NCBI GenBank assembly: GCA_937927975.1
Contig: CALEZT010000088.1
Span: 62,001 to 126,000, forward strand
DNA from: an uncultured Phycisphaerales bacterium
GTDB lineage: Bacteria > Planctomycetota > Phycisphaerae > Sedimentisphaerales > Anaerobacaceae
Reading direction: 5' to 3'
DNA length: 64,000 nt
How positions within the stretch are numbered: the first letter of the stretch is position 1; every line of letters begins with the position of its first letter. Below the pieces are notes generated by a model that saw only the letters and a list, made by a program, of their open reading frames with translations, made no database searches and had not been told where the DNA came from. The position numbers were made by a program, and so were the translations under genes. Shown in pieces: positions 1-64,000 of this stretch.

Positions 1-3000
1 GTCCTGGCCGACTGGTCCCGGTAGTAGAGCCGATTCTCCCTGCGGGCCATCACGTCGATCATCTCCTGGAACAGTTCGGGACGGTCAACCGTCTCGGCAG
101 CGACCGCGGTCCGCTCCGCGGGACGCGACCGATGGACCCTGGCCGGCGCGACGCGCCGCTTGGCAGCGACGCTCCGCACCGCGCGAAGACTCGACGGTTC
201 CAGGATTTCGCGGTAGATCTTCAAGACCTTCTCGCTGCCTTTGTCGATGCTGAAGCGATTTCGGAACTCCACGACGTTCTGCTTCAGCGACGCGAGGTCC
301 GCAGCGTTCAAGATGCGAGGCAAATCCTCCAGGTCGCGGTCCTGCAGGACGATTCCGAGCTTGTATCGCTCGACCAGTCCCGCCATGTAGTGATTGTCGC
401 TGTCGATCACGACAGGCAGGCCCGCCCGCAGGTAGCTCAGAAACTTGTAGGCCATGAAGTAGTTGTAGTCCGCGCCGTCCATGTCCTTGGGACGCAGCAG
501 AGTCGTTCCGTAGTCGTACTCGGAGATCTTCCTGACGAACACCTCCAAGGGCAGCGGCGCGCAGGAATGGATGTTCACGAGGCCGTGCCTGCGAATCACT
601 TCCTTGAGCGAGTCGTTCTCGCCGGCGGCGCCGGCGTACGGATTGTTGTAGATGTACAGGTGCAGATTCTCCCGCGCGAAGTGCGGCGCCACGGTCATGA
701 ACGCGCGGTAGTACAGATCGTCGGGATTCGTCGAGGCCAGCATGCAGCCGCCGTACACCAGGCGGATCAAGCCGTCGCTCGACGAGGGCCCGCTGTAGAC
801 CGGCTCCTGAAGATACTCGGTCACCGATACGATGGAAGCCTGGCTGTCGTACTTTTCCGCCAGCCTTGTCGAGATTTCCTCGGAACACAGATGAATGGCG
901 TGATCGTAGCTCCTGACGAAATGCTCCTCGGCGCCGCGGACTTGCGAGGCGGTGCTGTGCGTCTTGGAGAAATAGGCGTCGGACAGGAAGCCGAGGACCT
1001 CATAGAAGTCAATGACCGTCCGCCTGCGGTCGGGAATGTAGGGCGACAGGGGCAACGCCTGAATCCCCCACCCCACGTTCAGGTGCACGAGCGAGGGCTC
1101 CACGATCTGGAAGATCAGAGGCCACAGGTAGAAACACGGCTCGACGATCGTTTCGTCGAATCCTCTGTCGATCAAAGGCCTGGGCGAAAGGCCGATGCTC
1201 CGCAGCCGCTCGTCCCGTCGACGAACCGCCGCGGCCATGATGCCGACCGTATGAATCTCGCGGTACAGGGGATACAGAACAACATCGTGGCCGTCCAGAC
1301 GCCTGCGAGTCTCCCGAACCGGATCGAACCGCCCCAGATCGATGAACTTCTCACGATAGTCGTTCGTCAGACAGCCCCGCGCTGCCTGGGCCGGCGTTCG
1401 GCCGGAGACGCTGAAAATCGGAACTCCGACCTCCCCAGCCCGCCCGGCGGAATAAACCGGGTACTGGCCGAAGATTCGAGAGTCCAGTTTCGCCAGCAGA
1501 TCGTCCTCGACGACGAATCCCCTGAGATCCCGCGGCCCGGATTGCTTGAGCATCTGTGCCGTTGCATGCAGGCTCAGCACATCGTCGAGGTACAGCACGC
1601 ATGGCTGACCTCCCATTTCGGCCAGCATCTCGCCGGCCCGCTGCGCCATGCGATCGACATGATACAGACAAGACCAGTCGGCCTGCTTCCGCCGCACATA
1701 TTCTCTGTCCAGCGACGGTCCGGCCCGTTCGATCCGGGCCTCCAGATAGCGCGTGTACTCCTGCTCGGAGAGGTACTGCCGGCCCTCCAAAGACAGCGTC
1801 GCCTCATCGGAGGAGATGGATACAGAAGCCGGCACGCGACGGACAGCCTGCGGCTTGTTCGGAACGCTCACTGTGAGACGACGCCTGGCCGCCTTTTCTC
1901 CAAGTATTCGATCGTACAGGGCCGACACCTTCGCGCCCCCCCGATTGACCGCCCAGGAAGAGCGGAATCGCACCACGTTCTTCTTGAGTTGGCCGATATC
2001 CTGACGATTCAGAAGGTCAGGCATCCGATCGCAGTCGTCGTATCCATAGACCACGCCGAGACCATGATCGCGAACCAGATCGGCGATGAACGTCTGGTCC
2101 TCCGGGACCACGATGGGCAGACCGGCGCGAAGATAGGTGATGAACTTCGAGGGAAGGACATAGCCGTAGCTCGTGGGTCGGACCCCCTCGGGAGTGGGCA
2201 TGCACATGCCGAAATCATACCGCGTGATCTCCCGAACAAAATCGTTCTCAGCCAGAGGCATGCAGGCGTGAATGTTGTTGCGTCCCGTCTGTCGAATCAG
2301 TTCCTCGACCCCCTTGGGCGCGCCGAACCCATAGAGATAAGGAGACGGATAGAGGTACAGATGGAGGTTCCCGCCGCAGTAGTACTTCACCATCTGGAAG
2401 AAGTTCCTGTAATGCGGGTCCTCGGGCCCCGCTCCCTCCTGCACCAGCAGACCGCCATAGACGAGTCGGACGATTCCATCCCCCCTGGCGGGCTGGGACT
2501 CGTAGAGCGGCTCCCGCAGGTACTCGGTCACCGAGACAATCTCTTTTCCCGGATAAACCGCGGCGAGCGAATCGGAGACCGTTTCGCTGCAGCGGTGGAC
2601 GAATCCATGAAACCGCTCGAAGAGCGTCTTCTCCGAAGATCGCGTCAGAGCCAGAGGTTCCGAATGATGGCCATCCAGCGCATCGTCTCGAACGAAGGTC
2701 AACAGATCGTAGAAATCGATGATCGCATCTTCCGGGACAAAAGGAGCGAACGGAAGTCCCTGCGTCCCCCATCCGACGTTCACGTGAAACACATCCGGCG
2801 CCAGCGATCGGAACACCAGCGGCCACAGATAGAAGAAGGGCTGCTCGATCACCGCGTCAAACTCTTTCGAGTCTGAACCTTGCGCCGAATTCACCAGCAG
2901 CACGGTGGCGAAATCCGCGTTCTTGCGGATCTCTTCCGAGAGAGCCGCCAGAGTCTGGACTTTTCGATAGTCCACGTACAAGACCGTCCGACGACCCTCC

Positions 3001-3494
3001 ACTTTGCGGCGGGTCTCCTGCGGAATCGAGAGTCGGGATTCATCGATGAAACGAGTCAGGAAGTCGTTGCCCAGGTCCCGTCCGTTGTCCCGGAACGGCC
3101 GATCGTCTGAGAGAGTGACCACGACCGCGCCCTCGGGGTCGCGCCAGTCGCTTGCTCGGCAAACCGAAAACGGCGAGAACCACTCGGGCTTGAGATCGCC
3201 CCAAAGCGAGTCCGCCGCCAGGAAGCCTCGAAACAGGCGGGCATCGAATCGATGGCGTTGCGCGAGGGTTCGAAGACACTCGAGATCCGACGGCCCTTGA
3301 AGGTACAGCCAAGTCGGGCGGTCCCGCTCGGAAGTCAGCAGTTCTGCCGCCCGCTCGACCAGCCGGTGGCTGCCGTATTGCTGACGCCACGCTTCGAACC
3401 TCTTGACGACATGTTCCCGGGCCAAAGCATCGGGAAGTGCACCGATGTGCTCCTCCAGGAAGGCTCTGTAACTGGCATCCGACAAGAAACTCAT
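1..3494 (-). CDS. Tandem-duplicated glycosyltransferase-like protein (3' end outside window)
   Basis: One reading frame stays open from the ATG at 3494 to the window edge, at least 1164 codons. An AAAGGTG ribosome site precedes the start. The protein is an internal duplication of about 570 residues: N-terminal FLSDASYRAFLEEH resembles YLSEQEYTRYLEAR near residue 575. FFYLWPLVF with HVNVGWGTQGLP is matched by CFYLWPLIF with HLNVGWGIQALP. VSVTEYLREP with RLVYGG near residue 318 recurs as VSVTEYLQEP with RLVYGG near 890. In each unit the second half (LHLYLYP, then YLRAGLPIVV) reads like the C-terminal donor-binding half of a GT-B glycosyltransferase. The gene is last in the visible glycan run, 20 nt after the HemN-like gene. 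Family membership is inferred from fold-like motifs. The tandem duplication is directly visible. Confidence 0.8.
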   Translation of the reverse strand, partial: MSFLSDASYRAFLEEHIGALPDALAREHVVKRFEAWRQQYGSHRLVERAAELLTSERDRPTWLYLQGPSDLECLRTLAQRHRFDARLFRGFLAADSLWGDLKPEWFSPFSVCRASDWRDPEGAVVVTLSDDRPFRDNGRDLGNDFLTRFIDESRLSIPQETRRKVEGRRTVLYVDYRKVQTLAALSEEIRKNADFATVLLVNSAQGSDSKEFDAVIEQPFFYLWPLVFRSLAPDVFHVNVGWGTQGLPFAPFVPEDAIIDFYDLLTFVRDDALDGHHSEPLALTRSSEKTLFERFHGFVHRCSETVSDSLAAVYPGKEIVSVTEYLREPLYESQPARGDGIVRLVYGGLLVQEGAGPEDPHYRNFFQMVKYYCGGNLHLYLYPSPYLYGFGAPKGVEELIRQTGRNNIHACMPLAENDFVREITRYDFGMCMPTPEGVRPTSYGYVLPSKFITYLRAGLPIVVPEDQTFIADLVRDHGLGVVYGYDDCDRMPDLLNRQDIGQLKKNVVRFRSSWAVNRGGAKVSALYDRILGEKAARRRLTVSVPNKPQAVRRVPASVSISSDEATLSLEGRQYLSEQEYTRYLEARIERAGPSLDREYVRRKQADWSCLYHVDRMAQRAGEMLAEMGGQPCVLYLDDVLSLHATAQMLKQSGPRDLRGFVVEDDLLAKLDSRIFGQYPVYSAGRAGEVGVPIFSVSGRTPAQAARGCLTNDYREKFIDLGRFDPVRETRRRLDGHDVVLYPLYREIHTVGIMAAAVRRRDERLRSIGLSPRPLIDRGFDETIVEPCFYLWPLIFQIVEPSLVHLNVGWGIQALPLSPYIPDRRRTVIDFYEVLGFLSDAYFSKTHSTASQVRGAEEHFVRSYDHAIHLCSEEISTRLAEKYDSQASIVSVTEYLQEPVYSGPSSSDGLIRLVYGGCMLASTNPDDLYYRAFMTVAPHFARENLHLYIYNNPYAGAAGENDSLKEVIRRHGLVNIHSCAPLPLEVFVRKISEYDYGTTLLRPKDMDGADYNYFMAYKFLSYLRAGLPVVIDSDNHYMAGLVERYKLGIVLQDRDLEDLPRILNAADLASLKQNVVEFRNRFSIDKGSEKVLKIYREILEPSSLRAVRSVAAKRRVAPARVHRSRPAERTAVAAETVDRPELFQEMIDVMARRENRLYYRDQSAR

Positions 3495-3514
3495 GCGTTT
3501 CACCTTTCAGCCCG

Positions 3515-4930
3515 TCACGGGCCAGAGATCCGGTACACCTTGTTGCCCGAGAGGAACAGGTCGAACACCTTGGCCAGATTCCGCACGAATCCCTTGCCAA
3601 GATCCGTCACGAACAGGCCGTCGTCGCGCATCTGGACAAGTCCGCGATCTGCGAAGGGTTCCATGGCATCCAATTCCCTGCGAAAATGCGTCCTGAAATC
3701 GACGCCGTGGGCTGCTCTGACGTCCTCGTAGGAGACCGAGGCCGAGCACAGAATCGATCCGATCACATCTCTGCGAAGGCGGTCCTCGCTCGTGAGACGG
3801 TATCCCCTGTGCGCAGGGAACTGCCCCCGTTCGATCTGGTGCGTGTACTCGTCCAGAGAATACACGTTCTGGAAGTAGTGGCCCTCCAGTTGAAACGTGC
3901 ACGTCGGGCCGGCGCCCAGGATGTTATTCTTGCGATCGGGGGCAAAGCCGTTGAACGTCCGTCCGAGCGTCCCTCTTCGCTTGGCTTTGGCCAGCTCGTC
4001 GCAGGGCTTGGCGAAGTTGTCGATCCCGACGTGCTCCCACCCCGCCTCCGTCATGGCGTCCACGGTCTCGAAGAACAGCCACGCCAGGTCGGCGCCCTGA
4101 GGACGGGAGTATTTCTCCAGGAGCCTTTGATGTTTCCGTTGCTCCGGCACGTGCGCGTACTTGAGCAACGCCACGCGGTCCGGGGAAAGCTCGATCACCT
4201 GCTCGATGGTTCTGTGGAACGAGTCTCTCGTCTGCAATGGCAATCCGTAGAGAATGTCGAAATTGATGCTCTTGAAGCGACGACGCAACTCCGGCGTGAG
4301 CATCGCCTGGATTTCGTCGAGAGAATGCACCCGGTTGATGGCCTGTTGGACCGCTGGGTTGAGATCCTGGATTCCGAACGACAGCCGGTTCACGCCGGCG
4401 CGGTGGAAGGCGTCGAACTTCTCGCGGCTTGCGGTGCGGGGGTCCACTTCCACCGTGAACTCCTCGATCCGGTCTGTCCCCACGTGCGACTGGATCCTCT
4501 CCGCGAGGGCAAGGAACTCCTGTGGCTCCATGAAAGAAGGCGACCCGCCGCCGATGTGGACCGACTTGATCGTCTCGATCAGAAGGGTCCTGTCCAGACG
4601 AGCGAACAGAAGATCGAGATTCCTGTGCAGGGATTGGAGATAGCTGCGAATCCCTTCCCGGTCCGAGCTGATCGTCGCGTTGCAGATGCAGTAGTGACAG
4701 AGCCTCGGACAGAAAGGGAAGTGGACGTACAGAATCGTCGGCCAGGACGGGCCCTCCGACTGGGAAATGGCCCGGTCGAACTCCTCCCGTCCGCAGGTCT
4801 GCGTCCACTCCGACAGGGTCGGATAGCTCGTGTAGTAAGGTCCCGGCTCATGGAACAGACGGATGAGGCCTTCATCGAGAGCCTGCGTGAATCGAAACGC
4901 GGTCCTTGTTGGCGAAATCGTCATGGTCAT
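3515..4930 (-). CDS. HemN-like radical SAM protein
   Basis: 471 aa. Resembles oxygen-independent coproporphyrinogen III oxidase (HemN): FPFCPRLCHYCICN gives the CX3CX2CXC cluster motif (C74, C78, C81, C83), followed by GGGSPSF where HemN has GGGTPT, and by GIDNFAKPCDELAKA, the HemN-type GMDHFA region. The start at 4930 was chosen because it forms an ATGA overlap with the upstream radical-SAM gene. A longer frame to 4996 exists but would overlap that gene by 70 nt. HemN removes two propionate carboxyls from coproporphyrinogen using SAM. No other heme gene lies nearby and every neighbour is a glycan gene. It may be a relocated heme enzyme or a HemN paralogue with another substrate. The radical-SAM call is secure; the substrate is not. 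Confidence 0.85.
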   Translation of the reverse strand: MTMTISPTRTAFRFTQALDEGLIRLFHEPGPYYTSYPTLSEWTQTCGREEFDRAISQSEGPSWPTILYVHFPFCPRLCHYCICNATISSDREGIRSYLQSLHRNLDLLFARLDRTLLIETIKSVHIGGGSPSFMEPQEFLALAERIQSHVGTDRIEEFTVEVDPRTASREKFDAFHRAGVNRLSFGIQDLNPAVQQAINRVHSLDEIQAMLTPELRRRFKSINFDILYGLPLQTRDSFHRTIEQVIELSPDRVALLKYAHVPEQRKHQRLLEKYSRPQGADLAWLFFETVDAMTEAGWEHVGIDNFAKPCDELAKAKRRGTLGRTFNGFAPDRKNNILGAGPTCTFQLEGHYFQNVYSLDEYTHQIERGQFPAHRGYRLTSEDRLRRDVIGSILCSASVSYEDVRAAHGVDFRTHFRRELDAMEPFADRGLVQMRDDGLFVTDLGKGFVRNLAKVFDLFLSGNKVYRISGP

Positions 4931-6792
4931 CGTGGAAACCGTCCCGTCCGAAGATGGTCCGGAGACAATCCGAACCGGGTGAATAGATCGTTCCAATATG
5001 GCGAGGAGGCCAGACGCCCTTCGAGCCGTTCCACCAGTTTCGCATCCGTCCGGCCGTGGAGTCTGTGTCGCAGATATCCGTAGAAGTACATGGGAAACGG
5101 ATCGTCCGGGGCAATCGCTTCGGTGATATAGCGAAGGTACATCGACAATTGCCCGAGCTTCTCCCGGCTGTCCAGGGAGAAGAGCCTCTGAAAATTCAGA
5201 TGGAAGTTCATGTACAGCCAGATGGATTCGTGCAACGCTTTAGGCGGCACCGCGTCCAGATTCGCCCCTGCGAAAGGATCGATGCAAGGGGAGGCAAACG
5301 CCTTTTTCATGACGTGCTCCCGCCGCTTTCCAAAAGGCCCGCTGTTGAATCGAATCTCCTTTGTGTCGGTCGTTTCGGCCAATCCCTGTTTGACCATCAG
5401 ATCGAAGATGGGCGTATTGGGCAGCGGCTGCAAGATGGTGATGTTGTACCAGTCCAGGCCCATCTGCACCGCCAGATTGAAGGTGTCCAGAATCATTCGA
5501 TAGGTTTCCTCGGGAAAACCGACCATGAGAAAACCGCGAGTGTTGATCTGCTCGAACTTCTTGAACACCGCTGCGGCCCGGAGATAGTTCTCTATGCTGC
5601 TGGGCTTGCGGACACTCTTGAGGATCTCCGGATTGCCCGACTCGATGCCGACGTTGAGCCCGATGCAACCGCTCTCAGCCGCGGCTGCGATCAGGTCCTC
5701 CGTGCAGGAGGCGGCCACCACCCCGTTGGTGCAGTCCCAGGTCAGCCCCACGTTCCTGCGGACCATTTCGTTGAACAGACGGATGGCCCGCGTCGAATCG
5801 AAGAACAGATCGTCGTCGAGCCACATGAAATGCTCCACACCCCGCTCCCGCAGCGAGAGCATCTCCTCGATGAGAACGTCGATGGATTTGTGACGCACCC
5901 CTTTGCCGTTGAAGTTCCGAACGCTGCAATACGTGCAGTTGCCCCGGCATCCGCGGTTCGAGAGCACGGTGGCCACGCGGACGGATTGCCCTTTGAGACT
6001 GAAAAACGAGCCGATCGCTCCGCATTGCGACAGCTCCTCGATGTTCAGCAGATCGTGGGCCGGAACGATGTTCAAGTCTTCCTCCGACGGCGTGATCTTC
6101 CCGGTGAAATGAATCCGGGAGGAACCGGTATTGCTGTACGCCTGATAGAGAGCGGCGCCTGGGACCTGGCCGTTCACGGCCTGGACGAAACAGCCGAACG
6201 CCCGCTCTGCCTCGTAGAAGAAGAACAGGTCCACCATCGAGTACTCGTCGATGATCGCCTCGAACTCTTCCCGGCTCATGAAGCAGTTCGTGATGTGCAC
6301 GCCGCCGAGGGACAGGGGCACGTCGGGCGCCAGTCGCTCGATCTCCTGTGCAACCTCCACCGTCGAACGATGGGTCTGCGTGAACATGCAGGTCAAGCCG
6401 ACAAGGTCGGGCTCGAATCGTTCGAGCCCTTGGGACAGAGCATTCGTCCAGATTCTCCGGAAGTCGAACTCCTCCTTCGAGTCGTTCCGCCGACAAGCCT
6501 TGAGGACCTCGTGGTGGAGGTTGAGAATCTGCACCTCGATCCCATCCCGACGAAGATGGCTGGCGATCACCCCAACTCCATAGGCGGGATGATTCCAGTA
6601 CCGGCCGCGACGGGCGGTGGCGTAATCGAACATCGTCTCGTCCCCCTCCGGCGGGACCACGAAAAGGACCTTGCGAACGCATCTCGCAGGAAACAGCTCG
6701 GAGAGTCGCTCCTGGATCAACTCCTCGAAGCGGCTGTCGCCCAAAGCCACCGCAACCTCCTGCGTCCCTGGAACACTCTTCTCTTTGAGCAT
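4927..6792 (-). CDS. B12-binding-domain radical SAM protein, paralogue 1
   Basis: 621 aa. Residues 35-200 look like a cobalamin-binding Rossmann domain (KVLFVVPPEG, then DLVGLTCMFTQTHRS and LSLGGVHITN). A radical-SAM domain follows with GCRGNCTYC (C282, C286, C289), then WLDDDLFF and the SAM-contacting GIESGNPEILKSVRKP. Such class B enzymes do methyl transfer or rearrangements at unactivated carbons. Start ATG at 6792 is preceded by AGGAAGGAACC. It lies 2 nt after a paralogue of the same architecture (6795-8690). Substrate unknown; methylation or rearrangement of a sugar is inferred from the cluster. Confidence 0.85.
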   Translation of the reverse strand: MLKEKSVPGTQEVAVALGDSRFEELIQERLSELFPARCVRKVLFVVPPEGDETMFDYATARRGRYWNHPAYGVGVIASHLRRDGIEVQILNLHHEVLKACRRNDSKEEFDFRRIWTNALSQGLERFEPDLVGLTCMFTQTHRSTVEVAQEIERLAPDVPLSLGGVHITNCFMSREEFEAIIDEYSMVDLFFFYEAERAFGCFVQAVNGQVPGAALYQAYSNTGSSRIHFTGKITPSEEDLNIVPAHDLLNIEELSQCGAIGSFFSLKGQSVRVATVLSNRGCRGNCTYCSVRNFNGKGVRHKSIDVLIEEMLSLRERGVEHFMWLDDDLFFDSTRAIRLFNEMVRRNVGLTWDCTNGVVAASCTEDLIAAAAESGCIGLNVGIESGNPEILKSVRKPSSIENYLRAAAVFKKFEQINTRGFLMVGFPEETYRMILDTFNLAVQMGLDWYNITILQPLPNTPIFDLMVKQGLAETTDTKEIRFNSGPFGKRREHVMKKAFASPCIDPFAGANLDAVPPKALHESIWLYMNFHLNFQRLFSLDSREKLGQLSMYLRYITEAIAPDDPFPMYFYGYLRHRLHGRTDAKLVERLEGRLASSPYWNDLFTRFGLSPDHLRTGRFPR

Positions 6793-6794
6793 GA

Positions 6795-8690
6795 TCAATG
6801 GTTCCTTCCTGGATCGCAAGCCCGATTGACGTCCGCCATCGAGGAGGCACAGGCGTTCCAGATGCCCTCCAAACCGTCGAAGACCTGGCTCGCAGAATGG
6901 GGGTTCGCCTCCAGCAAAGTGTCGAGTCCAAACCTTGCGAATCGGTACTGCCAGTTCGACGAACCTTCCACGATGGTCCTGGCGTCTTCGAGCAACGTGC
7001 GACCACACGCGGGAAGACCCATCAGGACTCGGCCCAACCCTGCGAACAGGAGCATGTAGGGGTTCTTCGGGTAGGCCACGCGGACCGCGTCCAGCCAGGC
7101 GACAAATTTCTCGGGCCGGCCGCCGGGTTTCAGGTTCTTGTTTCCGACGTAGTTGCCCAGGAGATTGAACGTCAGCCAGATGTTCTTCACCATCGCTCGC
7201 GAAGGGACGACGTCGCCTGAGATCGAGAAGACGTCCGGCCCCAGCGGCAGGCTGCGGTCGTCCTGGATCTCGCGGTTGGGACTGTCCTTGCCGGGGATAA
7301 AGTCCGTGGCCCCGACGCCGTCGGTCTTGAGGTTCTCTGCGACCGCGGTCGGTTTGCTCGTGAACTGAAAGACCGTGAACGAGGACCAGTCCAGGTTCAG
7401 CCGGACCGAGAAGGCGAAGGTCTCCAGCATCTGGGCGAACGTTTCTTCCCCGAACAGGCCGATGATGTAGTTGCCGCCGACGAACAGCTCGGGATAGTCC
7501 TGGAGCATGTCCGCGACGTTGGCGAACGACTCGAGCGAACCGGGCTTTCGAATCCGCCGGAGCATCCGGGCGTTGCCCGACTCGACGCCGATCTTGAAAC
7601 CCAGGCAGCCGGAGTCTCGCATCAGGTCGAGCAGTTCCCGCGTGATCGAATGGGTCATCAGGCCGTTGTTGGCGGCCCAAGTGATGCCATACTGCCTGCG
7701 CAGATCGCCGAGAGCCCGCAGGAGCCTCGTCACCGCGGCCCGGTCGGCAAGAAGATCGTCGTCGAGCACTTCGAAGTGCCGCACGGATCGCCGTTCGACA
7801 AGATATCGCACTTCTTCGATCAGTTCCTCCACCGGATGGGTGCGAGTCCCCTTGCCCATGAACGGACGGACCCCGCAGAATTTGCAGTTGCCTCGGCAAC
7901 CCCGGCTCAGCTGGAAGACGCCGTAGACTGTGTCCTGACCGGCCATGCGGGAATACGGATTGAGGCTCCCGACACGACAGTACTGTTCCACGTCCACTGC
8001 CGAATAGGAATCGACCAGGTTTCCCCTGAGTTCAACGCTGGCGCATTTGCCGGCCGTCCTCAGCACCCGGCCCTCCGCAAGGAACGAGATGCCCGAAACC
8101 GGATCAGACGCATCGCATCGATCCTCGTAAGCATCCAGCAGATAGTTGAGTCGGTCCTCGCCCTCCCCTTCGACCGCGAAGTGGCACAGACCCTCCTTGA
8201 GGTATCGGTCCATCTCGTTGGTCGCGGTCGGCCCGCCGATCAGGACCATCTGTTCGCCTCGCGCCGTCACGTGCCGCAGGATCGCGGTCAGAGGATGATT
8301 CGTCGCGAACAGATCGGTGTACACGGTCAGGCAGGTCACGCCGACCAGGTTCGGATGGAACGTATCGAGCTGTTCATCCAGCGCATCGAGCCATCTCTCA
8401 GGATCGAAACTCCCCTGCGTAGCGATCCGTTGGAGCGTGTGCAGATTCAGATCGAGGATACGGACTTCGATGTCCCGGCCGGACAGAGATTCAGCCAATC
8501 GCTGAAGCCCCGTGGGCGGATAGGCGTAGTAGCCGCGATTGCGAATGACCTCGGGATTGATCGTATCGAAGAGGAACTGCGGCGCCTGGACCAGGAGCAG
8601 CCGCCGGCCCGGGCCGAACCGCTCCCGAAGCGACGCGGCGTACGTTCGCAGAGCTTCATTCGCATTCAGGATGTCTTGTGGCTCGGTCAT
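6795..8690 (-). CDS. B12-binding-domain radical SAM protein, paralogue 2
   Basis: 631 aa. N-terminal cobalamin-binding-like domain (LLLVQAPQFLF, LVGVTCLTVYTD, VLIGGPTAT), then a radical-SAM domain with GCRGNCKFC (C265, C269, C272), VLDDDLLADR and GVESGNARMLRRIRKPGS. The motif order and spacing match the downstream neighbour closely, so the two arose by duplication. The C-terminal 150 residues (after GRPEKFVAWLD) are a helical region of unknown role. The start ATG at 8690 has only a weak ribosome site and lies 6 nt past the SDR stop. Two adjacent paralogues suggest consecutive or alternative steps on related substrates. Confidence 0.85.
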   Translation of the reverse strand: MTEPQDILNANEALRTYAASLRERFGPGRRLLLVQAPQFLFDTINPEVIRNRGYYAYPPTGLQRLAESLSGRDIEVRILDLNLHTLQRIATQGSFDPERWLDALDEQLDTFHPNLVGVTCLTVYTDLFATNHPLTAILRHVTARGEQMVLIGGPTATNEMDRYLKEGLCHFAVEGEGEDRLNYLLDAYEDRCDASDPVSGISFLAEGRVLRTAGKCASVELRGNLVDSYSAVDVEQYCRVGSLNPYSRMAGQDTVYGVFQLSRGCRGNCKFCGVRPFMGKGTRTHPVEELIEEVRYLVERRSVRHFEVLDDDLLADRAAVTRLLRALGDLRRQYGITWAANNGLMTHSITRELLDLMRDSGCLGFKIGVESGNARMLRRIRKPGSLESFANVADMLQDYPELFVGGNYIIGLFGEETFAQMLETFAFSVRLNLDWSSFTVFQFTSKPTAVAENLKTDGVGATDFIPGKDSPNREIQDDRSLPLGPDVFSISGDVVPSRAMVKNIWLTFNLLGNYVGNKNLKPGGRPEKFVAWLDAVRVAYPKNPYMLLFAGLGRVLMGLPACGRTLLEDARTIVEGSSNWQYRFARFGLDTLLEANPHSASQVFDGLEGIWNACASSMADVNRACDPGRNH

Positions 8691-8696
8691 ATCGAT

Positions 8697-9467
8697 TCAC
8701 GCAACCGCGTAGGTCTTCCCTTCCCCGGCGTCGATGGGCACCAGGCACCCGCCCATCATCCCGGCCGCATCGGAACAGAGAAAAGCGATCAAAGGCACGA
8801 GTTCCTCGGCGTCGGCCAGCCGGCCCCGCGGCAGCCGCTCGGCGATGAACCGCTCGACCACTTCGGGTTTGTCGGCCTTGAGCCTCTGCCACGAATTGCC
8901 GGGAGCATTAAAACCGCCGGGCAGAATCCCGGTGACCACGACGCCGTGGGTGGCCAGGTGATTGCCCAGGCTTCGCACGTAGGCGGCCAGTCCCGCCTTG
9001 GCGGTGTTGTACCCCACGGAGGCCACGGCATCCGTGGAAGCGACCGAGCCCACGTGCACCAGATTGCCCTTGCCCCGCTCCATCATGGCCGGGGCCACGA
9101 GCCGGTTGATTTCGGCCGCCGCCGCCACGTTGAGGGAGAACAGCTTCAGCATATCGCTGGCGGAGATCAGCGGCTCCCGAAGTCCAAGCCCGCCTCCGGC
9201 CACATGAAGCACCGTGTCAATCTGACCCAGGAACGCTGTCGCTTCACGCACCGCTTCTTCCAACGCCGCTCCATCTGTCACGTCAACGGCGACGGCCAGG
9301 TGATCCACCGCATTATCGCAGGAGCCCCGCACCTCCTCCAGCGTCTCTTTCGACCGGGCCATTAGAACCAGCCGGGCTCCTTGCTCCGCGAACGCCCGGG
9401 CGCAGACGGACCCCAGACCTCGGGAAGCCCCGGTGATCAGAATCCTCTTGCCCTGCAGCGAGAACAT
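8697..9467 (-). CDS. Short-chain dehydrogenase/reductase (SDR)
   Basis: 256 aa classical SDR. TGASRGLG is the NAD(P)-binding glycine motif near residue 12, HVAGGG stands where NNAG is usual, and YNTAKAG carries the catalytic Tyr-x-x-x-Lys. ATG at 9467 was chosen because GAGGTGA lies 8 nt upstream; a GTG three codons earlier has no ribosome site. It follows the SPASM-type radical-SAM gene with a gap of about 10 nt. It probably oxidises or reduces a sugar hydroxyl/keto group in this cluster, possibly a keto product of the thiamine-diphosphate enzyme encoded upstream. That link is inference. Confidence 0.85.
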   Translation of the reverse strand: MFSLQGKRILITGASRGLGSVCARAFAEQGARLVLMARSKETLEEVRGSCDNAVDHLAVAVDVTDGAALEEAVREATAFLGQIDTVLHVAGGGLGLREPLISASDMLKLFSLNVAAAAEINRLVAPAMMERGKGNLVHVGSVASTDAVASVGYNTAKAGLAAYVRSLGNHLATHGVVVTGILPGGFNAPGNSWQRLKADKPEVVERFIAERLPRGRLADAEELVPLIAFLCSDAAGMMGGCLVPIDAGEGKTYAVA

Positions 9468-9477
9468 CGACTTCACC

Positions 9478-10548
9478 TCACACGAACATCACGTGATCCG
9501 GGTCCGTGTCCAGGTACTCCAGGATCATCTTGTTCTTGTCGTTCACCACACAATGGTGGCAGCAGTGCTTCCTCGGATCGATCCGGAAGAACTGCGACTT
9601 GTCCGAAAGCCAGGCATCCCGGAACCGTCGATCTCGGATCGAGCAGATCAGTCCCTCGTCCAGGTTGTAGGCCTTGTCGTGGCACGAATAGACGTTCAGG
9701 TCGGCGCCGATGACCGGGTTGATCTGGATGTAAGGGCACCAGCCGTAGGACTTGCGGAACGTGGTCAGTTGCTCGCCGTAGCCGTTGAAGACCTCGAATC
9801 CCTCGCCCGCGAAATCCGCGACGGCCCGCTCGATCTGCTCGCCCACCGATGCGAAATAGGGCCTGTGGTAGTCGTTGCACTCGGCGCCGTCGTTGCTCAC
9901 GATGCACGGCGACACCTTGACGCTGTCGGCGCCGGCGTTCTTGATCCGACCGATCGTCTCGTACACGTGCGACGCGTTGTCTTTGTCCACGATGATCACG
10001 ACGCCCAGGTAGCAGGAGCCGCCGAGCTTGCGGAAATCCTCCAGGTTGCCCATCACCTTGGCGTACTCCTTCTCAGAGACCCCGCGATACTTGGCGTAGC
10101 TCGGGCCGTCCCAGCCGTCCAGGGAGACGCGAATCCACGTCCCCTTGGCCGCGAACAGCTCCGCAATCCGGCCCTTCAGGCCGGAGCCGTTGGTCAGCGT
10201 CGCGAAACGAATGCCTTTCTCCGCGAGCATCTGGACCGTCTCGGCCAGGTGCGGATAACACAGGGGCTCGCCCCCGCCGCTGAAGGTCACCGCCTTGACG
10301 CCCATCTCGGCGAAGTCCTCCACGATCTCCAGCATCTTCTCCCTGGGGATCTGGTCCTTCGCGGCCATGTCCTTGCCGAGTTGGATGTTCTCCTTGCGAT
10401 AGGCGCAATACCAGCAGTTGTGGCTGCAAACGTTCGTCGGCTTGACGCGTACGTGCAACGGCGGCAGGACCCGCGGAACGCTCGCAGGCAGCGAATCGAC
10501 CTTGTCCTTGTAGTGGAACACCTTCATTTTCGTGTACAGCAAACCCAT
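9478..10548 (-). CDS. Radical SAM protein with Cys-rich C-terminus (SPASM-like)
   Basis: 356 aa. The radical-SAM motif CSHNCWYC (C41, C45, C48) follows RVKPTNV. FSGGGEPLCYP is the SAM-binding GGEP motif. The end carries further cysteines (WCPYIQINP, YSCHDKAYN, HCCHHCVVND), as in SPASM/twitch proteins that bind an auxiliary iron-sulfur cluster. The start ATG at 10548 has AAGGA 10 nt upstream. SPASM enzymes modify peptides, act as sulfatase-maturases, or dehydrogenate sugar alcohols (BtrN type). The glycan context favours a sugar substrate, but this is not shown by the sequence. Confidence 0.85.
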   Translation of the reverse strand: MGLLYTKMKVFHYKDKVDSLPASVPRVLPPLHVRVKPTNVCSHNCWYCAYRKENIQLGKDMAAKDQIPREKMLEIVEDFAEMGVKAVTFSGGGEPLCYPHLAETVQMLAEKGIRFATLTNGSGLKGRIAELFAAKGTWIRVSLDGWDGPSYAKYRGVSEKEYAKVMGNLEDFRKLGGSCYLGVVIIVDKDNASHVYETIGRIKNAGADSVKVSPCIVSNDGAECNDYHRPYFASVGEQIERAVADFAGEGFEVFNGYGEQLTTFRKSYGWCPYIQINPVIGADLNVYSCHDKAYNLDEGLICSIRDRRFRDAWLSDKSQFFRIDPRKHCCHHCVVNDKNKMILEYLDTDPDHVMFV

Positions 10549-10564
10549 ACGCGTCGATCCTTCT

Positions 10565-11236
10565 TCAGCCTCGAACCAGGTTCAAGGACTCGGCCGTCGT
10601 AAATGCGTAGTCACCCGTGTAGCCCGTCTCGCGGAAGACCTCCTGCCACTCGCTCACGTGCAGGATGGTCGTCCCGAGCAGGGTCCAGTCCTCCAGAAGC
10701 TCGCGTCCCTCACGCGTGTTGTAGGCGCCGAGGGTCACGAAGCTGAGGCCCTTACCGACCCTCTGAATCTCGCGAAGGGCCTGCATCACCCCTCCCAGAT
10801 TGAGCATGTAGATCGCGGCGTAGGCCATGACGAAATCGAACTGCCCATCCGCAAACGGCAGCTTCTCGTAGGGAGCCAGAACCAGGTCGCCTTTCACCGA
10901 CTCCATCGCGTGCTCGATGGGATAGGGATGATTCTCGACGCCCTTGACGCATATGCCGGGCAGAGCCAGCTTGAGATCGTGCAGGAAGAAGCCCTTCTTG
11001 CAGCCGATGTCCAGAACCGACGAGGCCGAGGTCAAGCCGTAGCGAGCGACAAGTCGCGGGACGATCTGCGCCCATCGGCCGTCGTAGCGGAAACCGCCAT
11101 AGCCGTTCTCCCGCCGGCCGTCGTAGTACTCTGCATCCAGACCGGCGGCCGCCATTCGATTCCGAATGGTCCGGAATCCCTTCTTCAGGACTCTCGGCGT
11201 GCTGCTGTGCGGATATCCGAGATCGAATTCTTCCAT
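10565..11236 (-). CDS. SAM-dependent class I methyltransferase
   Basis: 223 aa. SVLDIGCKKGFFLHD is the SAM-binding motif I near residue 70. GVENHPYPIEHAME is the acidic loop region, and LPFADGQFDFVMAYAAIYML is a typical motif IV/V stretch. The ATG at 11236 overlaps the upstream stop as TGATG, so it is translationally coupled to the cupin/thiamine-diphosphate gene. Probably a sugar O- or N-methyltransferase or a lipid-linked glycan methyltransferase; the acceptor cannot be read from sequence. Confidence 0.8.
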   Translation of the reverse strand: MEEFDLGYPHSSTPRVLKKGFRTIRNRMAAAGLDAEYYDGRRENGYGGFRYDGRWAQIVPRLVARYGLTSASSVLDIGCKKGFFLHDLKLALPGICVKGVENHPYPIEHAMESVKGDLVLAPYEKLPFADGQFDFVMAYAAIYMLNLGGVMQALREIQRVGKGLSFVTLGAYNTREGRELLEDWTLLGTTILHVSEWQEVFRETGYTGDYAFTTAESLNLVRG

Positions 11237-13917
11237 CAGTGATTCAGGATCTCCACGGGGTCCACGATCATGTTCTCTCGGAATTCCTCGCGGTCGAGGA
11301 AGGGGTACAGGTCCTCCATGGGCTTCGAGACGATCCGTCCGTCGGGTAGTTTGAGCGAGGAAACCCTCGGAATCAGGGCCTGCTCCGGCGGCATCAGGAT
11401 CTCGCAGACATAGGGACCTGGATGCGCCAGGACCGCGTCGAGCCGCTCGTCCAGGGCCTTCTGGTCTGCGATGCGCTCGGACTCGATTCCATAGGCCTCG
11501 GCGAGCTTGACGATGTTCGGGCAGGTCAATCCGCTCGACGGATCGGAGCCGATGTAGCGACCGAAGTGGTTCTGCTGCATCAGCTTGATCGTCAGGTACC
11601 CTTCGTTGTTGAGCACGAAGATGATCAGCGGCAGCTTGTTGTGCGCGACGGTCTGGAGTTCCTGGATGTTCATCTGCAGACCGCCGTCGCCGGTGACGAG
11701 GATGGTCTTTCGTCGGCCCTGGGCGTAGCACGCCCCGATCGCGCCGGGCAACCCGAACCCCATCGAGGAGAAGCCGCTGGAGGTGAAGAGCCGCTGGCCC
11801 GCCTTGGTCCGGAAGGTCTGCATCGTGCAGGTGAAGCTCGTACCCATGTCCGTGACCACGACCGCGTCGGAACCGAGCTTCTCCGAGAGCCGGTCCACGA
11901 AGTGGAACGAATTCACCTTGTCGCGGTTGTCCCAGTACTCGGGCAGGCAAACCGGATACTTCTCTTTCCACCGGCGGCATCGCGTCCGCCATCCATCGAC
12001 CGCGAGAACGAGTCCATCGCCTTCCACCTTGGCGAGCAGCGTTTCCAGGAATCGTCCCGCGTCGGCACAGATCGGCAGATCGGGCCGCAACGAGGGCTTC
12101 TTCAATTCGATCTCGTCGATATCGACCATGACCTTCTTCGCCGCCCGGGCGAAGAGTTTGTAGTTGTAGCCCACCTGAGGGATGGACATCCGCGAGCCGA
12201 CGATGAGCACGAGGTCGGCGTTCTGGACCGCGAAGTTCCCCGCCCGGTCGCCCATGATGCCGCTGCGGCCGACGTAGTTCTCGTCCGCCGTGGGGATGAT
12301 GTCCGACGTGGTCCAGGAGGATACGCAGGGAATTCCCAGCCGCTGAACGAGGTCGCGAAGCGAATCCTCCGCTCGCGCCAGGCGGACGCCATAGCCGTAG
12401 ATCAGGACCGGCCGCTTCGCCTGCGAGAGCATCTCGGCGCACTGGGCGACGAGCCCGCTGAGAACATACTCTGTGCAAGGCTCCGAGGGCCCCTCGGGGG
12501 TGTAGCCGCGAATCTCTTCGGGATTGACGAGCTTGTTCTGAACATCGAGCGGGACATCGATCCAGACGGGCCCCGGCCGGCCGGTCGTCGCCAGGTGGCA
12601 GGCCTTCTCCACATGATAACGGATCGTGTCGGGGTCGGTGATCGTGACGGCGTACTTCGTGATCGGCCGGACGATGTCGATGATGTTGCCTTCCTGGATG
12701 CCGAACTGACGCAGACCGGTTTGGCCGATCAGCGTGTCGCGAGTGACCTGGCCCGAAACGTAGATCGCGGGGATCGAATCCACCCAGGCGCCGTAGACGC
12801 CGGTGATGGCGTTCGTCCCGCCGGGGCCGGAAGTCACCAGCGTCGCGCCGGGCACCCCACTGATGCGGGCGTATCCCTCCGCGGCCATGGCTGCAGCCTG
12901 CTCGTGATGCGTCGCGATGTACTCCATGCGGTCGCTGCCACCGAAGGAATCGACCAGGTGCATCGCCCCGCCGCCGCAGACGCCGAAGACGTGCCGCACG
13001 CCCAGGTCCGCGATCGTCGACGCGATGTAGTCGGATATCTTCACCACCTTCTTCTCCTGCTCGATCGTCAACACGGTGACTCCTTCGAAACACTCGCCTT
13101 TCGTGCTCTCCTGGAACTCGGCAAACAAAGATACCCGCCCGACCTCCATGAGAGGATTGGCATTCGTGGCGAGGGCGTCCCGCCCTTGCGCAGTTCGTGG
13201 CGAGGGCATCTTGCCCTCGCACTCCATGGCCGCATCGCCTGAAGAGCAAGGGCAAGATGCCCTCGCCACGTCGCATCCGATCACCACCACAAGCGATTCC
13301 GGCGAGGGGCAGTTGCGATCCTCGCGGATGGCTCCCCTGCGAACCGTGAAGACAAGGTTCTGGAACGTCCGTCGCGACAGCGTCTCGCCTTCCTCCGGCT
13401 CCTGGAGTCTGAGGATCTCCGTGGGATGGGGGACCATGTGGTCGGCCCCCTCGTAGGTCGCGCCGGCCCGGCCATAGGCGTCGCTCATCCGGCACAGGTC
13501 CTCCTTGAGCGGAGGCGACTCGATCTCCATGACCCAGATGCCGTTCTCGGAGACCGGGTCGATCGGCAGCACGCTGGCGGCCTCGGTCGAGTGGAACGCC
13601 CCGGCGTCGATATTCACCACGCCCATCCGGCTCAGTGGAATGCTGCCCTCCAGATGGTGGAACCTGGCGTCGCCGGAGAGCAGGATCAGCCCGGTTCGTT
13701 TCCGCGGATGGCAATGCATCGAGGTCCTTCGCTTGCGAACGATCTGGAGCATCCAGATCGCGACGTGCTCGTTCTCGAAGACCAGGTACTCGTACCCCCA
13801 AGGTTTCTTGACGATCACGTCCTCGTACGGCGCGCCGCGCACGGCGCAACGCGCGGAACCCTCGGTCTGCCCGCTGTGCTGCTCGTCGGCGGTTTTTCTC
13901 GTGACGGTATGGATCAT
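11236..13917 (-). CDS. Cupin / thiamine-diphosphate enzyme (acetolactate-synthase-like) fusion
   Basis: 893 aa in one frame. Residues 35-200 form a cupin-like domain (VKKPWGYEYLVFEN, then SMHCHPRKRTGLILLSG with metal-type histidines). Residues 216-254 are an Ala/Arg/Cys-rich stretch encoded by a palindromic repeat. From about residue 292 a full TPP enzyme follows: KISDYIASTIADLGVRHVFG, catalytic Glu339 in THHEQAA, VTSGPGGTNAITG, and the TPP/metal motif GDGGLQMNIQEL near residue 740. TPP enzymes of this type usually start at a (M)KxSDYIA sequence, and here a GTG preceded by AGGAGAAG sits exactly there, so internal initiation may also give a free TPP enzyme. ATG 13917 was chosen over TTG 13923. 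Likely reactions are 2-keto-acid decarboxylation or addition of a two-carbon unit to a keto-sugar (YerE-like), both inferred. Confidence 0.85.
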   Translation of the reverse strand: MIHTVTRKTADEQHSGQTEGSARCAVRGAPYEDVIVKKPWGYEYLVFENEHVAIWMLQIVRKRRTSMHCHPRKRTGLILLSGDARFHHLEGSIPLSRMGVVNIDAGAFHSTEAASVLPIDPVSENGIWVMEIESPPLKEDLCRMSDAYGRAGATYEGADHMVPHPTEILRLQEPEEGETLSRRTFQNLVFTVRRGAIREDRNCPSPESLVVVIGCDVARASCPCSSGDAAMECEGKMPSPRTAQGRDALATNANPLMEVGRVSLFAEFQESTKGECFEGVTVLTIEQEKKVVKISDYIASTIADLGVRHVFGVCGGGAMHLVDSFGGSDRMEYIATHHEQAAAMAAEGYARISGVPGATLVTSGPGGTNAITGVYGAWVDSIPAIYVSGQVTRDTLIGQTGLRQFGIQEGNIIDIVRPITKYAVTITDPDTIRYHVEKACHLATTGRPGPVWIDVPLDVQNKLVNPEEIRGYTPEGPSEPCTEYVLSGLVAQCAEMLSQAKRPVLIYGYGVRLARAEDSLRDLVQRLGIPCVSSWTTSDIIPTADENYVGRSGIMGDRAGNFAVQNADLVLIVGSRMSIPQVGYNYKLFARAAKKVMVDIDEIELKKPSLRPDLPICADAGRFLETLLAKVEGDGLVLAVDGWRTRCRRWKEKYPVCLPEYWDNRDKVNSFHFVDRLSEKLGSDAVVVTDMGTSFTCTMQTFRTKAGQRLFTSSGFSSMGFGLPGAIGACYAQGRRKTILVTGDGGLQMNIQELQTVAHNKLPLIIFVLNNEGYLTIKLMQQNHFGRYIGSDPSSGLTCPNIVKLAEAYGIESERIADQKALDERLDAVLAHPGPYVCEILMPPEQALIPRVSSLKLPDGRIVSKPMEDLYPFLDREEFRENMIVDPVEILNH
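13160..13275. repeat. Palindromic repeat element inserted in-frame in the TPP-enzyme gene
   Basis: Three copies of a 25-bp unit beginning CGTGGCGAGGGC: 13165-13189, 13196-13220 and, inverted, 13246-13270. The second and third differ at one base when one is reverse-complemented and are separated by 25 bp, so they can form a long hairpin. The element keeps the frame open and encodes residues about 216-254 of the cupin/TPP fusion, between its two domains. It looks like a mobile or domesticated interspersed palindrome rather than protein-derived sequence. Confidence 0.85.
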
Positions 13918-13919
13918 GG

Positions 13920-14429
13920 TCAACTCTTAAGGGCTGCGATGACCGCCTTCATGAATTCGCCGTTGTTCTTGTAGTGGGGAGCGGAGATCAGGTTGCCGTC
14001 AATGACGAGATCCTGCTCCACGTACGCCGCCCCGGCGTTCCTGAGGTCGTCGGCGATCGACATGTAGCCGGTGACCTTGCGTCCCTTGACCACGCCGGCC
14101 GAGATGAGGATCCACGGTCCATGGCAAATCGCTGCGACCAGCTTCCCGGACTCCGCCATCTCGCGGACGAACTGAAGCACTTCGGGCCGGATGCGGAGCC
14201 GATCGGGAGACTCGAACCCGCCGGGCAGGATGACGCAGTCGAAATCGGACGCCTTGAGGTTGTCCGTGGACATGGTCGCCCGGGCCGGGACGCCGTACTT
14301 GCCGATCATGTTCTGCCCTCCCGGCGTGGCCACGTCCAGATGAAAACCCTCTTCCAGCACCCGGTAGTATGGATACACGAATTCCTCGTCCTGGAAGTTC
14401 TGGGCCACGATGATGACGACTCTCTTCAT
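13920..14429 (-). CDS. DJ-1/PfpI family protein
   Basis: 169 aa, the usual size for the family. NFQDEEFVYPYY carries the conserved nucleophile-elbow glutamate region, VILPGGFESPD is the PGG strand, and AAICHGPWIL holds the reactive cysteine of the ICHG motif. The start has a near-perfect AGGAGG 5 nt upstream and an ATGA overlap with the HAD gene. Members are glutamine-amidotransferase-like hydrolases, deglycase-type repair proteins or chaperones. In this glyco cluster it could protect against reactive carbonyl intermediates, which is speculation. Confidence 0.88.
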   Translation of the reverse strand: MKRVVIIVAQNFQDEEFVYPYYRVLEEGFHLDVATPGGQNMIGKYGVPARATMSTDNLKASDFDCVILPGGFESPDRLRIRPEVLQFVREMAESGKLVAAICHGPWILISAGVVKGRKVTGYMSIADDLRNAGAAYVEQDLVIDGNLISAPHYKNNGEFMKAVIAALKS

Positions 14430-15097
14430 GCATGCCTCCTGCGGCTGGTCAGTTGCTCAATGGCTCGCGGCAGCTCGTGAAGACTCACGATGTGGACGAC
14501 GTCCGTGTCGCTCCAGTCCATCACGCCGGACTGGCGACCGATGAAGTCGATGCCCACCTCAACCGCAGCCTGATAGTCGTTCTGCGAATCGCCCACGTAG
14601 ACGCTCGCCTGCTTCTCCCACCCCCGGCCGGCCAACAGCTCAGCCACATTCTCCGCCTTCTCCTTCGGAGACCCGAGGATCTCCCGAAAGTGCTTCTCGA
14701 TCCCGCGGGCACGGCACACCTGGCGAAGCTCCTGCTGATCCGAGCCCGAAACGACCGCAAACTCGAACTTCCCCTGGTGCCCTGCGAGAAACTCCAGCGA
14801 GCCTTCGACGGGAACGGCTTCGATCACCTTCTGTTTGACGATCTCGGAATACCGGCCCGCCAGGGTCGCGACCTGGTCCTCGGACGCCGGCCGGCATAGG
14901 ATATTCTCGTAGAGGTGTCGGATCTTGCCATAGCGGGAAAGGCCGCCATTGGCCCGGACGAAGTCCATGAACCGCGTCATTTCGTCGTCCGGGAGATCCC
15001 CGAACAACTCCGTGAAGCCCTGGAACCGGATCTCGTTGGTCTCGGCCAGCACTCCGTCGAAATCGAAGATCACATAACGGTATCCCATGGCGATCAT
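14426..15097 (-). CDS. HAD-superfamily phosphatase
   Basis: 223 aa. VIFDFDGVLAETN is HAD motif I with the nucleophile Asp; VVSGSDQQEL is motif II; GSPKEK holds the motif III lysine; VYVGDSQNDYQAA is motif IV. The length and alpha-helical cap (residues 20-85) match the phosphoglycolate-phosphatase/beta-PGM subgroup rather than the capless GmhB type. ATG 15097 gives TGATG coupling to the preceding radical-SAM gene; ATG 15088 is the alternative. It could dephosphorylate a heptose or other sugar phosphate in this pathway. That role is inferred from context. Confidence 0.85.
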   Translation of the reverse strand: MIAMGYRYVIFDFDGVLAETNEIRFQGFTELFGDLPDDEMTRFMDFVRANGGLSRYGKIRHLYENILCRPASEDQVATLAGRYSEIVKQKVIEAVPVEGSLEFLAGHQGKFEFAVVSGSDQQELRQVCRARGIEKHFREILGSPKEKAENVAELLAGRGWEKQASVYVGDSQNDYQAAVEVGIDFIGRQSGVMDWSDTDVVHIVSLHELPRAIEQLTSRRRHA

Positions 15098-16239
15098 CAG
15101 ATGAAATTCACATGCGGATGAGGGTGTTTCAATTCCCACAGGTACCGATTCACTTCATCCATGCGACAACCGATCCGACAGGAGGAAACGTCGAGCTTCT
15201 CCATGCACCAGCGCAAAGAATCTATGCGCTTTTGCCCCTGCCATATCTCCTCGAAGGTGTTCGCAGCGAGGTTCCCATACAGGAATCGCTCGTCGCCCAG
15301 GTAGACGCTGCACCCCCAGATATTGCCCCCGGCGTCCAGGTACGACCAGAAAGGCAACGCCAGGCAGCACCGGTACGGCCGGGTCCCGTCGTCCCACTTT
15401 TGCATCGCCTTGCGGCGGAAGATCACGTTGAAACTACGTGTGCGGACTTGATCGAGCTGCTCAGCCAGGTCCTCGCATTCGCTGTAGGAGACGCTCTCGA
15501 AGGTGCGGTGGAGGCTCTGCGGATGCTGGGAATATGGTTTCACGACCAGGTAGTCCATCCCCAGGTCGCGGCACCGCTCTGCCAGGCTCACCACTTCGTG
15601 CCGATTGTCCGGCAGCAAAAGAAGCTGCGCCCCGAGCGTGCAGGAGGTCCCCTGCTTCGTTCGGATGGCCACTGCCTGCTCGATATTTCTGAAGAGCCTC
15701 GTGAAGTCCTCGGGTCGCGTGCCATGGATCGCTGCGTAGGTCTGGGACGTACCGGCGTCGATGCTGATCTTGATCCAGGAGGTCGAGCCCAGAATCCGCT
15801 CGCTCACCTCGGGGGTCATCAGCACGCCGTTGGTCGTCAACGCCACGTCGATGCCCGCCTGTTCCTTGGCATGGACGAGGATCTCGACCATCCGGCGGTG
15901 CAGAAAAGGTTCGCCTTCGCCTGCGAACATGACGCTCTTCAAACCCAGCGATCCCATCTCAGAGAGACGCGTCTTGAGCAAGTCCGCGTCGAGAAATCGA
16001 GGCTTGTAGCCCATGAAGTCCAGGCCGCAGAAGACGCAACGATGGTTGCACGACCCAGCGGGCGAGATCTCCATGTAGATGGGGTAGACGCGTTCGCCCT
16101 TGAGCCACTCGCTCACGCGATCCACGTGAAAAAGGAGCTTATGATGATCGATCCGAAGGCCATCAGCGCCTATTGACGACTGATGATTGATGATTGACGA
16201 TTCAGGCACGCCAGCCTCTTCCAATAATCCATAATCCAT
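15097..16239 (-). CDS. Radical SAM protein
   Basis: 380 aa. CNHRCVFC (C64, C68, C71) follows YMEISPAGS. FAGEGEPFLH is the GGEP-like SAM motif with Ala-Gly-Glu-Gly. KISIDAGTSQTYAAIHG and the later RCCLALPFWSYLDAGGNIWGC and SSCRIGC cysteines suggest an auxiliary-cluster C-terminus. The first ~25 residues (including SIINHQSSI) come from an AT-rich intergenic repeat that supplies the ATG at 16239. The native start may lie further in, for example at GTG 16122, just upstream of RVSEWLKG. It lies 9 nt after the SIS-isomerase stop. Function within the glycan pathway is unknown. Confidence 0.83.
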   Translation of the reverse strand: MDYGLLEEAGVPESSIINHQSSIGADGLRIDHHKLLFHVDRVSEWLKGERVYPIYMEISPAGSCNHRCVFCGLDFMGYKPRFLDADLLKTRLSEMGSLGLKSVMFAGEGEPFLHRRMVEILVHAKEQAGIDVALTTNGVLMTPEVSERILGSTSWIKISIDAGTSQTYAAIHGTRPEDFTRLFRNIEQAVAIRTKQGTSCTLGAQLLLLPDNRHEVVSLAERCRDLGMDYLVVKPYSQHPQSLHRTFESVSYSECEDLAEQLDQVRTRSFNVIFRRKAMQKWDDGTRPYRCCLALPFWSYLDAGGNIWGCSVYLGDERFLYGNLAANTFEEIWQGQKRIDSLRWCMEKLDVSSCRIGCRMDEVNRYLWELKHPHPHVNFI

Positions 16240-16248
16240 TATCGATTG
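16165..16248. repeat. AT-rich short-repeat patch at a gene junction
   Basis: An AT-rich stretch in an otherwise GC-rich run, with tandem TGATTGATGATTGACGA-type units and AATCCATAATCCATTATCGA. A similar TCCATAATCC sequence occurs at 49474-49484, and ATTGATGATTGACG-like sequence (as its complement) near 35643-35655. It separates the SIS and radical-SAM genes and contributes start-codon sequence to the latter. Confidence 0.6.
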
Positions 16249-16902
16249 TCAATCCCTGCAAAGGGACACCTGGTCCATCCAGTAGTGCAGGATCGCAGCG
16301 TGTCCCGTCTCGGCCATGCCGTAAGTGTTGGCGGGCAGCCAGAAATTCAACGTGCCCAACTGACGCAACGCGTTGGTCGGCAGCATCCCAGTGAGGGTGA
16401 CCAGCGTCGCCTCCCTCGACACCGCGAACTCCGCGGCCTTGACCACGTTGGGCGAGTTGCCCGAACTGCTGATCGCGACAACCATGTCGCCGCGCTTGAG
16501 CCGCCTGCGAAGCGGAGCCAGGAAGACCATGTCGTAGGACATGTCGTTGGCCACCGCGGTGATCAGGGAGATGTCGGTGAAGACCTGTGTGTGCAGATCC
16601 GCGTTCTTGGCCAGATCCGCCGCGAAGTGGCTGGCCATCGAAGCGCTGGCGCCGTTGCCCATCAGATAGATCACCCGCTCGGCCAGGCGTACATCCTCCG
16701 TACTGTCGCACCAGAGTTCGAAGGCTTGGTCGCAATCCACGGGCATGTCGCCGTTGACCGTGGTTTGCATGCCGCACAGGCAGTGGCTCAGGGCGAGAGT
16801 CTGCTCCCCCCAACCGGGGGCTTTGGCGGCCCTAATCAGCTTGGCCGCGTTGACTTGCGGTCCATAGCTGAGCGATCGTGTCTGCGTGATGTCCTTTAAC
16901 AT
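16249..16902 (-). CDS. SIS-domain sugar-phosphate isomerase (GmhA-like)
   Basis: 217 aa. MGNGASASMASHFAADL near residues 81-97 corresponds to the phosphate-binding GNGGSxxxAxHF of sedoheptulose-7-phosphate isomerase GmhA. AISSSGNSPNVVKAAEFA matches the second SIS loop (STSGNSxNVxxA). The ATG at 16902 gives a GmhA-sized protein. It overlaps the upstream gene by 71 nt, and no better start is visible. GmhA converts sedoheptulose 7-phosphate to D-glycero-D-manno-heptose 7-phosphate. The HldE-like gene two positions upstream supports a heptose pathway. Confidence 0.8.
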   Translation of the reverse strand: MLKDITQTRSLSYGPQVNAAKLIRAAKAPGWGEQTLALSHCLCGMQTTVNGDMPVDCDQAFELWCDSTEDVRLAERVIYLMGNGASASMASHFAADLAKNADLHTQVFTDISLITAVANDMSYDMVFLAPLRRRLKRGDMVVAISSSGNSPNVVKAAEFAVSREATLVTLTGMLPTNALRQLGTLNFWLPANTYGMAETGHAAILHYWMDQVSLCRD

Positions 16903-17800
16903 AGTAGCTCGTCCCACCATCAGCGACCGTGCGAACCAGCATCGTCTTCCACGGCCGGAAGTAATAGCTCGGGCTGCTCTTGGCAGCCTCCTGCCGATAG
17001 TTGGAGGGCAAATCGTGCAAATCACATACCAGAGTCGTGAAGTCGCGCACTTTTCCGCCCCTCTGGACGGCTACGTTGCGGACCATGGCCAGGGCCTTCA
17101 AGAACACCTCAGGAGCCATGATCGCGCTGCCGAAGTTCATCACCACTCCATGTTCCAGTCGCTCTAGGACTTTGGCGAATATCAGGAAATCGCGATAGCT
17201 GGCGGCGCCCAGGGCCGCGCCGTCGCAGTTGGGATGCTCATGAATGATGTCAAAGCCGATGCCCACGTGGATCGTGAAGGGAATCCCCAGCCGCCAGGCG
17301 GTGGCCAGAACGCTGATGTCTTTGTGGGGATAGGTCCCTTGGGCGATCTCCCGGCCCAAGGCTTCGCCCAACCCCAGGTCCTCTCCGGCCGCGAGAGCGA
17401 TCACATCGTTGAGCCGGCCTGTCTCCTCCCAGAGCCCGAACTGACCCTCCTGGATGTACCGGGCGACGCTCTCGGTGGTCGCGCCGATCAGGGCCAGTTC
17501 GAAGTCGTGGATGGCGCAGGCCCCGTTGCCCGCCAAGGCGGTGATCAAGCCCCGCTCCATCAGGTCGATGATGTACCGCTGCACGCCGGAGCGAAGGACG
17601 TGGGCCCCCATCATCAGAATCACTCCGGCGCTCTGCCGGCGGGCATCTTCGATGCGCCGGGCCACATCGACCAGTTCCCGGTGCGACACCTCGACCGGCA
17701 TCAGAGGCAGGATCGCCGCCGTCGTGAGGTCGTGCCGGCGCTGATCGAGAGGCTTGACACGGAGGGCCGACCTGTCGAAAAGCGGAAATCTACTGGCCAT
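16832..17800 (-). CDS. Conserved protein of unknown function in the heptose-type set
   Basis: 322 aa, no signal peptide or membrane segment. It reads like a Rossmann-type enzyme: GVILMMGAHVLRSGVQRYI, then ALAGNGACAIHDFELALIG with a possible phosphate/nucleotide loop, HVGIGFDIIHEHPNCDG, and NFGSAIMAPEVFLKALA. I cannot place it with confidence; a distant resemblance to deoxyhypusine-synthase-like folds is possible but unproven. It sits between the HldE-like kinase and the GmhA-like isomerase, overlapping the latter by 71 nt, which argues for a role in the same sugar pathway. Confidence 0.75.
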   Translation of the reverse strand: MASRFPLFDRSALRVKPLDQRRHDLTTAAILPLMPVEVSHRELVDVARRIEDARRQSAGVILMMGAHVLRSGVQRYIIDLMERGLITALAGNGACAIHDFELALIGATTESVARYIQEGQFGLWEETGRLNDVIALAAGEDLGLGEALGREIAQGTYPHKDISVLATAWRLGIPFTIHVGIGFDIIHEHPNCDGAALGAASYRDFLIFAKVLERLEHGVVMNFGSAIMAPEVFLKALAMVRNVAVQRGGKVRDFTTLVCDLHDLPSNYRQEAAKSSPSYYFRPWKTMLVRTVADGGTSYYVKGHHADTIAQLWTASQRGQAD

Positions 17801-17806
17801 GTCGTC

Positions 17807-19333
17807 TCATTTCAACAGGGAAGTCACGTACTTGGTCAGGCCGGACTTGTCTATGGCTTTCTGGTTGCCGATGATCTGGACCGCCAGGGCGCCGGCGGCA
17901 TTGCCGAGAAACGCCGTGATTTCAAGCGGCGCGTTGAGCCGGGCCGCCAGGGAGCTGATGGCAAAGAAGGCGTCGCCCGAGCCGATGCTGTCGATGGCCC
18001 TGCTGGCGAACGCAGGCACCACGACGAATGCGCCGGCCAAATCGGACATGCAGGCTCCCTGCCTGCCCCTGGTCACAGCCAAAGCCTGGCTCTGGAAGCG
18101 TCGGGCGGTCTGGCACGTCAACAGACGAAGGTCCTTCTTCAAATCCCGCGTGTCGAGGCGAAGTTCGCGCTCCGTCAGGCTGATGTAATCGGCCCTGGCA
18201 TACCGCGAGATCGTATGCATCGAGGCGTTGCCGGCGTTCACCTGCGTGTTCACCGCCAAGAACCGCGAATGACTCACGAGAGATTCGCACAGGGTCGGAC
18301 TGACGGCCCCATGCCCGAAATCGGCCGAAATCGCCATGTCGTACTGCGGCGTCTCCCGCCGGACATTCTCGGCCAGGTCCTGATCCTTCTGGGCGGACAG
18401 ACCCGAGTCGTCCATCGTGTAGATCTCGAGCCACTTGTGAAGACTGTAGCCGTCGAGATAGCGTCGTTTGACGAGAGTCGGCGCGCCGTCCTGAATCCAG
18501 AACTCGGGCCGAACCCGCGGATTCAGAGACGACTCGATGAACTGGCGATGATCGTCGTGGTCGCCGAGAACGGTCAGCAGCCGAACGTTGTCCACGAAGT
18601 TCGCGACATGGTTGGCCACAGCCAGCACCCCGCCGGCGAAGCGGTCCTGCGATCCGTACTTGACCGCCAGAACAGGCGATTTGCCCGAAGCCCCCAGCGG
18701 GCTGCAATAGCAGTACTCGTCGATGATCACGTCGCCGACCAGGAGCACCTTGAGTCTGGCCATTTCATCGACCACCGACAGGACCTGATCCAACGAATAT
18801 CGTCGGCGGAACAAATCGAGATAGTCCTGTAATTCCTTGGAAAACAAAGAGAAGAAGCGGTTGATCAGATTCGTGGAACTGAAGACGATGTCCTCGGTGA
18901 ATCGCAGCTCGACGCCGAGTTCCTTGCAGACCTTCTCTTCCTGAGCCAGTTTGCCGGTTCGATCCCCGTCCACCGATTTGAAGTCCGAGCCCTTCACATA
19001 GACGTGGGGCCGGAGTAGTCGAAGCGTTTCTTCCGCGGTAGGCCACTGATTCACCGCGACGAAATCGACAAAGCTCAAGGACGCGATGGCCTCGGCGCGA
19101 AGCGGTTCGGAAAACGCCGGCCGCCTGTCCCCCTTGTCCACGTACACGTCCGGCGTCAAGGTCACGACCAGGATGTCGCCGAAACTGCGGGCCTGCTCGA
19201 AGTATCGGATGTGCCCGATGTGCAGCAGGTCGAATACGCCGTGACAATGGACGATCTTCTTATTCGCATCCCGATGCGGCCGGAGCACGCCCGGCAGTTC
19301 GTTCAGCGGGAATATCTTGTGATTCTGACTCAT
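17807..19333 (-). CDS. hldE-like: HldE-like bifunctional heptose kinase/nucleotidyltransferase, domains reversed
   Basis: 508 aa. The N-terminal domain (residues 25-160) is a cytidylyltransferase-fold nucleotidyltransferase: HGVFDLLHIGHIRYF contains the HxGH nucleotide-binding motif, and VYVKGSDF follows. The C-terminal domain (about 185-505) is a PfkB/ribokinase-type kinase with GDVIIDEY near the start and DSIGSGDAFFA, the GAGD-type catalytic loop with Ser for Ala. In Escherichia coli HldE the order is kinase then nucleotidyltransferase, so this is an inverted arrangement. Together they would make NDP-heptose from heptose 7-phosphate with a phosphatase between the two steps. ATG 19333 overlaps the upstream radical-SAM gene by 74 nt. 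Confidence 0.85.
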   Translation of the reverse strand: MSQNHKIFPLNELPGVLRPHRDANKKIVHCHGVFDLLHIGHIRYFEQARSFGDILVVTLTPDVYVDKGDRRPAFSEPLRAEAIASLSFVDFVAVNQWPTAEETLRLLRPHVYVKGSDFKSVDGDRTGKLAQEEKVCKELGVELRFTEDIVFSSTNLINRFFSLFSKELQDYLDLFRRRYSLDQVLSVVDEMARLKVLLVGDVIIDEYCYCSPLGASGKSPVLAVKYGSQDRFAGGVLAVANHVANFVDNVRLLTVLGDHDDHRQFIESSLNPRVRPEFWIQDGAPTLVKRRYLDGYSLHKWLEIYTMDDSGLSAQKDQDLAENVRRETPQYDMAISADFGHGAVSPTLCESLVSHSRFLAVNTQVNAGNASMHTISRYARADYISLTERELRLDTRDLKKDLRLLTCQTARRFQSQALAVTRGRQGACMSDLAGAFVVVPAFASRAIDSIGSGDAFFAISSLAARLNAPLEITAFLGNAAGALAVQIIGNQKAIDKSGLTKYVTSLLK

Positions 19334-21212
19334 ATCGGTTTGGTTCTCGCGGTCGATCGCCCCACGTCAGCGTCGAGGGGGCAAGAAAGTAGATCGGTTT
19401 CGACTGGGCCGCCGTGCTCGTCGACAGAAGCAGGTTGGCCATCTCGTGGCTCAAATCGGCGACAAGAATGGCGTCATAATCCACGCTCTCCAGATCCGCC
19501 AGGCGGTAACAGGGGAGATGGTAGAACTTCCTCGCGGTCGCCGCCCCACGGACTTCGACAAAGCCGGCGATCCGGTCCAGCTCCAGTCCGAACACGTCGA
19601 AGAAGAAGAAATCCATCGCGTTCTTGCCGGTCCCGAGAATGATGATCTTTCGAGCCCGTCGAAGATCCGTTCCGAGCTGCTGGTAGTATTCCCGAGTCTG
19701 AGGCAAGTCCATGAAATGAAAGAAGTTCTTCTGATGACAGGCGGAACAACGGAAGGAGTACTCCACGACGCCCACGACGTCCTGCGTGCGGACAAGCTGC
19801 GTGTGCTGGATTCCGCATCGATGGCAACGTCCGACGAGATGGATCTCGCGGCTGCCGTTGCCGCCGGGACGGGCCACCAGCGTCATATCCCGCGTGCGGA
19901 ATTCACGGTACTGGAACGAGAGGTATCGCCGGACCTGCTTGTAGACCGACTCCAGGACCGTCCCGGACGGCATGTCGCTGATGTTGAAGTAGGACATCTC
20001 CGAGAGCGAGGGCGACCGCCATGGCCATTCTTTCATCCGATTCGTCATGTAGTCCCACTCGTCGCCGATCAGCCCCTTCTTGAGGGCCCGGACGTAGATC
20101 GGGGTACCGGGGTAGACGCCCACGAGTCCGAAATTGGCGTCCATCTTGTTCTCTATGACGAAATCGAACGTCTTCTTCAGATCCTCCTCCGTCTCGTCCT
20201 CGTTGGTCATCATAAACGGAGAATCCACCATCAGTCCGACCCGCCGGGCGGCGTCGAGCGTCCTCTTGAACTGATCCACGGAACACCCGCGTTTGAGGGT
20301 GGGCAGGATGTTCTCCGACGCGCTCTCCAGACCGGCGCAGATCATGACACAGCCGGCATCCTTCATGATCGGCAGCAACTCGGTCGATTGGTCCATGCGG
20401 AAACAGCAGCTCCACGGTTTCCTCGGCCGGGTCTTCTTGTACTCCCGGCAAAACTCCAGAATGTCCTCGTTGCAGTCAAAGAAGATCTCAGTGGCGAACG
20501 TGATCCACTCGAACTGGTAGCGGCGATTCCATTGCTCGATTTCGCAAAGGATGTTCTCAATCCTGCGCGGCATGAACCGCCCGACGGTGGGCGAGCAGAA
20601 GCTGCATCCCCCCTTGCAGCCTCGCCCCGTCAGAACGGGCATCATCCGACCCAGCCCGGGAATGACGTGGTGACGGTAGGAGTCGATATAGCCTTGAAGG
20701 TCAATTGCCTCGTAGGCAGGCATGAAGTCTTCCTGATCCAGAGCCACGCGGCGGGGAGGATTCCGGACCACGTTCGCATCCGGACCCTTGAAAGCCAGCC
20801 CTGGAATGGACCCGTAGTCGGCGCCCGCGTGCAGCGCATGGAGAAGCTCGGGAAGACAGCGCTCGGCTTCTCCCACCACCGCAAAATCGACCGGCAGCTT
20901 GTCCAGGAGCAGATCCATCCGAGCGTTCTTCGTGATGTTGCCCCCAAGAACGATCGGAGTCCGCAAAGACAGCGACCGAAGACGGGTCAGCATCTCGCGG
21001 AACCAGTTGATGCCATAGACGAAGCCTCCTGTCCCCATGGCCAGGTATTCCCCTGCCGCCAGCTTACGCAGGTAGTGTTCGACGGGCAGGGCCGGCCGGC
21101 TCATGTCGAGAAAATCCGTTTGGATCTCCGCCTGCTTCAGACACGACAAGACATACCCCATGCCGATCGGGATGAACTGGAACGGGGGCTTGATCAGAAG
21201 GACTTTCTTCAT
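19260..21212 (-). CDS. Radical SAM protein with zinc-ribbon and Rossmann-like C-terminal parts
   Basis: 650 aa. Residues 1-150 resemble a B12-binding-like domain (KVLLIKPPFQFIPIGMGYVL, PIVLGGNITKN). The radical-SAM motif is GCKGGCSFC (C199, C203, C206). Around residues 462-492 CHRCG and CSAC form a four-cysteine zinc-ribbon-like site. From about residue 515 a Rossmann-like part begins, KIIILGTGKNAMDFFFFDVFG, resembling N-terminal domains of PglD-type sugar acyltransferases. The ATG at 21212 has GGAGAACGAAG upstream and an ATGA overlap with the methyltransferase. This three-part architecture is unusual; function unknown. Confidence 0.82.
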   Translation of the reverse strand: MKKVLLIKPPFQFIPIGMGYVLSCLKQAEIQTDFLDMSRPALPVEHYLRKLAAGEYLAMGTGGFVYGINWFREMLTRLRSLSLRTPIVLGGNITKNARMDLLLDKLPVDFAVVGEAERCLPELLHALHAGADYGSIPGLAFKGPDANVVRNPPRRVALDQEDFMPAYEAIDLQGYIDSYRHHVIPGLGRMMPVLTGRGCKGGCSFCSPTVGRFMPRRIENILCEIEQWNRRYQFEWITFATEIFFDCNEDILEFCREYKKTRPRKPWSCCFRMDQSTELLPIMKDAGCVMICAGLESASENILPTLKRGCSVDQFKRTLDAARRVGLMVDSPFMMTNEDETEEDLKKTFDFVIENKMDANFGLVGVYPGTPIYVRALKKGLIGDEWDYMTNRMKEWPWRSPSLSEMSYFNISDMPSGTVLESVYKQVRRYLSFQYREFRTRDMTLVARPGGNGSREIHLVGRCHRCGIQHTQLVRTQDVVGVVEYSFRCSACHQKNFFHFMDLPQTREYYQQLGTDLRRARKIIILGTGKNAMDFFFFDVFGLELDRIAGFVEVRGAATARKFYHLPCYRLADLESVDYDAILVADLSHEMANLLLSTSTAAQSKPIYFLAPSTLTWGDRPREPNRYESESQDIPAERTAGRAPAASGCE

Positions 21213-22072
21213 CTTCGTTCTCCAGAGCCCTCGACTCGGGGCCGAGCGGTCACGCACAGATGCCACCCTCCCCATCGCTCCAGACGATGGAACAAAGCGT
21301 CCGGCATCCACCGGAACGGCCAGGCCTTGCGGTACTCGTACCGCTTGTACTCAGGGATGCTGTATGGGAAGATGTGCTCGACGCTCGCGGTCACCACCGA
21401 GAATCCATCGAGCAGACCCCGCACCGTCCTGCGAGAATAGCTGTATGTCACCGGACAGCCCGTCTGCGCCTCGGAATGGCGTGCGATCAACTCATCGAGC
21501 TTCCAGAAGGCCCCCTTGCCCTGCGTGAGCAATATCCACAGGACCTTGTAGGAGTAGCGATGGTACACCATCATCTTGAACACGCTCGCAGGTCCCGTGT
21601 ATTTTCGAATCTGGGCGATTACGTTCTCGGGACGCGGCGTATGGTGGATCACGCCGAACGAGTAGACCAGATCGTATGTGTCCAGTGGAACGACCTCCGA
21701 CAGCCGCTCGGCGTCGGCCCGGCAGAACGTGATACGGTCCTGCAAATCGAAAACCGCCGCGCGTCTCCTGGCCAAACCGAGGGATTCTTCGGAGAGATCG
21801 ACCGCTGTGACCTGTGCCCCAGCTCGCGCGAAGCGGATCGTGTCGGTCCCGATGCCGCAACCGATCTCCAGGACCTTCTTGCCGTTCCACCGCTCGAACT
21901 CGGCAAAACGAGGGATGTGCGGCTCCACAAAGTACTTGCGGGCCTCGACTTCATCGAAGAACTCCCGGGTCCCGACCGGTCTAGGTGAGTGCCGGATGTT
22001 GCACGGCCGGGCGTCCCAGTACCGGCGTACGTCGTCGACCGTCCGGGTGCGAAATGGCTGCGCCAACGTCAT
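21209..22072 (-). CDS. SAM-dependent class I methyltransferase
   Basis: 287 aa. The N-terminal DDVRRYWDARPCNIRHS is typical of glycan-cluster methyltransferases. VLEIGCGIGTDTIRFA is motif I near residue 70, TAVDLSEESL is the acidic loop, and DLVYSFGVIHHTPRP is the methyltransferase-11 signature. The C-terminal 100 residues (HIFPYSIPEYKRYEYRKAW) extend the fold. ATG 22072 has GGGAG 9 nt upstream. The start overlaps the end of the dehydrogenase gene by 92 nt. Probably methylates a sugar or linked amino acid; acceptor unknown. Confidence 0.83.
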   Translation of the reverse strand: MTLAQPFRTRTVDDVRRYWDARPCNIRHSPRPVGTREFFDEVEARKYFVEPHIPRFAEFERWNGKKVLEIGCGIGTDTIRFARAGAQVTAVDLSEESLGLARRRAAVFDLQDRITFCRADAERLSEVVPLDTYDLVYSFGVIHHTPRPENVIAQIRKYTGPASVFKMMVYHRYSYKVLWILLTQGKGAFWKLDELIARHSEAQTGCPVTYSYSRRTVRGLLDGFSVVTASVEHIFPYSIPEYKRYEYRKAWPFRWMPDALFHRLERWGGWHLCVTARPRVEGSGERR

Positions 22073-23441
22073 ACAAGATTCTCCCAGAAGTCTGCGCCGC
22101 GGTCCCGAACGCGCGATACTCGAATTTCCGGAACGAGGCGTTGCGGTAGATGCGCCAGCAATCGATCAGAAGCGGAAGAGGCCCGACTCGATCCTCCAGT
22201 CGCCCGATGTCCAGTTGGCTGTACTGCGGCCACGGCGTCAGCATGACCACAACCGAGGCGTTCGCGACCGCTTCGTACGGGCACTCGCAGCAGACGCCGC
22301 GTCCCTTGAGGACCTCCGAGGCGTTCGACAGGGCCTTCGGATCGTGCATCCGAACGACATAGCCGGCGTCGAGGAGCTTACGCGCCAGCACGACGGGCTG
22401 CGACTCCTCGACGATGTGGGTTCCCGGCTTGTAGGAAAGGCCCAGCAGCGAGACCGACGACCCGGGCAGCGCGTGCTCGCCGACCATGGCGAGCAGCCGG
22501 TCGACGATTTCCCGATTCACCTCCACCACCCTGGGACTGAGATGCGCCCACGTCCCGGCGTCCTCGGCGCATCGCTGGAACGCCAGGTTGTCCCTCGGAA
22601 AGCAGGGGCCGCCGAAACCGAGGCCCCCTTTGAGATACTTGCGTCCCACCCTTGCGTCGGCTCCGATCGCGGTGGTCACGACGTCCACGTCCGCCCCGGG
22701 AATCCGCTCGCAGATCGCCGCCAGTTCGTTGGCGAAGCTGATCTTCATCGTCACGTAGCAGTTGAGGCTCAGCTTGGTGATCTCGGCGTTGGTCAGATTC
22801 ATCACCGCGTGGTAGGGATCGCTCTCGACGACCGAGGAATACAACGCTCTGGCGGTCTGAGCGGACCGGTCGTCCGAGGCCCCGATCAACAGCAGGTCGG
22901 GATGAAGAAAGTCGTGAATCACCGAACCCAAAGCCACGAATTCGGGGTTGTAGAGCAGCCCGAAATCCCGCCCGCACACCTTGCCCGTCAGCGACTCCAG
23001 CAGAGGCGCAAAGACCCGCTCGCATGTGCCGGGCATGACCGTGGAGACGACCCCGACGACGTGAAACGAGTTCTTGGCACGCAGGGCCGGCGCGATCCGC
23101 GTCAGAACCGCCTCCACCGAAGCGTTGGAGAACCGCCCGTCCGGATTGCTGGGGGTGGGAACCGTAATCATCGTGATGTCGCTGCTGCGGACCGCATGGC
23201 CGTAGTCCGTCGTGAACTCCATGTTGTGCCGACATCGGTCGAGAAGTTCAGCCAGGTGCGGTTCGTCGATCGGACAGAAGCCTGCGTTCAAGGCATCGAC
23301 GTGGGAGTCGCTGGAATCGACGCCGACCACGCGATGCCCTTTTGCCGCGAAGCAGGCCGCCGAGCAGAGTCCAAGCTTACCCAGGCCGACCGAGGAGACC
23401 GTGAGTTGATGATTCGTCGCAGAGGAGCCGGGATTTGCCAT
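21981..23441 (-). CDS. UDP-glucose/GDP-mannose dehydrogenase family protein
   Basis: 486 aa. The NAD-binding motif SVGLGKLGL lies at residues 17-25, TVPTPSNPDGR follows, and GGPCFPRDN near residue 278 carries the catalytic cysteine. The C-terminal UDP-binding domain shows LGLSYKPGTHIVEESQ. The family oxidises the C6 alcohol of NDP-hexoses to a uronic acid in two steps. ATG 23441 lies 17 nt after the previous stop with AGGAT upstream. The last ~35 residues, past the usual end, run over the methyltransferase start and look like tail extension. Confidence 0.9.
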   Translation of the reverse strand: MANPGSSATNHQLTVSSVGLGKLGLCSAACFAAKGHRVVGVDSSDSHVDALNAGFCPIDEPHLAELLDRCRHNMEFTTDYGHAVRSSDITMITVPTPSNPDGRFSNASVEAVLTRIAPALRAKNSFHVVGVVSTVMPGTCERVFAPLLESLTGKVCGRDFGLLYNPEFVALGSVIHDFLHPDLLLIGASDDRSAQTARALYSSVVESDPYHAVMNLTNAEITKLSLNCYVTMKISFANELAAICERIPGADVDVVTTAIGADARVGRKYLKGGLGFGGPCFPRDNLAFQRCAEDAGTWAHLSPRVVEVNREIVDRLLAMVGEHALPGSSVSLLGLSYKPGTHIVEESQPVVLARKLLDAGYVVRMHDPKALSNASEVLKGRGVCCECPYEAVANASVVVMLTPWPQYSQLDIGRLEDRVGPLPLLIDCWRIYRNASFRKFEYRAFGTAAQTSGRILYDVGAAISHPDGRRRTPVLGRPAVQHPALT

Positions 23442-23457
23442 AATCGATATCCTGTGT

Positions 23458-23796
23458 TCAACGATCCATTCCATAGGCGCCGATGGCCCGTTTGACCTGA
23501 CGCAGTTGTTTCAGTTTGCTTTGCACGTCGGCCTGTTCGGCCTGGAGCATCAGCGTCAGTTCATCGTACGACCGCTTCAAATCGCGCCGCCGGGTTTTGG
23601 AGATGGCCGCCGCGCCCGCCTCGTGGCCTGTAATTCCCGCCACGACCGCGTTGGTCTGTTCACCCAACGACTCGACCCGCGAGAAGTCCCCTTTCCGCAC
23701 GGCCTCCAGTTGCTCCTTCAACAAGCAGCACAGACGGATCGCCAGATCCTCGACTTCCCGTCCGACATCCTGTCTGCCCCCGCCATGCGCCGTCAT
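23458..23796 (-). CDS. Small helical protein, FlgN/FliT-like
   Basis: 112 aa, almost entirely helical. LLKEQLEAVRKGDFSRVESL resembles the repeating helix of FlgN/FliT flagellar export chaperones, and the second half (DLKRSYDELTLMLQAEQ, KLKQLRQVKRAI) is a coiled coil. The ATG overlaps the TPR gene stop as ATGA. Its position between flagellar-linked TPR and sugar genes fits a chaperone for a late flagellar substrate. The family call rests on pattern only. Confidence 0.6.
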   Translation of the reverse strand: MTAHGGGRQDVGREVEDLAIRLCCLLKEQLEAVRKGDFSRVESLGEQTNAVVAGITGHEAGAAAISKTRRRDLKRSYDELTLMLQAEQADVQSKLKQLRQVKRAIGAYGMDR

Positions 23797-24416
23797 GTCT
23801 GTCCTGCCCCCGCCAGCGTGTGCTCGACCTCTTCGAGCAGATTCGCGGCGTCCCGATTCGTCGGTTCCAGCACCAGCAAATCCTGAAGCGTGCCCTTGGC
23901 CAGTTCGGTCTGACCATCCTTGAGATACAGGGCCGACAGTGCGAACATCACGGAGGTGTCGCCCGGATGCATCTGGAGATACACCTGGAGATAGTAGATC
24001 ACCTTCGCGAAAGAGCCCATCTCACACGAGACCTGGAACAACCCCAGCAGGGCCGTGATGTTGTTGTTGTCCAGTTCGAGCGACTTCATGTAGAGATCGA
24101 ACGACTGCGGGAAATCGCGGCGCTGCTGGGCCACCATCGCCAGGCCGGTGTAGGCCTTGGCGCACCGCGGATCGAGCCGACAGGCGACCCGGAACGCGAT
24201 CTCCGCGTCCTCCAGCCTGGCCTCCTGGAGGGCGGCGACGCCCAAGCCCACATACGGTCCCGGCTCGTCGGGTCCCAGCGCCGCAGCCTTCTCGTAGCAG
24301 CGGTGGGCCTGGCTGTAGTTGCCGACCGACGTGTAGCAATCCCCCAGCTCCTGCAACACTTCATAGTGCTGCGTCAGTTTGTGCCTTTCGACTTCGTTGG
24401 CGTTCATGCTATCCAT
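23793..24416 (-). CDS. TPR protein
   Basis: 207 aa with about four to five tetratricopeptide repeats from residue 15 on: LGDCYTSVGNYSQAHRCYEK, then YVGLGVAALQEARLEDAEIA, YTGLAMVAQQRRDFPQSFD and FALSALYLKDGQTELAKG. No signal peptide. ATG 24416 lies 13 nt after the stop of the glycosyltransferase gene; ATG 24407 is an alternative. TPRs hold protein partners. With TPR regions also in the next two glycosyltransferases, it may help dock enzymes onto a protein substrate such as flagellin. That is inference. Confidence 0.8.
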   Translation of the reverse strand: MDSMNANEVERHKLTQHYEVLQELGDCYTSVGNYSQAHRCYEKAAALGPDEPGPYVGLGVAALQEARLEDAEIAFRVACRLDPRCAKAYTGLAMVAQQRRDFPQSFDLYMKSLELDNNNITALLGLFQVSCEMGSFAKVIYYLQVYLQMHPGDTSVMFALSALYLKDGQTELAKGTLQDLLVLEPTNRDAANLLEEVEHTLAGAGQT

Positions 24417-24429
24417 ACTGGTTGCAGTC

Positions 24430-26079
24430 CTAAACTCCCCCACGGGTCTGCTCGTATTGCATCCGGGCTTGGGGTTGCGGCGGTCCCGGCTCTTTGGCGT
24501 CCGAAAGCCCTTGCTCGGCCTGCCGGAGAAGCTCGATCGCCCCGGCGAAATCCCGCTGCCGCCGACGCACCTTCGCTTCCAGCAACAGCGTGTCGACCGC
24601 CGGACGCAACCGATTGACCTCGCGGCTCAATCGACCCGCCTGGGCGCGGTCGCCCGCCTCGAAGTACGCACGGGCCGCCATCGTTTTCATCCACAACTCA
24701 TTGCCGTATTGCCTGCCCATCCTCTCGAACAATCGGGCCGCCAGCGTCCAGTCCCCTTCCGCCTCGGCCAGCTTGCCCTGCCGGAGCAGCTCGTCGAACT
24801 GGAAGGGCAGTTCCTCCAGACTGGGACTTCGCAGCCGAACCCCGAAGGCCGCCAGGGAACCCTCGATCGACAGGTGCGGATAAGCCGCTCGAGCCTGCTC
24901 CAGTTCGGACCGCCGCACGACGGCGCCCCACCGGCCCGGTTCGCATCCAGCCAACAGGAAACCCTCACGGTCCTCACGACTCTGCAGGATGGCGTGCACC
25001 GCGTCCTCCACCCACATGTCTTCGACGGGAATCCCCATCGAGACAACCGCCACATGTTGTCCCTGGGCCTTTTGCAGTGCTGCGTCCACGCGTTCATCCA
25101 CCGAACTTCGGGGATCCACGGGAACACACACCACGTTGGGCATCTCGATGTCCAGCCTCGCCAGATCCGCCGGCGGAAGCGGAAGATAGAGCTGATAAGG
25201 GTAGAACGTATGCCGCCATATCCGCATGAGCGTCTGCCCGACTTCATGATTCAGTCGGTCCAAGGCCATGATGATGGCCAGTTCGCCCATCCTGGGCCAG
25301 GGCTTCGGCGGGTTCTTCGTCCGAATCGCCAGTACGTTGCGGAGGTAGTCTTCGGAATCCCTCCGCCGCACGTCCGAGATGCGGTCCGAGTTCTTGAGCG
25401 GACAGTAGAATTCCCCGGTAATCGACAGGACGTGATGAAAGTCCGAGAAGAACGCCGTGCGGCGGTTGATATCCCAATCGATCAGGATGTTGAGGTTCTC
25501 GGAGTACGGACCGGTCTTGTCGAGCAGGTCCCGACGATGCATCAGCGAGACGTGCAGGACGTGATTGAAATACAGCATGAGAAACCGGTCGAAATCCCTG
25601 CTGATCTCCACGTGCTTGCTCAGGACGACCCGCTCGCCGCCAGGCCGGACCTCGCAGTAGACGCGGTACAGATCGCTGTAGGCCGCATGGGAATCGGTCT
25701 GTGTCTCCAGGGCGCGGACCAGCGTTTCGACATGGTGGGGATACCATGCGTCGTCGTCGTCCAGATAGGCGACGTATCGGCCCTGGGCTTTGGACAGCGC
25801 CTCGTTGAGCGAATGAGGCTTGCCTCGGTTCTCCTTCCTGTCGATGAAGACGATCCGAGAATCGCGGAACGAGCGGACCACGTCGGCGACGTCCTCGCCC
25901 CCGTCGCGGATGACGAAGATCTCCAGATCGCGGTAAGTCTGCGACAGGGCGCTGGTCAGAGCGCCGGCCAGATACCGCCGCCGGTTGAACGTCGGCATCA
26001 GCACGGACACCAGCGGACCCCGTGCGTCTCCCCCGTTGGGGCGGAGCCGACCTGTCGTATCTGCGAAAGAGTTCGTCAT
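24430..26079 (-). CDS. Family 2-like glycosyltransferase with C-terminal TPR-like region
   Basis: 549 aa. Residues 22-250 are a GT-A domain: LVSVLMPTFNRRRYLAGAL, then RDGGEDVADVV and the metal-binding YLDDDDAWY (Asp107-110). DWDINRRTAF lies in the acceptor region. Residues 290-420 are of unclear fold. The C-terminus from about 430 has TPR-like helices (LLRQGKLAEAEGDWTLAARL, ELLRQAEQGL). No signal or membrane segment is visible, so it acts in the cytoplasm. Start ATG 26079 is 21 nt after the preceding gene. Transfers a sugar from an NDP donor; substrate unknown. Confidence 0.87.
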   Translation of the reverse strand: MTNSFADTTGRLRPNGGDARGPLVSVLMPTFNRRRYLAGALTSALSQTYRDLEIFVIRDGGEDVADVVRSFRDSRIVFIDRKENRGKPHSLNEALSKAQGRYVAYLDDDDAWYPHHVETLVRALETQTDSHAAYSDLYRVYCEVRPGGERVVLSKHVEISRDFDRFLMLYFNHVLHVSLMHRRDLLDKTGPYSENLNILIDWDINRRTAFFSDFHHVLSITGEFYCPLKNSDRISDVRRRDSEDYLRNVLAIRTKNPPKPWPRMGELAIIMALDRLNHEVGQTLMRIWRHTFYPYQLYLPLPPADLARLDIEMPNVVCVPVDPRSSVDERVDAALQKAQGQHVAVVSMGIPVEDMWVEDAVHAILQSREDREGFLLAGCEPGRWGAVVRRSELEQARAAYPHLSIEGSLAAFGVRLRSPSLEELPFQFDELLRQGKLAEAEGDWTLAARLFERMGRQYGNELWMKTMAARAYFEAGDRAQAGRLSREVNRLRPAVDTLLLEAKVRRRQRDFAGAIELLRQAEQGLSDAKEPGPPQPQARMQYEQTRGGV

Positions 26080-26100
26080 CGCTCGTACAACCGCAACCTG

Positions 26101-27612
26101 TCAGGGCGTCGCCCGTCGCGTCTCGCGAGGCGATCGCCGGGTGGAAACCTCACACGAGACCTCGCCCGCAACGCGTCCGGGCCTGGATTCGATCTCGGTC
26201 TCGATCTGCTGGAGAATGCCGTTGACCCGGTTCAACTGCTGATCGAGCGGATATCGCTGCTCCACGAACCGGCGATACTGCTCCGGCTCATACTCGCGAG
26301 CCAACACGTGTTCGCAGAACTGCTCGGCGATGTTGAACAGGTGCTTGGGAGGGAACAGCTTGTCGGCCCCCGGGAAGTTGTGAACGATGGGCTTCAGGCC
26401 GCAAGCCATGCCCGCCAACAGGGCCTCGATCTGGTCTTCTCCGATGCCGCAGGCGACGATGTAATGCTTGTCGCTGAGCCAGCCGTTCAGTTCGCCGTAC
26501 GAGGGCTCGAACGTGATGACGTCGGTCAAGTCCAACGTGCGGACCATATGACGGACGTACTGCTCCAGGATAGGGCTCTCGAACGAACCCGCGAACGACA
26601 GCCGGTATCCTGGGTCGAGGTAGTGCAGCTTCTGCATGCACTGAACCAGAAACGCGGGATTGGCCTGCATGGTCAGACAGCCGATGCAGGCGAGGTTCTT
26701 GCCCCGCTCCCGCCGGCGAAGCGCATACCGTTCGAGGTTGACGCCGTTGGGCACAACGACCAGTCGAGTTCGATTGTGAATGTCCGGCACCTGCTCGACC
26801 AGAACCTCCTCCACCGCGGAACTGCCGATCTGAACCAGGATGCTGACGTTCTCCCATCGCACGTCCTTGGCCCATCGATCGCACAGGTCCGATCTCCGAA
26901 CGCTGACGACAATCCGGGCATCGCCTCTGAGCCTGGAGGCCTCCACAGCCATCGGTCCGCCCCCGTCGAACCAGGCGATGTCGCTCCATCGCAACAGGCT
27001 GGCCATGGCGTCGTGAGAAGCGTCGGACTCGGACACCAAGCCAAGACCCTGATAGTATTCGGTCTGGAACCGTTCCTGCACGAATTCGCAGATCTCGGCC
27101 AACACCCCGTCCCCCCCGGCGCCGGCGCGGAAGAACGCCACTTTGGGCCGCTTGCTGCGGATCACCTCGAGCATCGGCGTAAGCACTTCCTGCTCGGGCC
27201 ACAGGCGACGAGACCGAAGCAGCACGTCGATGGCCAGACCCGCCCTCCCCTGATCCAGGAGCAACGTGGCGGTTCGGTTCAGCACGTCGATGCTCAGAAT
27301 GCCCAACTGCTCCATGGAGTCGAACAACGCAACGGCCTCCGCGGCTCGCCCGCCGGCCAGATAAGCCTCCACCAGATTCCACACGATCTCCGCGCTGTCG
27401 GCCTTGACGCTTCGCGCCTTGATCAGACAGCCGATCGCGTCCTCAGTCTGCCCCAGGCAATGCAGGATCGCGCCGGCATCGTTGAGGGCCTGAGGATCAT
27501 TCGGCGCCAGGCGCAGGTGCTCGCGGATGCAGTGGAGCCCTTCCTGGTGCCGGCCGGCCGTGGCCAGTTCCAGTCCCCGTTGATAATGGTTCAAACCCGT
27601 CTGAGTCGTCAT
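26101..27612 (-). CDS. TPR / GT-B-type glycosyltransferase, first gene of the glycan run
   Basis: 503 aa. Residues 5-150 are TPR repeats (YQRGLELATAGRHQEGLHCI, ALNDAGAILHCLGQTEDAIG). Residues 165-480 read as a GT-B glycosyltransferase: VVVPNGVNLERYALRRR is the usual acceptor/donor hinge, RLSFAGSFESPILEQYV and ACGIGEDQIEALLAGMACGL are the donor-site helix region. ATG 27612 has GGGAG upstream; a GTG at 27642 is an alternative. A sigma-54-type promoter lies at 27669-27684. TPR-linked GT-B enzymes can act on proteins (OGT-like arrangement), so direct protein glycosylation is possible. Confidence 0.83.
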   Translation of the reverse strand: MTTQTGLNHYQRGLELATAGRHQEGLHCIREHLRLAPNDPQALNDAGAILHCLGQTEDAIGCLIKARSVKADSAEIVWNLVEAYLAGGRAAEAVALFDSMEQLGILSIDVLNRTATLLLDQGRAGLAIDVLLRSRRLWPEQEVLTPMLEVIRSKRPKVAFFRAGAGGDGVLAEICEFVQERFQTEYYQGLGLVSESDASHDAMASLLRWSDIAWFDGGGPMAVEASRLRGDARIVVSVRRSDLCDRWAKDVRWENVSILVQIGSSAVEEVLVEQVPDIHNRTRLVVVPNGVNLERYALRRRERGKNLACIGCLTMQANPAFLVQCMQKLHYLDPGYRLSFAGSFESPILEQYVRHMVRTLDLTDVITFEPSYGELNGWLSDKHYIVACGIGEDQIEALLAGMACGLKPIVHNFPGADKLFPPKHLFNIAEQFCEHVLAREYEPEQYRRFVEQRYPLDQQLNRVNGILQQIETEIESRPGRVAGEVSCEVSTRRSPRETRRATP

Positions 27613-27668
27613 CCCTTGTGCTCCCTTCTTGGCAACTGTCACAGGACGATCAGTATCCGCCCCAGTAC

Positions 27669-27684
27669 TGCAAACCGCATGCCG
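27669..27684 (-). promoter_or_regulatory. Candidate sigma-54 (-24/-12) promoter for the glycan run
   Basis: Read on the minus strand: CGGCAT, five bases, TTGCA. This matches the TGGCAY-N5-TTGCW consensus at all positions but the first, with exact GG-to-GC spacing. It lies about 57 bp upstream of the first glycan gene, in the 185-bp gap after flgL. Confidence 0.6.
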
Positions 27685-27797
27685 ACCCCAGAAAATGCGA
27701 TCATGAATCCTCCCGCGGCGGCCTCCCTCTTCTCCGCTGGATAGAAATCACACGCCCGCGTATGCAAACCAGTCGGCCCTCGAACCAAACCCCGCCG

Positions 27798-28985
27798 TCA
27801 GTATATGAAATCCAGCAGCGACATGCTCATGAGCTTGCCTGCCACCGAGAGGGACATCTGGTAGAGCACCTCGCGGCGCGACAAATCGATCGCAATCTGC
27901 GCGATGTCGGCTTCCTGCAACCGCGTGGTCTCGTCCTTGGTGTCGAATTCCATGTCCTCCAGATTGTTGCTGAGCGTACTGAGAAAACCGATCTTCGAGC
28001 CGGTGGACACTTCCTTCTGAACCAGGAGATGGCGGACCTCCTCGACGGCGGCGACGCACTCGTCCACATAATTGAGCAGTTCCTGGGTATTCAGGCCGCG
28101 TTCGTTCTGCAGGAGGTCGCGCAGGCTGATCAGCGTGTTGAACACATTGTACGTGCCGGGAACCCGGACCAGCTCGATCCCTGTGTTGTTGATGCCGGTG
28201 GTGTCGACGTACAGGACGCGCCCCGTGCGGGAGTCGGTCACGGCCTGATTGGTCGATCCCCCCGCAGGCACGGTCACGAACGTGGCGCCGTCGTCGATGG
28301 AGATGCGGTAGTTGGCCCCGTCGTGCTCGACGGTCATCCAGACGTCGCCCTGCACGTTGGATGTTCCGGTCCCCGCGGCGGCGCCGCTGCCGCCGAGGAA
28401 GATCGGGGTCTGGCGATCGTTGGCGTGAAAGACTTCGTCTCCGACGTGGTAGCTCTCGATCTGCAATCCCGGCGCGACGTCCACATAGCGGGACGCATTG
28501 CTCCCCTGATACGCGACCGACACGATGCGTCCTCCCTCGCGATGGACTGTGTAAGGGGCGATGCTGGTGTCGTTGCCCCCGAAGAGATACTGGCTGGCGT
28601 GCTTGGTGTTGGCCAGGGACACCAACTGCTCGAGACTGTTGTTCAGCTTGTCGGCGATGCGCTTCTGCCCCTCGGAGTCGTGAACGCCTCCGACGATCTG
28701 CGTCAGCAGAGTCAAAGTGGAGGCCAACTCGGTGGACATGTCCCCGATGATCGTCGAGGAGATCTCCAGATTGCCGATCAGTTCCATGACGTTCTCTTTA
28801 TAGCTCTGCAGGGATCGCTCCTGCGAGTTGAGCCCCAGGATCCGATAGGCGTCCGAAGGACTGTCGGACCCGCGGTTGACCCGGTTGCCGCTGGCTGCCT
28901 GCTCCTGCAATTGGAGAATCGCTTTTCCGTGCAGGCCCAGAGCGTAGGAAATGCTGCTGTAAATGCTGGTGAGTGATCCACTCAT
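27798..28985 (-). CDS. flgL: Flagellar hook-filament junction protein FlgL
   Basis: 395 aa. The N-terminal helix has ILQLQEQAASGNRVNRGSDS, the flagellin-family motif used in FlgL. The C-terminus LSRREVLYQMSLSVAGKLM is the matching helix that packs in the coiled-coil core. The central 200 residues form the variable domain. FlgL is exported by the flagellar type III system and joins FlgK to the filament. Start ATG 28985 has AGAGG upstream. It is the last gene of the hook operon, 9 nt after flgK. Confidence 0.93.
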   Translation of the reverse strand: MSGSLTSIYSSISYALGLHGKAILQLQEQAASGNRVNRGSDSPSDAYRILGLNSQERSLQSYKENVMELIGNLEISSTIIGDMSTELASTLTLLTQIVGGVHDSEGQKRIADKLNNSLEQLVSLANTKHASQYLFGGNDTSIAPYTVHREGGRIVSVAYQGSNASRYVDVAPGLQIESYHVGDEVFHANDRQTPIFLGGSGAAAGTGTSNVQGDVWMTVEHDGANYRISIDDGATFVTVPAGGSTNQAVTDSRTGRVLYVDTTGINNTGIELVRVPGTYNVFNTLISLRDLLQNERGLNTQELLNYVDECVAAVEEVRHLLVQKEVSTGSKIGFLSTLSNNLEDMEFDTKDETTRLQEADIAQIAIDLSRREVLYQMSLSVAGKLMSMSLLDFIY

Positions 28986-28994
28986 GATCGCCTC

Positions 28995-30965
28995 TCAAAC
29001 CATGTCCATCAACGTGTTCATAACTGACTGAAGAGTGCTCAGGTACTTGGCCACCGCCTGGAACATCTTCTCGAAGATCATCAACTGGGCCGCTTCGTCG
29101 TTGATGTTGACGTCGCTGATTTCGCTTCGCCGGTTTTCGAGGTTCTGAATCATCGCCTCGACGTTGGACTGTCGGGACTCGCGCAGATCAACCTGCTGCC
29201 CGATGTTCGCCACGATGCGATGGTAATATTCGCTGGGGGTCATGCCGGTGAGGCTGTCCAACCCCTGGTCCCGCACGGCCGCCAACCGCAAGGCCGCGAC
29301 GTTGTCCGTCAGGTCCGCGCCGTACGCGGTGGCGATCCGGTCCGGCGTTGCCGCGATGCCGTCCACCAACTGCATCTTGTCGGCGCTGTTCCCCGAGAAG
29401 AATGTGTTCATGCCTGCGGCCGCCAGAAACCCCGACGTGTCGGAGGTCGCCAGCCCCTGGGTTTGGAAGGAATCCCCTGCATTCAAGTCGCCGGTGCTGA
29501 CGGAGATCTGAATGCCGTTGAGGAGTTCGATGACGTCGCCCGCGGCGTACCCGGCCCCGATGTTCACCGTACTGACGAGATCCCCGTTTCCATCGGTCAC
29601 GTCGAGCCGGAGATTGCCGTTTCCGACGCTGCCGGCGCCCGCCACCGTGAAAGTGAACGTATCGTTCTGCTCCCCCCTGTAAATACCCGAGAGAGTAACC
29701 GTCGGGGGCGAAGCCGCGGTGAGCGTAGCAGCCGTCGGCTCCGGCACGACGGCCGGGATGAAATCGAACTTGGATCCCAGGTCGGCCACAATATGCAGTC
29801 GAGACGAGACAATCGAAGCGTTCAGGCCGGGAATCGCGTTGATCTTCGCGGCAATCGTCTGCGACGTGTCGAGCGGCGCGCCGGAGGCGTTCACGTCGAT
29901 CGCATATCGGTCGATTTCCCCCGTGGCGGTGTTCGTCACGCGGATATAGAAGGTCCCGTCCGTCACGCCCGCGTCCTTGGCGACCAGCGAACTCGCGTCG
30001 AGGGTCCCGCCGCTGAGCTCCGTGAACGAGCCGTTGACGCCCAATCCCTGGACATGGATCTGATTCACGCTGGCGACGATCGCCTTGGCCAGATTGTCCA
30101 GATCGGTCGCGATCCCCTGGAGCGACTCGTTCTTCAACGTCATCAGGCCGCCGAGCCGACCGCCCTGCACGGTCAGGCTGTACCCGCTGCTGCTGCCCGC
30201 CGAAACCCCGAGCGAACCGTCGTCTCGAAGACCGACCTGAATCTGCACGGTGATCGCCCCTGTAACGACCGGAAGCCCCCCGATGGAGACATCGACGATG
30301 CCGTACTCGCGTTGCGTCGTCTCCACGCTCGCCAACTTCGCCAGTTCCACGATCAACTGATCGCGGTGATCGCGAAGGTTGTTGGCCTGCCCCTGGCTGA
30401 TCTCGATGACCTGGATCTTGCCGTTGAGCTCCGCAATCTGCTGGGTCAAAGAGTTGATCGATTCGCCGGTGTTCTTCGCCTCGAGCACAACCTGATCCTC
30501 GAGGTTGCTCAGGGACGCACCCATGCGACGGAATTCGCTGCACATGACCTCCGCGGAACTGATCACGTCGTTGCGCCACACCCGCTCCAAAGGATGGGCG
30601 GCCAGCCCTCGCAAGGAGTCGAAAAACGCGTCGATGGTCGCGTTCAGGCCGCTGCCCTCGGCGAACTCACCGAACGTCGTCTCCACCGCGGTCAGAATGG
30701 ACAATTCCTGCGAGATCTGCGCATAGGTGGAGCCTTGCTGCATGATCTCCGACTCCAGCAACTTGTCGATCAGCCGCGTCACGCCGGCAATGTCCACTCC
30801 CGCGCCCACCGCGTTCTGCGCCATCTTGCCGTAGGTCGTCGGAGTGAGTTCCACTCTCTGGCGATGGTATCCGTCCGTGGAGGCGTTGGCGATGTTGTTT
30901 CCGATCACCTCCAGCGCGCCGGACGCTGCGTTGAGACCACTGAGTCCTATCGAGAAATTCTGCAT
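28995..30965 (-). CDS. flgK: Flagellar hook-associated protein 1 FlgK
   Basis: 656 aa. The N-terminus SIGLSGLNAASGALEVIGNN with IANASTDGYHRQR is the flagellar rod/hook signature, and the C-terminus LRESRQSNVEAMIQNLENRR with QLMIFEKMFQAVAKYL is the FlgK end helix. LTQQIAELNGKIQVIEISQG lies in the conserved coil. It forms the first junction layer on the hook. The start has AGGACGGAACG upstream. The length is in the usual 550-650 range. Export probably needs the FlgN-type protein encoded next door. Confidence 0.95.
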   Translation of the reverse strand: MQNFSIGLSGLNAASGALEVIGNNIANASTDGYHRQRVELTPTTYGKMAQNAVGAGVDIAGVTRLIDKLLESEIMQQGSTYAQISQELSILTAVETTFGEFAEGSGLNATIDAFFDSLRGLAAHPLERVWRNDVISSAEVMCSEFRRMGASLSNLEDQVVLEAKNTGESINSLTQQIAELNGKIQVIEISQGQANNLRDHRDQLIVELAKLASVETTQREYGIVDVSIGGLPVVTGAITVQIQVGLRDDGSLGVSAGSSSGYSLTVQGGRLGGLMTLKNESLQGIATDLDNLAKAIVASVNQIHVQGLGVNGSFTELSGGTLDASSLVAKDAGVTDGTFYIRVTNTATGEIDRYAIDVNASGAPLDTSQTIAAKINAIPGLNASIVSSRLHIVADLGSKFDFIPAVVPEPTAATLTAASPPTVTLSGIYRGEQNDTFTFTVAGAGSVGNGNLRLDVTDGNGDLVSTVNIGAGYAAGDVIELLNGIQISVSTGDLNAGDSFQTQGLATSDTSGFLAAAGMNTFFSGNSADKMQLVDGIAATPDRIATAYGADLTDNVAALRLAAVRDQGLDSLTGMTPSEYYHRIVANIGQQVDLRESRQSNVEAMIQNLENRRSEISDVNINDEAAQLMIFEKMFQAVAKYLSTLQSVMNTLMDMV

Positions 30966-30998
30966 CGTTCCGTCCTGGTCGCGGCGTCCGTCCGCCCG

Positions 30999-31553
30999 TC
31001 AAAACTGCATGTTCAACAGCGCCACGCCCGTCGGATGTCGGGCGGTGCCCGTGGGACTGTAGGTTGTGCCCGTCTTGCCGTCGGGACCGAGAAAGACGCG
31101 CAACAACGACCGGTTGAATTTCGCGCAGTCCGCGATCAGCAGGCTCGTCAGAGTGTGTTCTCGCTTCAACCGGGCGATCAGAAGCTTCAGTCGTGTCTGG
31201 CGTTCCGCCAGGGCCGACCGGTCCGATTCCGCCAGCCGGGGCAGAAGTCCCGACAATGTCAGATCCCCTTCAGACGCCCCCAAAGCCGCCGCCAACTCCC
31301 GACGCAGCTCCTGCCGCCGACGCTCCGTGACGGCATACGCCTGTCCCTGTTCGTGGATTTCCAGCAACTGCTGCTGAAGCGCTTCGTCGTCGCGTCTGAT
31401 CAGAAAACCGCGGAGCGCGTCGAGCCGCAACAGAGTGGCCTCGATGTGCCGAACGTCGTCGTCGAGCACCTCCAGCAACGCAGCCACTCGCGTCTGAATC
31501 GCCGGATCCGGTCGATCCCGTCGGGGGCTCCCTTTTGTCGTCGCCAATGCCAT
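30999..31553 (-). CDS. flgN: Flagellar export chaperone FlgN-like
   Basis: 184 aa, mainly helical: AALLEVLDDDVRHIEATLLR near the start, EIHEQGQAYAVTERRRQELR in the middle, and KREHTLTSLLIADCAKFNRS before a short glycine-rich tail (YSPTG). FlgN keeps FlgK and FlgL unfolded for export. The tail and the position directly before flgK match FlgN in other bacteria. ATG 31553 has AGGA upstream; the gap to flgJ is 2 nt. Confidence 0.8.
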   Translation of the reverse strand: MALATTKGSPRRDRPDPAIQTRVAALLEVLDDDVRHIEATLLRLDALRGFLIRRDDEALQQQLLEIHEQGQAYAVTERRRQELRRELAAALGASEGDLTLSGLLPRLAESDRSALAERQTRLKLLIARLKREHTLTSLLIADCAKFNRSLLRVFLGPDGKTGTTYSPTGTARHPTGVALLNMQF

Positions 31554-31555
31554 CG

Positions 31556-31975
31556 CTACAATTCCTCGTCAATGGATCCTGCGGGGTCCACGGGGCCCTG
31601 CATCTGCTTGATGTACCGGTAGACGTCTTTCCAGAGCCCGAAGCCGCCTTTGTCGGCGACATCCTGAGCGAGGTAAAGCCAGAACATGCCTCGCACCTGC
31701 TGCGATCCGCTGTCCTGGTCGTCGAAACCGCTGTCTTCGATCGAGTTCTGCACCTGTTCGAACAGCTTGGTCAGGAGGACCGATTCGAAGTCCTTCCCGA
31801 TCTGCTTCTCCTTCTCGTCGCTCAAGGGACTCGACGCGGCCCGATCGGTGTTCAGCGTCTCTCCCATCGCCTGGGCGTTCCGTCGGGAACGGAGGGATAC
31901 GCTGTAGGGAGTCCGCTCGGGCGCCTGCGACAGAGGCAGGGACACCGGCATTCCTATCGATTCGACACCGTCCAT
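31556..31975 (-). CDS. flgJ: Rod-binding protein FlgJ, N-terminal domain only
   Basis: 139 aa. DFESVLLTKLFEQVQNSI and MFWLYLAQDVADKGGFGLWKD match the FlgJ rod-cap domain. The C-terminal muramidase domain of proteobacterial FlgJ is absent, as in many other phyla, where a separate lytic enzyme does that job. It lies between flgI and flgN with gaps of 10 and 2 nt. Start has GGAG 7 nt upstream. Confidence 0.88.
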   Translation of the reverse strand: MDGVESIGMPVSLPLSQAPERTPYSVSLRSRRNAQAMGETLNTDRAASSPLSDEKEKQIGKDFESVLLTKLFEQVQNSIEDSGFDDQDSGSQQVRGMFWLYLAQDVADKGGFGLWKDVYRYIKQMQGPVDPAGSIDEEL

Positions 31976-31985
31976 TCGACCACTC

Positions 31986-33107
31986 CTACATGAGGATCAG
32001 CTTCGCCTGCAAGGCCCCGGCCTTCTTCAGGGCGTTGAAGATCGCGATCAAGTCCCGCGGCGAGGCTCCGATCGCGTTGAGCGCCTTGGCCAGTTCCGAC
32101 ACGGTCACCGTTCTCTCCAAGGGGATCAGATACGCGTTCTGCTCCTGCACGTCCAGCGAGGTGTCCGGGATCACTTCGGTCGTGGCGCCGTCCGTGAAGG
32201 GCGTCGTGGGCTGCGAGACTTCCGCGGATTCCTTCACCTTGACCACCAGGCTGCCCTGCGCGATGGCCACCGAGGAAATACCGACGTTCTCGCCCACGAC
32301 GATCGTGCCGGTGCGCTCGTTGATGACGATCGTCGCCGGCGCGTCGACGACCACCTCTTTGAGCGTGATCTCGTCGATGAACGGGACGATGCGCGCCGCG
32401 GTGATCTCCGGAGGAACGCCCACGCGGACTGCGCCCGCGTCGAGCACCAACGAGATCCCGGGGTACGTCTTGTTGATGACGTCGCTGATCCGCTGGGCGG
32501 TCGTGAAATCGCTGTTGCGGAGAGTCAGCGTGAGATAGCGCAGTCCGGCCGCCTGTTCGATGAAGGTGGCCAATTCGGAGCGTTCAACGATGGCTCCATC
32601 CGGAATCCGTGCGACGGTCTGATGGTTCTTCGAGAGCGTCGCCTGGCTGCCGGAGGCGGACCAGCCGCCGAGAGACACACCGCCCTGCGCCACGGCGTAC
32701 ACCTGACCGTCGAGCCCCCGCAGCGGCGTCGGCAGCAGCATGGCCCCTTGCAGGGTGTCCGCGTCCCCGAGCGAGGAGACGTCGACGTCGAGCCTCATGC
32801 CCTCGCGGTCGAACGGGCCCAGTTCGGCGGTCACCATGACCACCGCCACGTTTCCGCCCGTCAGATCCGACGGCGACAAGACCAGTCCCGAGTCGCGCAG
32901 CACGTTGGTCAGCATCTGGCGAGAGAGCAGCGTCTTGTCCCCCGTCCCGGCCAGACCGACCACCAGTCCGATGCCGGACAAGGGGTTGCTGCGAACACCC
33001 TGGATCTCGACAATATCCTTGATCCGCTCCCCTCGACCGACGCCGGCGAGGAGGAGCCACAACGCCATGACGGCAACGAAGGCGGGAATCCTGGAACCAC
33101 GCGTCAT
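31986..33107 (-). CDS. flgI: Flagellar P-ring protein FlgI
   Basis: 373 aa. A signal peptide (FVAVMALWLLLAGVGRG) is followed by RIKDIVEIQGVRSNPLSGIGL, GTGDKT and the conserved VAVVMVTAELGPF, VSSLGDADTLQGAMLL and TPLRGLDGQVYAVAQG of FlgI. ATG 33107 is preferred because GGAG lies 9 nt upstream; the ATG at 33122 has no ribosome site. FlgI forms the periplasmic ring around the rod, with FlgA as chaperone. Its presence fits a Gram-negative type envelope. Confidence 0.95.
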   Translation of the reverse strand: MTRGSRIPAFVAVMALWLLLAGVGRGERIKDIVEIQGVRSNPLSGIGLVVGLAGTGDKTLLSRQMLTNVLRDSGLVLSPSDLTGGNVAVVMVTAELGPFDREGMRLDVDVSSLGDADTLQGAMLLPTPLRGLDGQVYAVAQGGVSLGGWSASGSQATLSKNHQTVARIPDGAIVERSELATFIEQAAGLRYLTLTLRNSDFTTAQRISDVINKTYPGISLVLDAGAVRVGVPPEITAARIVPFIDEITLKEVVVDAPATIVINERTGTIVVGENVGISSVAIAQGSLVVKVKESAEVSQPTTPFTDGATTEVIPDTSLDVQEQNAYLIPLERTVTVSELAKALNAIGASPRDLIAIFNALKKAGALQAKLILM

Positions 33108-33144
33108 CCTGATGCACTCCATGGGAAAACCGTTCGAGAATCGA

Positions 33145-33762
33145 TCACCAGGGCCAGAGGACGTCGAAGATCCGCCCCACCCAGCCCGGCCGGGTATACG
33201 ACGCCGAGATGCCGCTATTCTTCGTAACGATGTGGAAATTGGCGACCTGGGCGCTTCTGACGGTGTTGTCGAACGCGATGTCGCTGGGCCGAACGATGCC
33301 GCTGACCTCGATCGTCTGAATGTCCCCGGCGATGTTGCGGTCTCGCGTGCCGATGACGACCAGGTTTCCGTTGGGCAGCACGTCGAGCACCACCACGGTG
33401 ACGCGATCCACGAAACTCCGTTCGTCCTTGTAGTCGGCCTTGCCCTTGAGCGTGTTGCTGCCGTCGGCGTCCATCTTGAAGCCGGGGATGCTCGGGAGAA
33501 TGTGGTCGATGTCCAACTGGCCGTTGAAGTTGCTGGATCTCTCCGTCTCCTTCTGGAGGTCGCGTTTGGCTTTGTTGTCCACCGTGCTCTCCTCGGCGAT
33601 CTTGATCGTCAGGATGTCCCCGATCTTCCGCGCGACATCGTCGCCGTAAACGGCCTGCATGTTCTTGTCGCGTTTGCCCCAGATCGACCCCGCGGACAGC
33701 GAGTCCGTCAGAGAGAGGATCGCGACCAGCGCCGCAAACACGATCGTTCTTGGAGTATTCAT
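33145..33762 (-). CDS. flgH: Flagellar L-ring protein FlgH (no lipobox)
   Basis: 205 aa. SIWGKRDKNMQAVYGDDVAR, VARKIGDILTIKIAEES, and KADYKDERSFVDRVTVVVLDV with NGNLVVIGTRD are FlgH signatures. A Sec signal (IVFAALVAILSLTDSLSAG) ends without any cysteine, so the usual lipoprotein anchoring of FlgH is missing. ATG 33762 has AAAGGGAATCG upstream. Lies between flgA and flgI, as in the common flgA-flgH-flgI order. Forms the outer-membrane ring. Confidence 0.92.
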   Translation of the reverse strand: MNTPRTIVFAALVAILSLTDSLSAGSIWGKRDKNMQAVYGDDVARKIGDILTIKIAEESTVDNKAKRDLQKETERSSNFNGQLDIDHILPSIPGFKMDADGSNTLKGKADYKDERSFVDRVTVVVLDVLPNGNLVVIGTRDRNIAGDIQTIEVSGIVRPSDIAFDNTVRSAQVANFHIVTKNSGISASYTRPGWVGRIFDVLWPW

Positions 33763-33785
33763 CGATTCCCTTTCGATTATGATTT

Positions 33786-34772
33786 CTACAGCGCCGGCTC
33801 GACGGTCCCGTCGGCGTTCACTTTGCACACGACGACGCGACTCGAATCGGCGTTCTTCACTTTGACAAGGTCCCCGGCCCGGCCCTCCTGCAGGGCGATG
33901 CCGTTGGCTGTGATCGTCAGGCCCGGCCGTTCGATGCGGATGACAACGCCTCGGTTGCGCTGGACCACGATAGGGGTCTGGGCCGCGACGACCAGATCCG
34001 CCCGGAGTTCCGTGTTCTCCGCCAGCTTGCGAACGGCGACGAGCCCGTACGGCGGCCTCCAGCCTGCGGGTTCCGGCCGTTCGGAAACGATCGTTTCGAT
34101 CTTCACGTCCTCCGAGGTCAGGACCGTTCCCTCGGCAATCTCCCTGGTCGTCACCGCGCGCCGCACCTGGTACTTCAGACGAAACGACAGATCCCGCACG
34201 CCGACCTCGTTTCCGTCGGCGGTCACGACGATCTGCACGGCCACCACGCCGCGCGCCTGGCTCCGGATGAAGCGGGGCGTCACCTGCAAGTCCGCAACGT
34301 CAGACGACAAGATCACGTCCTTGGGCCTGACCGGAGACACCACGTCGTGAATCCTCGGCGCCGGCGGATGCTGACGCAGGAACGTTCGACCGATCTCGAC
34401 GAGTTCCTCCGAGCTGATGACCCGGTGGAAGCGGCGAATCGCAACCGTCTCGGCGCCCGTCAGACGGACTCGGTCGGCCGGGATGCCGGAGGAGGCCAGC
34501 CGACTCAGAATCGTCGGACGATCCAGCACCGCCCGCTGTCCAGGGGTCGAGAGTTGGCCCAGGCCGATTCTGCCGGCCGCGGCCACCTGCGACGGATCGC
34601 CCCGAAGGACGCCGATCTGGCCCAGCGTCAGAAGGCTGCCTTGCACCGTGATTTCCCGAGGCAGATGGACGTGCAGCAGCGTCTCCGCAGACTCGGCCTC
34701 TTCCGCAACGAGCGACACCGCCGGCCACGCGACCACCGCCAACAACAGAATGCAGCAAAGCTCACGTCCCAT
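33786..34772 (-). CDS. flgA: Flagellar P-ring assembly chaperone FlgA
   Basis: 328 aa with an N-terminal signal peptide (CILLLAVVAWPAVSLVAEEA). The C-terminal half holds the SAF-type domain: RRAVTTREIAEGTVLTSEDV, then LAENTELRADLVVAAQ and VVQRNRGVVIRIERPGLTIT, ending VKNADSSRVVVCKVNADG. The N-terminal half (residues 30-190) is longer than in proteobacterial FlgA. AGGAG lies 6 nt upstream of the start. FlgA acts in the periplasm to help FlgI polymerise. Confidence 0.93.
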   Translation of the reverse strand: MGRELCCILLLAVVAWPAVSLVAEEAESAETLLHVHLPREITVQGSLLTLGQIGVLRGDPSQVAAAGRIGLGQLSTPGQRAVLDRPTILSRLASSGIPADRVRLTGAETVAIRRFHRVISSEELVEIGRTFLRQHPPAPRIHDVVSPVRPKDVILSSDVADLQVTPRFIRSQARGVVAVQIVVTADGNEVGVRDLSFRLKYQVRRAVTTREIAEGTVLTSEDVKIETIVSERPEPAGWRPPYGLVAVRKLAENTELRADLVVAAQTPIVVQRNRGVVIRIERPGLTITANGIALQEGRAGDLVKVKNADSSRVVVCKVNADGTVEPAL

Positions 34773-34781
34773 GGCTGTCTC

Positions 34782-35567
34782 CTAGCGGAAGAGATTGCTC
34801 GTGTTGCGGAGCATTTCGTCGCCTGCCCGAATCGCGCGGGAGTTGATCTCATAGGCCCGCTGCGCGGTGATCAGATTCACCAGCTCGGTCACCATGTTGA
34901 CGTTGGACTTCTCGAGGAATCCCGATTGGATCTCGCCAAAGCCTTCCTGCCCGGCCGTCCCGACCACCGGCGGACCGCTGGCGTCGCTGGGCGTGAGCAG
35001 GTTGTCGCCCTGGCTGACCAGGCCGGAGGGATTCACGAAACGGGCGATCTGAATCGTCCCGACGACCGAGCGGATGCCCTCGGTGTTCGTGACGTTGACG
35101 CCGCCGTCGGTGCCGATATCGACCGTCGCGGCGTCGGGAGGAATGGTGATCGCCGGTTCGATCTGGTATCCCGCCAGGCTGACGAGCTGTCCGTTCGCGT
35201 TGGTCGTCAGCGACCCGTCACGCGTGTACCGGAGATCGCCGTTGGGCATAAGCACCTGAAGGAACCCGTTCCCTCGGATGGCGATGTCCATGCCGCGCTG
35301 GGTGTTGTGGAATTCCCCCAGACTGAAGACTCGCAGCGTGGACGCCACGCGAACGCCGGTGCCGACCTCCATCCCGGTCGGAGCGTTGACGCCGGGGGCG
35401 ATCTCCGTGCCGGGTTCCTTCATCTTGGCGTACAGCAGGTCCTGAAATTCGATCTGGCTGCGCTTGAAACCCGTGGTGTTGACGTTCGCCAGGTTGTTGG
35501 CGATCACGTCCACCAGGGTCTCCTGGGCCATCATACCGGTGGCAGAGGTGGAAAACGCTCGCAGCAT
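34782..35567 (-). CDS. flgG: Flagellar distal rod protein FlgG
   Basis: 261 aa, the normal size. LRAFSTSATGM, then VIANNLANVNTTGFKRSQI and FQDLLYAKMKEPGT identify FlgG. RGNGFLQVLMPNGDLRYTRDG and LEKSNVNMVTELVNLITAQR with AYEINSRAI complete it. ATG 35567 was chosen for its GGAGAAAAG site; an upstream ATG at 35639 adds 24 non-conserved residues. Part of the rod through the periplasm. Confidence 0.95.
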   Translation of the reverse strand: MLRAFSTSATGMMAQETLVDVIANNLANVNTTGFKRSQIEFQDLLYAKMKEPGTEIAPGVNAPTGMEVGTGVRVASTLRVFSLGEFHNTQRGMDIAIRGNGFLQVLMPNGDLRYTRDGSLTTNANGQLVSLAGYQIEPAITIPPDAATVDIGTDGGVNVTNTEGIRSVVGTIQIARFVNPSGLVSQGDNLLTPSDASGPPVVGTAGQEGFGEIQSGFLEKSNVNMVTELVNLITAQRAYEINSRAIRAGDEMLRNTSNLFR

Positions 35568-35669
35568 ATGCTTTTCTCCATCGATCACGGCCGACGCCCT
35601 GCGGACCATTCGCAGCCGTCGGAACCGTTCGTTTGTCATCTTCCGTCAATCATCAACGCTCGTTCATTC

Positions 35670-36401
35670 TCATCCCATGGCGACCCCGAGCGCGGCGCCC
35701 CCGGCTTCCTTCTTCACGGAAACCAGCTTCATGTTGGCCTCGTACATCCTCGACACGAGGATCATGTTCACCAGTTCGTCGACGAGCTTCACGTTGGACG
35801 CCTCCTGGTAGCCCTGCTTGACGACCACGTTCAAGGCGTCCGTCGGAGTGACGTCCTCGGGGGCCTGGAAACAGTTCTGGCCAACCGCCACGAGCTGGTT
35901 CTGGCCGTCGAGGAACTCGACAAGGCGGAGCTTTCCGACCTCCGCCTGGCCCGCAAGGACACGACCGTCTTCGGTGACGTACACGTCCCCAACGTCGGCG
36001 TCCGGCGGCACGATCAACGGCCCCGCGGTCCCAGCCACGATCCGCCCCGTTGTGTCCACGATCTGTCCGTTCTGATTCGTCTGAAAGACGCCGTGCCGAG
36101 TGTAGACCGGACCTTCCGGCGTCTCGATCACGAAGAACCCTTCCCCGTGCAACGCCAGATCCAGCGTCCGCCCCGTCGGCGTCAGGCTGCCCTGCGAGAA
36201 ATCGAACACTCCCGGCGTATCCTCGGACTCGTCCCCGCCGGAGTCCTGAGAACTCTCCTGTGCCGCAAGCACTTTCGTGAAGCTGTTGCAGCGACGCTTG
36301 AACCCCACCGTACTGACGTTGGCCATGTTGTGCGCAACGATGTCGAACTCCTTGGTCAGGGCGTTCAGACTGGCGCTGACTTGGGCTCCGATGTCCGTCA
36401 C
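35670..36401 (-). CDS. flgF: Flagellar proximal rod protein FlgF-like
   Basis: 243 aa. IVAHNMANVSTVGFKRRCNS is the rod/hook N-terminal signature. ALHGEGFFVIETPEGPVYTR and VKQGYQEASNVKLVDELVN with RMYEANMKL follow. GTG at 36401 is the start, with GGGGA spaced 7 nt upstream. It directly precedes flgG, the standard flgF-flgG pair. Another rod paralogue (FlgB/FlgC) is less likely because of length and order. Confidence 0.88.
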   Translation of the reverse strand: MTDIGAQVSASLNALTKEFDIVAHNMANVSTVGFKRRCNSFTKVLAAQESSQDSGGDESEDTPGVFDFSQGSLTPTGRTLDLALHGEGFFVIETPEGPVYTRHGVFQTNQNGQIVDTTGRIVAGTAGPLIVPPDADVGDVYVTEDGRVLAGQAEVGKLRLVEFLDGQNQLVAVGQNCFQAPEDVTPTDALNVVVKQGYQEASNVKLVDELVNMILVSRMYEANMKLVSVKKEAGGAALGVAMG

Positions 36402-36416
36402 GTCAGATTCCCCACA

Positions 36417-37670
36417 TTAGGTGGATTCCCCGGTTGCGGCCGAAGCGGGCGAAGACAGACCGGCCGCCGGAATCACGCCGGGACCGTCCGGGTCTTCCTG
36501 CCGCGAGGAGATCTCGGCCGTGATGTACGCGAGTTCGTCCACTTCCGCGTCGGTGAGTCCCGTAAGTTCCACCGCGATCGACATCCCACTGTCCGTGCTG
36601 CGACCGTGCCGGACCTTGCCGATGGCCGAAATGGTGCCCCATCCGCCGGGCACCCCCGGCGCTATGCTGGAATCGAGCGTGAACACCACGAGAACTCGAT
36701 CCCCCGGGTGCACGTGAATCGCAGCGTCAAGCAGCAATCCGGGACCCGCAAGTTCCGTCACGCGACCTTCCGTGAAAGTCGGCGTCTCGCTCTCCGCCCG
36801 GTTGCCGGCGCCCCATGAGACCGTCCTGATCCCATCGGAACTCATGTCCACCCGCGAGGCGCGCCCCTGTCGAAACGGCAGATAGGCGATCAACGCGTGA
36901 CCGCGGACCGACACGCGAGGGAAACGCCGACGATTCGTGGACTGCACCGTGTCGCTGTGATTCAGGACCAACTTGCGACCGTCACACCGCACGGTCGAAG
37001 TGTCGAACTCCCAGGCCGACAGGCCGCTGTAATACCTCGCGCGCCAGGAGTCGCCGGGCCTGCTGACCACGGGCTCCTTCAGCGTGACGGCGAACTCGAT
37101 CTCGTCATTTCTCATTACATCGCCGCGGACAACCGGTCCCTCCTGCGAGCCGCTGTGAACCAGTTCCACGGACCTGCCCACCGGGATGTCCCGGCTGCTG
37201 GCCTGGCCCAGGCCCACGATCCCGCCGACCGGCGAAGCGATCTGGAAACCCAGTTTCTCCCGCAGACGACCGATTTCCGCCCGCAAGTGCTCATTCTCAT
37301 CGGGCGTTCGACTCCGCGTGCACTCGGAAACCAGCTTCAACGCGCCGCGATCGAACGCATCGACTGCGGTGAACACGTCGTGCGTGCGCCGCAGACCACT
37401 TCGCATGACGATCGCCAGCAGGATCTGCCGGTCGCGTGCGCCCAGCCCCCGTCGCATCGCGTTCTCCGAGAAAACCTCGCGGGTCTGGGCGCGCCGTTGC
37501 ACCCGCCGTGTGTAGCTGACCCAGATCAGCAACACCACGAGCACACCCAGCAAAATCCCCGCCAGAACGGTGAAGCTGTCGTTGTAAGAACGGTCGGTGT
37601 TCAACCGACGCGCCGCTTCCCATCGCTCCAGGGGCGATAGCGTCAACAGGATGTGCTCGATCCACAGCAT
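36417..37670 (-). CDS. Membrane-anchored PilZ-like protein
   Basis: 417 aa. One membrane segment (VLAGILLGVLVVLLIWV, about residues 35-51), a basic cytoplasmic stretch, and then a YcgR-like layout: an N-terminal domain near residues 140-240 and a PilZ domain from NRRRFPRVSVRG (RxxxR c-di-GMP-binding motif near residue 255) with VDMSSDGIRTVSWG (D/NxSxxG). It is likely to bind cyclic di-GMP and act on the flagellar motor or export. ATG 37670 has GGGGGAACC upstream. Encoded inside the hook operon between flgE and flgF. Confidence 0.75.
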   Translation of the reverse strand: MLWIEHILLTLSPLERWEAARRLNTDRSYNDSFTVLAGILLGVLVVLLIWVSYTRRVQRRAQTREVFSENAMRRGLGARDRQILLAIVMRSGLRRTHDVFTAVDAFDRGALKLVSECTRSRTPDENEHLRAEIGRLREKLGFQIASPVGGIVGLGQASSRDIPVGRSVELVHSGSQEGPVVRGDVMRNDEIEFAVTLKEPVVSRPGDSWRARYYSGLSAWEFDTSTVRCDGRKLVLNHSDTVQSTNRRRFPRVSVRGHALIAYLPFRQGRASRVDMSSDGIRTVSWGAGNRAESETPTFTEGRVTELAGPGLLLDAAIHVHPGDRVLVVFTLDSSIAPGVPGGWGTISAIGKVRHGRSTDSGMSIAVELTGLTDAEVDELAYITAEISSRQEDPDGPGVIPAAGLSSPASAATGEST

Positions 37671-37766
37671 AGGTTCCCCCGACAATATGCGGCAGCCCCT
37701 CGATCTCGGGGACTTCGGGTCCGCTCGTCCTCAGTTCTTCGTCATCCGCATCAATCCCTTTCCGAC

Positions 37767-39455
37767 TTACCGAATCAGACTCGTCAACTCGCGGAGAATG
37801 TCGTTGGCCACGCGGATGGTGCGTGCGTTGGCCTGGAAGCCGTTCTGAGCCTCGATCAGGCTCACGAATTCCGTCGCAACGTCGGCGTTCGATTTCTCCA
37901 GAGCGCTGCCATGGATCGATCCGGCGCCGCTGCTGCCGGCCTGGGTCATCACCGCCCCGCCGGTGTTGGCCGAAGGAGCGAAGTAGCCGTTGCCGGCGCT
38001 CTGAAGACCGGCGGGGTTTCGGAACAAAGCCACCGCCAGGGTCGCCAGGTCCTTCTTGACGCCGTTGGTGAAGGCGCCGATCAACACGCCGTCGCCGCTG
38101 ACCGAGACCGCCGACAGGCTTCCCGCCTCATACCCGTTCTGCTCTCTCGCCACTGCGGTGGAGTTGCCCGCGAACTGCGTGAGCCCGTCGAACGAACCGA
38201 CGGTCCCCAGTCCCAACGAGATCGTCTGGGTGTGCGTCGGATCGTGCGCGAAGGAAATGACGAACTGGGGCGTTTCAGTGCTCGGGAGCCCCATGAACGC
38301 GCCGCTCTGCGGATCGAAAGTCAAACCGTTGACCCGCCGATTCTCGGGACTGAGCTCCAGCACATTGCCCGTGATGGAGGTCAGAATCATGTCCCATGTG
38401 TTGATCGTATCCGTCCGCACGAGGGTCGCCGACAAGACATGCTTGGCGCCCTGCGTGTCGTACATCGCGATGTTCATGGTCTTGGATTCATTTCCTCCGA
38501 CGGTGGTCATCTCGAGGTAGGCAGGGGTCTGGAACGAGCCGCTGCCGGAGTAGGACATCGAGAGATCGGTCCTGCTGTATCCCGCCTCGTTGTCCGTGAT
38601 CGTGATCTTGCCGTTGGCCAACGAGGCCGTGGCGTCGGTCAACACGTTGTTGTTGAGGTGATCGATCAGGTCGCCCATCGTGGTGGTTCCCGTAACCGTG
38701 AACGTCAGGCCGGTGCTCAAAGGGCTTCCATCCTTGTTGTAGCCGGAAAACGTGAGGGTACCCGTCTGGACGCCGCCCAACTGGCCGCCTGCGCCGGAAC
38801 CTCCGCTGAACTGAGCGAGCTGGTCGATCTGCGTGGTCGCGGAAGCTTCGATCCCGTCCGGCGTCTTATAGGCGAGATTTGACGAAAGCGTCTGAGCCTT
38901 GGCGGTGCCCACGGCGTCGGAGCTGAGGTTTCCGGTGAACGCAATCTCGCTGGTGGCCTTGGCCGGCAGCGCGACGTCGTACGGAATCCGAATGCTGCTG
39001 TCGCCCGTGACTTGGAACCCGTCGACCTCGCCCGCCAGACCGATGCGCTGCACCCGATACCCGGTGGCCGGATCGACCAGGTGACCGTTCTCGTCCACCC
39101 CGAAAGCGCCGGCGCGCGTGTACAGTTGCTGCTGGCCGTCGCTGACCACGAAGTAGCCCTCCCCTTCGATGGCCGCGTCCAGGGGATTGCCCGTGTTGAC
39201 GATGCTGCCCTGGGTCATGTTCGGGGTGATGGCGCCGATGCCGACGCCGCTGCCCATCTGCTGCGGGTTAGTGCCGCCGACCTGAGCGGTCGGCTGGGAC
39301 GCCTGCGAGAGAGTCTGGCTCAGCAGCTCCGCGAATCCGATCCGGCTGGATTTGAATGCGGTCGTATTCACGTTCGCGATGTTGTTGCCGGCGATGTCCA
39401 GCATCTGTTGGTGGGCCTGAAGCCCCGTCACGCCTGAAGACAACGCATAAGACAT
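37767..39455 (-). CDS. flgE: Flagellar hook protein FlgE
   Basis: 562 aa. SSGVTGLQAHQQMLDIAGNN with IANVNTTAFKSSRIGFAELL is the FlgE N-terminus. GEGYFVVSDGQQQLYTRAGA follows, and LEKSNADVATEFVSLIEAQN with GFQANARTIRVANDIL ends the protein. The length is greater than the ~400 aa E. coli FlgE because of a longer central domain. Start has AGGAG upstream. Forms the hook; assembled on the FlgD cap. Confidence 0.95.
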   Translation of the reverse strand: MSYALSSGVTGLQAHQQMLDIAGNNIANVNTTAFKSSRIGFAELLSQTLSQASQPTAQVGGTNPQQMGSGVGIGAITPNMTQGSIVNTGNPLDAAIEGEGYFVVSDGQQQLYTRAGAFGVDENGHLVDPATGYRVQRIGLAGEVDGFQVTGDSSIRIPYDVALPAKATSEIAFTGNLSSDAVGTAKAQTLSSNLAYKTPDGIEASATTQIDQLAQFSGGSGAGGQLGGVQTGTLTFSGYNKDGSPLSTGLTFTVTGTTTMGDLIDHLNNNVLTDATASLANGKITITDNEAGYSRTDLSMSYSGSGSFQTPAYLEMTTVGGNESKTMNIAMYDTQGAKHVLSATLVRTDTINTWDMILTSITGNVLELSPENRRVNGLTFDPQSGAFMGLPSTETPQFVISFAHDPTHTQTISLGLGTVGSFDGLTQFAGNSTAVAREQNGYEAGSLSAVSVSGDGVLIGAFTNGVKKDLATLAVALFRNPAGLQSAGNGYFAPSANTGGAVMTQAGSSGAGSIHGSALEKSNADVATEFVSLIEAQNGFQANARTIRVANDILRELTSLIR

Positions 39456-39493
39456 GTACGTCTTCTCCTATTCTGCAAAATGCGGATGTTCCA

Positions 39494-39877
39494 TCAGTCC
39501 CGGATCGACACGACATCCGACAGGTTAACGTTCACACCGTTGACCGTGAGGACGATCTCCCCCTCATTCCCCACGCCGACCTCTTCCACTTTGCCGGTTC
39601 GGGTCTCGGCCTGGCCGATCTCGTTGAAACCAGCGAACGAGACCTCCCGACCGATCAGGGAACTGGCGTAGTTGCGTTGGACCGAATCGAGCACCTTGCC
39701 AAACGAACGGTTCAGATTCTCCATCTGCTGGAGCTGGGAGAACTGCGCCAGTTGCGCGGTCATATCCTTGTTGTCCATCGGTTCCAGCGGATTCTGATTC
39801 TGCAGTTGAGTCACCAGCAGCTTCATGTAGTCCATCTGGATGTCACTGGCGGTGCTCGTGGTCCCTGTCACAGCCAT
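39494..39877 (-). CDS. flgD: Short flagellar hook-cap protein FlgD
   Basis: 127 aa. DYMKLLVTQLQNQNPLEPMD and NKDMTAQLAQFSQLQQMENL are the conserved FlgD N-terminal region. SLIGREVSFAGFNEIGQ and VEEVGVGNEGEIVLTVNG are the Tudor-like part. The usual C-terminal FlgD Ig-like domain is missing, so the protein is about half of the E. coli length. AGGAG lies upstream. First gene of the hook operon, with a sigma-54 promoter about 80 nt upstream. Confidence 0.93.
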   Translation of the reverse strand: MAVTGTTSTASDIQMDYMKLLVTQLQNQNPLEPMDNKDMTAQLAQFSQLQQMENLNRSFGKVLDSVQRNYASSLIGREVSFAGFNEIGQAETRTGKVEEVGVGNEGEIVLTVNGVNVNLSDVVSIRD

Positions 39878-39956
39878 CGTTCATCGCTCCTTATAGAAGT
39901 AGACACATTCGAGCCCGCCGCGATATCCGACACGCGGCGTCCAACGGGAGGACTCT

Positions 39957-39972
39957 AGCAATGGGTGTGCCA
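39957..39972 (-). promoter_or_regulatory. Sigma-54 (-24/-12) promoter of the hook operon
   Basis: On the minus strand the sequence reads TGGCAC, five bases (ACCCA), TTGCT: an exact match to the TGGCAY-N5-TTGCW consensus. It lies 80 bp upstream of flgD. This implies that the hook operon is a sigma-54-dependent middle class, driven by one of the two activators encoded across the gap. Confidence 0.8.
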
Positions 39973-40095
39973 GAGGTAAGATTTCCGCGGGAATGACCCA
40001 AGAGAAATTGTCAACCTCCGCGTAACACACCTGATCAGCGGTCTTGGCCCTCTGCGACGGGACGAACCCAGGAGAAGCCGCGATCGTGTGCGTCA

Positions 40096-40128
40096 GGAAG
40101 ATTTTTCCCCACCCTGGAAAAATCTTCC
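40096..40128. promoter_or_regulatory. Perfect 13-bp inverted repeat upstream of flgD (possible activator site)
   Basis: GGAAGATTTTTCC and its exact reverse complement are separated by 7 bases. Centre lies about 150 bp upstream of the sigma-54 -12 element, the usual place for enhancer sites of sigma-54 activators. It could instead be an RNA hairpin or repeat element. Confidence 0.5.
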
Positions 40129-40430
40129 ATGCGCCGCGCGACTGCAGTCCGCGGCGTTGCGCCGGCTTCGTGACACGTATGCGTCCCATAAGAACCCCCA
40201 CCCGCTTCCTGCCCCAATCGACCGCGTCGCGTCGCGGCCGACCGCGTTCTCGGACCGTCCCATAAAAGAACGTCTTGATGTCACTGACTCGCGCCGAAAC
40301 CATCGAGTGACATTCATCGCGTCCAATAAATATTAAAGATGTCACGAACCACCAGTCGATCAGGGGGTTGTCTCCATCGAGGTGGCAGGACAACCATCGG
40401 TGAGCCAATGAATCAGATCATCGGGGAGAT

Positions 40431-41873
40431 ATGAGTCATCTGAAAAGAATCGTCGTCGTCAGCAAGAAGTCGCAGATCCACGCGGCAGCCCAGGAGCTGG
40501 CCCATGAAGTATTCGCGGCCGACGACCTGTCGGAGGCGACCGAGATCATCGCGACGGTGTCCGCGAACCTGGTGGTGTTCGAGGGTGCGTTCGCTCCCTC
40601 CCATCTGCAGGCCTGCCTGGCCACGACATTACAGGACCCTCACTCGGCCCCGATCGCGGTCGTGATTCCCGCGATCGACAGCCCCTTCAGCGATGAACAG
40701 TACAGGCAGGCGGGCCTGTGCGTCTGTCCCAGAGGGCAGGACGATCCTGTGAAACTGCGTGAGATCGCAGCGGCCGTGCAGGAAACCGCAAGAAAACAGA
40801 TCGTTGAACAGGACGATGCGGAGTTCTTCCTCGACGAGACGGCCGCCTCGGTGACGATGGCCGGCCGAAGCCCCGCCATCGCCCAAACGCTTCGGATGAT
40901 CAAACTCGTGGCCGCCAGCCGGTGCAATCCCGTCCTCATCGTCGGCGACACCGGCACCGGGAAAGAAGTCGCCGCCCGCGCCGTTCACGCCCTTCGACAT
41001 CGGGACGAGCCGTTCGTCGCGGTCAACTGCGCGGCGCTGACCGCCACGCTGCTGGAGAGCGAATTGTTCGGCCACGTCAAGGGCTCGTTCACCAGCGCCG
41101 ACCGCGACAAGACCGGACTGCTCGAAACCGCCGGCGGCGGGACCATTTTCCTCGACGAGATCAGCGAAATGCCCATGGAATTGCAGGCCAAGCTTCTGCG
41201 GATTCTCCAGGAACGGTCGTTCCGCAAGGTCGGGGGCGTCAAGGACATCGAGTGCAAAGCCACGATCATCGCCTCCAGCAACCGCGACCTCAAGAAGGAA
41301 GTGCGAGAGAGGCGATTCCGCGAGGATCTCTACTACCGCTTGAACATCTGCCCGATCACGATGGCGCCCCTGCGATCGCTGGCGCGACGAGAGGACATTC
41401 CCCTGCTCGCCCGGCATTTCCTCATGACATCGAACATCTGCTCGCACCGACCGACCCCGGTCGCGTCCATCACGAGACTCGCGCTCGAGGCCCTGTCCCG
41501 ACACGACTGGCCGGGCAACGTGCGTGAGCTGCGAAACGTCATCGAACGCGCCATTCTCTTCGAAACCACAGACAAGATCGGCCTTTCCAGTATTGTCATC
41601 GACCCCATCGACGGAGAACCCCAGCCCTGTCAGAGCGCAGAGGGGCGCATGAAGGACTTCTCCCTCGAGAAAGCCGAGCGAGAGCTGATCGCCCGCGCGC
41701 TGCACGAGACCGGCTGGCAGAAGACGCAGGCCGCAGCCCTGCTGGGCATCACACGCGCCACCTTGTACGCCAAAGTCAAACAGTACAACCTCCAGAAAGA
41801 CAAACGCGGCGTCGAGGATCTTCCCCTGGACGCCTCCGAGCCGATCGAGGCTCTGTCTTCGTCCCCATGCTGA
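40431..41873 (+). CDS. Sigma-54-dependent activator with degenerate receiver and GSFTSA loop
   Basis: 480 aa, NtrC-like layout. Residues 5-115 have a receiver-like fold without its acidic pocket (SKKSQ instead of a DD pair) and with Glu51 at the phosphorylation position. The AAA+ domain has Walker A GDTGTGKE (172-179) and Walker [11 protein letters not shown]. The loop that contacts sigma-54, normally GAFTGA, reads GSFTSA (218-223). The C-terminal Fis-type helix-turn-helix is [20 protein letters not shown]. It is encoded opposite flgD, so it likely regulates flagellar genes without phosphorylation. Altered GAFTGA may weaken or change sigma contact. Confidence 0.9.
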
Positions 41874-42139
41874 AAAAACTTCCGGATTCCCCACGCCCCC
41901 CAAGCGTCCAGACGGCTGATGGCGTCCTGCCGTTCTCCCCAGCAGACCGATCCGCGCGATCCTCATCCGCGCGGACTTGACATTCGCCGATCCGGATCAC
42001 CTTGCTGTCAGAAAATCCGCCGGCCCGTATAGAAACCTGACACCGCGGCGCCGAGACCCTCGAAAGCCCCAATCACATCCTGAGTTTCCACGGCCATGAG
42101 CCTCGTGGTTCCCGACACAGCATAAGACGGCGGGCAATT

Positions 42140-42155
42140 TGGCACAGTTGTTGCT
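42140..42155 (+). promoter_or_regulatory. Sigma-54 (-24/-12) promoter
   Basis: TGGCAC, five bases (AGTTG), TTGCT: exact consensus and spacing. It lies 76 bp upstream of the GTG start at 42231. It should drive the TPR genes and possibly the second activator and the fliLMN-flhA-fliA run, which follow with small gaps. Confidence 0.8.
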
Positions 42156-42195
42156 CATAAGAATGTCATCGGGGCGCGCGCTGTACGCCACCGGT

Positions 42196-42215
42196 ATCCG
42201 GACCTGCGTCCGGAT
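42196..42215 (+). promoter_or_regulatory. Hairpin in the 5' leader
   Basis: ATCCGGAC and GTCCGGAT are perfect inverted repeats with a 4-base loop. They lie between the promoter and the AGGA ribosome site, so they may affect RNA stability or translation of the TPR gene. Alternatively they are a protein-binding site. Confidence 0.4.
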
Positions 42216-42230
42216 GTCCCAGGAAAATCG

Positions 42231-44846
42231 GTGAACAGAAGAATGTTCGGAAAAAAGAAACAATCGAACCGCGGAGAACCCGGGCAGCCGCACACGCCGT
42301 CCGACGGGGACCTCTTTGGCCTTCCGATGGCCGAGCAGCCGGGGTACGACGACGTCTTCTCCTCGCTGGCCAACTTCGCGTCCGAGCCCGAGCCGCCCGT
42401 CCCGGCGGCGCCCAGACCCATCCCCCTGCGCGCGGGGCGCCCCTCCCTGCACCTGAATCGGCTGTCGAACGCGCAGAAAATCCTGGGACTGGCGATTCTG
42501 GTCACAGGGGCCGGTCTGGTCTTCGCTCTGGCGGCCCGGCTCGCCCACAGCGACGATTCGGACGGAACGCCGCAGCAACAGCAGGTGGCCGAACTGCCTG
42601 CGATCATCGGTTCGCCCGCGTCCCGGACCCCTGCGCCGCAACCGATCCCTCAGAGCGCCTGGGATTCGCGACGCGAAACACCCCGCCTGGGAACGTCGCC
42701 CGCTGAACCCGAGCCGGCGGACCTCATCGAATCGAGCATCCCGAGCCCCGAGCCGTTGTCGCTGCAACTGGCCGCCAGGCTCTATCAGAACCGCGACTAC
42801 GAACACGCGTTCGTCGCCTACGACAGACTCCACCGGCGTCTCTCCGGCACGAACGAGAACCAGCCCCTTCGGGACTTTCTTCTTCTGCGGATGGCCCTGT
42901 GCAGCAGCAAGAGCGGGGACGTCGCCCAGGCCGACAACCTGTTTCGAACGGTGTCTCTGAGCCGCCTGCCGATCCTCCGAGCCCTGGCCCGCTACTACCA
43001 GGGCACGATGCTGATCGAACGGAAACGATACCTCGAAGCGGCCGGTCGGGCCTATCAGACGATCGGTCTGATCGGGGTGGCGGAGATCGACGACAAATGG
43101 GTGCAGGCCGTCCAGCAGCAGTGCTGGTTCCTGGTCTGCGAGGCGGTGTCCCGCAATCTCCTGTCGCTCAGCGACGCGGACGCGGGACTGCCGTCGGACC
43201 TGTGGGGCCGCCATCCCGATATCGACCCGTTCGTCGACATGGACGAGGCGCAGTTGCGGGTCTTCCTGGCCTCCGGGTCCGAGAAACTCGACGAGGCAGC
43301 ACTGAGCCCGCAGATCCGCGCCGCCACCGGAAAGAACGCGACGGACCGCTGGGTGGTCGTCTGCAACGGCGCATCGATCGAAGAACTGCTGTCGCGATTT
43401 GCCTCGAACGCCGGACTGAACGTGCGATGGATGGACAACGGCAAGGCCAGCCCAGCCGAGGAGAACGTGAGAAAGAGACCCGTCTATCTCTACCTGTCCT
43501 CGTTCACGGCGCAGCAAGCGATCTCGGTGGCCGCCGGAGGCGTCGGTCTGGTCGCGCGACTCGACGACAAAAGCAACAATATCGACGTGCTCGATCCGAC
43601 GTCCTACTCCTCTCTCTCCGACCACACCAGGCTGCTGACTGAGGAGTCGATCTCCCTGTGGCAGCGATTCCTGCTGACGGCCGAGACCGATCAGCGGGCC
43701 CCCAACGGGCACTTCACGCTGGCCCTGCTTCAGACGCTGCAGGGACAGCTCGACGAAGCCATCGGAGAGTTCAAGCTGGTCGCGAACCGATTTCCCAAGC
43801 ATGGGTTGGCGCCGCGATCCTTACTGGAGTCGGGCAAACTGAAGGTGAGGCTTCGCGACTATGTCGGCGCCCACGCGGACCTCAAGCAACTGGTGGAAGT
43901 GTACCCGGGAACCGACCTGGCCGACACCGCATACCTTCACCTGGCCGATGCGACCATGAAGGCTGGGAAGTTCGAGGAGGCCGCGGGTCTGTATCAGAGA
44001 GTGTACAACCTGGGCCTCTCGATCGAGTCGCAGACCGTCTCGTCGCTGGGCGCGGGCCGATGCGCGTACGAGGCGGGAGACTTTGAACAGACCGCTCAAT
44101 GGCTCAATCGCTACGTCTCGCTCGTGCGGGATCAGAGCCAGCCGGAGTTTCACGCCGCATGTCTGCTGCTGGGCAAGGCCTACCTGGCCCTGCACAAACC
44201 GCAACAGGCCCACGTGGCACTGAGGCTGGCGCTCAAGGGAGACCTGTCCCGCCAGCAATACGTGGAGACCGTGGGCGTGCTCGTCCGCGCCTCCATCGAG
44301 CAAGGCCAGCTCGTGGAAGCCCTTCACATGCTCGAAACCACCAATGGATGGCAACTCTCCCAGCAGGAGAGCATCGAGCTGCTTCTGCTTCGGGCCCAGG
44401 TGCTTCGCTCGATCGGACTGACGGACAAAGCGGCCTCGCTGCTGCAGGAAAAGGGGCAGTTCCTGCCGAGCCCGGAGCTCAAGGGCAGAGTCGCATTGGA
44501 GCTGGCTGCCTGCCAAATCAGCAATGGAGCCATCGAATCGGCCCGCAAGACCCTCAGCGATGCGTTCGCCATGGCCGAGCCAGGGCCCCAGGCTCAGCGA
44601 ATCGGCCGGGAACTGGCCCGCACCTGCCTGCGTCTGGGTCAGGTCGGCCAGGCGATCTCCGTGTGCTCGCAACTGCTGGAGCGAGGAACGGCCGCGGACA
44701 GACCGGCGGTTCTGGACCTGCTGGCCGAGGCTTACCGCAAACAAGGGCAGTACGACCGCGCGATGGCGGTCATGCTGAACCAGTATGACAATGCGACGGA
44801 CCCGAACTTCGTGCCAAAATCGCCGGGCGTCAATCTCGCCCCGTGA
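42231..44846 (+). CDS. Membrane-anchored TPR protein with STN-like domain
   Basis: 871 aa. A basic/proline-rich cytoplasmic N-terminus is followed by a membrane segment (ILGLAILVTGAGLVFALAA, about residue 83). Beyond it the protein would be periplasmic, with TPR units in residues 175-330. Residues 375-460 resemble a secretin/TonB short N-terminal (STN) domain: ASIEELLSRFASNAGLNVRW, then VYLYLSSFTAQQAISVAAG. More TPRs follow from 480 to the end (LLQTLQGQLDEAIGEFKLV, AGKFEEAAGLYQRVY). GTG 42231 has AGGA 7 nt upstream; ATG 42243 is an alternative. Role unknown; promoter and neighbours tie it to flagella. Confidence 0.75.
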   Translation: MNRRMFGKKKQSNRGEPGQPHTPSDGDLFGLPMAEQPGYDDVFSSLANFASEPEPPVPAAPRPIPLRAGRPSLHLNRLSNAQKILGLAILVTGAGLVFALAARLAHSDDSDGTPQQQQVAELPAIIGSPASRTPAPQPIPQSAWDSRRETPRLGTSPAEPEPADLIESSIPSPEPLSLQLAARLYQNRDYEHAFVAYDRLHRRLSGTNENQPLRDFLLLRMALCSSKSGDVAQADNLFRTVSLSRLPILRALARYYQGTMLIERKRYLEAAGRAYQTIGLIGVAEIDDKWVQAVQQQCWFLVCEAVSRNLLSLSDADAGLPSDLWGRHPDIDPFVDMDEAQLRVFLASGSEKLDEAALSPQIRAATGKNATDRWVVVCNGASIEELLSRFASNAGLNVRWMDNGKASPAEENVRKRPVYLYLSSFTAQQAISVAAGGVGLVARLDDKSNNIDVLDPTSYSSLSDHTRLLTEESISLWQRFLLTAETDQRAPNGHFTLALLQTLQGQLDEAIGEFKLVANRFPKHGLAPRSLLESGKLKVRLRDYVGAHADLKQLVEVYPGTDLADTAYLHLADATMKAGKFEEAAGLYQRVYNLGLSIESQTVSSLGAGRCAYEAGDFEQTAQWLNRYVSLVRDQSQPEFHAACLLLGKAYLALHKPQQAHVALRLALKGDLSRQQYVETVGVLVRASIEQGQLVEALHMLETTNGWQLSQQESIELLLLRAQVLRSIGLTDKAASLLQEKGQFLPSPELKGRVALELAACQISNGAIESARKTLSDAFAMAEPGPQAQRIGRELARTCLRLGQVGQAISVCSQLLERGTAADRPAVLDLLAEAYRKQGQYDRAMAVMLNQYDNATDPNFVPKSPGVNLAP

Positions 44847-44880
44847 GAATAACGCAGGAATAAAGAAGGATAAAATACCG

Positions 44881-45837
44881 ATGAGGACGACCCTTTCGAA
44901 TTCGTCAGCGACAAGAGCATGCGTGATCCTGTCCGTGCTCGTCTGCGTCAAGGCGCTTCCGGCCGCGAACGCCAGACCACCCCGCGCAACCTCGCAGGAA
45001 CGGCCGTCGGCCCATGCGGAGGGCGGGCTCAACGATCCCTGCGCCGTCGGGCCGACACTGCCGGTCGGGACCGTGTCTGCTGAGACCTCGGATGCAACCG
45101 TTACCCTGGCCAGACTGCTGGACCGCACGCGGAGCCAGACCAAGGCGTTGGAGAACGCCGGTCCGGTCCGGCGGGTGGGAGTCGCTCCCCGCGGGAACAC
45201 CGACCCCAAAGGCCCGCTCTCGCAGGAACTCTGGTCAAACCGGATCGCGGCGCCGGAGGGAACTCAGGACGTCGAAGACAGCCTGGCTCTCAAGCGTCTG
45301 ATCCGCCAGGTTCGATCCGTGAAATTCGCCAACAAAGACACCGGGCCGGCATTCACGGCGCCCGACGAGTCTCTCTCCAGCCCGCAATCGGCGGGGATCA
45401 GCGCGACCCCGGCCGCCGCAAGTTCGACCGCTCCAGTCGCAGCGGCAACCGATTCGACGATATCCACGCCCCCCAAGGCCCAGAAGACCCTGGATATGCT
45501 CCAGCAAAATCCCAGCCAGGTGCGGGATCCGCTCGACATGGCCGAACTGCTGTTTCTCAGCGGCCGACCGGCGGAAGCGGCTCCGTTCTACGCCAAGGCG
45601 CTCGACCGGATCAATCGAATCGATCCCTCCTACGATGCCGACCGGGCCTGGATTCTCTTTCAGCTCGGCAACTGCCTCAGGGAGACCGATACCGGCAAAG
45701 CCCAGGAAACGTACATGAAGCTCGTCTCCGAGTACCCCGAATCGCCCTGGACCGAGTTGGCCAAGGCCCACGGCCGACTGCTCACTTGGTATCAGAAGAG
45801 CCGGTCCGGTCCGGTCGCCGCCACGCCTCAACTGTAG
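44881..45837 (+). CDS. Exported TPR-containing protein
   Basis: 318 aa with a likely signal peptide (TRACVILSVLVCVKALPAANA). The middle is low-complexity Ala/Thr/Ser/Pro. The C-terminal 110 residues are TPR-like: DPLDMAELLFLSGRPAEAAP, then RAWILFQLGNCLRETDTGKA and SEYPESPWTELAKAHGRLL. ATG 44881 was chosen over upstream ATGs that overlap the previous gene. It lies 34 nt after the large TPR gene and 18 nt before the second activator. No family assignment; presumably works with the large TPR protein. Confidence 0.7.
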   Translation: MRTTLSNSSATRACVILSVLVCVKALPAANARPPRATSQERPSAHAEGGLNDPCAVGPTLPVGTVSAETSDATVTLARLLDRTRSQTKALENAGPVRRVGVAPRGNTDPKGPLSQELWSNRIAAPEGTQDVEDSLALKRLIRQVRSVKFANKDTGPAFTAPDESLSSPQSAGISATPAAASSTAPVAAATDSTISTPPKAQKTLDMLQQNPSQVRDPLDMAELLFLSGRPAEAAPFYAKALDRINRIDPSYDADRAWILFQLGNCLRETDTGKAQETYMKLVSEYPESPWTELAKAHGRLLTWYQKSRSGPVAATPQL

Positions 45838-45855
45838 GACTGAGAGCAACAGACT

Positions 45856-47433
45856 ATGAATCAACGAGCTACGCAGTTATCCTCAATCCCTCATCACGCC
45901 GCGTCCGTCCTGATCGTGGACGATGAGCCGCAGACCATCCGGCTCATGCTGGAGGTGCTGGCCCGCAAGGGCATCAGCGCCAAGTTGGCCGGCGGACGCA
46001 AAGCGGCGATGGACGCTCTGGACCGCGTCCCGTGCGATTTGGCGTTTCTGAGCGAGCAAATCGCCGGCGTCAAGGGACCATCGGGCGGCTTCGAGCTGCT
46101 CGGCGCCATACGGTCCGTCGCTCCCGAAATGCCGGTGGTCATGATGGCCGGCCGCGCCGCCGAGCCGTCCCAAGCGGGCGACCTGCATTCGGGCGCCCAG
46201 GCAGCCGTCCGGGCCATCCAGGCCGGCTGTCGAGACTTTCTCCTGAAACCCCTGAATCCGCAGGCCCTCGAAGGCATTCTCGACACGCTGTTGCCGAACC
46301 GCCGGGTGGCGACCGCCGCCTCGGCCCAGGAAGGCGACCACTGCCTGTACCAGATCGTCGGCAAGAGTCCGAGAATGCTGCAAACCATCGCCTTGGCCGA
46401 GAGGATCGCTCCGACCTCGGTGCCGGCGCTGATCACCGGCGAAAGCGGCACCGGCAAGGAACTGATCTCGCTGCTGATTCACCACAGGAGTCGACGGGCG
46501 ATGGGACCGTTCGTGCGGGTCAACTGCGCCGCTTTGAGCGACAGCCTGCTGGAAAGCGAGCTGTTCGGTCACGAGAAAGGCGCGTTCACCGGCGCGTACG
46601 CTCAGCGCAAAGGCCGATTCGAGATGGCCCACGGCGGCACCCTGCTGCTCGACGAAATCACCGAAACTCCTCCCACGTTCCAGGCCAAGCTGCTTCGCAT
46701 CATCGAGCAACAGGAGTTCGAACGAGTCGGCGGCAACGACAACATCAAGGTGAACGTGCGAATCATCAGCACGACGAACCGGGACCTGCTCCACGAGGTG
46801 CAGATGGGCCGGTTCCGCCAGGACCTGTACTATCGTCTCAGCGCCGCGCGCATCGTGGCGGCCCCTCTCCGAGAACGACGAGAGGACCTGCCCGAGCTGA
46901 CCTGGCATTTCGTCAATCTCTTCGCCAAAGAGACCCAGCGTCGGATCGAATCGCTCGACCCGATCATGATGGATATCTTCGCCAAGTATCACTGGCCGGG
47001 CAACGTCAGGCAGTTGCGAAATGTCGTTCTGACGTCGTTGATCCTGGGTTCCGGCTCGGTCTTGTCCCTGGCGGACGTGAGCTGGCTGTTCGACGAATTG
47101 CAGCCGCTGACGGAATCGCGGAAGATCGTCCCCGCGCGAAGCTCGACGATCGAAGATGAAGTCGCATCCGCGTTCACTTCGCCCGCAATGGCGCCCGCCT
47201 CGTCGACCGACGGGCCGACCGGGCTGGGAGGCATCCCGCTGGACGAAATCGAGCGTCAGGCGATTCTCGACACGCTGCGCCAAACCTCCGGCAATCAAAC
47301 CCGCGCCGCCAAGGTCCTCGGGATCAGCGATCGCACCTTGCGAGAGAAGATCCGCCGATACCGCAGGCAGGAGTGCGAGGAGAGCCAGGAGGTCGTCAGT
47401 CGCATCCGACGTCCCCTGTTGCCGGTGTCCTGA
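45856..47433 (+). CDS. Sigma-54-dependent activator, receiver lacks phospho-Asp (FlbD/FleQ-like role)
   Basis: 525 aa. The receiver (residues 15-145) keeps VDDEPQ (acidic pair) and Lys131, but the phosphorylation position is Ser66 (DLAFLSEQIAG) and the conserved Thr/Ser is replaced by Ala98. The AAA+ domain is complete: Walker A GESGTGKE (196-203), GAFTGA intact at about 242-247, Walker B TLLLDEITE. The C-terminal Fis helix-turn-helix is TRAAKVLGISDRTLREKIRR. Its position directly before fliL suggests control of flagellar sigma-54 promoters independent of a kinase, as for FleQ or FlbD-type proteins. Confidence 0.9.
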   Translation: MNQRATQLSSIPHHAASVLIVDDEPQTIRLMLEVLARKGISAKLAGGRKAAMDALDRVPCDLAFLSEQIAGVKGPSGGFELLGAIRSVAPEMPVVMMAGRAAEPSQAGDLHSGAQAAVRAIQAGCRDFLLKPLNPQALEGILDTLLPNRRVATAASAQEGDHCLYQIVGKSPRMLQTIALAERIAPTSVPALITGESGTGKELISLLIHHRSRRAMGPFVRVNCAALSDSLLESELFGHEKGAFTGAYAQRKGRFEMAHGGTLLLDEITETPPTFQAKLLRIIEQQEFERVGGNDNIKVNVRIISTTNRDLLHEVQMGRFRQDLYYRLSAARIVAAPLRERREDLPELTWHFVNLFAKETQRRIESLDPIMMDIFAKYHWPGNVRQLRNVVLTSLILGSGSVLSLADVSWLFDELQPLTESRKIVPARSSTIEDEVASAFTSPAMAPASSTDGPTGLGGIPLDEIERQAILDTLRQTSGNQTRAAKVLGISDRTLREKIRRYRRQECEESQEVVSRIRRPLLPVS

Positions 47434-47479
47434 AGCGAAACCGTGAGAACGAGCCTGTCGAAAACGAAGGACCACAGAA

Positions 47480-48049
47480 ATGGCCGAACCAGGGAAGACT
47501 GAAAAAAACCAACAACCGGAGATCCCGCTTCCTGAGAAGACGGGTCCCATGGCGAAGATCATGCCGCTGTTGATCGTTGGCGGCGTGGTCGTGGTCTTCG
47601 CCGCTGCGGGTTTCATCGTAGGCCGGTTGTTCGGAACACGCGGACAGGCCCAGACCGCCTCAGCCGCGTCGGCGACCGAATCCGAACCGACAATCAAGGA
47701 CGCCAAATCGAAAGACAAGAAAGCGGACAATTGGTTCTTTGAGCTCGACCCCGTCGTGGCCAATCTCAACGAGCCCGGCGTCACACGGTATGTCCGCATC
47801 ACCCTGACCCTCGAGGTCACCGGCGCCTGGGCCGAGTTGGACGCCAAGCCCATCCTGGATCAGAAGAAGCCCCTGCTCAAGCACTGGCTGACTCTGTACC
47901 TATCGAATCAAACGATCGAGGACACGCGAGGCAAGACAAACCTGCTTCGCATGCAATCCAACATCAGCGACATCTTCAACCAGGGCCTGTTTCCGAACGC
48001 GCAGCCGCGCATCATGAGCATCCTGTTCAAGGAATTCGCGATTCAGTGA
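47480..48049 (+). CDS. fliL: Flagellar basal-body protein FliL
   Basis: 189 aa. A short cytoplasmic part, one membrane segment (IMPLLIVGGVVVVFAAAGFI, about residues 28-47) and a periplasmic domain with NLNEPGVTRYVRITLTLEV and the C-terminal FNQGLFPNAQPRIMSILFKE typical of FliL. FliL associates with the stator and switch. ATG has AAGGA upstream; the stop overlaps fliM as TGATG. Confidence 0.88.
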   Translation: MAEPGKTEKNQQPEIPLPEKTGPMAKIMPLLIVGGVVVVFAAAGFIVGRLFGTRGQAQTASAASATESEPTIKDAKSKDKKADNWFFELDPVVANLNEPGVTRYVRITLTLEVTGAWAELDAKPILDQKKPLLKHWLTLYLSNQTIEDTRGKTNLLRMQSNISDIFNQGLFPNAQPRIMSILFKEFAIQ

Positions 48050-49056
48050 TGAGTCCGTCGATTGACCATCTCGGCAAGACCCGGATCGGCCAGCTTCTGG
48101 CGGCCGTGGGATCGATCCCCGCGCAGGAACCCCCCGCCGGGGATCTGAAGCCCTACGACTGGCGGGATCCGCACTACCTGAATCCCGACCAGCTCAACCG
48201 ACTGGCCGCGGTCATGAGCCAGGCGGCCGCCCGACTGGCCGACGTGTTCACGCGGTTCTTCAGCCGGGACTTCGACGTCTCCCCGACGGCAGTCGCCCAG
48301 CAGTTCGGCGCCGATCTGCGCCGTGGTCTCGACGTGAACGACAGCTACTGTCTGGCGTTCGGCCCGGACAAGGGGCCGGCCTGCGGCTTCTTCGCGATTT
48401 CGTCCCAGACCACGATCGGCTGGGTCTCCAAGCTGTTGGGCGACGCCGACTCCGCGGACAATGCGAACCGGTCGCTGTCGTCTCTGGAAGAATCGCTCCT
48501 GTCGGACCTCGTCGCGGCGGTGCTCGATGTCTTCCTCGCCTCGCTGGGACCGCACGAGACCCTCAAGAGCAGCGGCCGACTGAGCAAAGAAGAGCCCGCT
48601 GTCCGGTTCGAGCGGACGGAGGAGATCTGTCGAATCACATTCCAGGCCACGGAGGCCGGAAAGGACGAGCCGTCCAACCTCACCTTCGTGCTCTCCTGCG
48701 CCAGGTTGGCGACTCTGGTGGGCAAGACGCCGGCAACGCCCCAGCGGGCCGCCCCTGGGGAACTCTCGCAGGCTTTGATGGAGCACCTCCACCAGATGCC
48801 TGTCACCGTGACGGCCAGACTGGCCACGACTCAGATCGGGTTCCAGGAGATCCTGGACCTCGCCCCCGGCGACATCCTGCTCCTGGACAAGCCGATTCAT
48901 GATTTGGTGGAACTGACCATTGAGGGGCGGACCGTTTTCCAGGGCCGCCCCGCTCAGTCCGGCGGGCACTACGCGATCGTGTTCAAGGAGTCGCAGACCG
49001 AACAGACAGACGAACCTTCCAGACCGAAGAATCCTGGCGAACCCAAGAAAGGATAG
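48049..49056 (+). CDS. fliM: Flagellar motor switch protein FliM
   Basis: 335 aa. The middle domain has YDWRDPHYLNPDQLNRLAAV and FTRFFSRDFDVSPTAVAQQF; the C-terminal FliN-like part has LHQMPVTVTARLATTQIGFQ and LAPGDILLLDKPI. The usual N-terminal CheY-binding sequence LSQxEIDALL is not evident; KTRIGQLLAAVG takes its place. ATG 48049 (TGATG with fliL) is preferred to GTG 48046. FliM forms the C-ring with FliN and sets rotation direction. Confidence 0.9.
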   Translation: MSPSIDHLGKTRIGQLLAAVGSIPAQEPPAGDLKPYDWRDPHYLNPDQLNRLAAVMSQAAARLADVFTRFFSRDFDVSPTAVAQQFGADLRRGLDVNDSYCLAFGPDKGPACGFFAISSQTTIGWVSKLLGDADSADNANRSLSSLEESLLSDLVAAVLDVFLASLGPHETLKSSGRLSKEEPAVRFERTEEICRITFQATEAGKDEPSNLTFVLSCARLATLVGKTPATPQRAAPGELSQALMEHLHQMPVTVTARLATTQIGFQEILDLAPGDILLLDKPIHDLVELTIEGRTVFQGRPAQSGGHYAIVFKESQTEQTDEPSRPKNPGEPKKG

Positions 49057-49063
49057 AACAGCC

Positions 49064-49444
49064 ATGTCCGACACCGCAACTGCAGAAAATCCGGTCCAGC
49101 AGGATCAGAGCCGGACGGCCCCGCAGACCGACGGCAAGACGGTGGTCCAATCCGTCGAGTTTCCAGAGGCTCCGCAGGGCGCCGTGGGGACCGGCGCCGG
49201 CCAGTTGGACATCCTGCTGGACATGGACATTCCGATCACGGTGGTGCTCGGATCCACGCATATCCCGGTTCGACGGCTCCTGCAACTCGGCCCCGGCTCG
49301 GTTCTGCAGCTCGGCAAGCCCATCGAGGCCCCGGCGGACCTGTTCCTCAAGGATTCCAAGTTCGCGGAGGCTGACGTCGTGGTGGTGGAAGATCGTTTCG
49401 CGGTACGAATCCGTCAGATCGTCGGCGCGGCGGCCCAGGGATGA
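49064..49444 (+). CDS. fliN: Flagellar motor switch protein FliN
   Basis: 126 aa. The C-terminal surface-presentation domain: LDILLDMDIPITVVLGSTHI, VRRLLQLGPGSVLQLGKP and VVVVEDRFAVRIRQIVG. The N-terminal 45 residues are low-complexity, as usual. ATG 49064 has AGGA 10 nt upstream. Lies 7 nt after fliM; together they form the C-ring. Confidence 0.93.
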   Translation: MSDTATAENPVQQDQSRTAPQTDGKTVVQSVEFPEAPQGAVGTGAGQLDILLDMDIPITVVLGSTHIPVRRLLQLGPGSVLQLGKPIEAPADLFLKDSKFAEADVVVVEDRFAVRIRQIVGAAAQG

Positions 49445-49473
49445 GAGAACAGGGTGTCTTACGAATCACAAAC

Positions 49474-49500
49474 CATCCATAATCCGTAGTCATTGAGTCT
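49474..49500. repeat. AT-rich short repeat between fliN and flhA
   Basis: TCCATAATCCG in an AT-rich gap, like the patch at 16165-16248. No clear ribosome site for flhA is visible in it. Confidence 0.45.
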
Positions 49501-51627
49501 ATGGCTTCAGACCAATCCATTGCAGCAGGCTTGCCCGGCGGGGACGACGGTCTCCTGAACATCCCGTTCGCCTCGCACAGCAACACGATCCTGGCCTTGG
49601 GCCTGGTGGCGATCCTGGCGACTCTGATCATCCCCTTGCCCACGATGCTGCTGGACCTCCTGCTGGCGTGCAGCATTTCGCTGGCGTTGGCGGTCCTGAT
49701 TGTGACCCTGTCCTCGAAGGAGGCGTTGGAGTTGTCCACGTTCCCTTCGTTGCTGCTGTTCACGACGCTGTTTCGTCTGTCGCTGAACGTGGCCTCGACG
49801 CGGCTGATTCTCTTGCAGGGCGACGCCGGCCAGATCATCCAAACCTTCGGCGGATTCGTCGCCGGCGGCAGCCTCGTCGTCGGCCTGGTGATCTTCCTGA
49901 TCCTGGTCATCATCCAGTTCATCGTCATCACCAAAGGCGCCGAGCGCATCAGCGAAGTGTCCGCAAGATTCACCCTCGACGCAATGCCCGGCAAACAGAT
50001 GGCGATCGACGCCGACCTCAACGCCGGGATCATCACCGAATCGCAGGCCAACGAGCGACGCAGCAAGATCGTCAAGGAGAGCGAGTTCTACGGTGCCATG
50101 GACGGCGCCAGCAAGTTCATCCGCGGCGACGCCAAGGCCGGCCTGATCATCACCGCGATCAACCTCCTCGGCGGCATCGCCATGGGCTACTCCCGAGGCA
50201 TGGGCGTCATGAACGCCATCTCCACCTACTCGATCCTGTCCATCGGCGACGGCCTGATCAGCCAGATCCCCTCGCTGATCATCTCGATCAGCTCGGGCTT
50301 TCTGGTGACCAAGATTTCCTCGAGCCACAGCGTGGGCCAGGACGTCTCCCGACAGTTCCTCCGGACGGGCAAGCCCCTGACGACCGCGGCCTTCATCATC
50401 GGGGCGATGGCCCTGGTCCCGGGGATGCCCAAAATCCAGTTCCTGCTCCTGGCCGTCGGTGCGGCGATGGTCGGCAAGGTGGCCTCCAGGCTGGAGAAAA
50501 TCCCGACCAAGACGGCCTCCACCCCCGCCAACAAAAAGAAGACGGACAAGGAGCCCGTCGAGGACCTGCTCGACATGGATCGCGTCTCCGTCCACGTCGG
50601 CGTGCGCCTGATCGGCATGGTCGACCCGCGGAAGAACAACACGATCTTCGACCGCATCGGGGCCCTGCGCCGGCAGTTTGCCCAGCAAATGGGGATCGTG
50701 ATCCCGCTGGTCCGTCTACGCGACGACCTCAATCTCGAGCCCAACGCCTACGAAATCCGCCTTTGCGAGATCCCGGTGGCCAAGGGGTTCCTGGAGCCAG
50801 ACATGTTCCTGGCGATGGACTCCGGCGTCGTGCAGCAGAAGATCGACGGGATCAAGACCGCCGAACCGGTGTACGGACTGCCCGCCCTGTGGATCACCGC
50901 CGCCAAAAAGGAAGCGGCCGAGCTGGCTGGGTACACGGTCATCGACCCGGAGTCGGTGTTCATCACCCATCTGTCCGAGACCCTCAGGCGACACGCCGAC
51001 GAGATGCTCACTCGCGAAGACGTGCAGGTCCTGATCGACCGGCTTCGGAAGAATCAGCCCTCGCTGGTCGGCGAGGTCGTCGGCACCGAGGGCGAGGTCT
51101 CTTCCGGCATCCTCCAGCGGGTGCTCCGGAATCTGCTTCGCAGCGGGATTCCGATCCGCGAATTGACCGCAATTCTGGAAGCTTTGGCCGAAAACGCCTC
51201 CAAGACCAAGAACGTGAACGTGCTCACCGAGATCGTACGGAAGTCCCTGGCCCGGACGATCACGGAACAGTACAAGGACGCCAAGGGAAAGGTCGCCGCC
51301 ATCGCATTCGATCCGGTCTTCGAGCATCAGTTGACCTCTTCGCTTCGCCAGGAAGGGGGCGAACTGATCCTGGGCGTCTCGGCCGAAACGGCCATCGACC
51401 TGAATCGCAAGGCGGCCGACGCATGGAAATCGGCCATGGACCAGGGGCGGGACAAGGTGGTCCTGCTGTGCGACGCCCGCCTGCGGGCCCCCCTGGCCCA
51501 GATGCTGGCGCGAAGTCTTCCGATGCTCCCGGTGGTGGCGTACGACGAGATCGTGATGGGAACGGACGTAACGCCGGTAGCGACGATTTCAGTGGCCTTG
51601 GATGAAATGACGATAAGGAGCGAATAA
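49501..51627 (+). CDS. flhA: Flagellar export gate protein FlhA
   Basis: 708 aa, normal length. The N-terminal half has about eight membrane segments (ALGLVAILATLIIPLPTMLL, SISLALAVLIVTL, GGSLVVGLVIFLILVII, FIIGAMALVPGMPKIQFLLL). SKFIRGDAKAGLIITAINLL and GDGLISQIPSLIISISSGFL are conserved FlhA loops. The C-terminal cytoplasmic domain (from about residue 350) binds export chaperones. It directs type III export of rod, hook and filament proteins. The ATG at 49501 has no strong ribosome site. Confidence 0.96.
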   Translation: MASDQSIAAGLPGGDDGLLNIPFASHSNTILALGLVAILATLIIPLPTMLLDLLLACSISLALAVLIVTLSSKEALELSTFPSLLLFTTLFRLSLNVASTRLILLQGDAGQIIQTFGGFVAGGSLVVGLVIFLILVIIQFIVITKGAERISEVSARFTLDAMPGKQMAIDADLNAGIITESQANERRSKIVKESEFYGAMDGASKFIRGDAKAGLIITAINLLGGIAMGYSRGMGVMNAISTYSILSIGDGLISQIPSLIISISSGFLVTKISSSHSVGQDVSRQFLRTGKPLTTAAFIIGAMALVPGMPKIQFLLLAVGAAMVGKVASRLEKIPTKTASTPANKKKTDKEPVEDLLDMDRVSVHVGVRLIGMVDPRKNNTIFDRIGALRRQFAQQMGIVIPLVRLRDDLNLEPNAYEIRLCEIPVAKGFLEPDMFLAMDSGVVQQKIDGIKTAEPVYGLPALWITAAKKEAAELAGYTVIDPESVFITHLSETLRRHADEMLTREDVQVLIDRLRKNQPSLVGEVVGTEGEVSSGILQRVLRNLLRSGIPIRELTAILEALAENASKTKNVNVLTEIVRKSLARTITEQYKDAKGKVAAIAFDPVFEHQLTSSLRQEGGELILGVSAETAIDLNRKAADAWKSAMDQGRDKVVLLCDARLRAPLAQMLARSLPMLPVVAYDEIVMGTDVTPVATISVALDEMTIRSE

Positions 51628-51629
51628 GG

Positions 51630-51881
51630 ATGCTGCTGCCAATCCGAACCATCGCAGTCAGCACGGCTGTTCTTTGTTTCTTCGCCATAGGGATTATCGG
51701 CTCGGTCGGCGGCTTGTCGTCCTTCACCTGCTGCAAGCGGGCGCTGCTGGGAGCTGCGGTGGCATATCTCACGGCAGGGACCGCCGGCAAGGCCGTCAAC
51801 GCGATCCTGGTGCAGGCCATGATCGCCGGTCAGGTCAGTCAGACAAAGAAGAGGGAGCAACCGGGTGACCGTAAGAACTAA
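51630..51881 (+). CDS. Small membrane protein between flhA and fliA
   Basis: 83 aa with one or two hydrophobic segments: VSTAVLCFFAIGIIGSVGGL and LLGAAVAYLTAGTAGKAVNA. The C-terminus is basic. AAGGAG precedes the ATG. It overlaps the sigma-factor gene by 17 nt, so it is co-translated with it. Not recognised; the location suggests a flagellar accessory role. Confidence 0.65.
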   Translation: MLLPIRTIAVSTAVLCFFAIGIIGSVGGLSSFTCCKRALLGAAVAYLTAGTAGKAVNAILVQAMIAGQVSQTKKREQPGDRKN

Positions 51882-52725
51882 AAACATGCCCGAAACCCAC
51901 GTGCAGGATGCCGCTGCCAGGCTGGCCGAAGGATTGGCCGCCCGGGGCCCGGCGTTCGAGGCCCCCGACAACGGCGACCACCTGCGAGCCGCGGCCGTAC
52001 GCGCCTACAACGGGCACAAGCATCGCGCCATCAGCGACGAGGAGATCGTCCAACTGCTGCCCATGGTCCGCAAGATCGCACGCCGGGCGGTCAGCTACAT
52101 CAAGCCGCCTTTGTCGTTCGAGGATCTGGTCTCGGCCGGAACCGTCGGATTGCTCAAGGCCGCCAGAGATTTCGACTCCTCGCATCAGGTCGAGTTCAAG
52201 ACCTATGCGTACATCCGGATCAAAGGAGCGGTGCTGGACGAGTTGCGACGGGCCTCCCTGCTGCCTTCCGGGGTAAGCCGCCAGATCAAGACCGCACGGG
52301 AGTTGTGCCGCCAGATCGCCGAACAGACGGGCAGCGCCCCTTCCGATGACGAATTGGCCCAGAAGATGGGCCTCTCCGTCGAAGAGGTCGGCGGGCTCTT
52401 CGAAAGCGCCCGCGCCCAGCACTTCGTATCCATCGACACGATCGACCAGGAGCAGCCGGCCCTGGGGAATCTCCTGGCCTGCGCCGACGCGCCCACCCCC
52501 GACAGCCAGTTGGCCAGAGGCGAGCTGATGGAGCAACTCACGAAAGCGATGCAGGAACTCGATGAGCGCAGATTGCAGATCATCATCCTGTATTACCAGC
52601 AACATCTGACCATGAAGCAAATCGCGGAAGTTCTCGAAATCACCGAATCGCGCGTCAGTCAATTGCACGCCAGCGCGCTGTTCAGCCTGTCAACCCGATT
52701 GGAGCAGTGGAAAGATGACGGATAG
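51865..52725 (+). CDS. fliA: RNA polymerase sigma factor, FliA/WhiG (sigma-28) type
   Basis: 286 aa. Region 2: MVRKIARRAVSYIKPPLSFE, DLVSAGTVGLLKAARDFDSS and VEFKTYAYIRIKGAVLDELR. Region 3: QIKTARELCRQIAEQTGSAP. Region 4: RRLQIIILYYQQHLTMKQIA and VLEITESRVSQLHASALFSL. The SRVSQLH helix is typical for FliA. GTG 51865 with GGGAG upstream; ATG 51886 is the alternative. FliA directs late flagellar gene expression, including filament genes. Confidence 0.92.
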   Translation: MTVRTKNMPETHVQDAAARLAEGLAARGPAFEAPDNGDHLRAAAVRAYNGHKHRAISDEEIVQLLPMVRKIARRAVSYIKPPLSFEDLVSAGTVGLLKAARDFDSSHQVEFKTYAYIRIKGAVLDELRRASLLPSGVSRQIKTARELCRQIAEQTGSAPSDDELAQKMGLSVEEVGGLFESARAQHFVSIDTIDQEQPALGNLLACADAPTPDSQLARGELMEQLTKAMQELDERRLQIIILYYQQHLTMKQIAEVLEITESRVSQLHASALFSLSTRLEQWKDDG

Positions 52726-52927
52726 CGATTTCACCCTCATCAAGCCGATGGAGACCGTCCACAACATCCAGGCCCTGACGCCGGACAAACAGCGGGAAGA
52801 GCGCAAACGCCGCCGGAAGCCGACTCAGGAGCAACCGGAGACAGGGGGCCCCCCCCTGAACGAAACGACCCCGGACCAAACGTCCAACGACGGCGGCGGT
52901 CGGCATCAGATCGACTATTGCGCCTGA
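52715..52927 (+). CDS. Small hydrophilic protein after fliA
   Basis: 70 aa. DFTLIKPMETVHNIQALTPD, a basic stretch KREERKRRRKPTQEQ-like (lysine/arginine run near residue 28), and an end in RHQIDYCA. The ATG overlaps the end of fliA by 11 nt. No known family. Position and coupling suggest that it is a real flagellar-linked protein. Confidence 0.55.
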   Translation: MTDSDFTLIKPMETVHNIQALTPDKQREERKRRRKPTQEQPETGGPPLNETTPDQTSNDGGGRHQIDYCA

Positions 52928-52961
52928 CGGCTTCCCTCTCGAAACCGCAGGACTTCAAGAA

Positions 52962-53237
52962 GTGAAAGACAACGGAATGTCCAAGACCACACGACATGTT
53001 CTCAAGGCCGCCGAAGTCGTGGTGAACGGCCCGCTTCGGTTGAGCATCGATTCGGCCCCGGAAATCCGGTGCGGAGGACCGCGACCGGCCGCGGCCGGCT
53101 CCACGGTGCGGCTGGTCGAGAGCCAGCCGGAATACGCCATTCTCGAAATCACCTGCCCGTGCGGCAGATCAACCCAGGTGCGATGTGACTACGCGGCCGC
53201 GAATCCGCCGGCTGCTGTGACGGAGAAGCAGACATGA
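52962..53237 (+). CDS. Small Cys-containing protein
   Basis: 91 aa from GTG 52962 (AGGA 9 nt upstream); ATG 52977 would give 86 aa. A hydrophobic/beta stretch (VVVNGPLRLSIDSAPEI) and a Cys motif ITCPCGRSTQVRCDY near the end, which could bind a metal together with one more ligand. It ends with an ATGA overlap into the lipoprotein gene. Not recognised. Confidence 0.6.
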   Translation: MKDNGMSKTTRHVLKAAEVVVNGPLRLSIDSAPEIRCGGPRPAAAGSTVRLVESQPEYAILEITCPCGRSTQVRCDYAAANPPAAVTEKQT

Positions 53238-53821
53238 CCCGAACGGCCAAACTAATCACCGTATCGTTTGCAGCCCTCGCGATGGCGATCGCCGGTTGTA
53301 CGACGCCCCAGAGCCCGGCGGCCGGTCCCAGGACTCCCGCCGAGACCGAAGGGGCGGCCAAACGGTTCCGCGACAGCCCGCTGGAAGGCCGCACGGCGGT
53401 CGAATCCGCCATCGAACTGTCCGAGAAGTACGCCAGACTGTCCGACCAGACCGTCTCCTTGAAGCAGGAGAACCAGCGGCTCACCAACGAGAACGAAAAC
53501 CTGCGGCAGCAGGTCACCAGCCTGGACAGCAAGCTCAAACAGACCCAGAAGGAGCTCAGCGAAGCCAACAACCTCTTGATCGAGATGCTCAATGAGCTCA
53601 ATCACTGGAAGAGCAATATCCTGGGGTTCCGCGGCGAGATGCGGGACGCCGCCAAGGCTCAACTGGAGGCGTTATTGAAGGTTCTGGAGATCCTCGGCGG
53701 CGAGGCGGAGGCCGGAATCCTTCAGCAGCAACACACCGGGACGCTCAACCTGGACACAAGCAACGCAGGGGGAGCCGACGCGGCCGCGATGTCGCAAAGG
53801 AGCGAGCCCAATGGATTCTAG
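53234..53821 (+). CDS. Coiled-coil lipoprotein
   Basis: 195 aa. Lipobox LAMAIAGC gives an acylated cysteine at about residue 22. A coiled coil of about 75 residues follows (LSDQTVSLKQENQRLTNENE, LRQQVTSLDSKLKQTQKELS). The C-terminal part is mixed helix and low complexity. GGAG lies upstream of the ATG. It overlaps the next lipoprotein gene by 11 nt. Likely in the outer or inner membrane periplasmic face; function unknown. Confidence 0.78.
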   Translation: MTRTAKLITVSFAALAMAIAGCTTPQSPAAGPRTPAETEGAAKRFRDSPLEGRTAVESAIELSEKYARLSDQTVSLKQENQRLTNENENLRQQVTSLDSKLKQTQKELSEANNLLIEMLNELNHWKSNILGFRGEMRDAAKAQLEALLKVLEILGGEAEAGILQQQHTGTLNLDTSNAGGADAAAMSQRSEPNGF

Positions 53822-54548
53822 CAGCGCCCGTCGGGAGGAAAGGACCGTAGAACTGAAAGAGAACAATAGGGATCGCGTCGAGTCGCGACTGTTCCGTCTG
53901 CCCCCCTTCGTGCGTTCCTGCCTGCTGTTGCTGCTGGCGACCCTGACGCTGGGTCCGATCAGCGGATGTGAATCCGCCAACAACGAAGGAATGGCGGGCG
54001 CCTATTTCCTGGACTCCGGCAAAGACCTCGGATCTCTCGGCCGGGTGGCCCTGGTGGAATTGGACAACACGTCCGCCTATCCGCGAATCTCCGAGGAGAT
54101 CACGCAGGCTCTCTACCTGGAGATTCAAAAGCAGCAGCTCTTCGGGCTGGCGGTCGTTCGTCAGGACGATCCGGCGTGGCGTAGCCTCCAGGAGAATCTC
54201 GATACGCTCCAGGCCATGCGTCAACTGGTCGTTCTGCGGGAAACCCTTCGCAGCAACGGCCTGCTCCTTGGCACGGTCACGCAGTATCAGCCCTATCCGC
54301 ACATGGTGATCGCCCTTCGTCTGAAGCTGCTGGACCTGACCGACGGCCAGCTCATCTGGGCGACGGAACAGATCTGGGACAGCACGGACAAGAACATCCA
54401 GAAGCGGATCAGGCAGTACTACAGCAGGCAGTTGAGATCCAGCGCCGCGCCGTTGAAGGAGGAACTGGTGGTCGTCAGTTCCCTGAACTTCTGCAAGTTC
54501 GTGGCCTACGAAGTGGCCGCCACGCTTCAGCCCCCCAAGGAACGTTAA
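53811..54548 (+). CDS. Lipoprotein with CsgG/LpoB/GNA1162-like fold (tentative)
   Basis: 245 aa. After a basic N-terminus, a hydrophobic signal ending LGPISGC forms a lipobox near residue 54. The periplasmic part has VALVELDNTSAYPRISEEIT, GLLLGTVTQYQPYPHMVIAL and LRLKLLDLTDGQLIWATEQI, a pattern seen in CsgG, LpoB and GNA1162-type lipoproteins. AAGGAG precedes the ATG, overlapping the previous gene. It may contribute to the flagellar passage through the outer membrane, but this is only contextual. Confidence 0.7.
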   Translation: MDSSSARREERTVELKENNRDRVESRLFRLPPFVRSCLLLLLATLTLGPISGCESANNEGMAGAYFLDSGKDLGSLGRVALVELDNTSAYPRISEEITQALYLEIQKQQLFGLAVVRQDDPAWRSLQENLDTLQAMRQLVVLRETLRSNGLLLGTVTQYQPYPHMVIALRLKLLDLTDGQLIWATEQIWDSTDKNIQKRIRQYYSRQLRSSAAPLKEELVVVSSLNFCKFVAYEVAATLQPPKER

Positions 54549-54679
54549 CGGACGCACCCCCGAACGGAAGAATAATGGCCCTTAACAACGTTGGCAGCGC
54601 ATTTTTTGCAGGGATGACCTTAAGATTTCCAGGAATGATGCGAAAACTACCTGTAGCAGGGCCATGAAGGGATCAGAAT

Positions 54680-54949
54680 ATGATTGAGAACATCAAGAAC
54701 AACCACGTCACGCAGATGCTGGGGCTCACCCCCCCTGCTCGCAACGACGCTGCGAGCCAGTCCTCGGGGAGTGATCCGGACGCCACGCTCCAGGTCGATT
54801 TCGCAGACATGGTCAGTCGGGCGATGCAGACTGCCCAGGCCGACGCGGACGCGGTGACAAAGGCCAAGGACCTGCTGCAATCGGGACGCCTCCTGACGCC
54901 CGAGAATATCCGGTCCGCTGCGGAGAACATCCTGATGTTCGGCATCTGA
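54680..54949 (+). CDS. FlgM-like small protein
   Basis: 89 aa. DFADMVSRAMQTAQADADAV then AKDLLQSGRLLTPENIRSAA and ENILMFG. The pattern ...I...G...(x)...IR.AAE.. resembles the C-terminal sigma-binding half of FlgM, the anti-sigma-28 factor. GAAGGGATCAG precedes the ATG. The gene is monocistronic before a strong terminator, in the run with fliA. The call is by pattern only, as FlgM sequences diverge widely. Confidence 0.5.
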   Translation: MIENIKNNHVTQMLGLTPPARNDAASQSSGSDPDATLQVDFADMVSRAMQTAQADADAVTKAKDLLQSGRLLTPENIRSAAENILMFGI

Positions 54950-54976
54950 CCCACTGGCAAATCACGGATTGCGCCG

Positions 54977-55016
54977 CGGGGCCCGCCATGGATGGCGAAC
55001 AAGGCCCCGTTTTTTT
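54977..55016 (+). terminator. Rho-independent terminator
   Basis: CGGGGCC (54977-54983) pairs with GGCCCCG (55003-55009), with an inner stem CGCCAT/ATGGCG, followed by seven T. It ends the plus-strand flagellar block. Confidence 0.88.
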
Positions 55017-55059
55017 CTGCGCGCACGGTGGAGAAAACGCGGAACGGGGTCCCTGATCC

Positions 55060-55296
55060 TCAGACGTAACAGTCCAGAAGAGTGCCCACCGGCATTCGGG
55101 CCAGGTCGGGCTTGGCGGAGGAGGCGAGCGAGATCCCTTGGCGACAACCGCCGTATTCGCGAACCCGAACGTGGACGTGGATTGGCTCTTGAGACTCGGC
55201 AACGCGAGGCCCGTCCGTACGATGCCCGCACAGCCGCTCGGCCGGAGGCAGCAGGTTGCGATCAACGCATTGGAGGCCCATCAGGTTCACCATCAT
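55060..55296 (-). CDS. Hypothetical small protein (uncertain)
   Basis: 78 aa: GLQCVDRNLLPPAERLCGHR at the front, IHVHVRVREYGGC in the middle, MPVGTLLDCYV at the end. Third codon positions are mostly G or C as in neighbouring genes, and its end faces the terminator of the opposite gene. The ribosome site is weak (GTGAGATGAA). No family recognised; may be chance. Confidence 0.35.
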   Translation of the reverse strand: MMVNLMGLQCVDRNLLPPAERLCGHRTDGPRVAESQEPIHVHVRVREYGGCRQGISLASSAKPDLARMPVGTLLDCYV

Positions 55297-55531
55297 TTCA
55301 TCTCACTGAACACCATCCTATCAAAGTGACTGATTCGGTTCAAGCACCTCGCCCTCCACCGCGACAACCACGCGCCCTGCACGACCATTCCTGCATCTTG
55401 AGTCGTGGCGTTATCGGACATACGTCCGGATTTCCGGAAAGAAAAACGAGGCTTCTTAAGATTCTGCGCACAGCCGAGCCGATAGAAACCATAGGCAATA
55501 CACGGTCAACACCCGAAGCATAGAGGATCGG
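55297..55531. other. Intergenic region with repeat-like and promoter-like sequence
   Basis: 235 bp without a gene. It holds imperfect palindromes around 55419-55437 (GGACATACGTCC-like and TCCGGATTTCCGGA) and a sigma-28-like promoter near 55457-55485. Confidence 0.4.
55457..55485 (+). promoter_or_regulatory. Possible sigma-28 promoter
   Basis: GCCGATAG at 55478-55485 matches 7 of 8 bases of the sigma-28 -10 element; TAAG at 55457-55460 could be the -35, but the gap is about 2 nt longer than usual. It lies 47 bp before the zinc-ribbon gene. Confidence 0.35.
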
Positions 55532-55732
55532 ATGCGTATCATCCTGCAGTGTCCGAGATGCAGTTCCCGCTGGTGGCTCGACGGCGATGCGGCGGATCGT
55601 CGCCTGCGCTGCCGCAAGTGCGCGCTGCTGCTGAAGGTCCCCCGCCTCGATGAGTTGCCCAAAGCCGCGGAGGTCATCAAAGACGCCAAAGACGAAGTCT
55701 ATGTGGATGACAACGGTCGGACCTACGGCTGA
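55532..55732 (+). CDS. Small zinc-ribbon protein
   Basis: 66 aa. Two CxxC knuckles, CPRCSSRWWLDGDAAD and LRCRKCALLLKVP, match the MJ0042-type zinc-ribbon pattern. The rest is acidic/helical (KAAEVIKDAKDEVYVDDNG). AGAGGATCGG precedes the ATG. May be regulated with flagellar genes if the upstream sigma-28-like sequence is real. Function unknown. Confidence 0.75.
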   Translation: MRIILQCPRCSSRWWLDGDAADRRLRCRKCALLLKVPRLDELPKAAEVIKDAKDEVYVDDNGRTYG

Positions 55733-55792
55733 TTCCCTGCCGCCATCAGCCTCCCCACAGTAGAGTACCTCCCCAAGAAAGCCCCTCAGCCG

Positions 55793-56107
55793 TCATTCAT
55801 CCTTGAAATCATCCTCCGGCTCCTGCTCATCCGCCAACTCCTCGTCCTCGTCGGTTTCTCCGCTGGCGTCGACCTGCTCGTTGAACGTCCATTGGTGCAG
55901 GGCCTCGATCAGCATGGCCGAGCCGATGGTCTGCGAGGCTTCCTCGTTCACCTCCGCCAACGCGCGAGCCAGCCAGTCGGCCAGACCGGTGATCGCATTG
56001 ACGCAATCCTCGAACTCCAGATTCACCGGATCGTCCGTACCGACTACGGTTCCGTGCTCCCGCACATCGACGACCAGTCTTGCTCCACGACGCGGCATAT
56101 GTTCCAT
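55793..56107 (-). CDS. Hypothetical acidic protein
   Basis: 104 aa. RLVVDVREHGTVVGTDDPVN near the start, LADWLARALAEVNEEASQTI helical in the middle, and a strongly acidic tail (rich in Asp/Glu). GGGAG lies upstream of ATG 56107; ATG 56098 is an alternative. Divergent from the lipoprotein gene at 56267. Not recognised; the acidic tail is a common feature of regulators or chaperone-like small proteins, but no function is proposed. Confidence 0.6.
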   Translation of the reverse strand: MEHMPRRGARLVVDVREHGTVVGTDDPVNLEFEDCVNAITGLADWLARALAEVNEEASQTIGSAMLIEALHQWTFNEQVDASGETDEDEELADEQEPEDDFKDE

Positions 56108-56266
56108 AGGACAACGATCTCCCAGAAATCCGACTTTCCACTCTCACTCTGACACATGTGTTCCAGGCATTGTAGCCGCCGCACCACAGGCGGGCAAAAC
56201 GAAAAACACGTTCGGCCCGACATCTCAGGTTGACACGTCACAGAGAACCGACCATACTCGACCGCC

Positions 56267-56725
56267 ATGAAACGATTGCCTGTGCTTGTGCTGCTTCTGG
56301 CTGTCGCAGGCTGTCAGGGTGGCACGGTTGGAGGCCTGAGTCTGAGCGTCGGGTCGTACGAACGGGGTCTGTGGTTCGACCACGACCGCCAGCAGTACCA
56401 GCCGAACGGCTTCGGCCTGCGGCTCGACCTCGTCGCAGGCAAGATGATCCGCCCGGTGCCCAAGTTCTGGGAACCCGCAAACAACCCCTGGCAAGGCGGC
56501 GAGCCCTGGTTCGTGCTTCGCATGCCGATGATCGGCCCGTTCCTCTCCATCGCCATAGGGCAAAGCGGCGCGTACCTGGGATTCAAGACTTTCAGAGTTG
56601 AGGACCGACATCGCGCACCCGAACGATATGGCACTTGGATGCGCCAGGACGAATTCCCCGAACCGAACGACGTTCGCGTCTATCTGCAACCGAGCGCCAC
56701 CCTGCGACGGACTCGATGGAAGTGA
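56267..56725 (+). CDS. Hypothetical lipoprotein
   Basis: 152 aa. Signal peptide LPVLVLLLAVAGC gives a lipobox at about Cys16. The mature part has aromatic- and proline-rich segments (YERGLWFDHDRQQYQPNGF, PKFWEPANNPWQGGEPWFVL). It overlaps the deaminase gene by 10 nt. No recognised family. Confidence 0.68.
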   Translation: MKRLPVLVLLLAVAGCQGGTVGGLSLSVGSYERGLWFDHDRQQYQPNGFGLRLDLVAGKMIRPVPKFWEPANNPWQGGEPWFVLRMPMIGPFLSIAIGQSGAYLGFKTFRVEDRHRAPERYGTWMRQDEFPEPNDVRVYLQPSATLRRTRWK

Positions 56726-57318
56726 AAGGGACAGCCTTGATACCGAAGAAGATCGAGCTGGAGTTGCCCGCTTGGACGGAGCCGTTCCTGGCCCGACTCG
56801 GCGAGGCGTTCGATTCCGCGGAGGCAAGGATGCGTCTGGCGATCGAGCTGGCCGATCGGAACGTCCAGCGCCGCACAGGCGGTCCCTTCGGCGCCGCGAT
56901 CTTCGAGATCCCCAGTGGGAGACTCGTCAGTGTCGGAATGAACCTGGTGGAAGCCTCGCACTGCTCCATGGCCCATGCGGAGATGGTCGCCATCGCGATG
57001 GCGCAGCAGACGATCGGAGACTACGATCTGGCTGGGAATGGAGCTTGCCGCGAGCTGGTGACGAGCGTCGAACCCTGCGCGATGTGCCTTGGCGCGGTTC
57101 CCTGGTCCGGCGTTCGACGGGTCCTGTGCGGCGCCAGAGGCGAGGACGCCTGCCAGATCGGATTCGACGAAGGGGCCAAGCCGGCCGACTGGGTGGGCGA
57201 GTTGGTCAAGCGAGGAATCGAGGTCGCGCGGGATGTGCTCCGCGACGAGGCAAGGGCCGTGCTTCGGCGCTACGCCGAAGAAGGCGGCACGATCTACAAC
57301 GCCGGCGCGGACGCGTAG
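56716..57318 (+). CDS. Cytidine/deoxycytidylate-type nucleoside deaminase (guanine-deaminase-like)
   Basis: 200 aa. HAEMVAIAMAQ carries the zinc His and catalytic Glu; VEPCAMCLGAVPWSG gives the PCxxC zinc ligands. GGPFGAAIFEIPSGRLVSVG is the substrate-loop strand. The family includes guanine deaminase, tRNA adenosine deaminase and other base deaminases. The 50-residue N-terminal extension and C-terminal VARDVLRDEARAVLRRYAEE are closer to the guanine deaminase group, but I cannot tell the substrate. ATG 56716 is internal to a longer open frame. Confidence 0.85.
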   Translation: MEVKGTALIPKKIELELPAWTEPFLARLGEAFDSAEARMRLAIELADRNVQRRTGGPFGAAIFEIPSGRLVSVGMNLVEASHCSMAHAEMVAIAMAQQTIGDYDLAGNGACRELVTSVEPCAMCLGAVPWSGVRRVLCGARGEDACQIGFDEGAKPADWVGELVKRGIEVARDVLRDEARAVLRRYAEEGGTIYNAGADA

Positions 57319-57319
57319 T

Positions 57320-57763
57320 CTACTTCAGCGGCAGAGCGGAATTGAGGGGAGGGTTCTTCGGCACAACCGGCGTGTTCGGGTCCGCCTTCGTCGGCGCCTT
57401 CGGTTGCGCGGGCACGATGCCCAGGTGTTTCTCGATGCGAGCCAGACGCTGGTCGATCTGCGTCAGTTTGGCGTCCATCGCGGCGACCTTGGCGTCGAAT
57501 GCATCGACCTTGGTCGTGAGCACCTTCAGATCGGCGGTGAAACCCGCGAAGCTCCGCTCCGTGAGGTCCATGTGTCGTTCCATGAGCCGCTCGTAGGCGC
57601 CGATTGCGCGGGCCGCGTCGGACTGGGTGGCCGGCACGCCGTAGACTTGAGCCTCGACCTCATACCCTTTGCGCTCCCGGCCCGTCGAAATCGACAGGCT
57701 CAGGGCGATCACGCCGAAGACAACCGCCGCAACGATACGATAGGTTCCACGATCTCGTGCCAT
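57320..57763 (-). CDS. Hypothetical membrane-anchored coiled-coil protein
   Basis: 147 aa. A hydrophobic segment (IVAAVVFGVIALSLSIS, about residues 10-26) then a heptad-like coil (VDAFDAKVAAMDAKLTQIDQ, RLARIEKHLG) and a Pro/Ala-rich tail. GAGGTG 6 nt upstream supports ATG 57763. It converges with the deaminase gene, the two stops being only 1 nt apart. Function unknown. Confidence 0.72.
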   Translation of the reverse strand: MARDRGTYRIVAAVVFGVIALSLSISTGRERKGYEVEAQVYGVPATQSDAARAIGAYERLMERHMDLTERSFAGFTADLKVLTTKVDAFDAKVAAMDAKLTQIDQRLARIEKHLGIVPAQPKAPTKADPNTPVVPKNPPLNSALPLK

Positions 57764-57892
57764 CTGAACACCTCAACCTTTCCCAAGGATGGACGCAGCG
57801 ACGCCGCTGAGGCCCGCCCTGCCTCTGGTATCGGCAGACGGAGAGCGAGGATTTAGATGGCTTTTCGGACTTTCGCAGAAATCCGCACGGGC

Positions 57893-59524
57893 TCAGCCCG
57901 CGTCGGCAGGCGGCACAATGGGTTCCCACTGGATTCGGGCCGCGCCGAGAATCGTGCCGGTGGCGTAGGCCAGATCCACCAGAGAGATCTGATACTCGAC
58001 CAGAGCGTTGATCTCCGAGCTTTGGGCATTGGCGAAGTTGAACTGGGCGTCGAGCACTTCCGTGCTGGTGCTCATGCCGACCTCGAACTGACGCTTCTCC
58101 GCTTCATAGAGGCGTGCGTTGACGATCGTGTTCTGCCGGGCGGCCAGAATCCGCTGCCAGTTCGCCTCGACCTGATCGACGACGTTCAACACCTCGGTCT
58201 TGATCACGTCTTCGCGATTGGCGCGGGTGGCCAACAGTTGCCGACGAACATAGATGGCCTGTCGGAGCCGTTGCCTGGCGACCTGGTTGCCGATGGGCAC
58301 TCGCATTTGCAGGCTGACCTGGTGATCCGTGAAATCGCTGTCCAGAAGCATGTCGAATGAATCACTCTGGGCGGCGCCCATGCCTGTGATGTTGTACGTG
58401 TAGCCCAGAATCGCCACCGGAAGCGTCTGGTTGCGGTAGAACTCCACCTGATTCTCGCCCTGCAGAAGCTGCAACTGCAACTCCAGCAACTCCATCCGGC
58501 TGTCCATGGCGACCTGGACGAACCGCGAACGATCCAACTCGTATCGAACGGGGTCCGGCTCTGTCTTGGGCACGAGGATCGTCGGGGTCTGGACATCCAG
58601 ACCGGCCTTGTTCACTACGCGCTTGAGTTCACGTTCCCGATCCCTCAGATTGTTCTCAGCCATGATGATCGCTTCAAGCTGCTGGGCCATGCCGGCCTCC
58701 GCGCGAATGACCTCGATCTCCGCGCGCTGACCGCCTTCCACGAGCCGCCGCGCCCGATCCAACTGGGCCTGGCTCAGTTCGTACTGCTGTTGCCTGAGTT
58801 CCAGACTCCTCCGAGCCGCGTACAGGCGCCAGTAGACGCGGTCGATGGCAGCCAACAGAGTAACCACGTCGAGCCGGGCCCGCGCATCGGCAATGTCCCT
58901 GTCGTACTTGGCGATCCGAATCGAGTAGGTGCTCACCCAACGCCCCGCGTTCTGCAGCAACGGCTGACTGATCGAGACCGACAGATCGGAACCGTAGTAC
59001 GGATTGAACTGCGTCCCGATCGCGTCGGTCTTGGTCCTGCCGTCGGACAACTCGAACCGAACGGTCCCCCCGGTCCGAAGCGGAACTTCGACCCCTGTCG
59101 CCCCTCGGAGATAGTCGCTCTGAGAGCCTGTGACCTGATCCGAAAAACTGATGGAGGGGTTGTCGGTCTTGCCGGCGTTGAGATTTGCGTAGAAAGTGGA
59201 CTGGAACTTTGCCTCCTCCTGGCTCAAGCGGGCCGCCGCGATGGTCGGACTGATCAGACTGGCCTTGAGCGACAGGTTGTTCTCCAGAGCCAGCATTCGG
59301 CACTGTTCGAGCGACAGATCCATCGTGGCAGAAGGGACACTTGGCTCGGCCGCAACTCGGTTCGGTTCCGCCTGGTCGAGCTTGAGGGGCTGGATCTCAC
59401 GGATCTTCTCACGAATCGGAGCCATCTGCTCCTTGTCATAGCCGGCCGAGGGCTTGTGACATCCGGACAGGCACAGAAGCAAAAGGCAAGAACCACGGAA
59501 CAGGACTTGCGACAATCCGGCCAT
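57893..59524 (-). CDS. TolC-family outer membrane lipoprotein
   Basis: 543 aa. Signal peptide with lipobox LLLLCLSGC (acylated Cys near residue 22). Long helical repeats follow: MDLSLEQCRMLALENNLSLK is the first TolC helix, RLDVVTLLAAIDRVYWRLYA and VIRAEAGMAQQLEAIIMAEN lie in the first half, and LNVVDQVEANWQRILAARQN with EALVEYQISLVDLAYATGTI in the second. It forms the outer membrane duct of the adjacent MacAB-type pump. ATG 59524 has AAGGA upstream; gap to the permease is 34 nt. Confidence 0.85.
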   Translation of the reverse strand: MAGLSQVLFRGSCLLLLCLSGCHKPSAGYDKEQMAPIREKIREIQPLKLDQAEPNRVAAEPSVPSATMDLSLEQCRMLALENNLSLKASLISPTIAAARLSQEEAKFQSTFYANLNAGKTDNPSISFSDQVTGSQSDYLRGATGVEVPLRTGGTVRFELSDGRTKTDAIGTQFNPYYGSDLSVSISQPLLQNAGRWVSTYSIRIAKYDRDIADARARLDVVTLLAAIDRVYWRLYAARRSLELRQQQYELSQAQLDRARRLVEGGQRAEIEVIRAEAGMAQQLEAIIMAENNLRDRERELKRVVNKAGLDVQTPTILVPKTEPDPVRYELDRSRFVQVAMDSRMELLELQLQLLQGENQVEFYRNQTLPVAILGYTYNITGMGAAQSDSFDMLLDSDFTDHQVSLQMRVPIGNQVARQRLRQAIYVRRQLLATRANREDVIKTEVLNVVDQVEANWQRILAARQNTIVNARLYEAEKRQFEVGMSTSTEVLDAQFNFANAQSSEINALVEYQISLVDLAYATGTILGAARIQWEPIVPPADAG

Positions 59525-59558
59525 CTTGCGTTCCTTCCCTCTTGCGTTCCTACGTTTG

Positions 59559-60824
59559 TCATTCATGCCTGAGCGCCTCGATAGGATCCAACCGTGCGGC
59601 CTTGATGGCCGGGAACATGCCGAAGAACACGCCGACCGAGCCGGCGAAACCGAAGGATATGCCGATCGCCCACAGCGGGATGTAGGCCATGCTGAGGAAG
59701 TCGGCGTTGGGGATCTTGGAGATCAGGGTCGTCAGGCCCTGGCCGATCACGATGCCCATCAGGCCGCCGAACAGGCACAGCACCACCGACTCGACGAGGA
59801 ACTGGAGCAGGATCGCCGAGGGCCGGGCCCCCACCGCTTTGCGAAGGCCGATCTCGCGGGTCCGCTCGGACACCGAGACCAGCATGATGTTCATGATCCC
59901 CACGCCGCCAACCAGCAGGGAGATTCCCACGACGCCGCCGGCAATGGCGGTCATGGTCGCGGCCATCGTGTTGAACTGCTTGAGGTACTCCTCGATGACG
60001 TCCATCCGGAAGGTGTCGGGGTCGTCCGGCTGCAATCGGCGGGTCTGTCGGAGAAAGAACTTCAGTTCGGCCTGGGCCTCCTGGGACAACTCCGGCTTGC
60101 GACAGGCCGCGATGATGTACATCCAGGGGTCCCACAGACGCCAGGCGGTAGGGAACGGAATGAACACCTCTTTCGAGTCGCCCATCTGGCCGAACATGCC
60201 GGATTCCACGCGGGTCTCCACCACGCCCACGATGCGGTAGCTCCGCCGGTCGATGATGATCCGCTTGCCGATGCAGTCGAGATCGAGTCGCAACTCGTCA
60301 CGCACCGCAGGCGTAATCAGACACACCTGCCACCCGTTCTCCTCGTCCATCAGCGTGAAGGGCCGCCCCAGGATCACCGATCGATTCTCGATCTCATGCC
60401 ACGAGGGGTTGATCCCCGTGATGCGGGCGCTATCAATGCTGTGAATCCCGTAGCTGACCTTCTTGGATCGATTGGTCATCATCGTGAAATTGGCGATGGA
60501 GGGACAGCGTTCGAGGAGTCCGTCGAAATGCTCCGGACGGAAACGAATCGCGCGCCAGTTGAAGTTCCGGAACCGTCCCTGTCGCGGCCAATCCGGGTTC
60601 ACGAAGATTTTGTTCGTGCCCAGCGTCTCGAAGTCCTTGAGCACCTTGGCCTTCAGACCTGTCAGCGACGCAATCACGGCGGTGACGGATGCCACGCCGA
60701 TGACGATACCGATGGTCGTCAGGGCCGAACGGGTCTTGTTCGCCCAGATCTGCCCGAGCGCCAGCCGGACGCTCTGCATCAACAGGACCGTCAGCACCAA
60801 GGGGGCCGTCAGCAGCCGAAGCAT
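59559..60824 (-). CDS. MacB/FtsX-type ABC transporter permease
   Basis: 421 aa. The first membrane segment (ALTTIGIVIGVASVTAVIAS) is followed by a large periplasmic domain (residues 60-270), then three membrane segments near the end: VVGISLLVGGVGIMNIMLVS, FLVESVVLCLFGGLMGIVIG and AIGISFGFAGSVGVFFGMFP. It closes with AARLDPIEALRHE, the MacB signature. AAGGAG precedes the ATG at 60824. It works with the ATPase encoded upstream. Confidence 0.9.
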   Translation of the reverse strand: MLRLLTAPLVLTVLLMQSVRLALGQIWANKTRSALTTIGIVIGVASVTAVIASLTGLKAKVLKDFETLGTNKIFVNPDWPRQGRFRNFNWRAIRFRPEHFDGLLERCPSIANFTMMTNRSKKVSYGIHSIDSARITGINPSWHEIENRSVILGRPFTLMDEENGWQVCLITPAVRDELRLDLDCIGKRIIIDRRSYRIVGVVETRVESGMFGQMGDSKEVFIPFPTAWRLWDPWMYIIAACRKPELSQEAQAELKFFLRQTRRLQPDDPDTFRMDVIEEYLKQFNTMAATMTAIAGGVVGISLLVGGVGIMNIMLVSVSERTREIGLRKAVGARPSAILLQFLVESVVLCLFGGLMGIVIGQGLTTLISKIPNADFLSMAYIPLWAIGISFGFAGSVGVFFGMFPAIKAARLDPIEALRHE

Positions 60825-60851
60825 CTATGTCTCCTTGTCCACGATGTGAAA

Positions 60852-61015
60852 CTCAAGGCCCAAATCCAAAATCCGAAATCCGAGACAAATCCAAAGCACG
60901 AAATGCAAATGACCGAAACGCTCTCGCAAGCCGGGACGCTCGTTTTGGATTTTGGGTTTTGATCATTCGTGCTTGTTTCGGATTTCGCGCTTCGAATTTC
61001 GGATTTCGAATCTTC
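60852..61015. repeat. AT-rich imperfect inverted repeat inside the efflux operon
   Basis: ATCCAAAATCCGAAATCCG-type units near 60863-60882 and complementary CGGATTTCGCGC/TTTCGGATTTCG units at 60989-61010 form an imperfect inverted repeat across about 160 bp. The sequence is much richer in A/T than neighbouring genes and carries no gene. It separates the ATPase and permease genes. Confidence 0.7.
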
Positions 61016-61023
61016 CCGCCTGC

Positions 61024-61758
61024 TCAGGCCGCTCCTGTCGCGACCAGCCGGTTCGTTCCCGTCAGTTCGTCCGCGACGATCCTGCCGTCGCGCATCCGCA
61101 CGATTCGTTTGGCATGGTGCGCAATGTCGTCCTCATGGGTCACCATGATGATCGTCTGGCCCTCCCGATGCAACTGCTCGAACAGGGCCATGATGTCCAG
61201 ACTCGTGCGGGTGTCCAGGTTGCCGGTCGGCTCGTCCGCCAGCAGGATGCTGGGCTTGTTGACCAGGGCGCGGGCGATGGCCACCCGCTGCTTCTCCCCG
61301 CCGGAGAGCTGGTTGGGACGATGCTTCATCCGCTCGCCCAGGCCGACCTTGGCCAAGGCCTCCCGGGCCCGGGTCCTGCGGTTCAGCCACCCGTCGCCGC
61401 CGGCGTAGATCAGCGGCAGTTCGACGTTCTTTATCGCGTTCAATCGCGGCAGCAGCTCGAACGATTGGAAAACGAACCCGATCTGCGCGTTGCGGACGCG
61501 GGCCAAGCCTGCGGAACTCAGACGCGTCGTGTCGCGCCCGTCCAGTTGGTACGTGCCGCCGGTGCAGCGGTCCAGGCAGCCCAGGATATTCATCAACGTG
61601 CTCTTGCCGGAGCCCGAGGGACCCATGATCGCCACGTACTCGTTGCGTCGAAGCACCAGATCCACGCCCGTGAGGGCATGGATGTTCTCCACACCGACTT
61701 TGTACGTGCGGGCGACGCCGGTGAGCCGGATCACGACATCATCGCGGTTTGTTGACAT
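61024..61758 (-). CDS. MacB/LolD-type ABC transporter ATPase
   Basis: 244 aa. Walker [10 protein letters not shown] near residue 43, signature [16 protein letters not shown] and Walker [15 protein letters not shown]. The usual LolD/MacB family length. ATG 61758 overlaps the adaptor gene by 20 nt, preceded by GGGGACG. Energises the permease encoded at 59559-60824. Confidence 0.93.
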
Positions 61759-63139
61759 CGTTGACGTCCCCGGCGGCCTTCTTCTTCGCCTCTTCCTCGG
61801 CCTTGGCCTCGCGCTCGTCCTTGACGAGCTGATCGTGCTTGAGTTTCTCCAGCTCCTTATACGGCCCGACGATGATCTTGTCCTCGTCGGTAAGCCCCGA
61901 GTCGATCACCGTGTGTGTCGTGTTGCTGGCCCCGATCTTGACCAACGTCGCGACGGCCTTGCCGTCTTTGACGCAATAGACGACGGACGTATATGCCTTC
62001 TTCTTCTCCTCCTCGCTGAGCTTGTCACGCAACTCGGCAGGGAGTTCGTCCACCTTGCGTCCGAGAACCGCCTGGCTGGGCAGGACCATCACGCTCTCAT
62101 GGGTCGCGACTTCGATGTCCACATCGGCGGTCATCCCCGTGAAGACGCGTTCGTTCGGATCGATCAGCAGCACCTCGGTCTCGTAGTACCGGGAGCCGTC
62201 GGTACCGATCTTGCGGCTCAGCGCGATCGTCTGGACGACGCCAGCGAAGACCTTGTCCGGCCAAGCCTGGATGTTGACGCGGGCCTTTTGCCCGACCTTG
62301 AGCTTGCCCACATCCGCTTCATCCACCTGGGCCACCACCAGCATCTCCGAGAGATCGCCGACCTCCATGATGACGGTGCCAGGATTGTTCATCGTGCCGA
62401 CGATGGCCATTTCGCCCACCTCGGCTTCGATCCTCGTGATCGTGCCGTCGATGGGCGCGGTGATCGTCGTGTAGCTCAGCGTCTCCTGCGCCTGCACGAT
62501 GCCGGCGTCGGCCACCTCCAGGTTGTGCTGCAGCACCCTGAGATTCAACTCGCTGGATTGCAGCGTGTGCAGAGCCGACTCGTACTGCGATTGCAGTTCA
62601 TCCATCTTCAGCTTGACCGCATCGAACTCCGCCTGGCTGATGTCGTTAGTGGCGACCAGCCTCCCCTGCCTTTGAAGATCCGTCTTGGCCTGTTCGAGCC
62701 TCGCAACCGTCCCCAGCAAACTCGCTTTCTGACCGGCAATCCGCGCCTTCTCAACTTCGATCTGGGCGGCTTGGCCATCCCGACTGGCTCGAGCCGACCG
62801 CAGCCTGCTTTCGAGATCCTTGGAATCAAGCTGGACGAGGATCGACGCCGGAATGGGGGAATTGGCGTTCGGATCCCCCTTGGTCACCAGGGCCCCCTCC
62901 TCGTGCGGAAGAGCCACCACGCGGGCCGATACTTTGGCGCTGATTTCGACCTTCCGCTTGGGTTCGATCTCGCCGGGAGCGGTGACGAACTCGATCAGTT
63001 CCGCCCGCTGGACGGGTTCGACCCGAACGATCGTGGGCTTTTCGCCGCCGGACTTGCGTCGCATGACGACGAAGCCCCCCGCCAGCGCCACCACCGCGAG
63101 AGCCACGACAATGACAATCAAGATGCGAAGCTTTCCCAC
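61739..63139 (-). CDS. Periplasmic adaptor protein (HlyD/MacA family)
   Basis: 466 aa. One N-terminal membrane segment ([20 protein letters not shown]), then [20 protein letters not shown] (lipoyl-like half), a coiled-coil hairpin (residues 120-215), [20 protein letters not shown], and beta-barrel domains. The C-terminal tail is a long Lys/Glu coil. GTG 63139 is preferred because AAAGG lies 7 nt upstream; a TTG at 63160 is the other option. First gene of the efflux operon and bridges pump and duct. Confidence 0.88.
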
Positions 63140-63588
63140 ACCTGCGCCTTTCTCAAGCAACCAGCCAATCGAGGACCGCGGACCCGTCCCGTCACTACTC
63201 TATAGACGCGCCAGACCGATATTCATTGCCGTCTCCGATCAGGAAAAAACCGTTTTCCTCACGTGCCGCCCGTTCCGGCGATCCGCGGTCCGGCCTTCGG
63301 GAACCGCCACATGGCCTTCTACGCACGGTCCATCGCAGAGGTTACAGTCTACCAACCAGAGCGGTGCGCGGAAAGGGCGTTCTCGACGCCAGGCGACTCC
63401 GACGGAGAGTATCACATGGGTTTGTTACCGGTTTGTTACAGGCTTATCTTTTCTTGATGATCGGCAGAGTGGAGGCAATCGCACTTTCTCTGCAAGACAC
63501 TTGAGAGACGTTCTGATATCCGTTAGACTGATGTTGGACACTGGACGTGAAAAGACAGGCAATATCACGTTAGGATAGGGGATTTGCG
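63140..63588. other. Divergent intergenic region with direct repeats
   Basis: 449 bp without a clear gene. GGTTTGTTAC at 63419-63428 is repeated at 63430-63439, an 11-bp period suited to protein binding. The rest shows no distinctive signal; a promoter for the following gene should lie between about 63440 and 63570. Confidence 0.45.
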
Positions 63589-64000
63589 ATGGCAAATGAG
63601 TCTATGCGAAGTCAGGGTGTTTCTCTTGATCGTCGTGGTTTTCTGGGTCTTGGGGCCGCGGCCGTGGCTGCTACGGTCGGGACGGGGCAGGCCGCCCAGG
63701 CAGGCGCGTCGCCTGCGGTCACTCCGCCGATGGGCAAGCGGATCCTGCTTTCGTGCAAGCTGGGCATGATCGCCAAGGAGGTCGAGGGCAAGAAGCTGAC
63801 GATTGCCGAGCGGCTGCGGATGGCGGGCGACGCCGGGTTCGACGGCGTGGACTTCGACGAAGCCGGGAGCTTCACACCCGAGCAGGCGCGGGACGCGGTC
63901 CGCGAGTCCGGCGTGTTCGTTCATAACGCGATCAACCACGCCCACTGGAGCCAGCGGCTCACGAGCGCCAAGCAGGAAGAGCGGGACCAGGGCCGCAAGA
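63589..64000 (+). CDS. Tat-exported TIM-barrel sugar isomerase/epimerase-like protein (3' end outside window)
   Basis: At least 137 residues. A twin-arginine signal SLDRRGFLGLGAAAVAAT precedes a hydrophobic stretch. The mature part begins GKRILLSCKLGMIAKEVEGK then ERLRMAGDAGFDGVDFDEA, the first strand-helix units of the AP-endonuclease-2-like TIM barrel (sugar phosphate isomerase/epimerase family). ATG 63589 has GGGG 8 nt upstream. Such proteins are abundant in planctomycetes. Substrate unknown. Confidence 0.82.
   Translation, partial: MANESMRSQGVSLDRRGFLGLGAAAVAATVGTGQAAQAGASPAVTPPMGKRILLSCKLGMIAKEVEGKKLTIAERLRMAGDAGFDGVDFDEAGSFTPEQARDAVRESGVFVHNAINHAHWSQRLTSAKQEERDQGRK

Follow-up and report, generated by a model that had tools for sequence, protein, structure and literature searches.

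The window analysed here, a 64,000-nucleotide stretch of planctomycete DNA, carries a minus-strand run of twenty-one genes at positions 3 to 27642, downstream of flgL (Table 1). The run was delimited using open reading frames (ORFs), codon-position GC, and domain matches, and its lowest gene is truncated by the window edge. A first-pass annotation had described twenty-one co-directional genes after flgL, six of them encoding radical-SAM proteins, together with sugar-phosphate and nucleotide-sugar enzymes and TPR-linked glycosyltransferases. The count and direction of the genes hold up, each of the six radical-SAM proteins has a CX3CX2C motif, and domain matches agree with the named enzyme families. 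The genes are tightly packed, with neighbors overlapping or at most 21 nt apart (ORF limits and revised starts). None of the cluster proteins has a convincing membrane span; only the SDR exceeds the hydropathy cut-off of 1.6 (1.62), with PfpI at 1.60. Scans of the window against Rfam (gathering threshold) and for tRNAs gave no matches.

Table 1. Genes and control elements of the cluster, in window coordinates.
Feature	Position	Strand	Basis or remark
Tandem GT-B-like glycosyltransferase, truncated at the window edge	3..3503	-	Predicted structure
HemN-like radical-SAM protein	3515..4996	-	TIGR00538, above cut-off
B12-binding radical-SAM protein a	4927..6792	-	Pfam; revised start
B12-binding radical-SAM protein b	6795..8690	-	Pfam; CRGNCKFC
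Short-chain dehydrogenase (SDR)	8697..9476	-	Pfam
rSAM1, radical-SAM protein	9478..10548	-	Pfam
MT1, SAM methyltransferase	10565..11236	-	Pfam; revised start
Fused cupin and ThDP enzyme	11236..13923	-	Pfam TPP domains
DJ-1/PfpI family protein	13920..14429	-	Pfam
HAD-family phosphatase	14426..15139	-	Pfam
rSAM2, radical-SAM protein with SPASM-like C-terminus	15097..16239	-	PF04055, PF13186
SIS-domain phosphosugar isomerase, GmhA-like, divergent	16249..16902	-	Domain searches; revised start
GSU2086 family protein	16832..17800	-	NF052581, 390.7 bits (cut-off 250)
HldE-like protein: cytidylyltransferase-like domain, then PfkB kinase	17807..19333	-	Domain searches
B12-binding radical-SAM protein c	19260..21212	-	PF02310 and PF04055; CKGGCSFC; start MKKVLL
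MT2, SAM methyltransferase	21209..22072	-	Pfam
UDP-glucose/GDP-mannose dehydrogenase family protein	21981..23474	-	Pfam
FliT-like small protein	23458..23796	-	PF05400, below cut-off
TPR protein	23793..24443	-	Pfam
GT2 glycosyltransferase with TPR-like tail	24430..26079	-	PF00535
TPR-GT1: TPR domain and GT-B glycosyltransferase, FlmG/OGT-like architecture	26101..27612	-	Pfam TPR
Sigma-54 type -24/-12 element, CGGCATGCGGTTTGCA	27669..27684	-	Kept in window and 6/6 relatives; spacer otherwise diverged
Conserved block with 5-6-5 dyad, CATAC-N6-GTGTG	27741..27768	-	-24 element follows 63-65 nt downstream
flgL, upstream neighbor	27798..28985	-	Pfam Flagellin_N

Three of the radical-SAM proteins (a, b, and c) join a B12-binding domain to a CX3CX2C domain, the arrangement of B12-dependent radical-SAM enzymes. 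The HemN-like protein scores 399 bits against TIGR00538, above the NCBIfam equivalog cut-off of 325, and may therefore be an ordinary haem enzyme. rSAM1 is 82–94 per cent identical in the five relatives whose loci extend to it, and rSAM2 has a homolog (at least 45 per cent identity) in 34 of 80 GSU2086 loci.

Two of the sugar enzymes recall heptose synthesis, with the HldE-like protein carrying its domains in the reverse order to HldE. We rejected an ADP-heptose pathway identity. Both the SIS isomerase (72.6 versus 276 bits) and the HldE-like protein (153 versus 521) fall far under the curated NCBIfam equivalog cut-offs, and the sugar therefore need not be a heptose. The GSU2086 family protein also has a weak match to nickel-pincer ornithine cyclodeaminase, and the best solved match of the dehydrogenase family protein is the UDP-glucose 6-dehydrogenase 3vtf.

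Judging from its sequence, the fused cupin and ThDP enzyme is probably YerE-like. Its nearest solved structure is 8rph (482 bits, with the next at 306), whose sequence carries the CDG motif given for JanthE in excerpts of PMC12247030; from this motif, we infer that 8rph is itself JanthE/YerE-like. The cluster enzyme is similar to 8rph over its full length but differs from YerE and JanthE in having a canonical GDG motif and a cupin fusion. The cupin part has a weak MannoseP_isomer match, under the cut-off. A palindrome considered as splitting this gene was dismissed, as the reading frame is intact; the gene is a single open frame in the window and in the five relatives that reach it.

At the flgL end, Pfam and an AlphaFold model (pLDDT 86) place a TPR N-terminus before a GT-B C-terminus in TPR-GT1, the FlmG-type arrangement, with a Glyco_trans_1_4 match under the Pfam cut-off. 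By E-value, the best PDB matches to the model are SPINDLY and O-GlcNAc transferases (TMq 0.34–0.42); ranking by TM-score instead favors GT-B enzymes, BshA among them (TMq up to 0.53). The TPR protein comes after GT2 in every class locus that reaches it (the G002 contig stops within GT2). Its FliT-like neighbor scores 23.2 bits against PF05400, under the cut-off of 29.5, and FliT is also the best match, again below the cut-off, for the proteins of three relatives scanned; it is possibly a flagellar export chaperone. At the other end of the cluster, the tandem glycosyltransferase has no Pfam match. An AlphaFold model of its first half (pLDDT 75) has GT-B enzymes as its best PDB matches, and the counterpart in G004 is an ORF of 1941 amino acids.

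The -24/-12 element that had been noted before the first gene lies exactly where it was placed, and its reading as a sigma-54-type promoter is strengthened by its conservation in seven of seven genomes within a diverged spacer. The element has the GG-N10-GC spacing and the consensus of sigma-54 promoters. The strict pattern GGCAYR-N4-TTGCW occurs three times on both strands of the 64 kb, compared with a mean of 0.2, and never as many as three, in sixty simulated first-order Markov sequences. All three matches stand before flagellar-region operons or the radical-SAM cluster. (A sigma-54-like match at 17016 is inside coding sequence and was taken as chance.) The first gene most likely begins with the ATG at 27612, because this ATG is conserved in seven genomes. 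Where the gap between flgL and the glycosyltransferase is at least 100 nt, nineteen of twenty-two reach a sigma-54 score of at least 10 out of 12, versus none of nine shorter gaps, so that those without a site comprise nine short and three longer gaps; three of the nineteen positive gaps contain another gene. The sigma-54 DNA-binding domain is present in all eight relative genomes searched, and two sigma-54 activators are encoded within the window. The cluster promoter is presumed to be active.

The conserved block upstream of this element is, from its sequence, probably an activator-binding site. A wide pattern for the block was found in eight of the twelve spacers tested (the window, G001–G006, and G185), with G224 added by eye, and was not found in three of the more distant spacers (G204, G256, and G276). 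The dyad reads CAGAC-N6-GTCTG in G006, G224, and G185. A loose version of the dyad pattern is present in seven of nine spacers and missing from G004 and G005.

The same gene set is found next to flgL in other planctomycetes, with the first gene adjoining flgL in six of six relatives (in G002 the set is divided between two contigs, and the G001 contig ends within it). fliD closes the set in G004 and G005, which are those of the six read far enough, and also comes after the last glycosyltransferase in the more distant G224. The set is thus inside a conserved flagellar gene order, and in thirteen loci a single contig carries flgL, fliD, and the glycosyltransferase block between them. Across the class, thirty-three genomes have the TPR-linked GT2, and in twenty-seven of them flgK is less than 10 kb upstream on the same strand; in the other six, the two genes are on different contigs (five genomes) or 23 kb apart (one).

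As in known glycosylation islands, the class loci combine a largely constant glycosyltransferase block with a variable cassette of sugar genes. In G004, G005, and G006, B12-binding protein a and hemN are replaced by only 20–40 per cent matches to related proteins. The G224 locus has no match for radical-SAM proteins b and c, PfpI, the ThDP enzyme, or the SDR; protein c is reduced to a fragment match in G005, and MT2 has no match in G004.

A gene set found mainly away from flagellar genes would speak against a flagellar role, and here the answer is divided: the full set is flagellum-bound, as is the glycosyltransferase block, while the core sugar genes are not. GSU2086, often with the HldE-like gene, the SIS isomerase, and rSAM2, also occurs outside the clade. 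We looked for flagellin in forty-five genomes with these core genes, which are behind 46 of the 74 GSU2086 loci outside the close clade and were picked mainly for long loci; two (L019 and L042) are other planctomycetes and the remainder belong to other phyla. Nineteen of the forty-five have no flagellin match.

Several described systems bear comparison. Excerpts of PMC4020848 describe a Pseudomonas aeruginosa glycosylation island of variable size between flgL and fliC. The planctomycete cluster likewise comes directly after flgL, but in relatives the set ends at fliD, and it carries radical-SAM/B12, ThDP, and heptose-like genes. To our knowledge, the Pseudomonas island has no genes of these three kinds. 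Enterobacterial and Geobacillus flagellin glycosylation islands are also variable and within flagellar loci, and those of Enterobacteriaceae include methyltransferases and GT41 enzymes (excerpts of PMC4875605 and PMC5109656); the term radical SAM is absent from the main texts of these two papers, whereas the planctomycete cluster has six such proteins. Caulobacter FlmG, which modifies flagellins, has an N-terminal TPR region and a C-terminal GT-B region in a single protein (PMC7591256, in part), an architecture that the TPR-GT1 model shares. FlmG puts pseudaminic acid on flagellins, but no pseudaminic acid genes were recognized among the twenty-one cluster genes. In Geobacter, HldE, GSU2086, and a GmhA/phosphoheptose isomerase are encoded at adjoining loci (GSU2085–2087; excerpts of PMC5585712). 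The three corresponding genes compared here are neighbors in the planctomycete cluster too, but the Geobacter genes are not described as flagellar in those excerpts.

The flagellar linkage, at first an inference, is now well supported by flgL/flgK/fliD synteny, the conserved sigma-54 element, the FliT-like gene, and proteins without convincing membrane spans. The cluster is likely to be an island for O-glycosylation of flagellar proteins in the cytosol of a Phycisphaerae planctomycete. In the mechanism we propose, a flagellar-type activator would drive the sigma-54 promoter, switching on the cluster together with hook and filament genes. Soluble enzymes would then convert a sugar 7-phosphate to an activated sugar along a route resembling the heptose pathway, with a SIS isomerase, a PfkB kinase, a HAD phosphatase, and a nucleotidyltransferase. 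The activated sugar would be modified by oxidation, O-methylation, a carbon branch added by the YerE-like ThDP enzyme, and B12/radical-SAM steps acting on the sugar, which would probably be C-methylations or other C-H chemistry. Finally, the TPR parts of the glycosyltransferases may recognize their acceptor while it is still in the cytosol, with the sugar attached before export, on the model of Caulobacter FlmG. The putative acceptor is flagellin or a different protein of the filament.

The absence of flagellin matches from some genomes with GSU2086 and its usual partners would also fit production of a general glycan of the cell surface, either lipopolysaccharide or exopolysaccharide, with the flagellar neighborhood due to chance or to co-regulation of motility and attachment. 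Similarly, among genes with an effect on electrode growth, excerpts of PMC5585712 place Geobacter GSU2085–2087 in the category of extracellular structures. This explanation seems quite unlikely to us, given the linkage of GT2 to flgK, the presence of fliD beyond the last gene in relatives, and the lack of convincing membrane spans; moreover, no flippase, polymerase, ABC exporter, or lipid-priming transferase was recognized among the twenty-one genes. A related concern accepts a flagellar island but treats its radical-SAM, ThDP, and HemN-like genes, wholly or in part, as passengers or as working elsewhere in metabolism. Gene content at the low end does vary among relatives (G004, G005, G006, and G224), and the HemN-like protein scores as HemN. 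Yet the cassette retains rSAM1 and rSAM2 in those relatives with contigs that extend there, as well as in G224 and G116, and outside the close clade these two genes are found near GSU2086 in 7 and 28 of 74 loci, respectively (rSAM2 at 45 per cent identity or more). With the whole set packed in one direction, we regard passengers as unlikely.

The acceptor could instead be another flagellar protein, such as the hook, FlgL, FliD, or a sheath protein, as the set is between flgL and fliD, and G004, G005, and G224 have their flagellin genes about 17 kb past fliD. Comparable published islands, however, modify flagellin (excerpts of PMC4020848 and PMC4875605), and we give this alternative only a slim chance.

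Going beyond the O-glycosylation island itself, the cluster might make an undescribed flagellar sugar. This sugar would be heptose-derived and ThDP-branched, with C-methylation or rearrangement carried out by as many as three B12-radical enzymes plus two more radical-SAM enzymes. It would be joined, still in the cytosol, to a short flagellin without outer domains; the flagellin of the relatives has 269 residues. GSU2086 and its radical-SAM partner would then represent a new, widely shared surface-sugar step that was recruited to flagella more than once. We offer this fuller proposal tentatively, and think it somewhat more apt to fail than to hold. Flagellin sugars described to date mostly derive from nonulosonic acid or amino-sugar routes, and radical/B12 chemistry on a flagellar sugar would, if confirmed, broaden this known chemistry. 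In the open PMC literature, we found no paper combining flagellin glycosylation, radical SAM, and heptose, and none combining flagellin, glycosylation, planctomycetes, and radical SAM. The proposal would also assign roles to GSU2086 and to the radical-SAM families that accompany it, which are found in many phyla, and would suggest that these planctomycetes place glycosylation under sigma-54 control alongside hook genes. The interval between flgL and fliD is a handy site for mining sugar cassettes in the class.

The first-pass annotation had read 21 co-directional genes behind flgL, and these are indeed packed on the minus strand (3-27642), downstream of flgL. Its six radical-SAM proteins were also recovered: six cluster genes encode the domain, each with a CX3CX2C motif, and 3/6 carry a B12-binding domain as well. 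B12-radical-SAM proteins are commonly methylases. Judged from sequence, the cluster is well supported as a putative flagellar glycosylation island. Three features tie it to the flagellum: the glycosyltransferase block (TPR-GT1, GT2 and a TPR gene), the promoter element and the bracket formed by flgL and fliD. Such islands are known as a kind; what is new is the radical-rich cassette of sugar genes and the planctomycete setting.

The GSU2086-type protein has Sedimentisphaerales and Phycisphaerales MAGs as its nearest named relatives, which places the organism among the planctomycetes. With this protein as query, we took the best 80 of 324 relatives from a genome scan. The top six, all planctomycetes (G001-G006), carry cluster genes in identical order, mostly at 64-96% identity (80-94% for the ThDP enzyme and cupin, 47-80% for the FliT-like gene). 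The first-pass annotation had proposed a search for the set beside flgL in other planctomycetes; TPR-GT1 has flgL as its immediate upstream neighbour in 6/6. The flgL of G003 is shortened beside a run of N (L089, ~19236), probably reflecting a gap in the assembly or masked sequence. Among the six, B12-binding radical-SAM protein c gave no more than a fragment match in G005, and the methyltransferase MT2 had no match in G004; the G001 contig stops within the radical-SAM gene rSAM2, and the G002 set is spread over two contigs. The remaining 74 of the best 80 belong for the most part to other phyla (L019, L042 and L061 being planctomycete) and share chiefly the core sugar genes.

At the low end of the cluster, the gene for B12-binding radical-SAM protein a and hemN are common at high identity only to G003 (88-89%), and the low ends read in other relatives differ from the window. 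FliD follows the last glycosyltransferase in G004, G005 and the more distant G224; beyond it, on the opposite strand, are FlhB (G004 and G005) and FliR (G005). The HemN-like gene lies within the cluster at window 3515-4996. A HemN-like gene occupies the same region in G004 and G006 (37-40% identity), and none was found there in G005 at E 1e-20. In G003, contig C264 stops inside hemN, and the rest of that gene is matched at 94% where contig C78 begins, so the two contigs may adjoin; C78 has a flagellin match at 29 kb.

We also surveyed 298 genomes of G005's class, sampled evenly from a larger group, of which 221 have FlgK. The radical-SAM protein rSAM1 occurs at >=58% identity in seven (including G004 and G005), and an eighth genome has it at about 45%; its other matches are low-identity radical-SAM proteins. 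The TPR-linked GT2 was found in at least 33 of the 298 (E 1e-30), a lower bound as four candidates were scored per genome. In 27/33 of these, flgK lies no more than 10 kb upstream of GT2 and shares its strand; it is on a different contig in 5/33 and 23 kb distant in 1/33. The fetched loci run flgK, flgL, one or two TPR-GT1, GT2 and TPR, often a FliT-like gene, and then varying sugar genes, and fliD closes the loci in 13 contigs carrying both flgL and fliD. An extra gene precedes TPR-GT1 in G027, G050 and G057, and the G186 locus gave no TPR-GT1 match. What stays largely constant across these loci is thus the glycosyltransferase block, and what varies is the cassette of sugar genes. Single ORFs of 2828 aa (L120, 798-9284) and 2088 aa (L094, 6025-12291) overlap the tandem glycosyltransferase match and reach fliD.

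The -24/-12 element proposed before the first gene (27669-27684) is retained in 7/7 genomes, as is the ATG downstream of it, within a spacer that has otherwise diverged. We scored 31 flgL-glycosyltransferase gaps. A sigma-54 site scoring >=10 of 12 is present in 19/22 gaps of >=100 nt, with another gene intervening in three (G027, G050, G057), and absent from the long gaps of G297, G228 and G140. None of the gaps <100 nt has a site (0/9), so the glycosyltransferase genes there may be transcribed by read-through from flgL. Farther upstream, 63-65 nt from the -24 element, a sequence block with a dyad in most copies fits a putative activator site; it is absent in three of the more distant spacers.

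Further strict sigma-54 elements (GGCAYR-N4-TTGCW) in the window
Position	Strand	Context	Retention
39957-39972	-	before flgD, within a doubtful 175-aa ORF (39881-40408)	3/3 relatives checked
42140-42155	+	before the TPR gene at 42231 (TPR/activator operon)	2/2 relatives checked

The suggested flagellar linkage held for the full set, whose first gene sits beside flgL in all six close relatives, but not for GSU2086 by itself. Among 45 genomes outside the close clade, selected for carrying GSU2086, 19 gave no flagellin match. In the 26 flagellin-positive genomes, GSU2086 shares its contig with a flagellin-type gene at a distance of <20 kb in four (G335, G329, G321, G342) and of 68 kb in one (G318), and is on a separate contig in 21. 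On these counts, GSU2086 and its partners look like a general surface-sugar module. In L051, from the deltaproteobacterial MAG G335, a single contig has the HldE-GSU2086-SIS-rSAM2 core flanked by a FlgL-like match on one side and two flagellin matches on the other.

The predicted structure of TPR-GT1 combines TPR and GT-B. By E-value, SPINDLY and O-GlcNAc transferases rank top with low whole-chain TM-scores (0.34-0.42); by TM-score, single GT-B enzymes fit better (to 0.53). The tandem protein (3-3503) has no Pfam domains and moderate GT-B resemblance in its predicted structure. The SIS and HldE-like proteins are closest to heptose enzymes, yet well under curated cut-offs. The ThDP enzyme has 8rph as its nearest match, and the CDG motif visible in 8rph, given for JanthE in PMC12247030, suggests that 8rph is JanthE, a YerE-like enzyme. 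YerE itself brings about the branching of a sugar. The cupin-ThDP fusion is present in the window and in the five relatives reaching that gene. A palindromic REP-like sequence (window 13165-13270) lengthens its linker by ~93 nt, in frame; the palindrome is missing from the five relatives read, where the fusion is retained. Hydropathy gave no convincing membrane span in any cluster protein, the short-chain dehydrogenase alone exceeding the cut-off, and barely.

The relatives' flagellins are 269 aa in seven loci (L170, L171, L173-L177), the L169 copy being cut short, and this length would leave little space for outer domains. Adjoining the flagellar region of the window, OEP, MacB-like permease, ABC ATPase and HlyD-like genes lie at 57893-63160 (minus strand).
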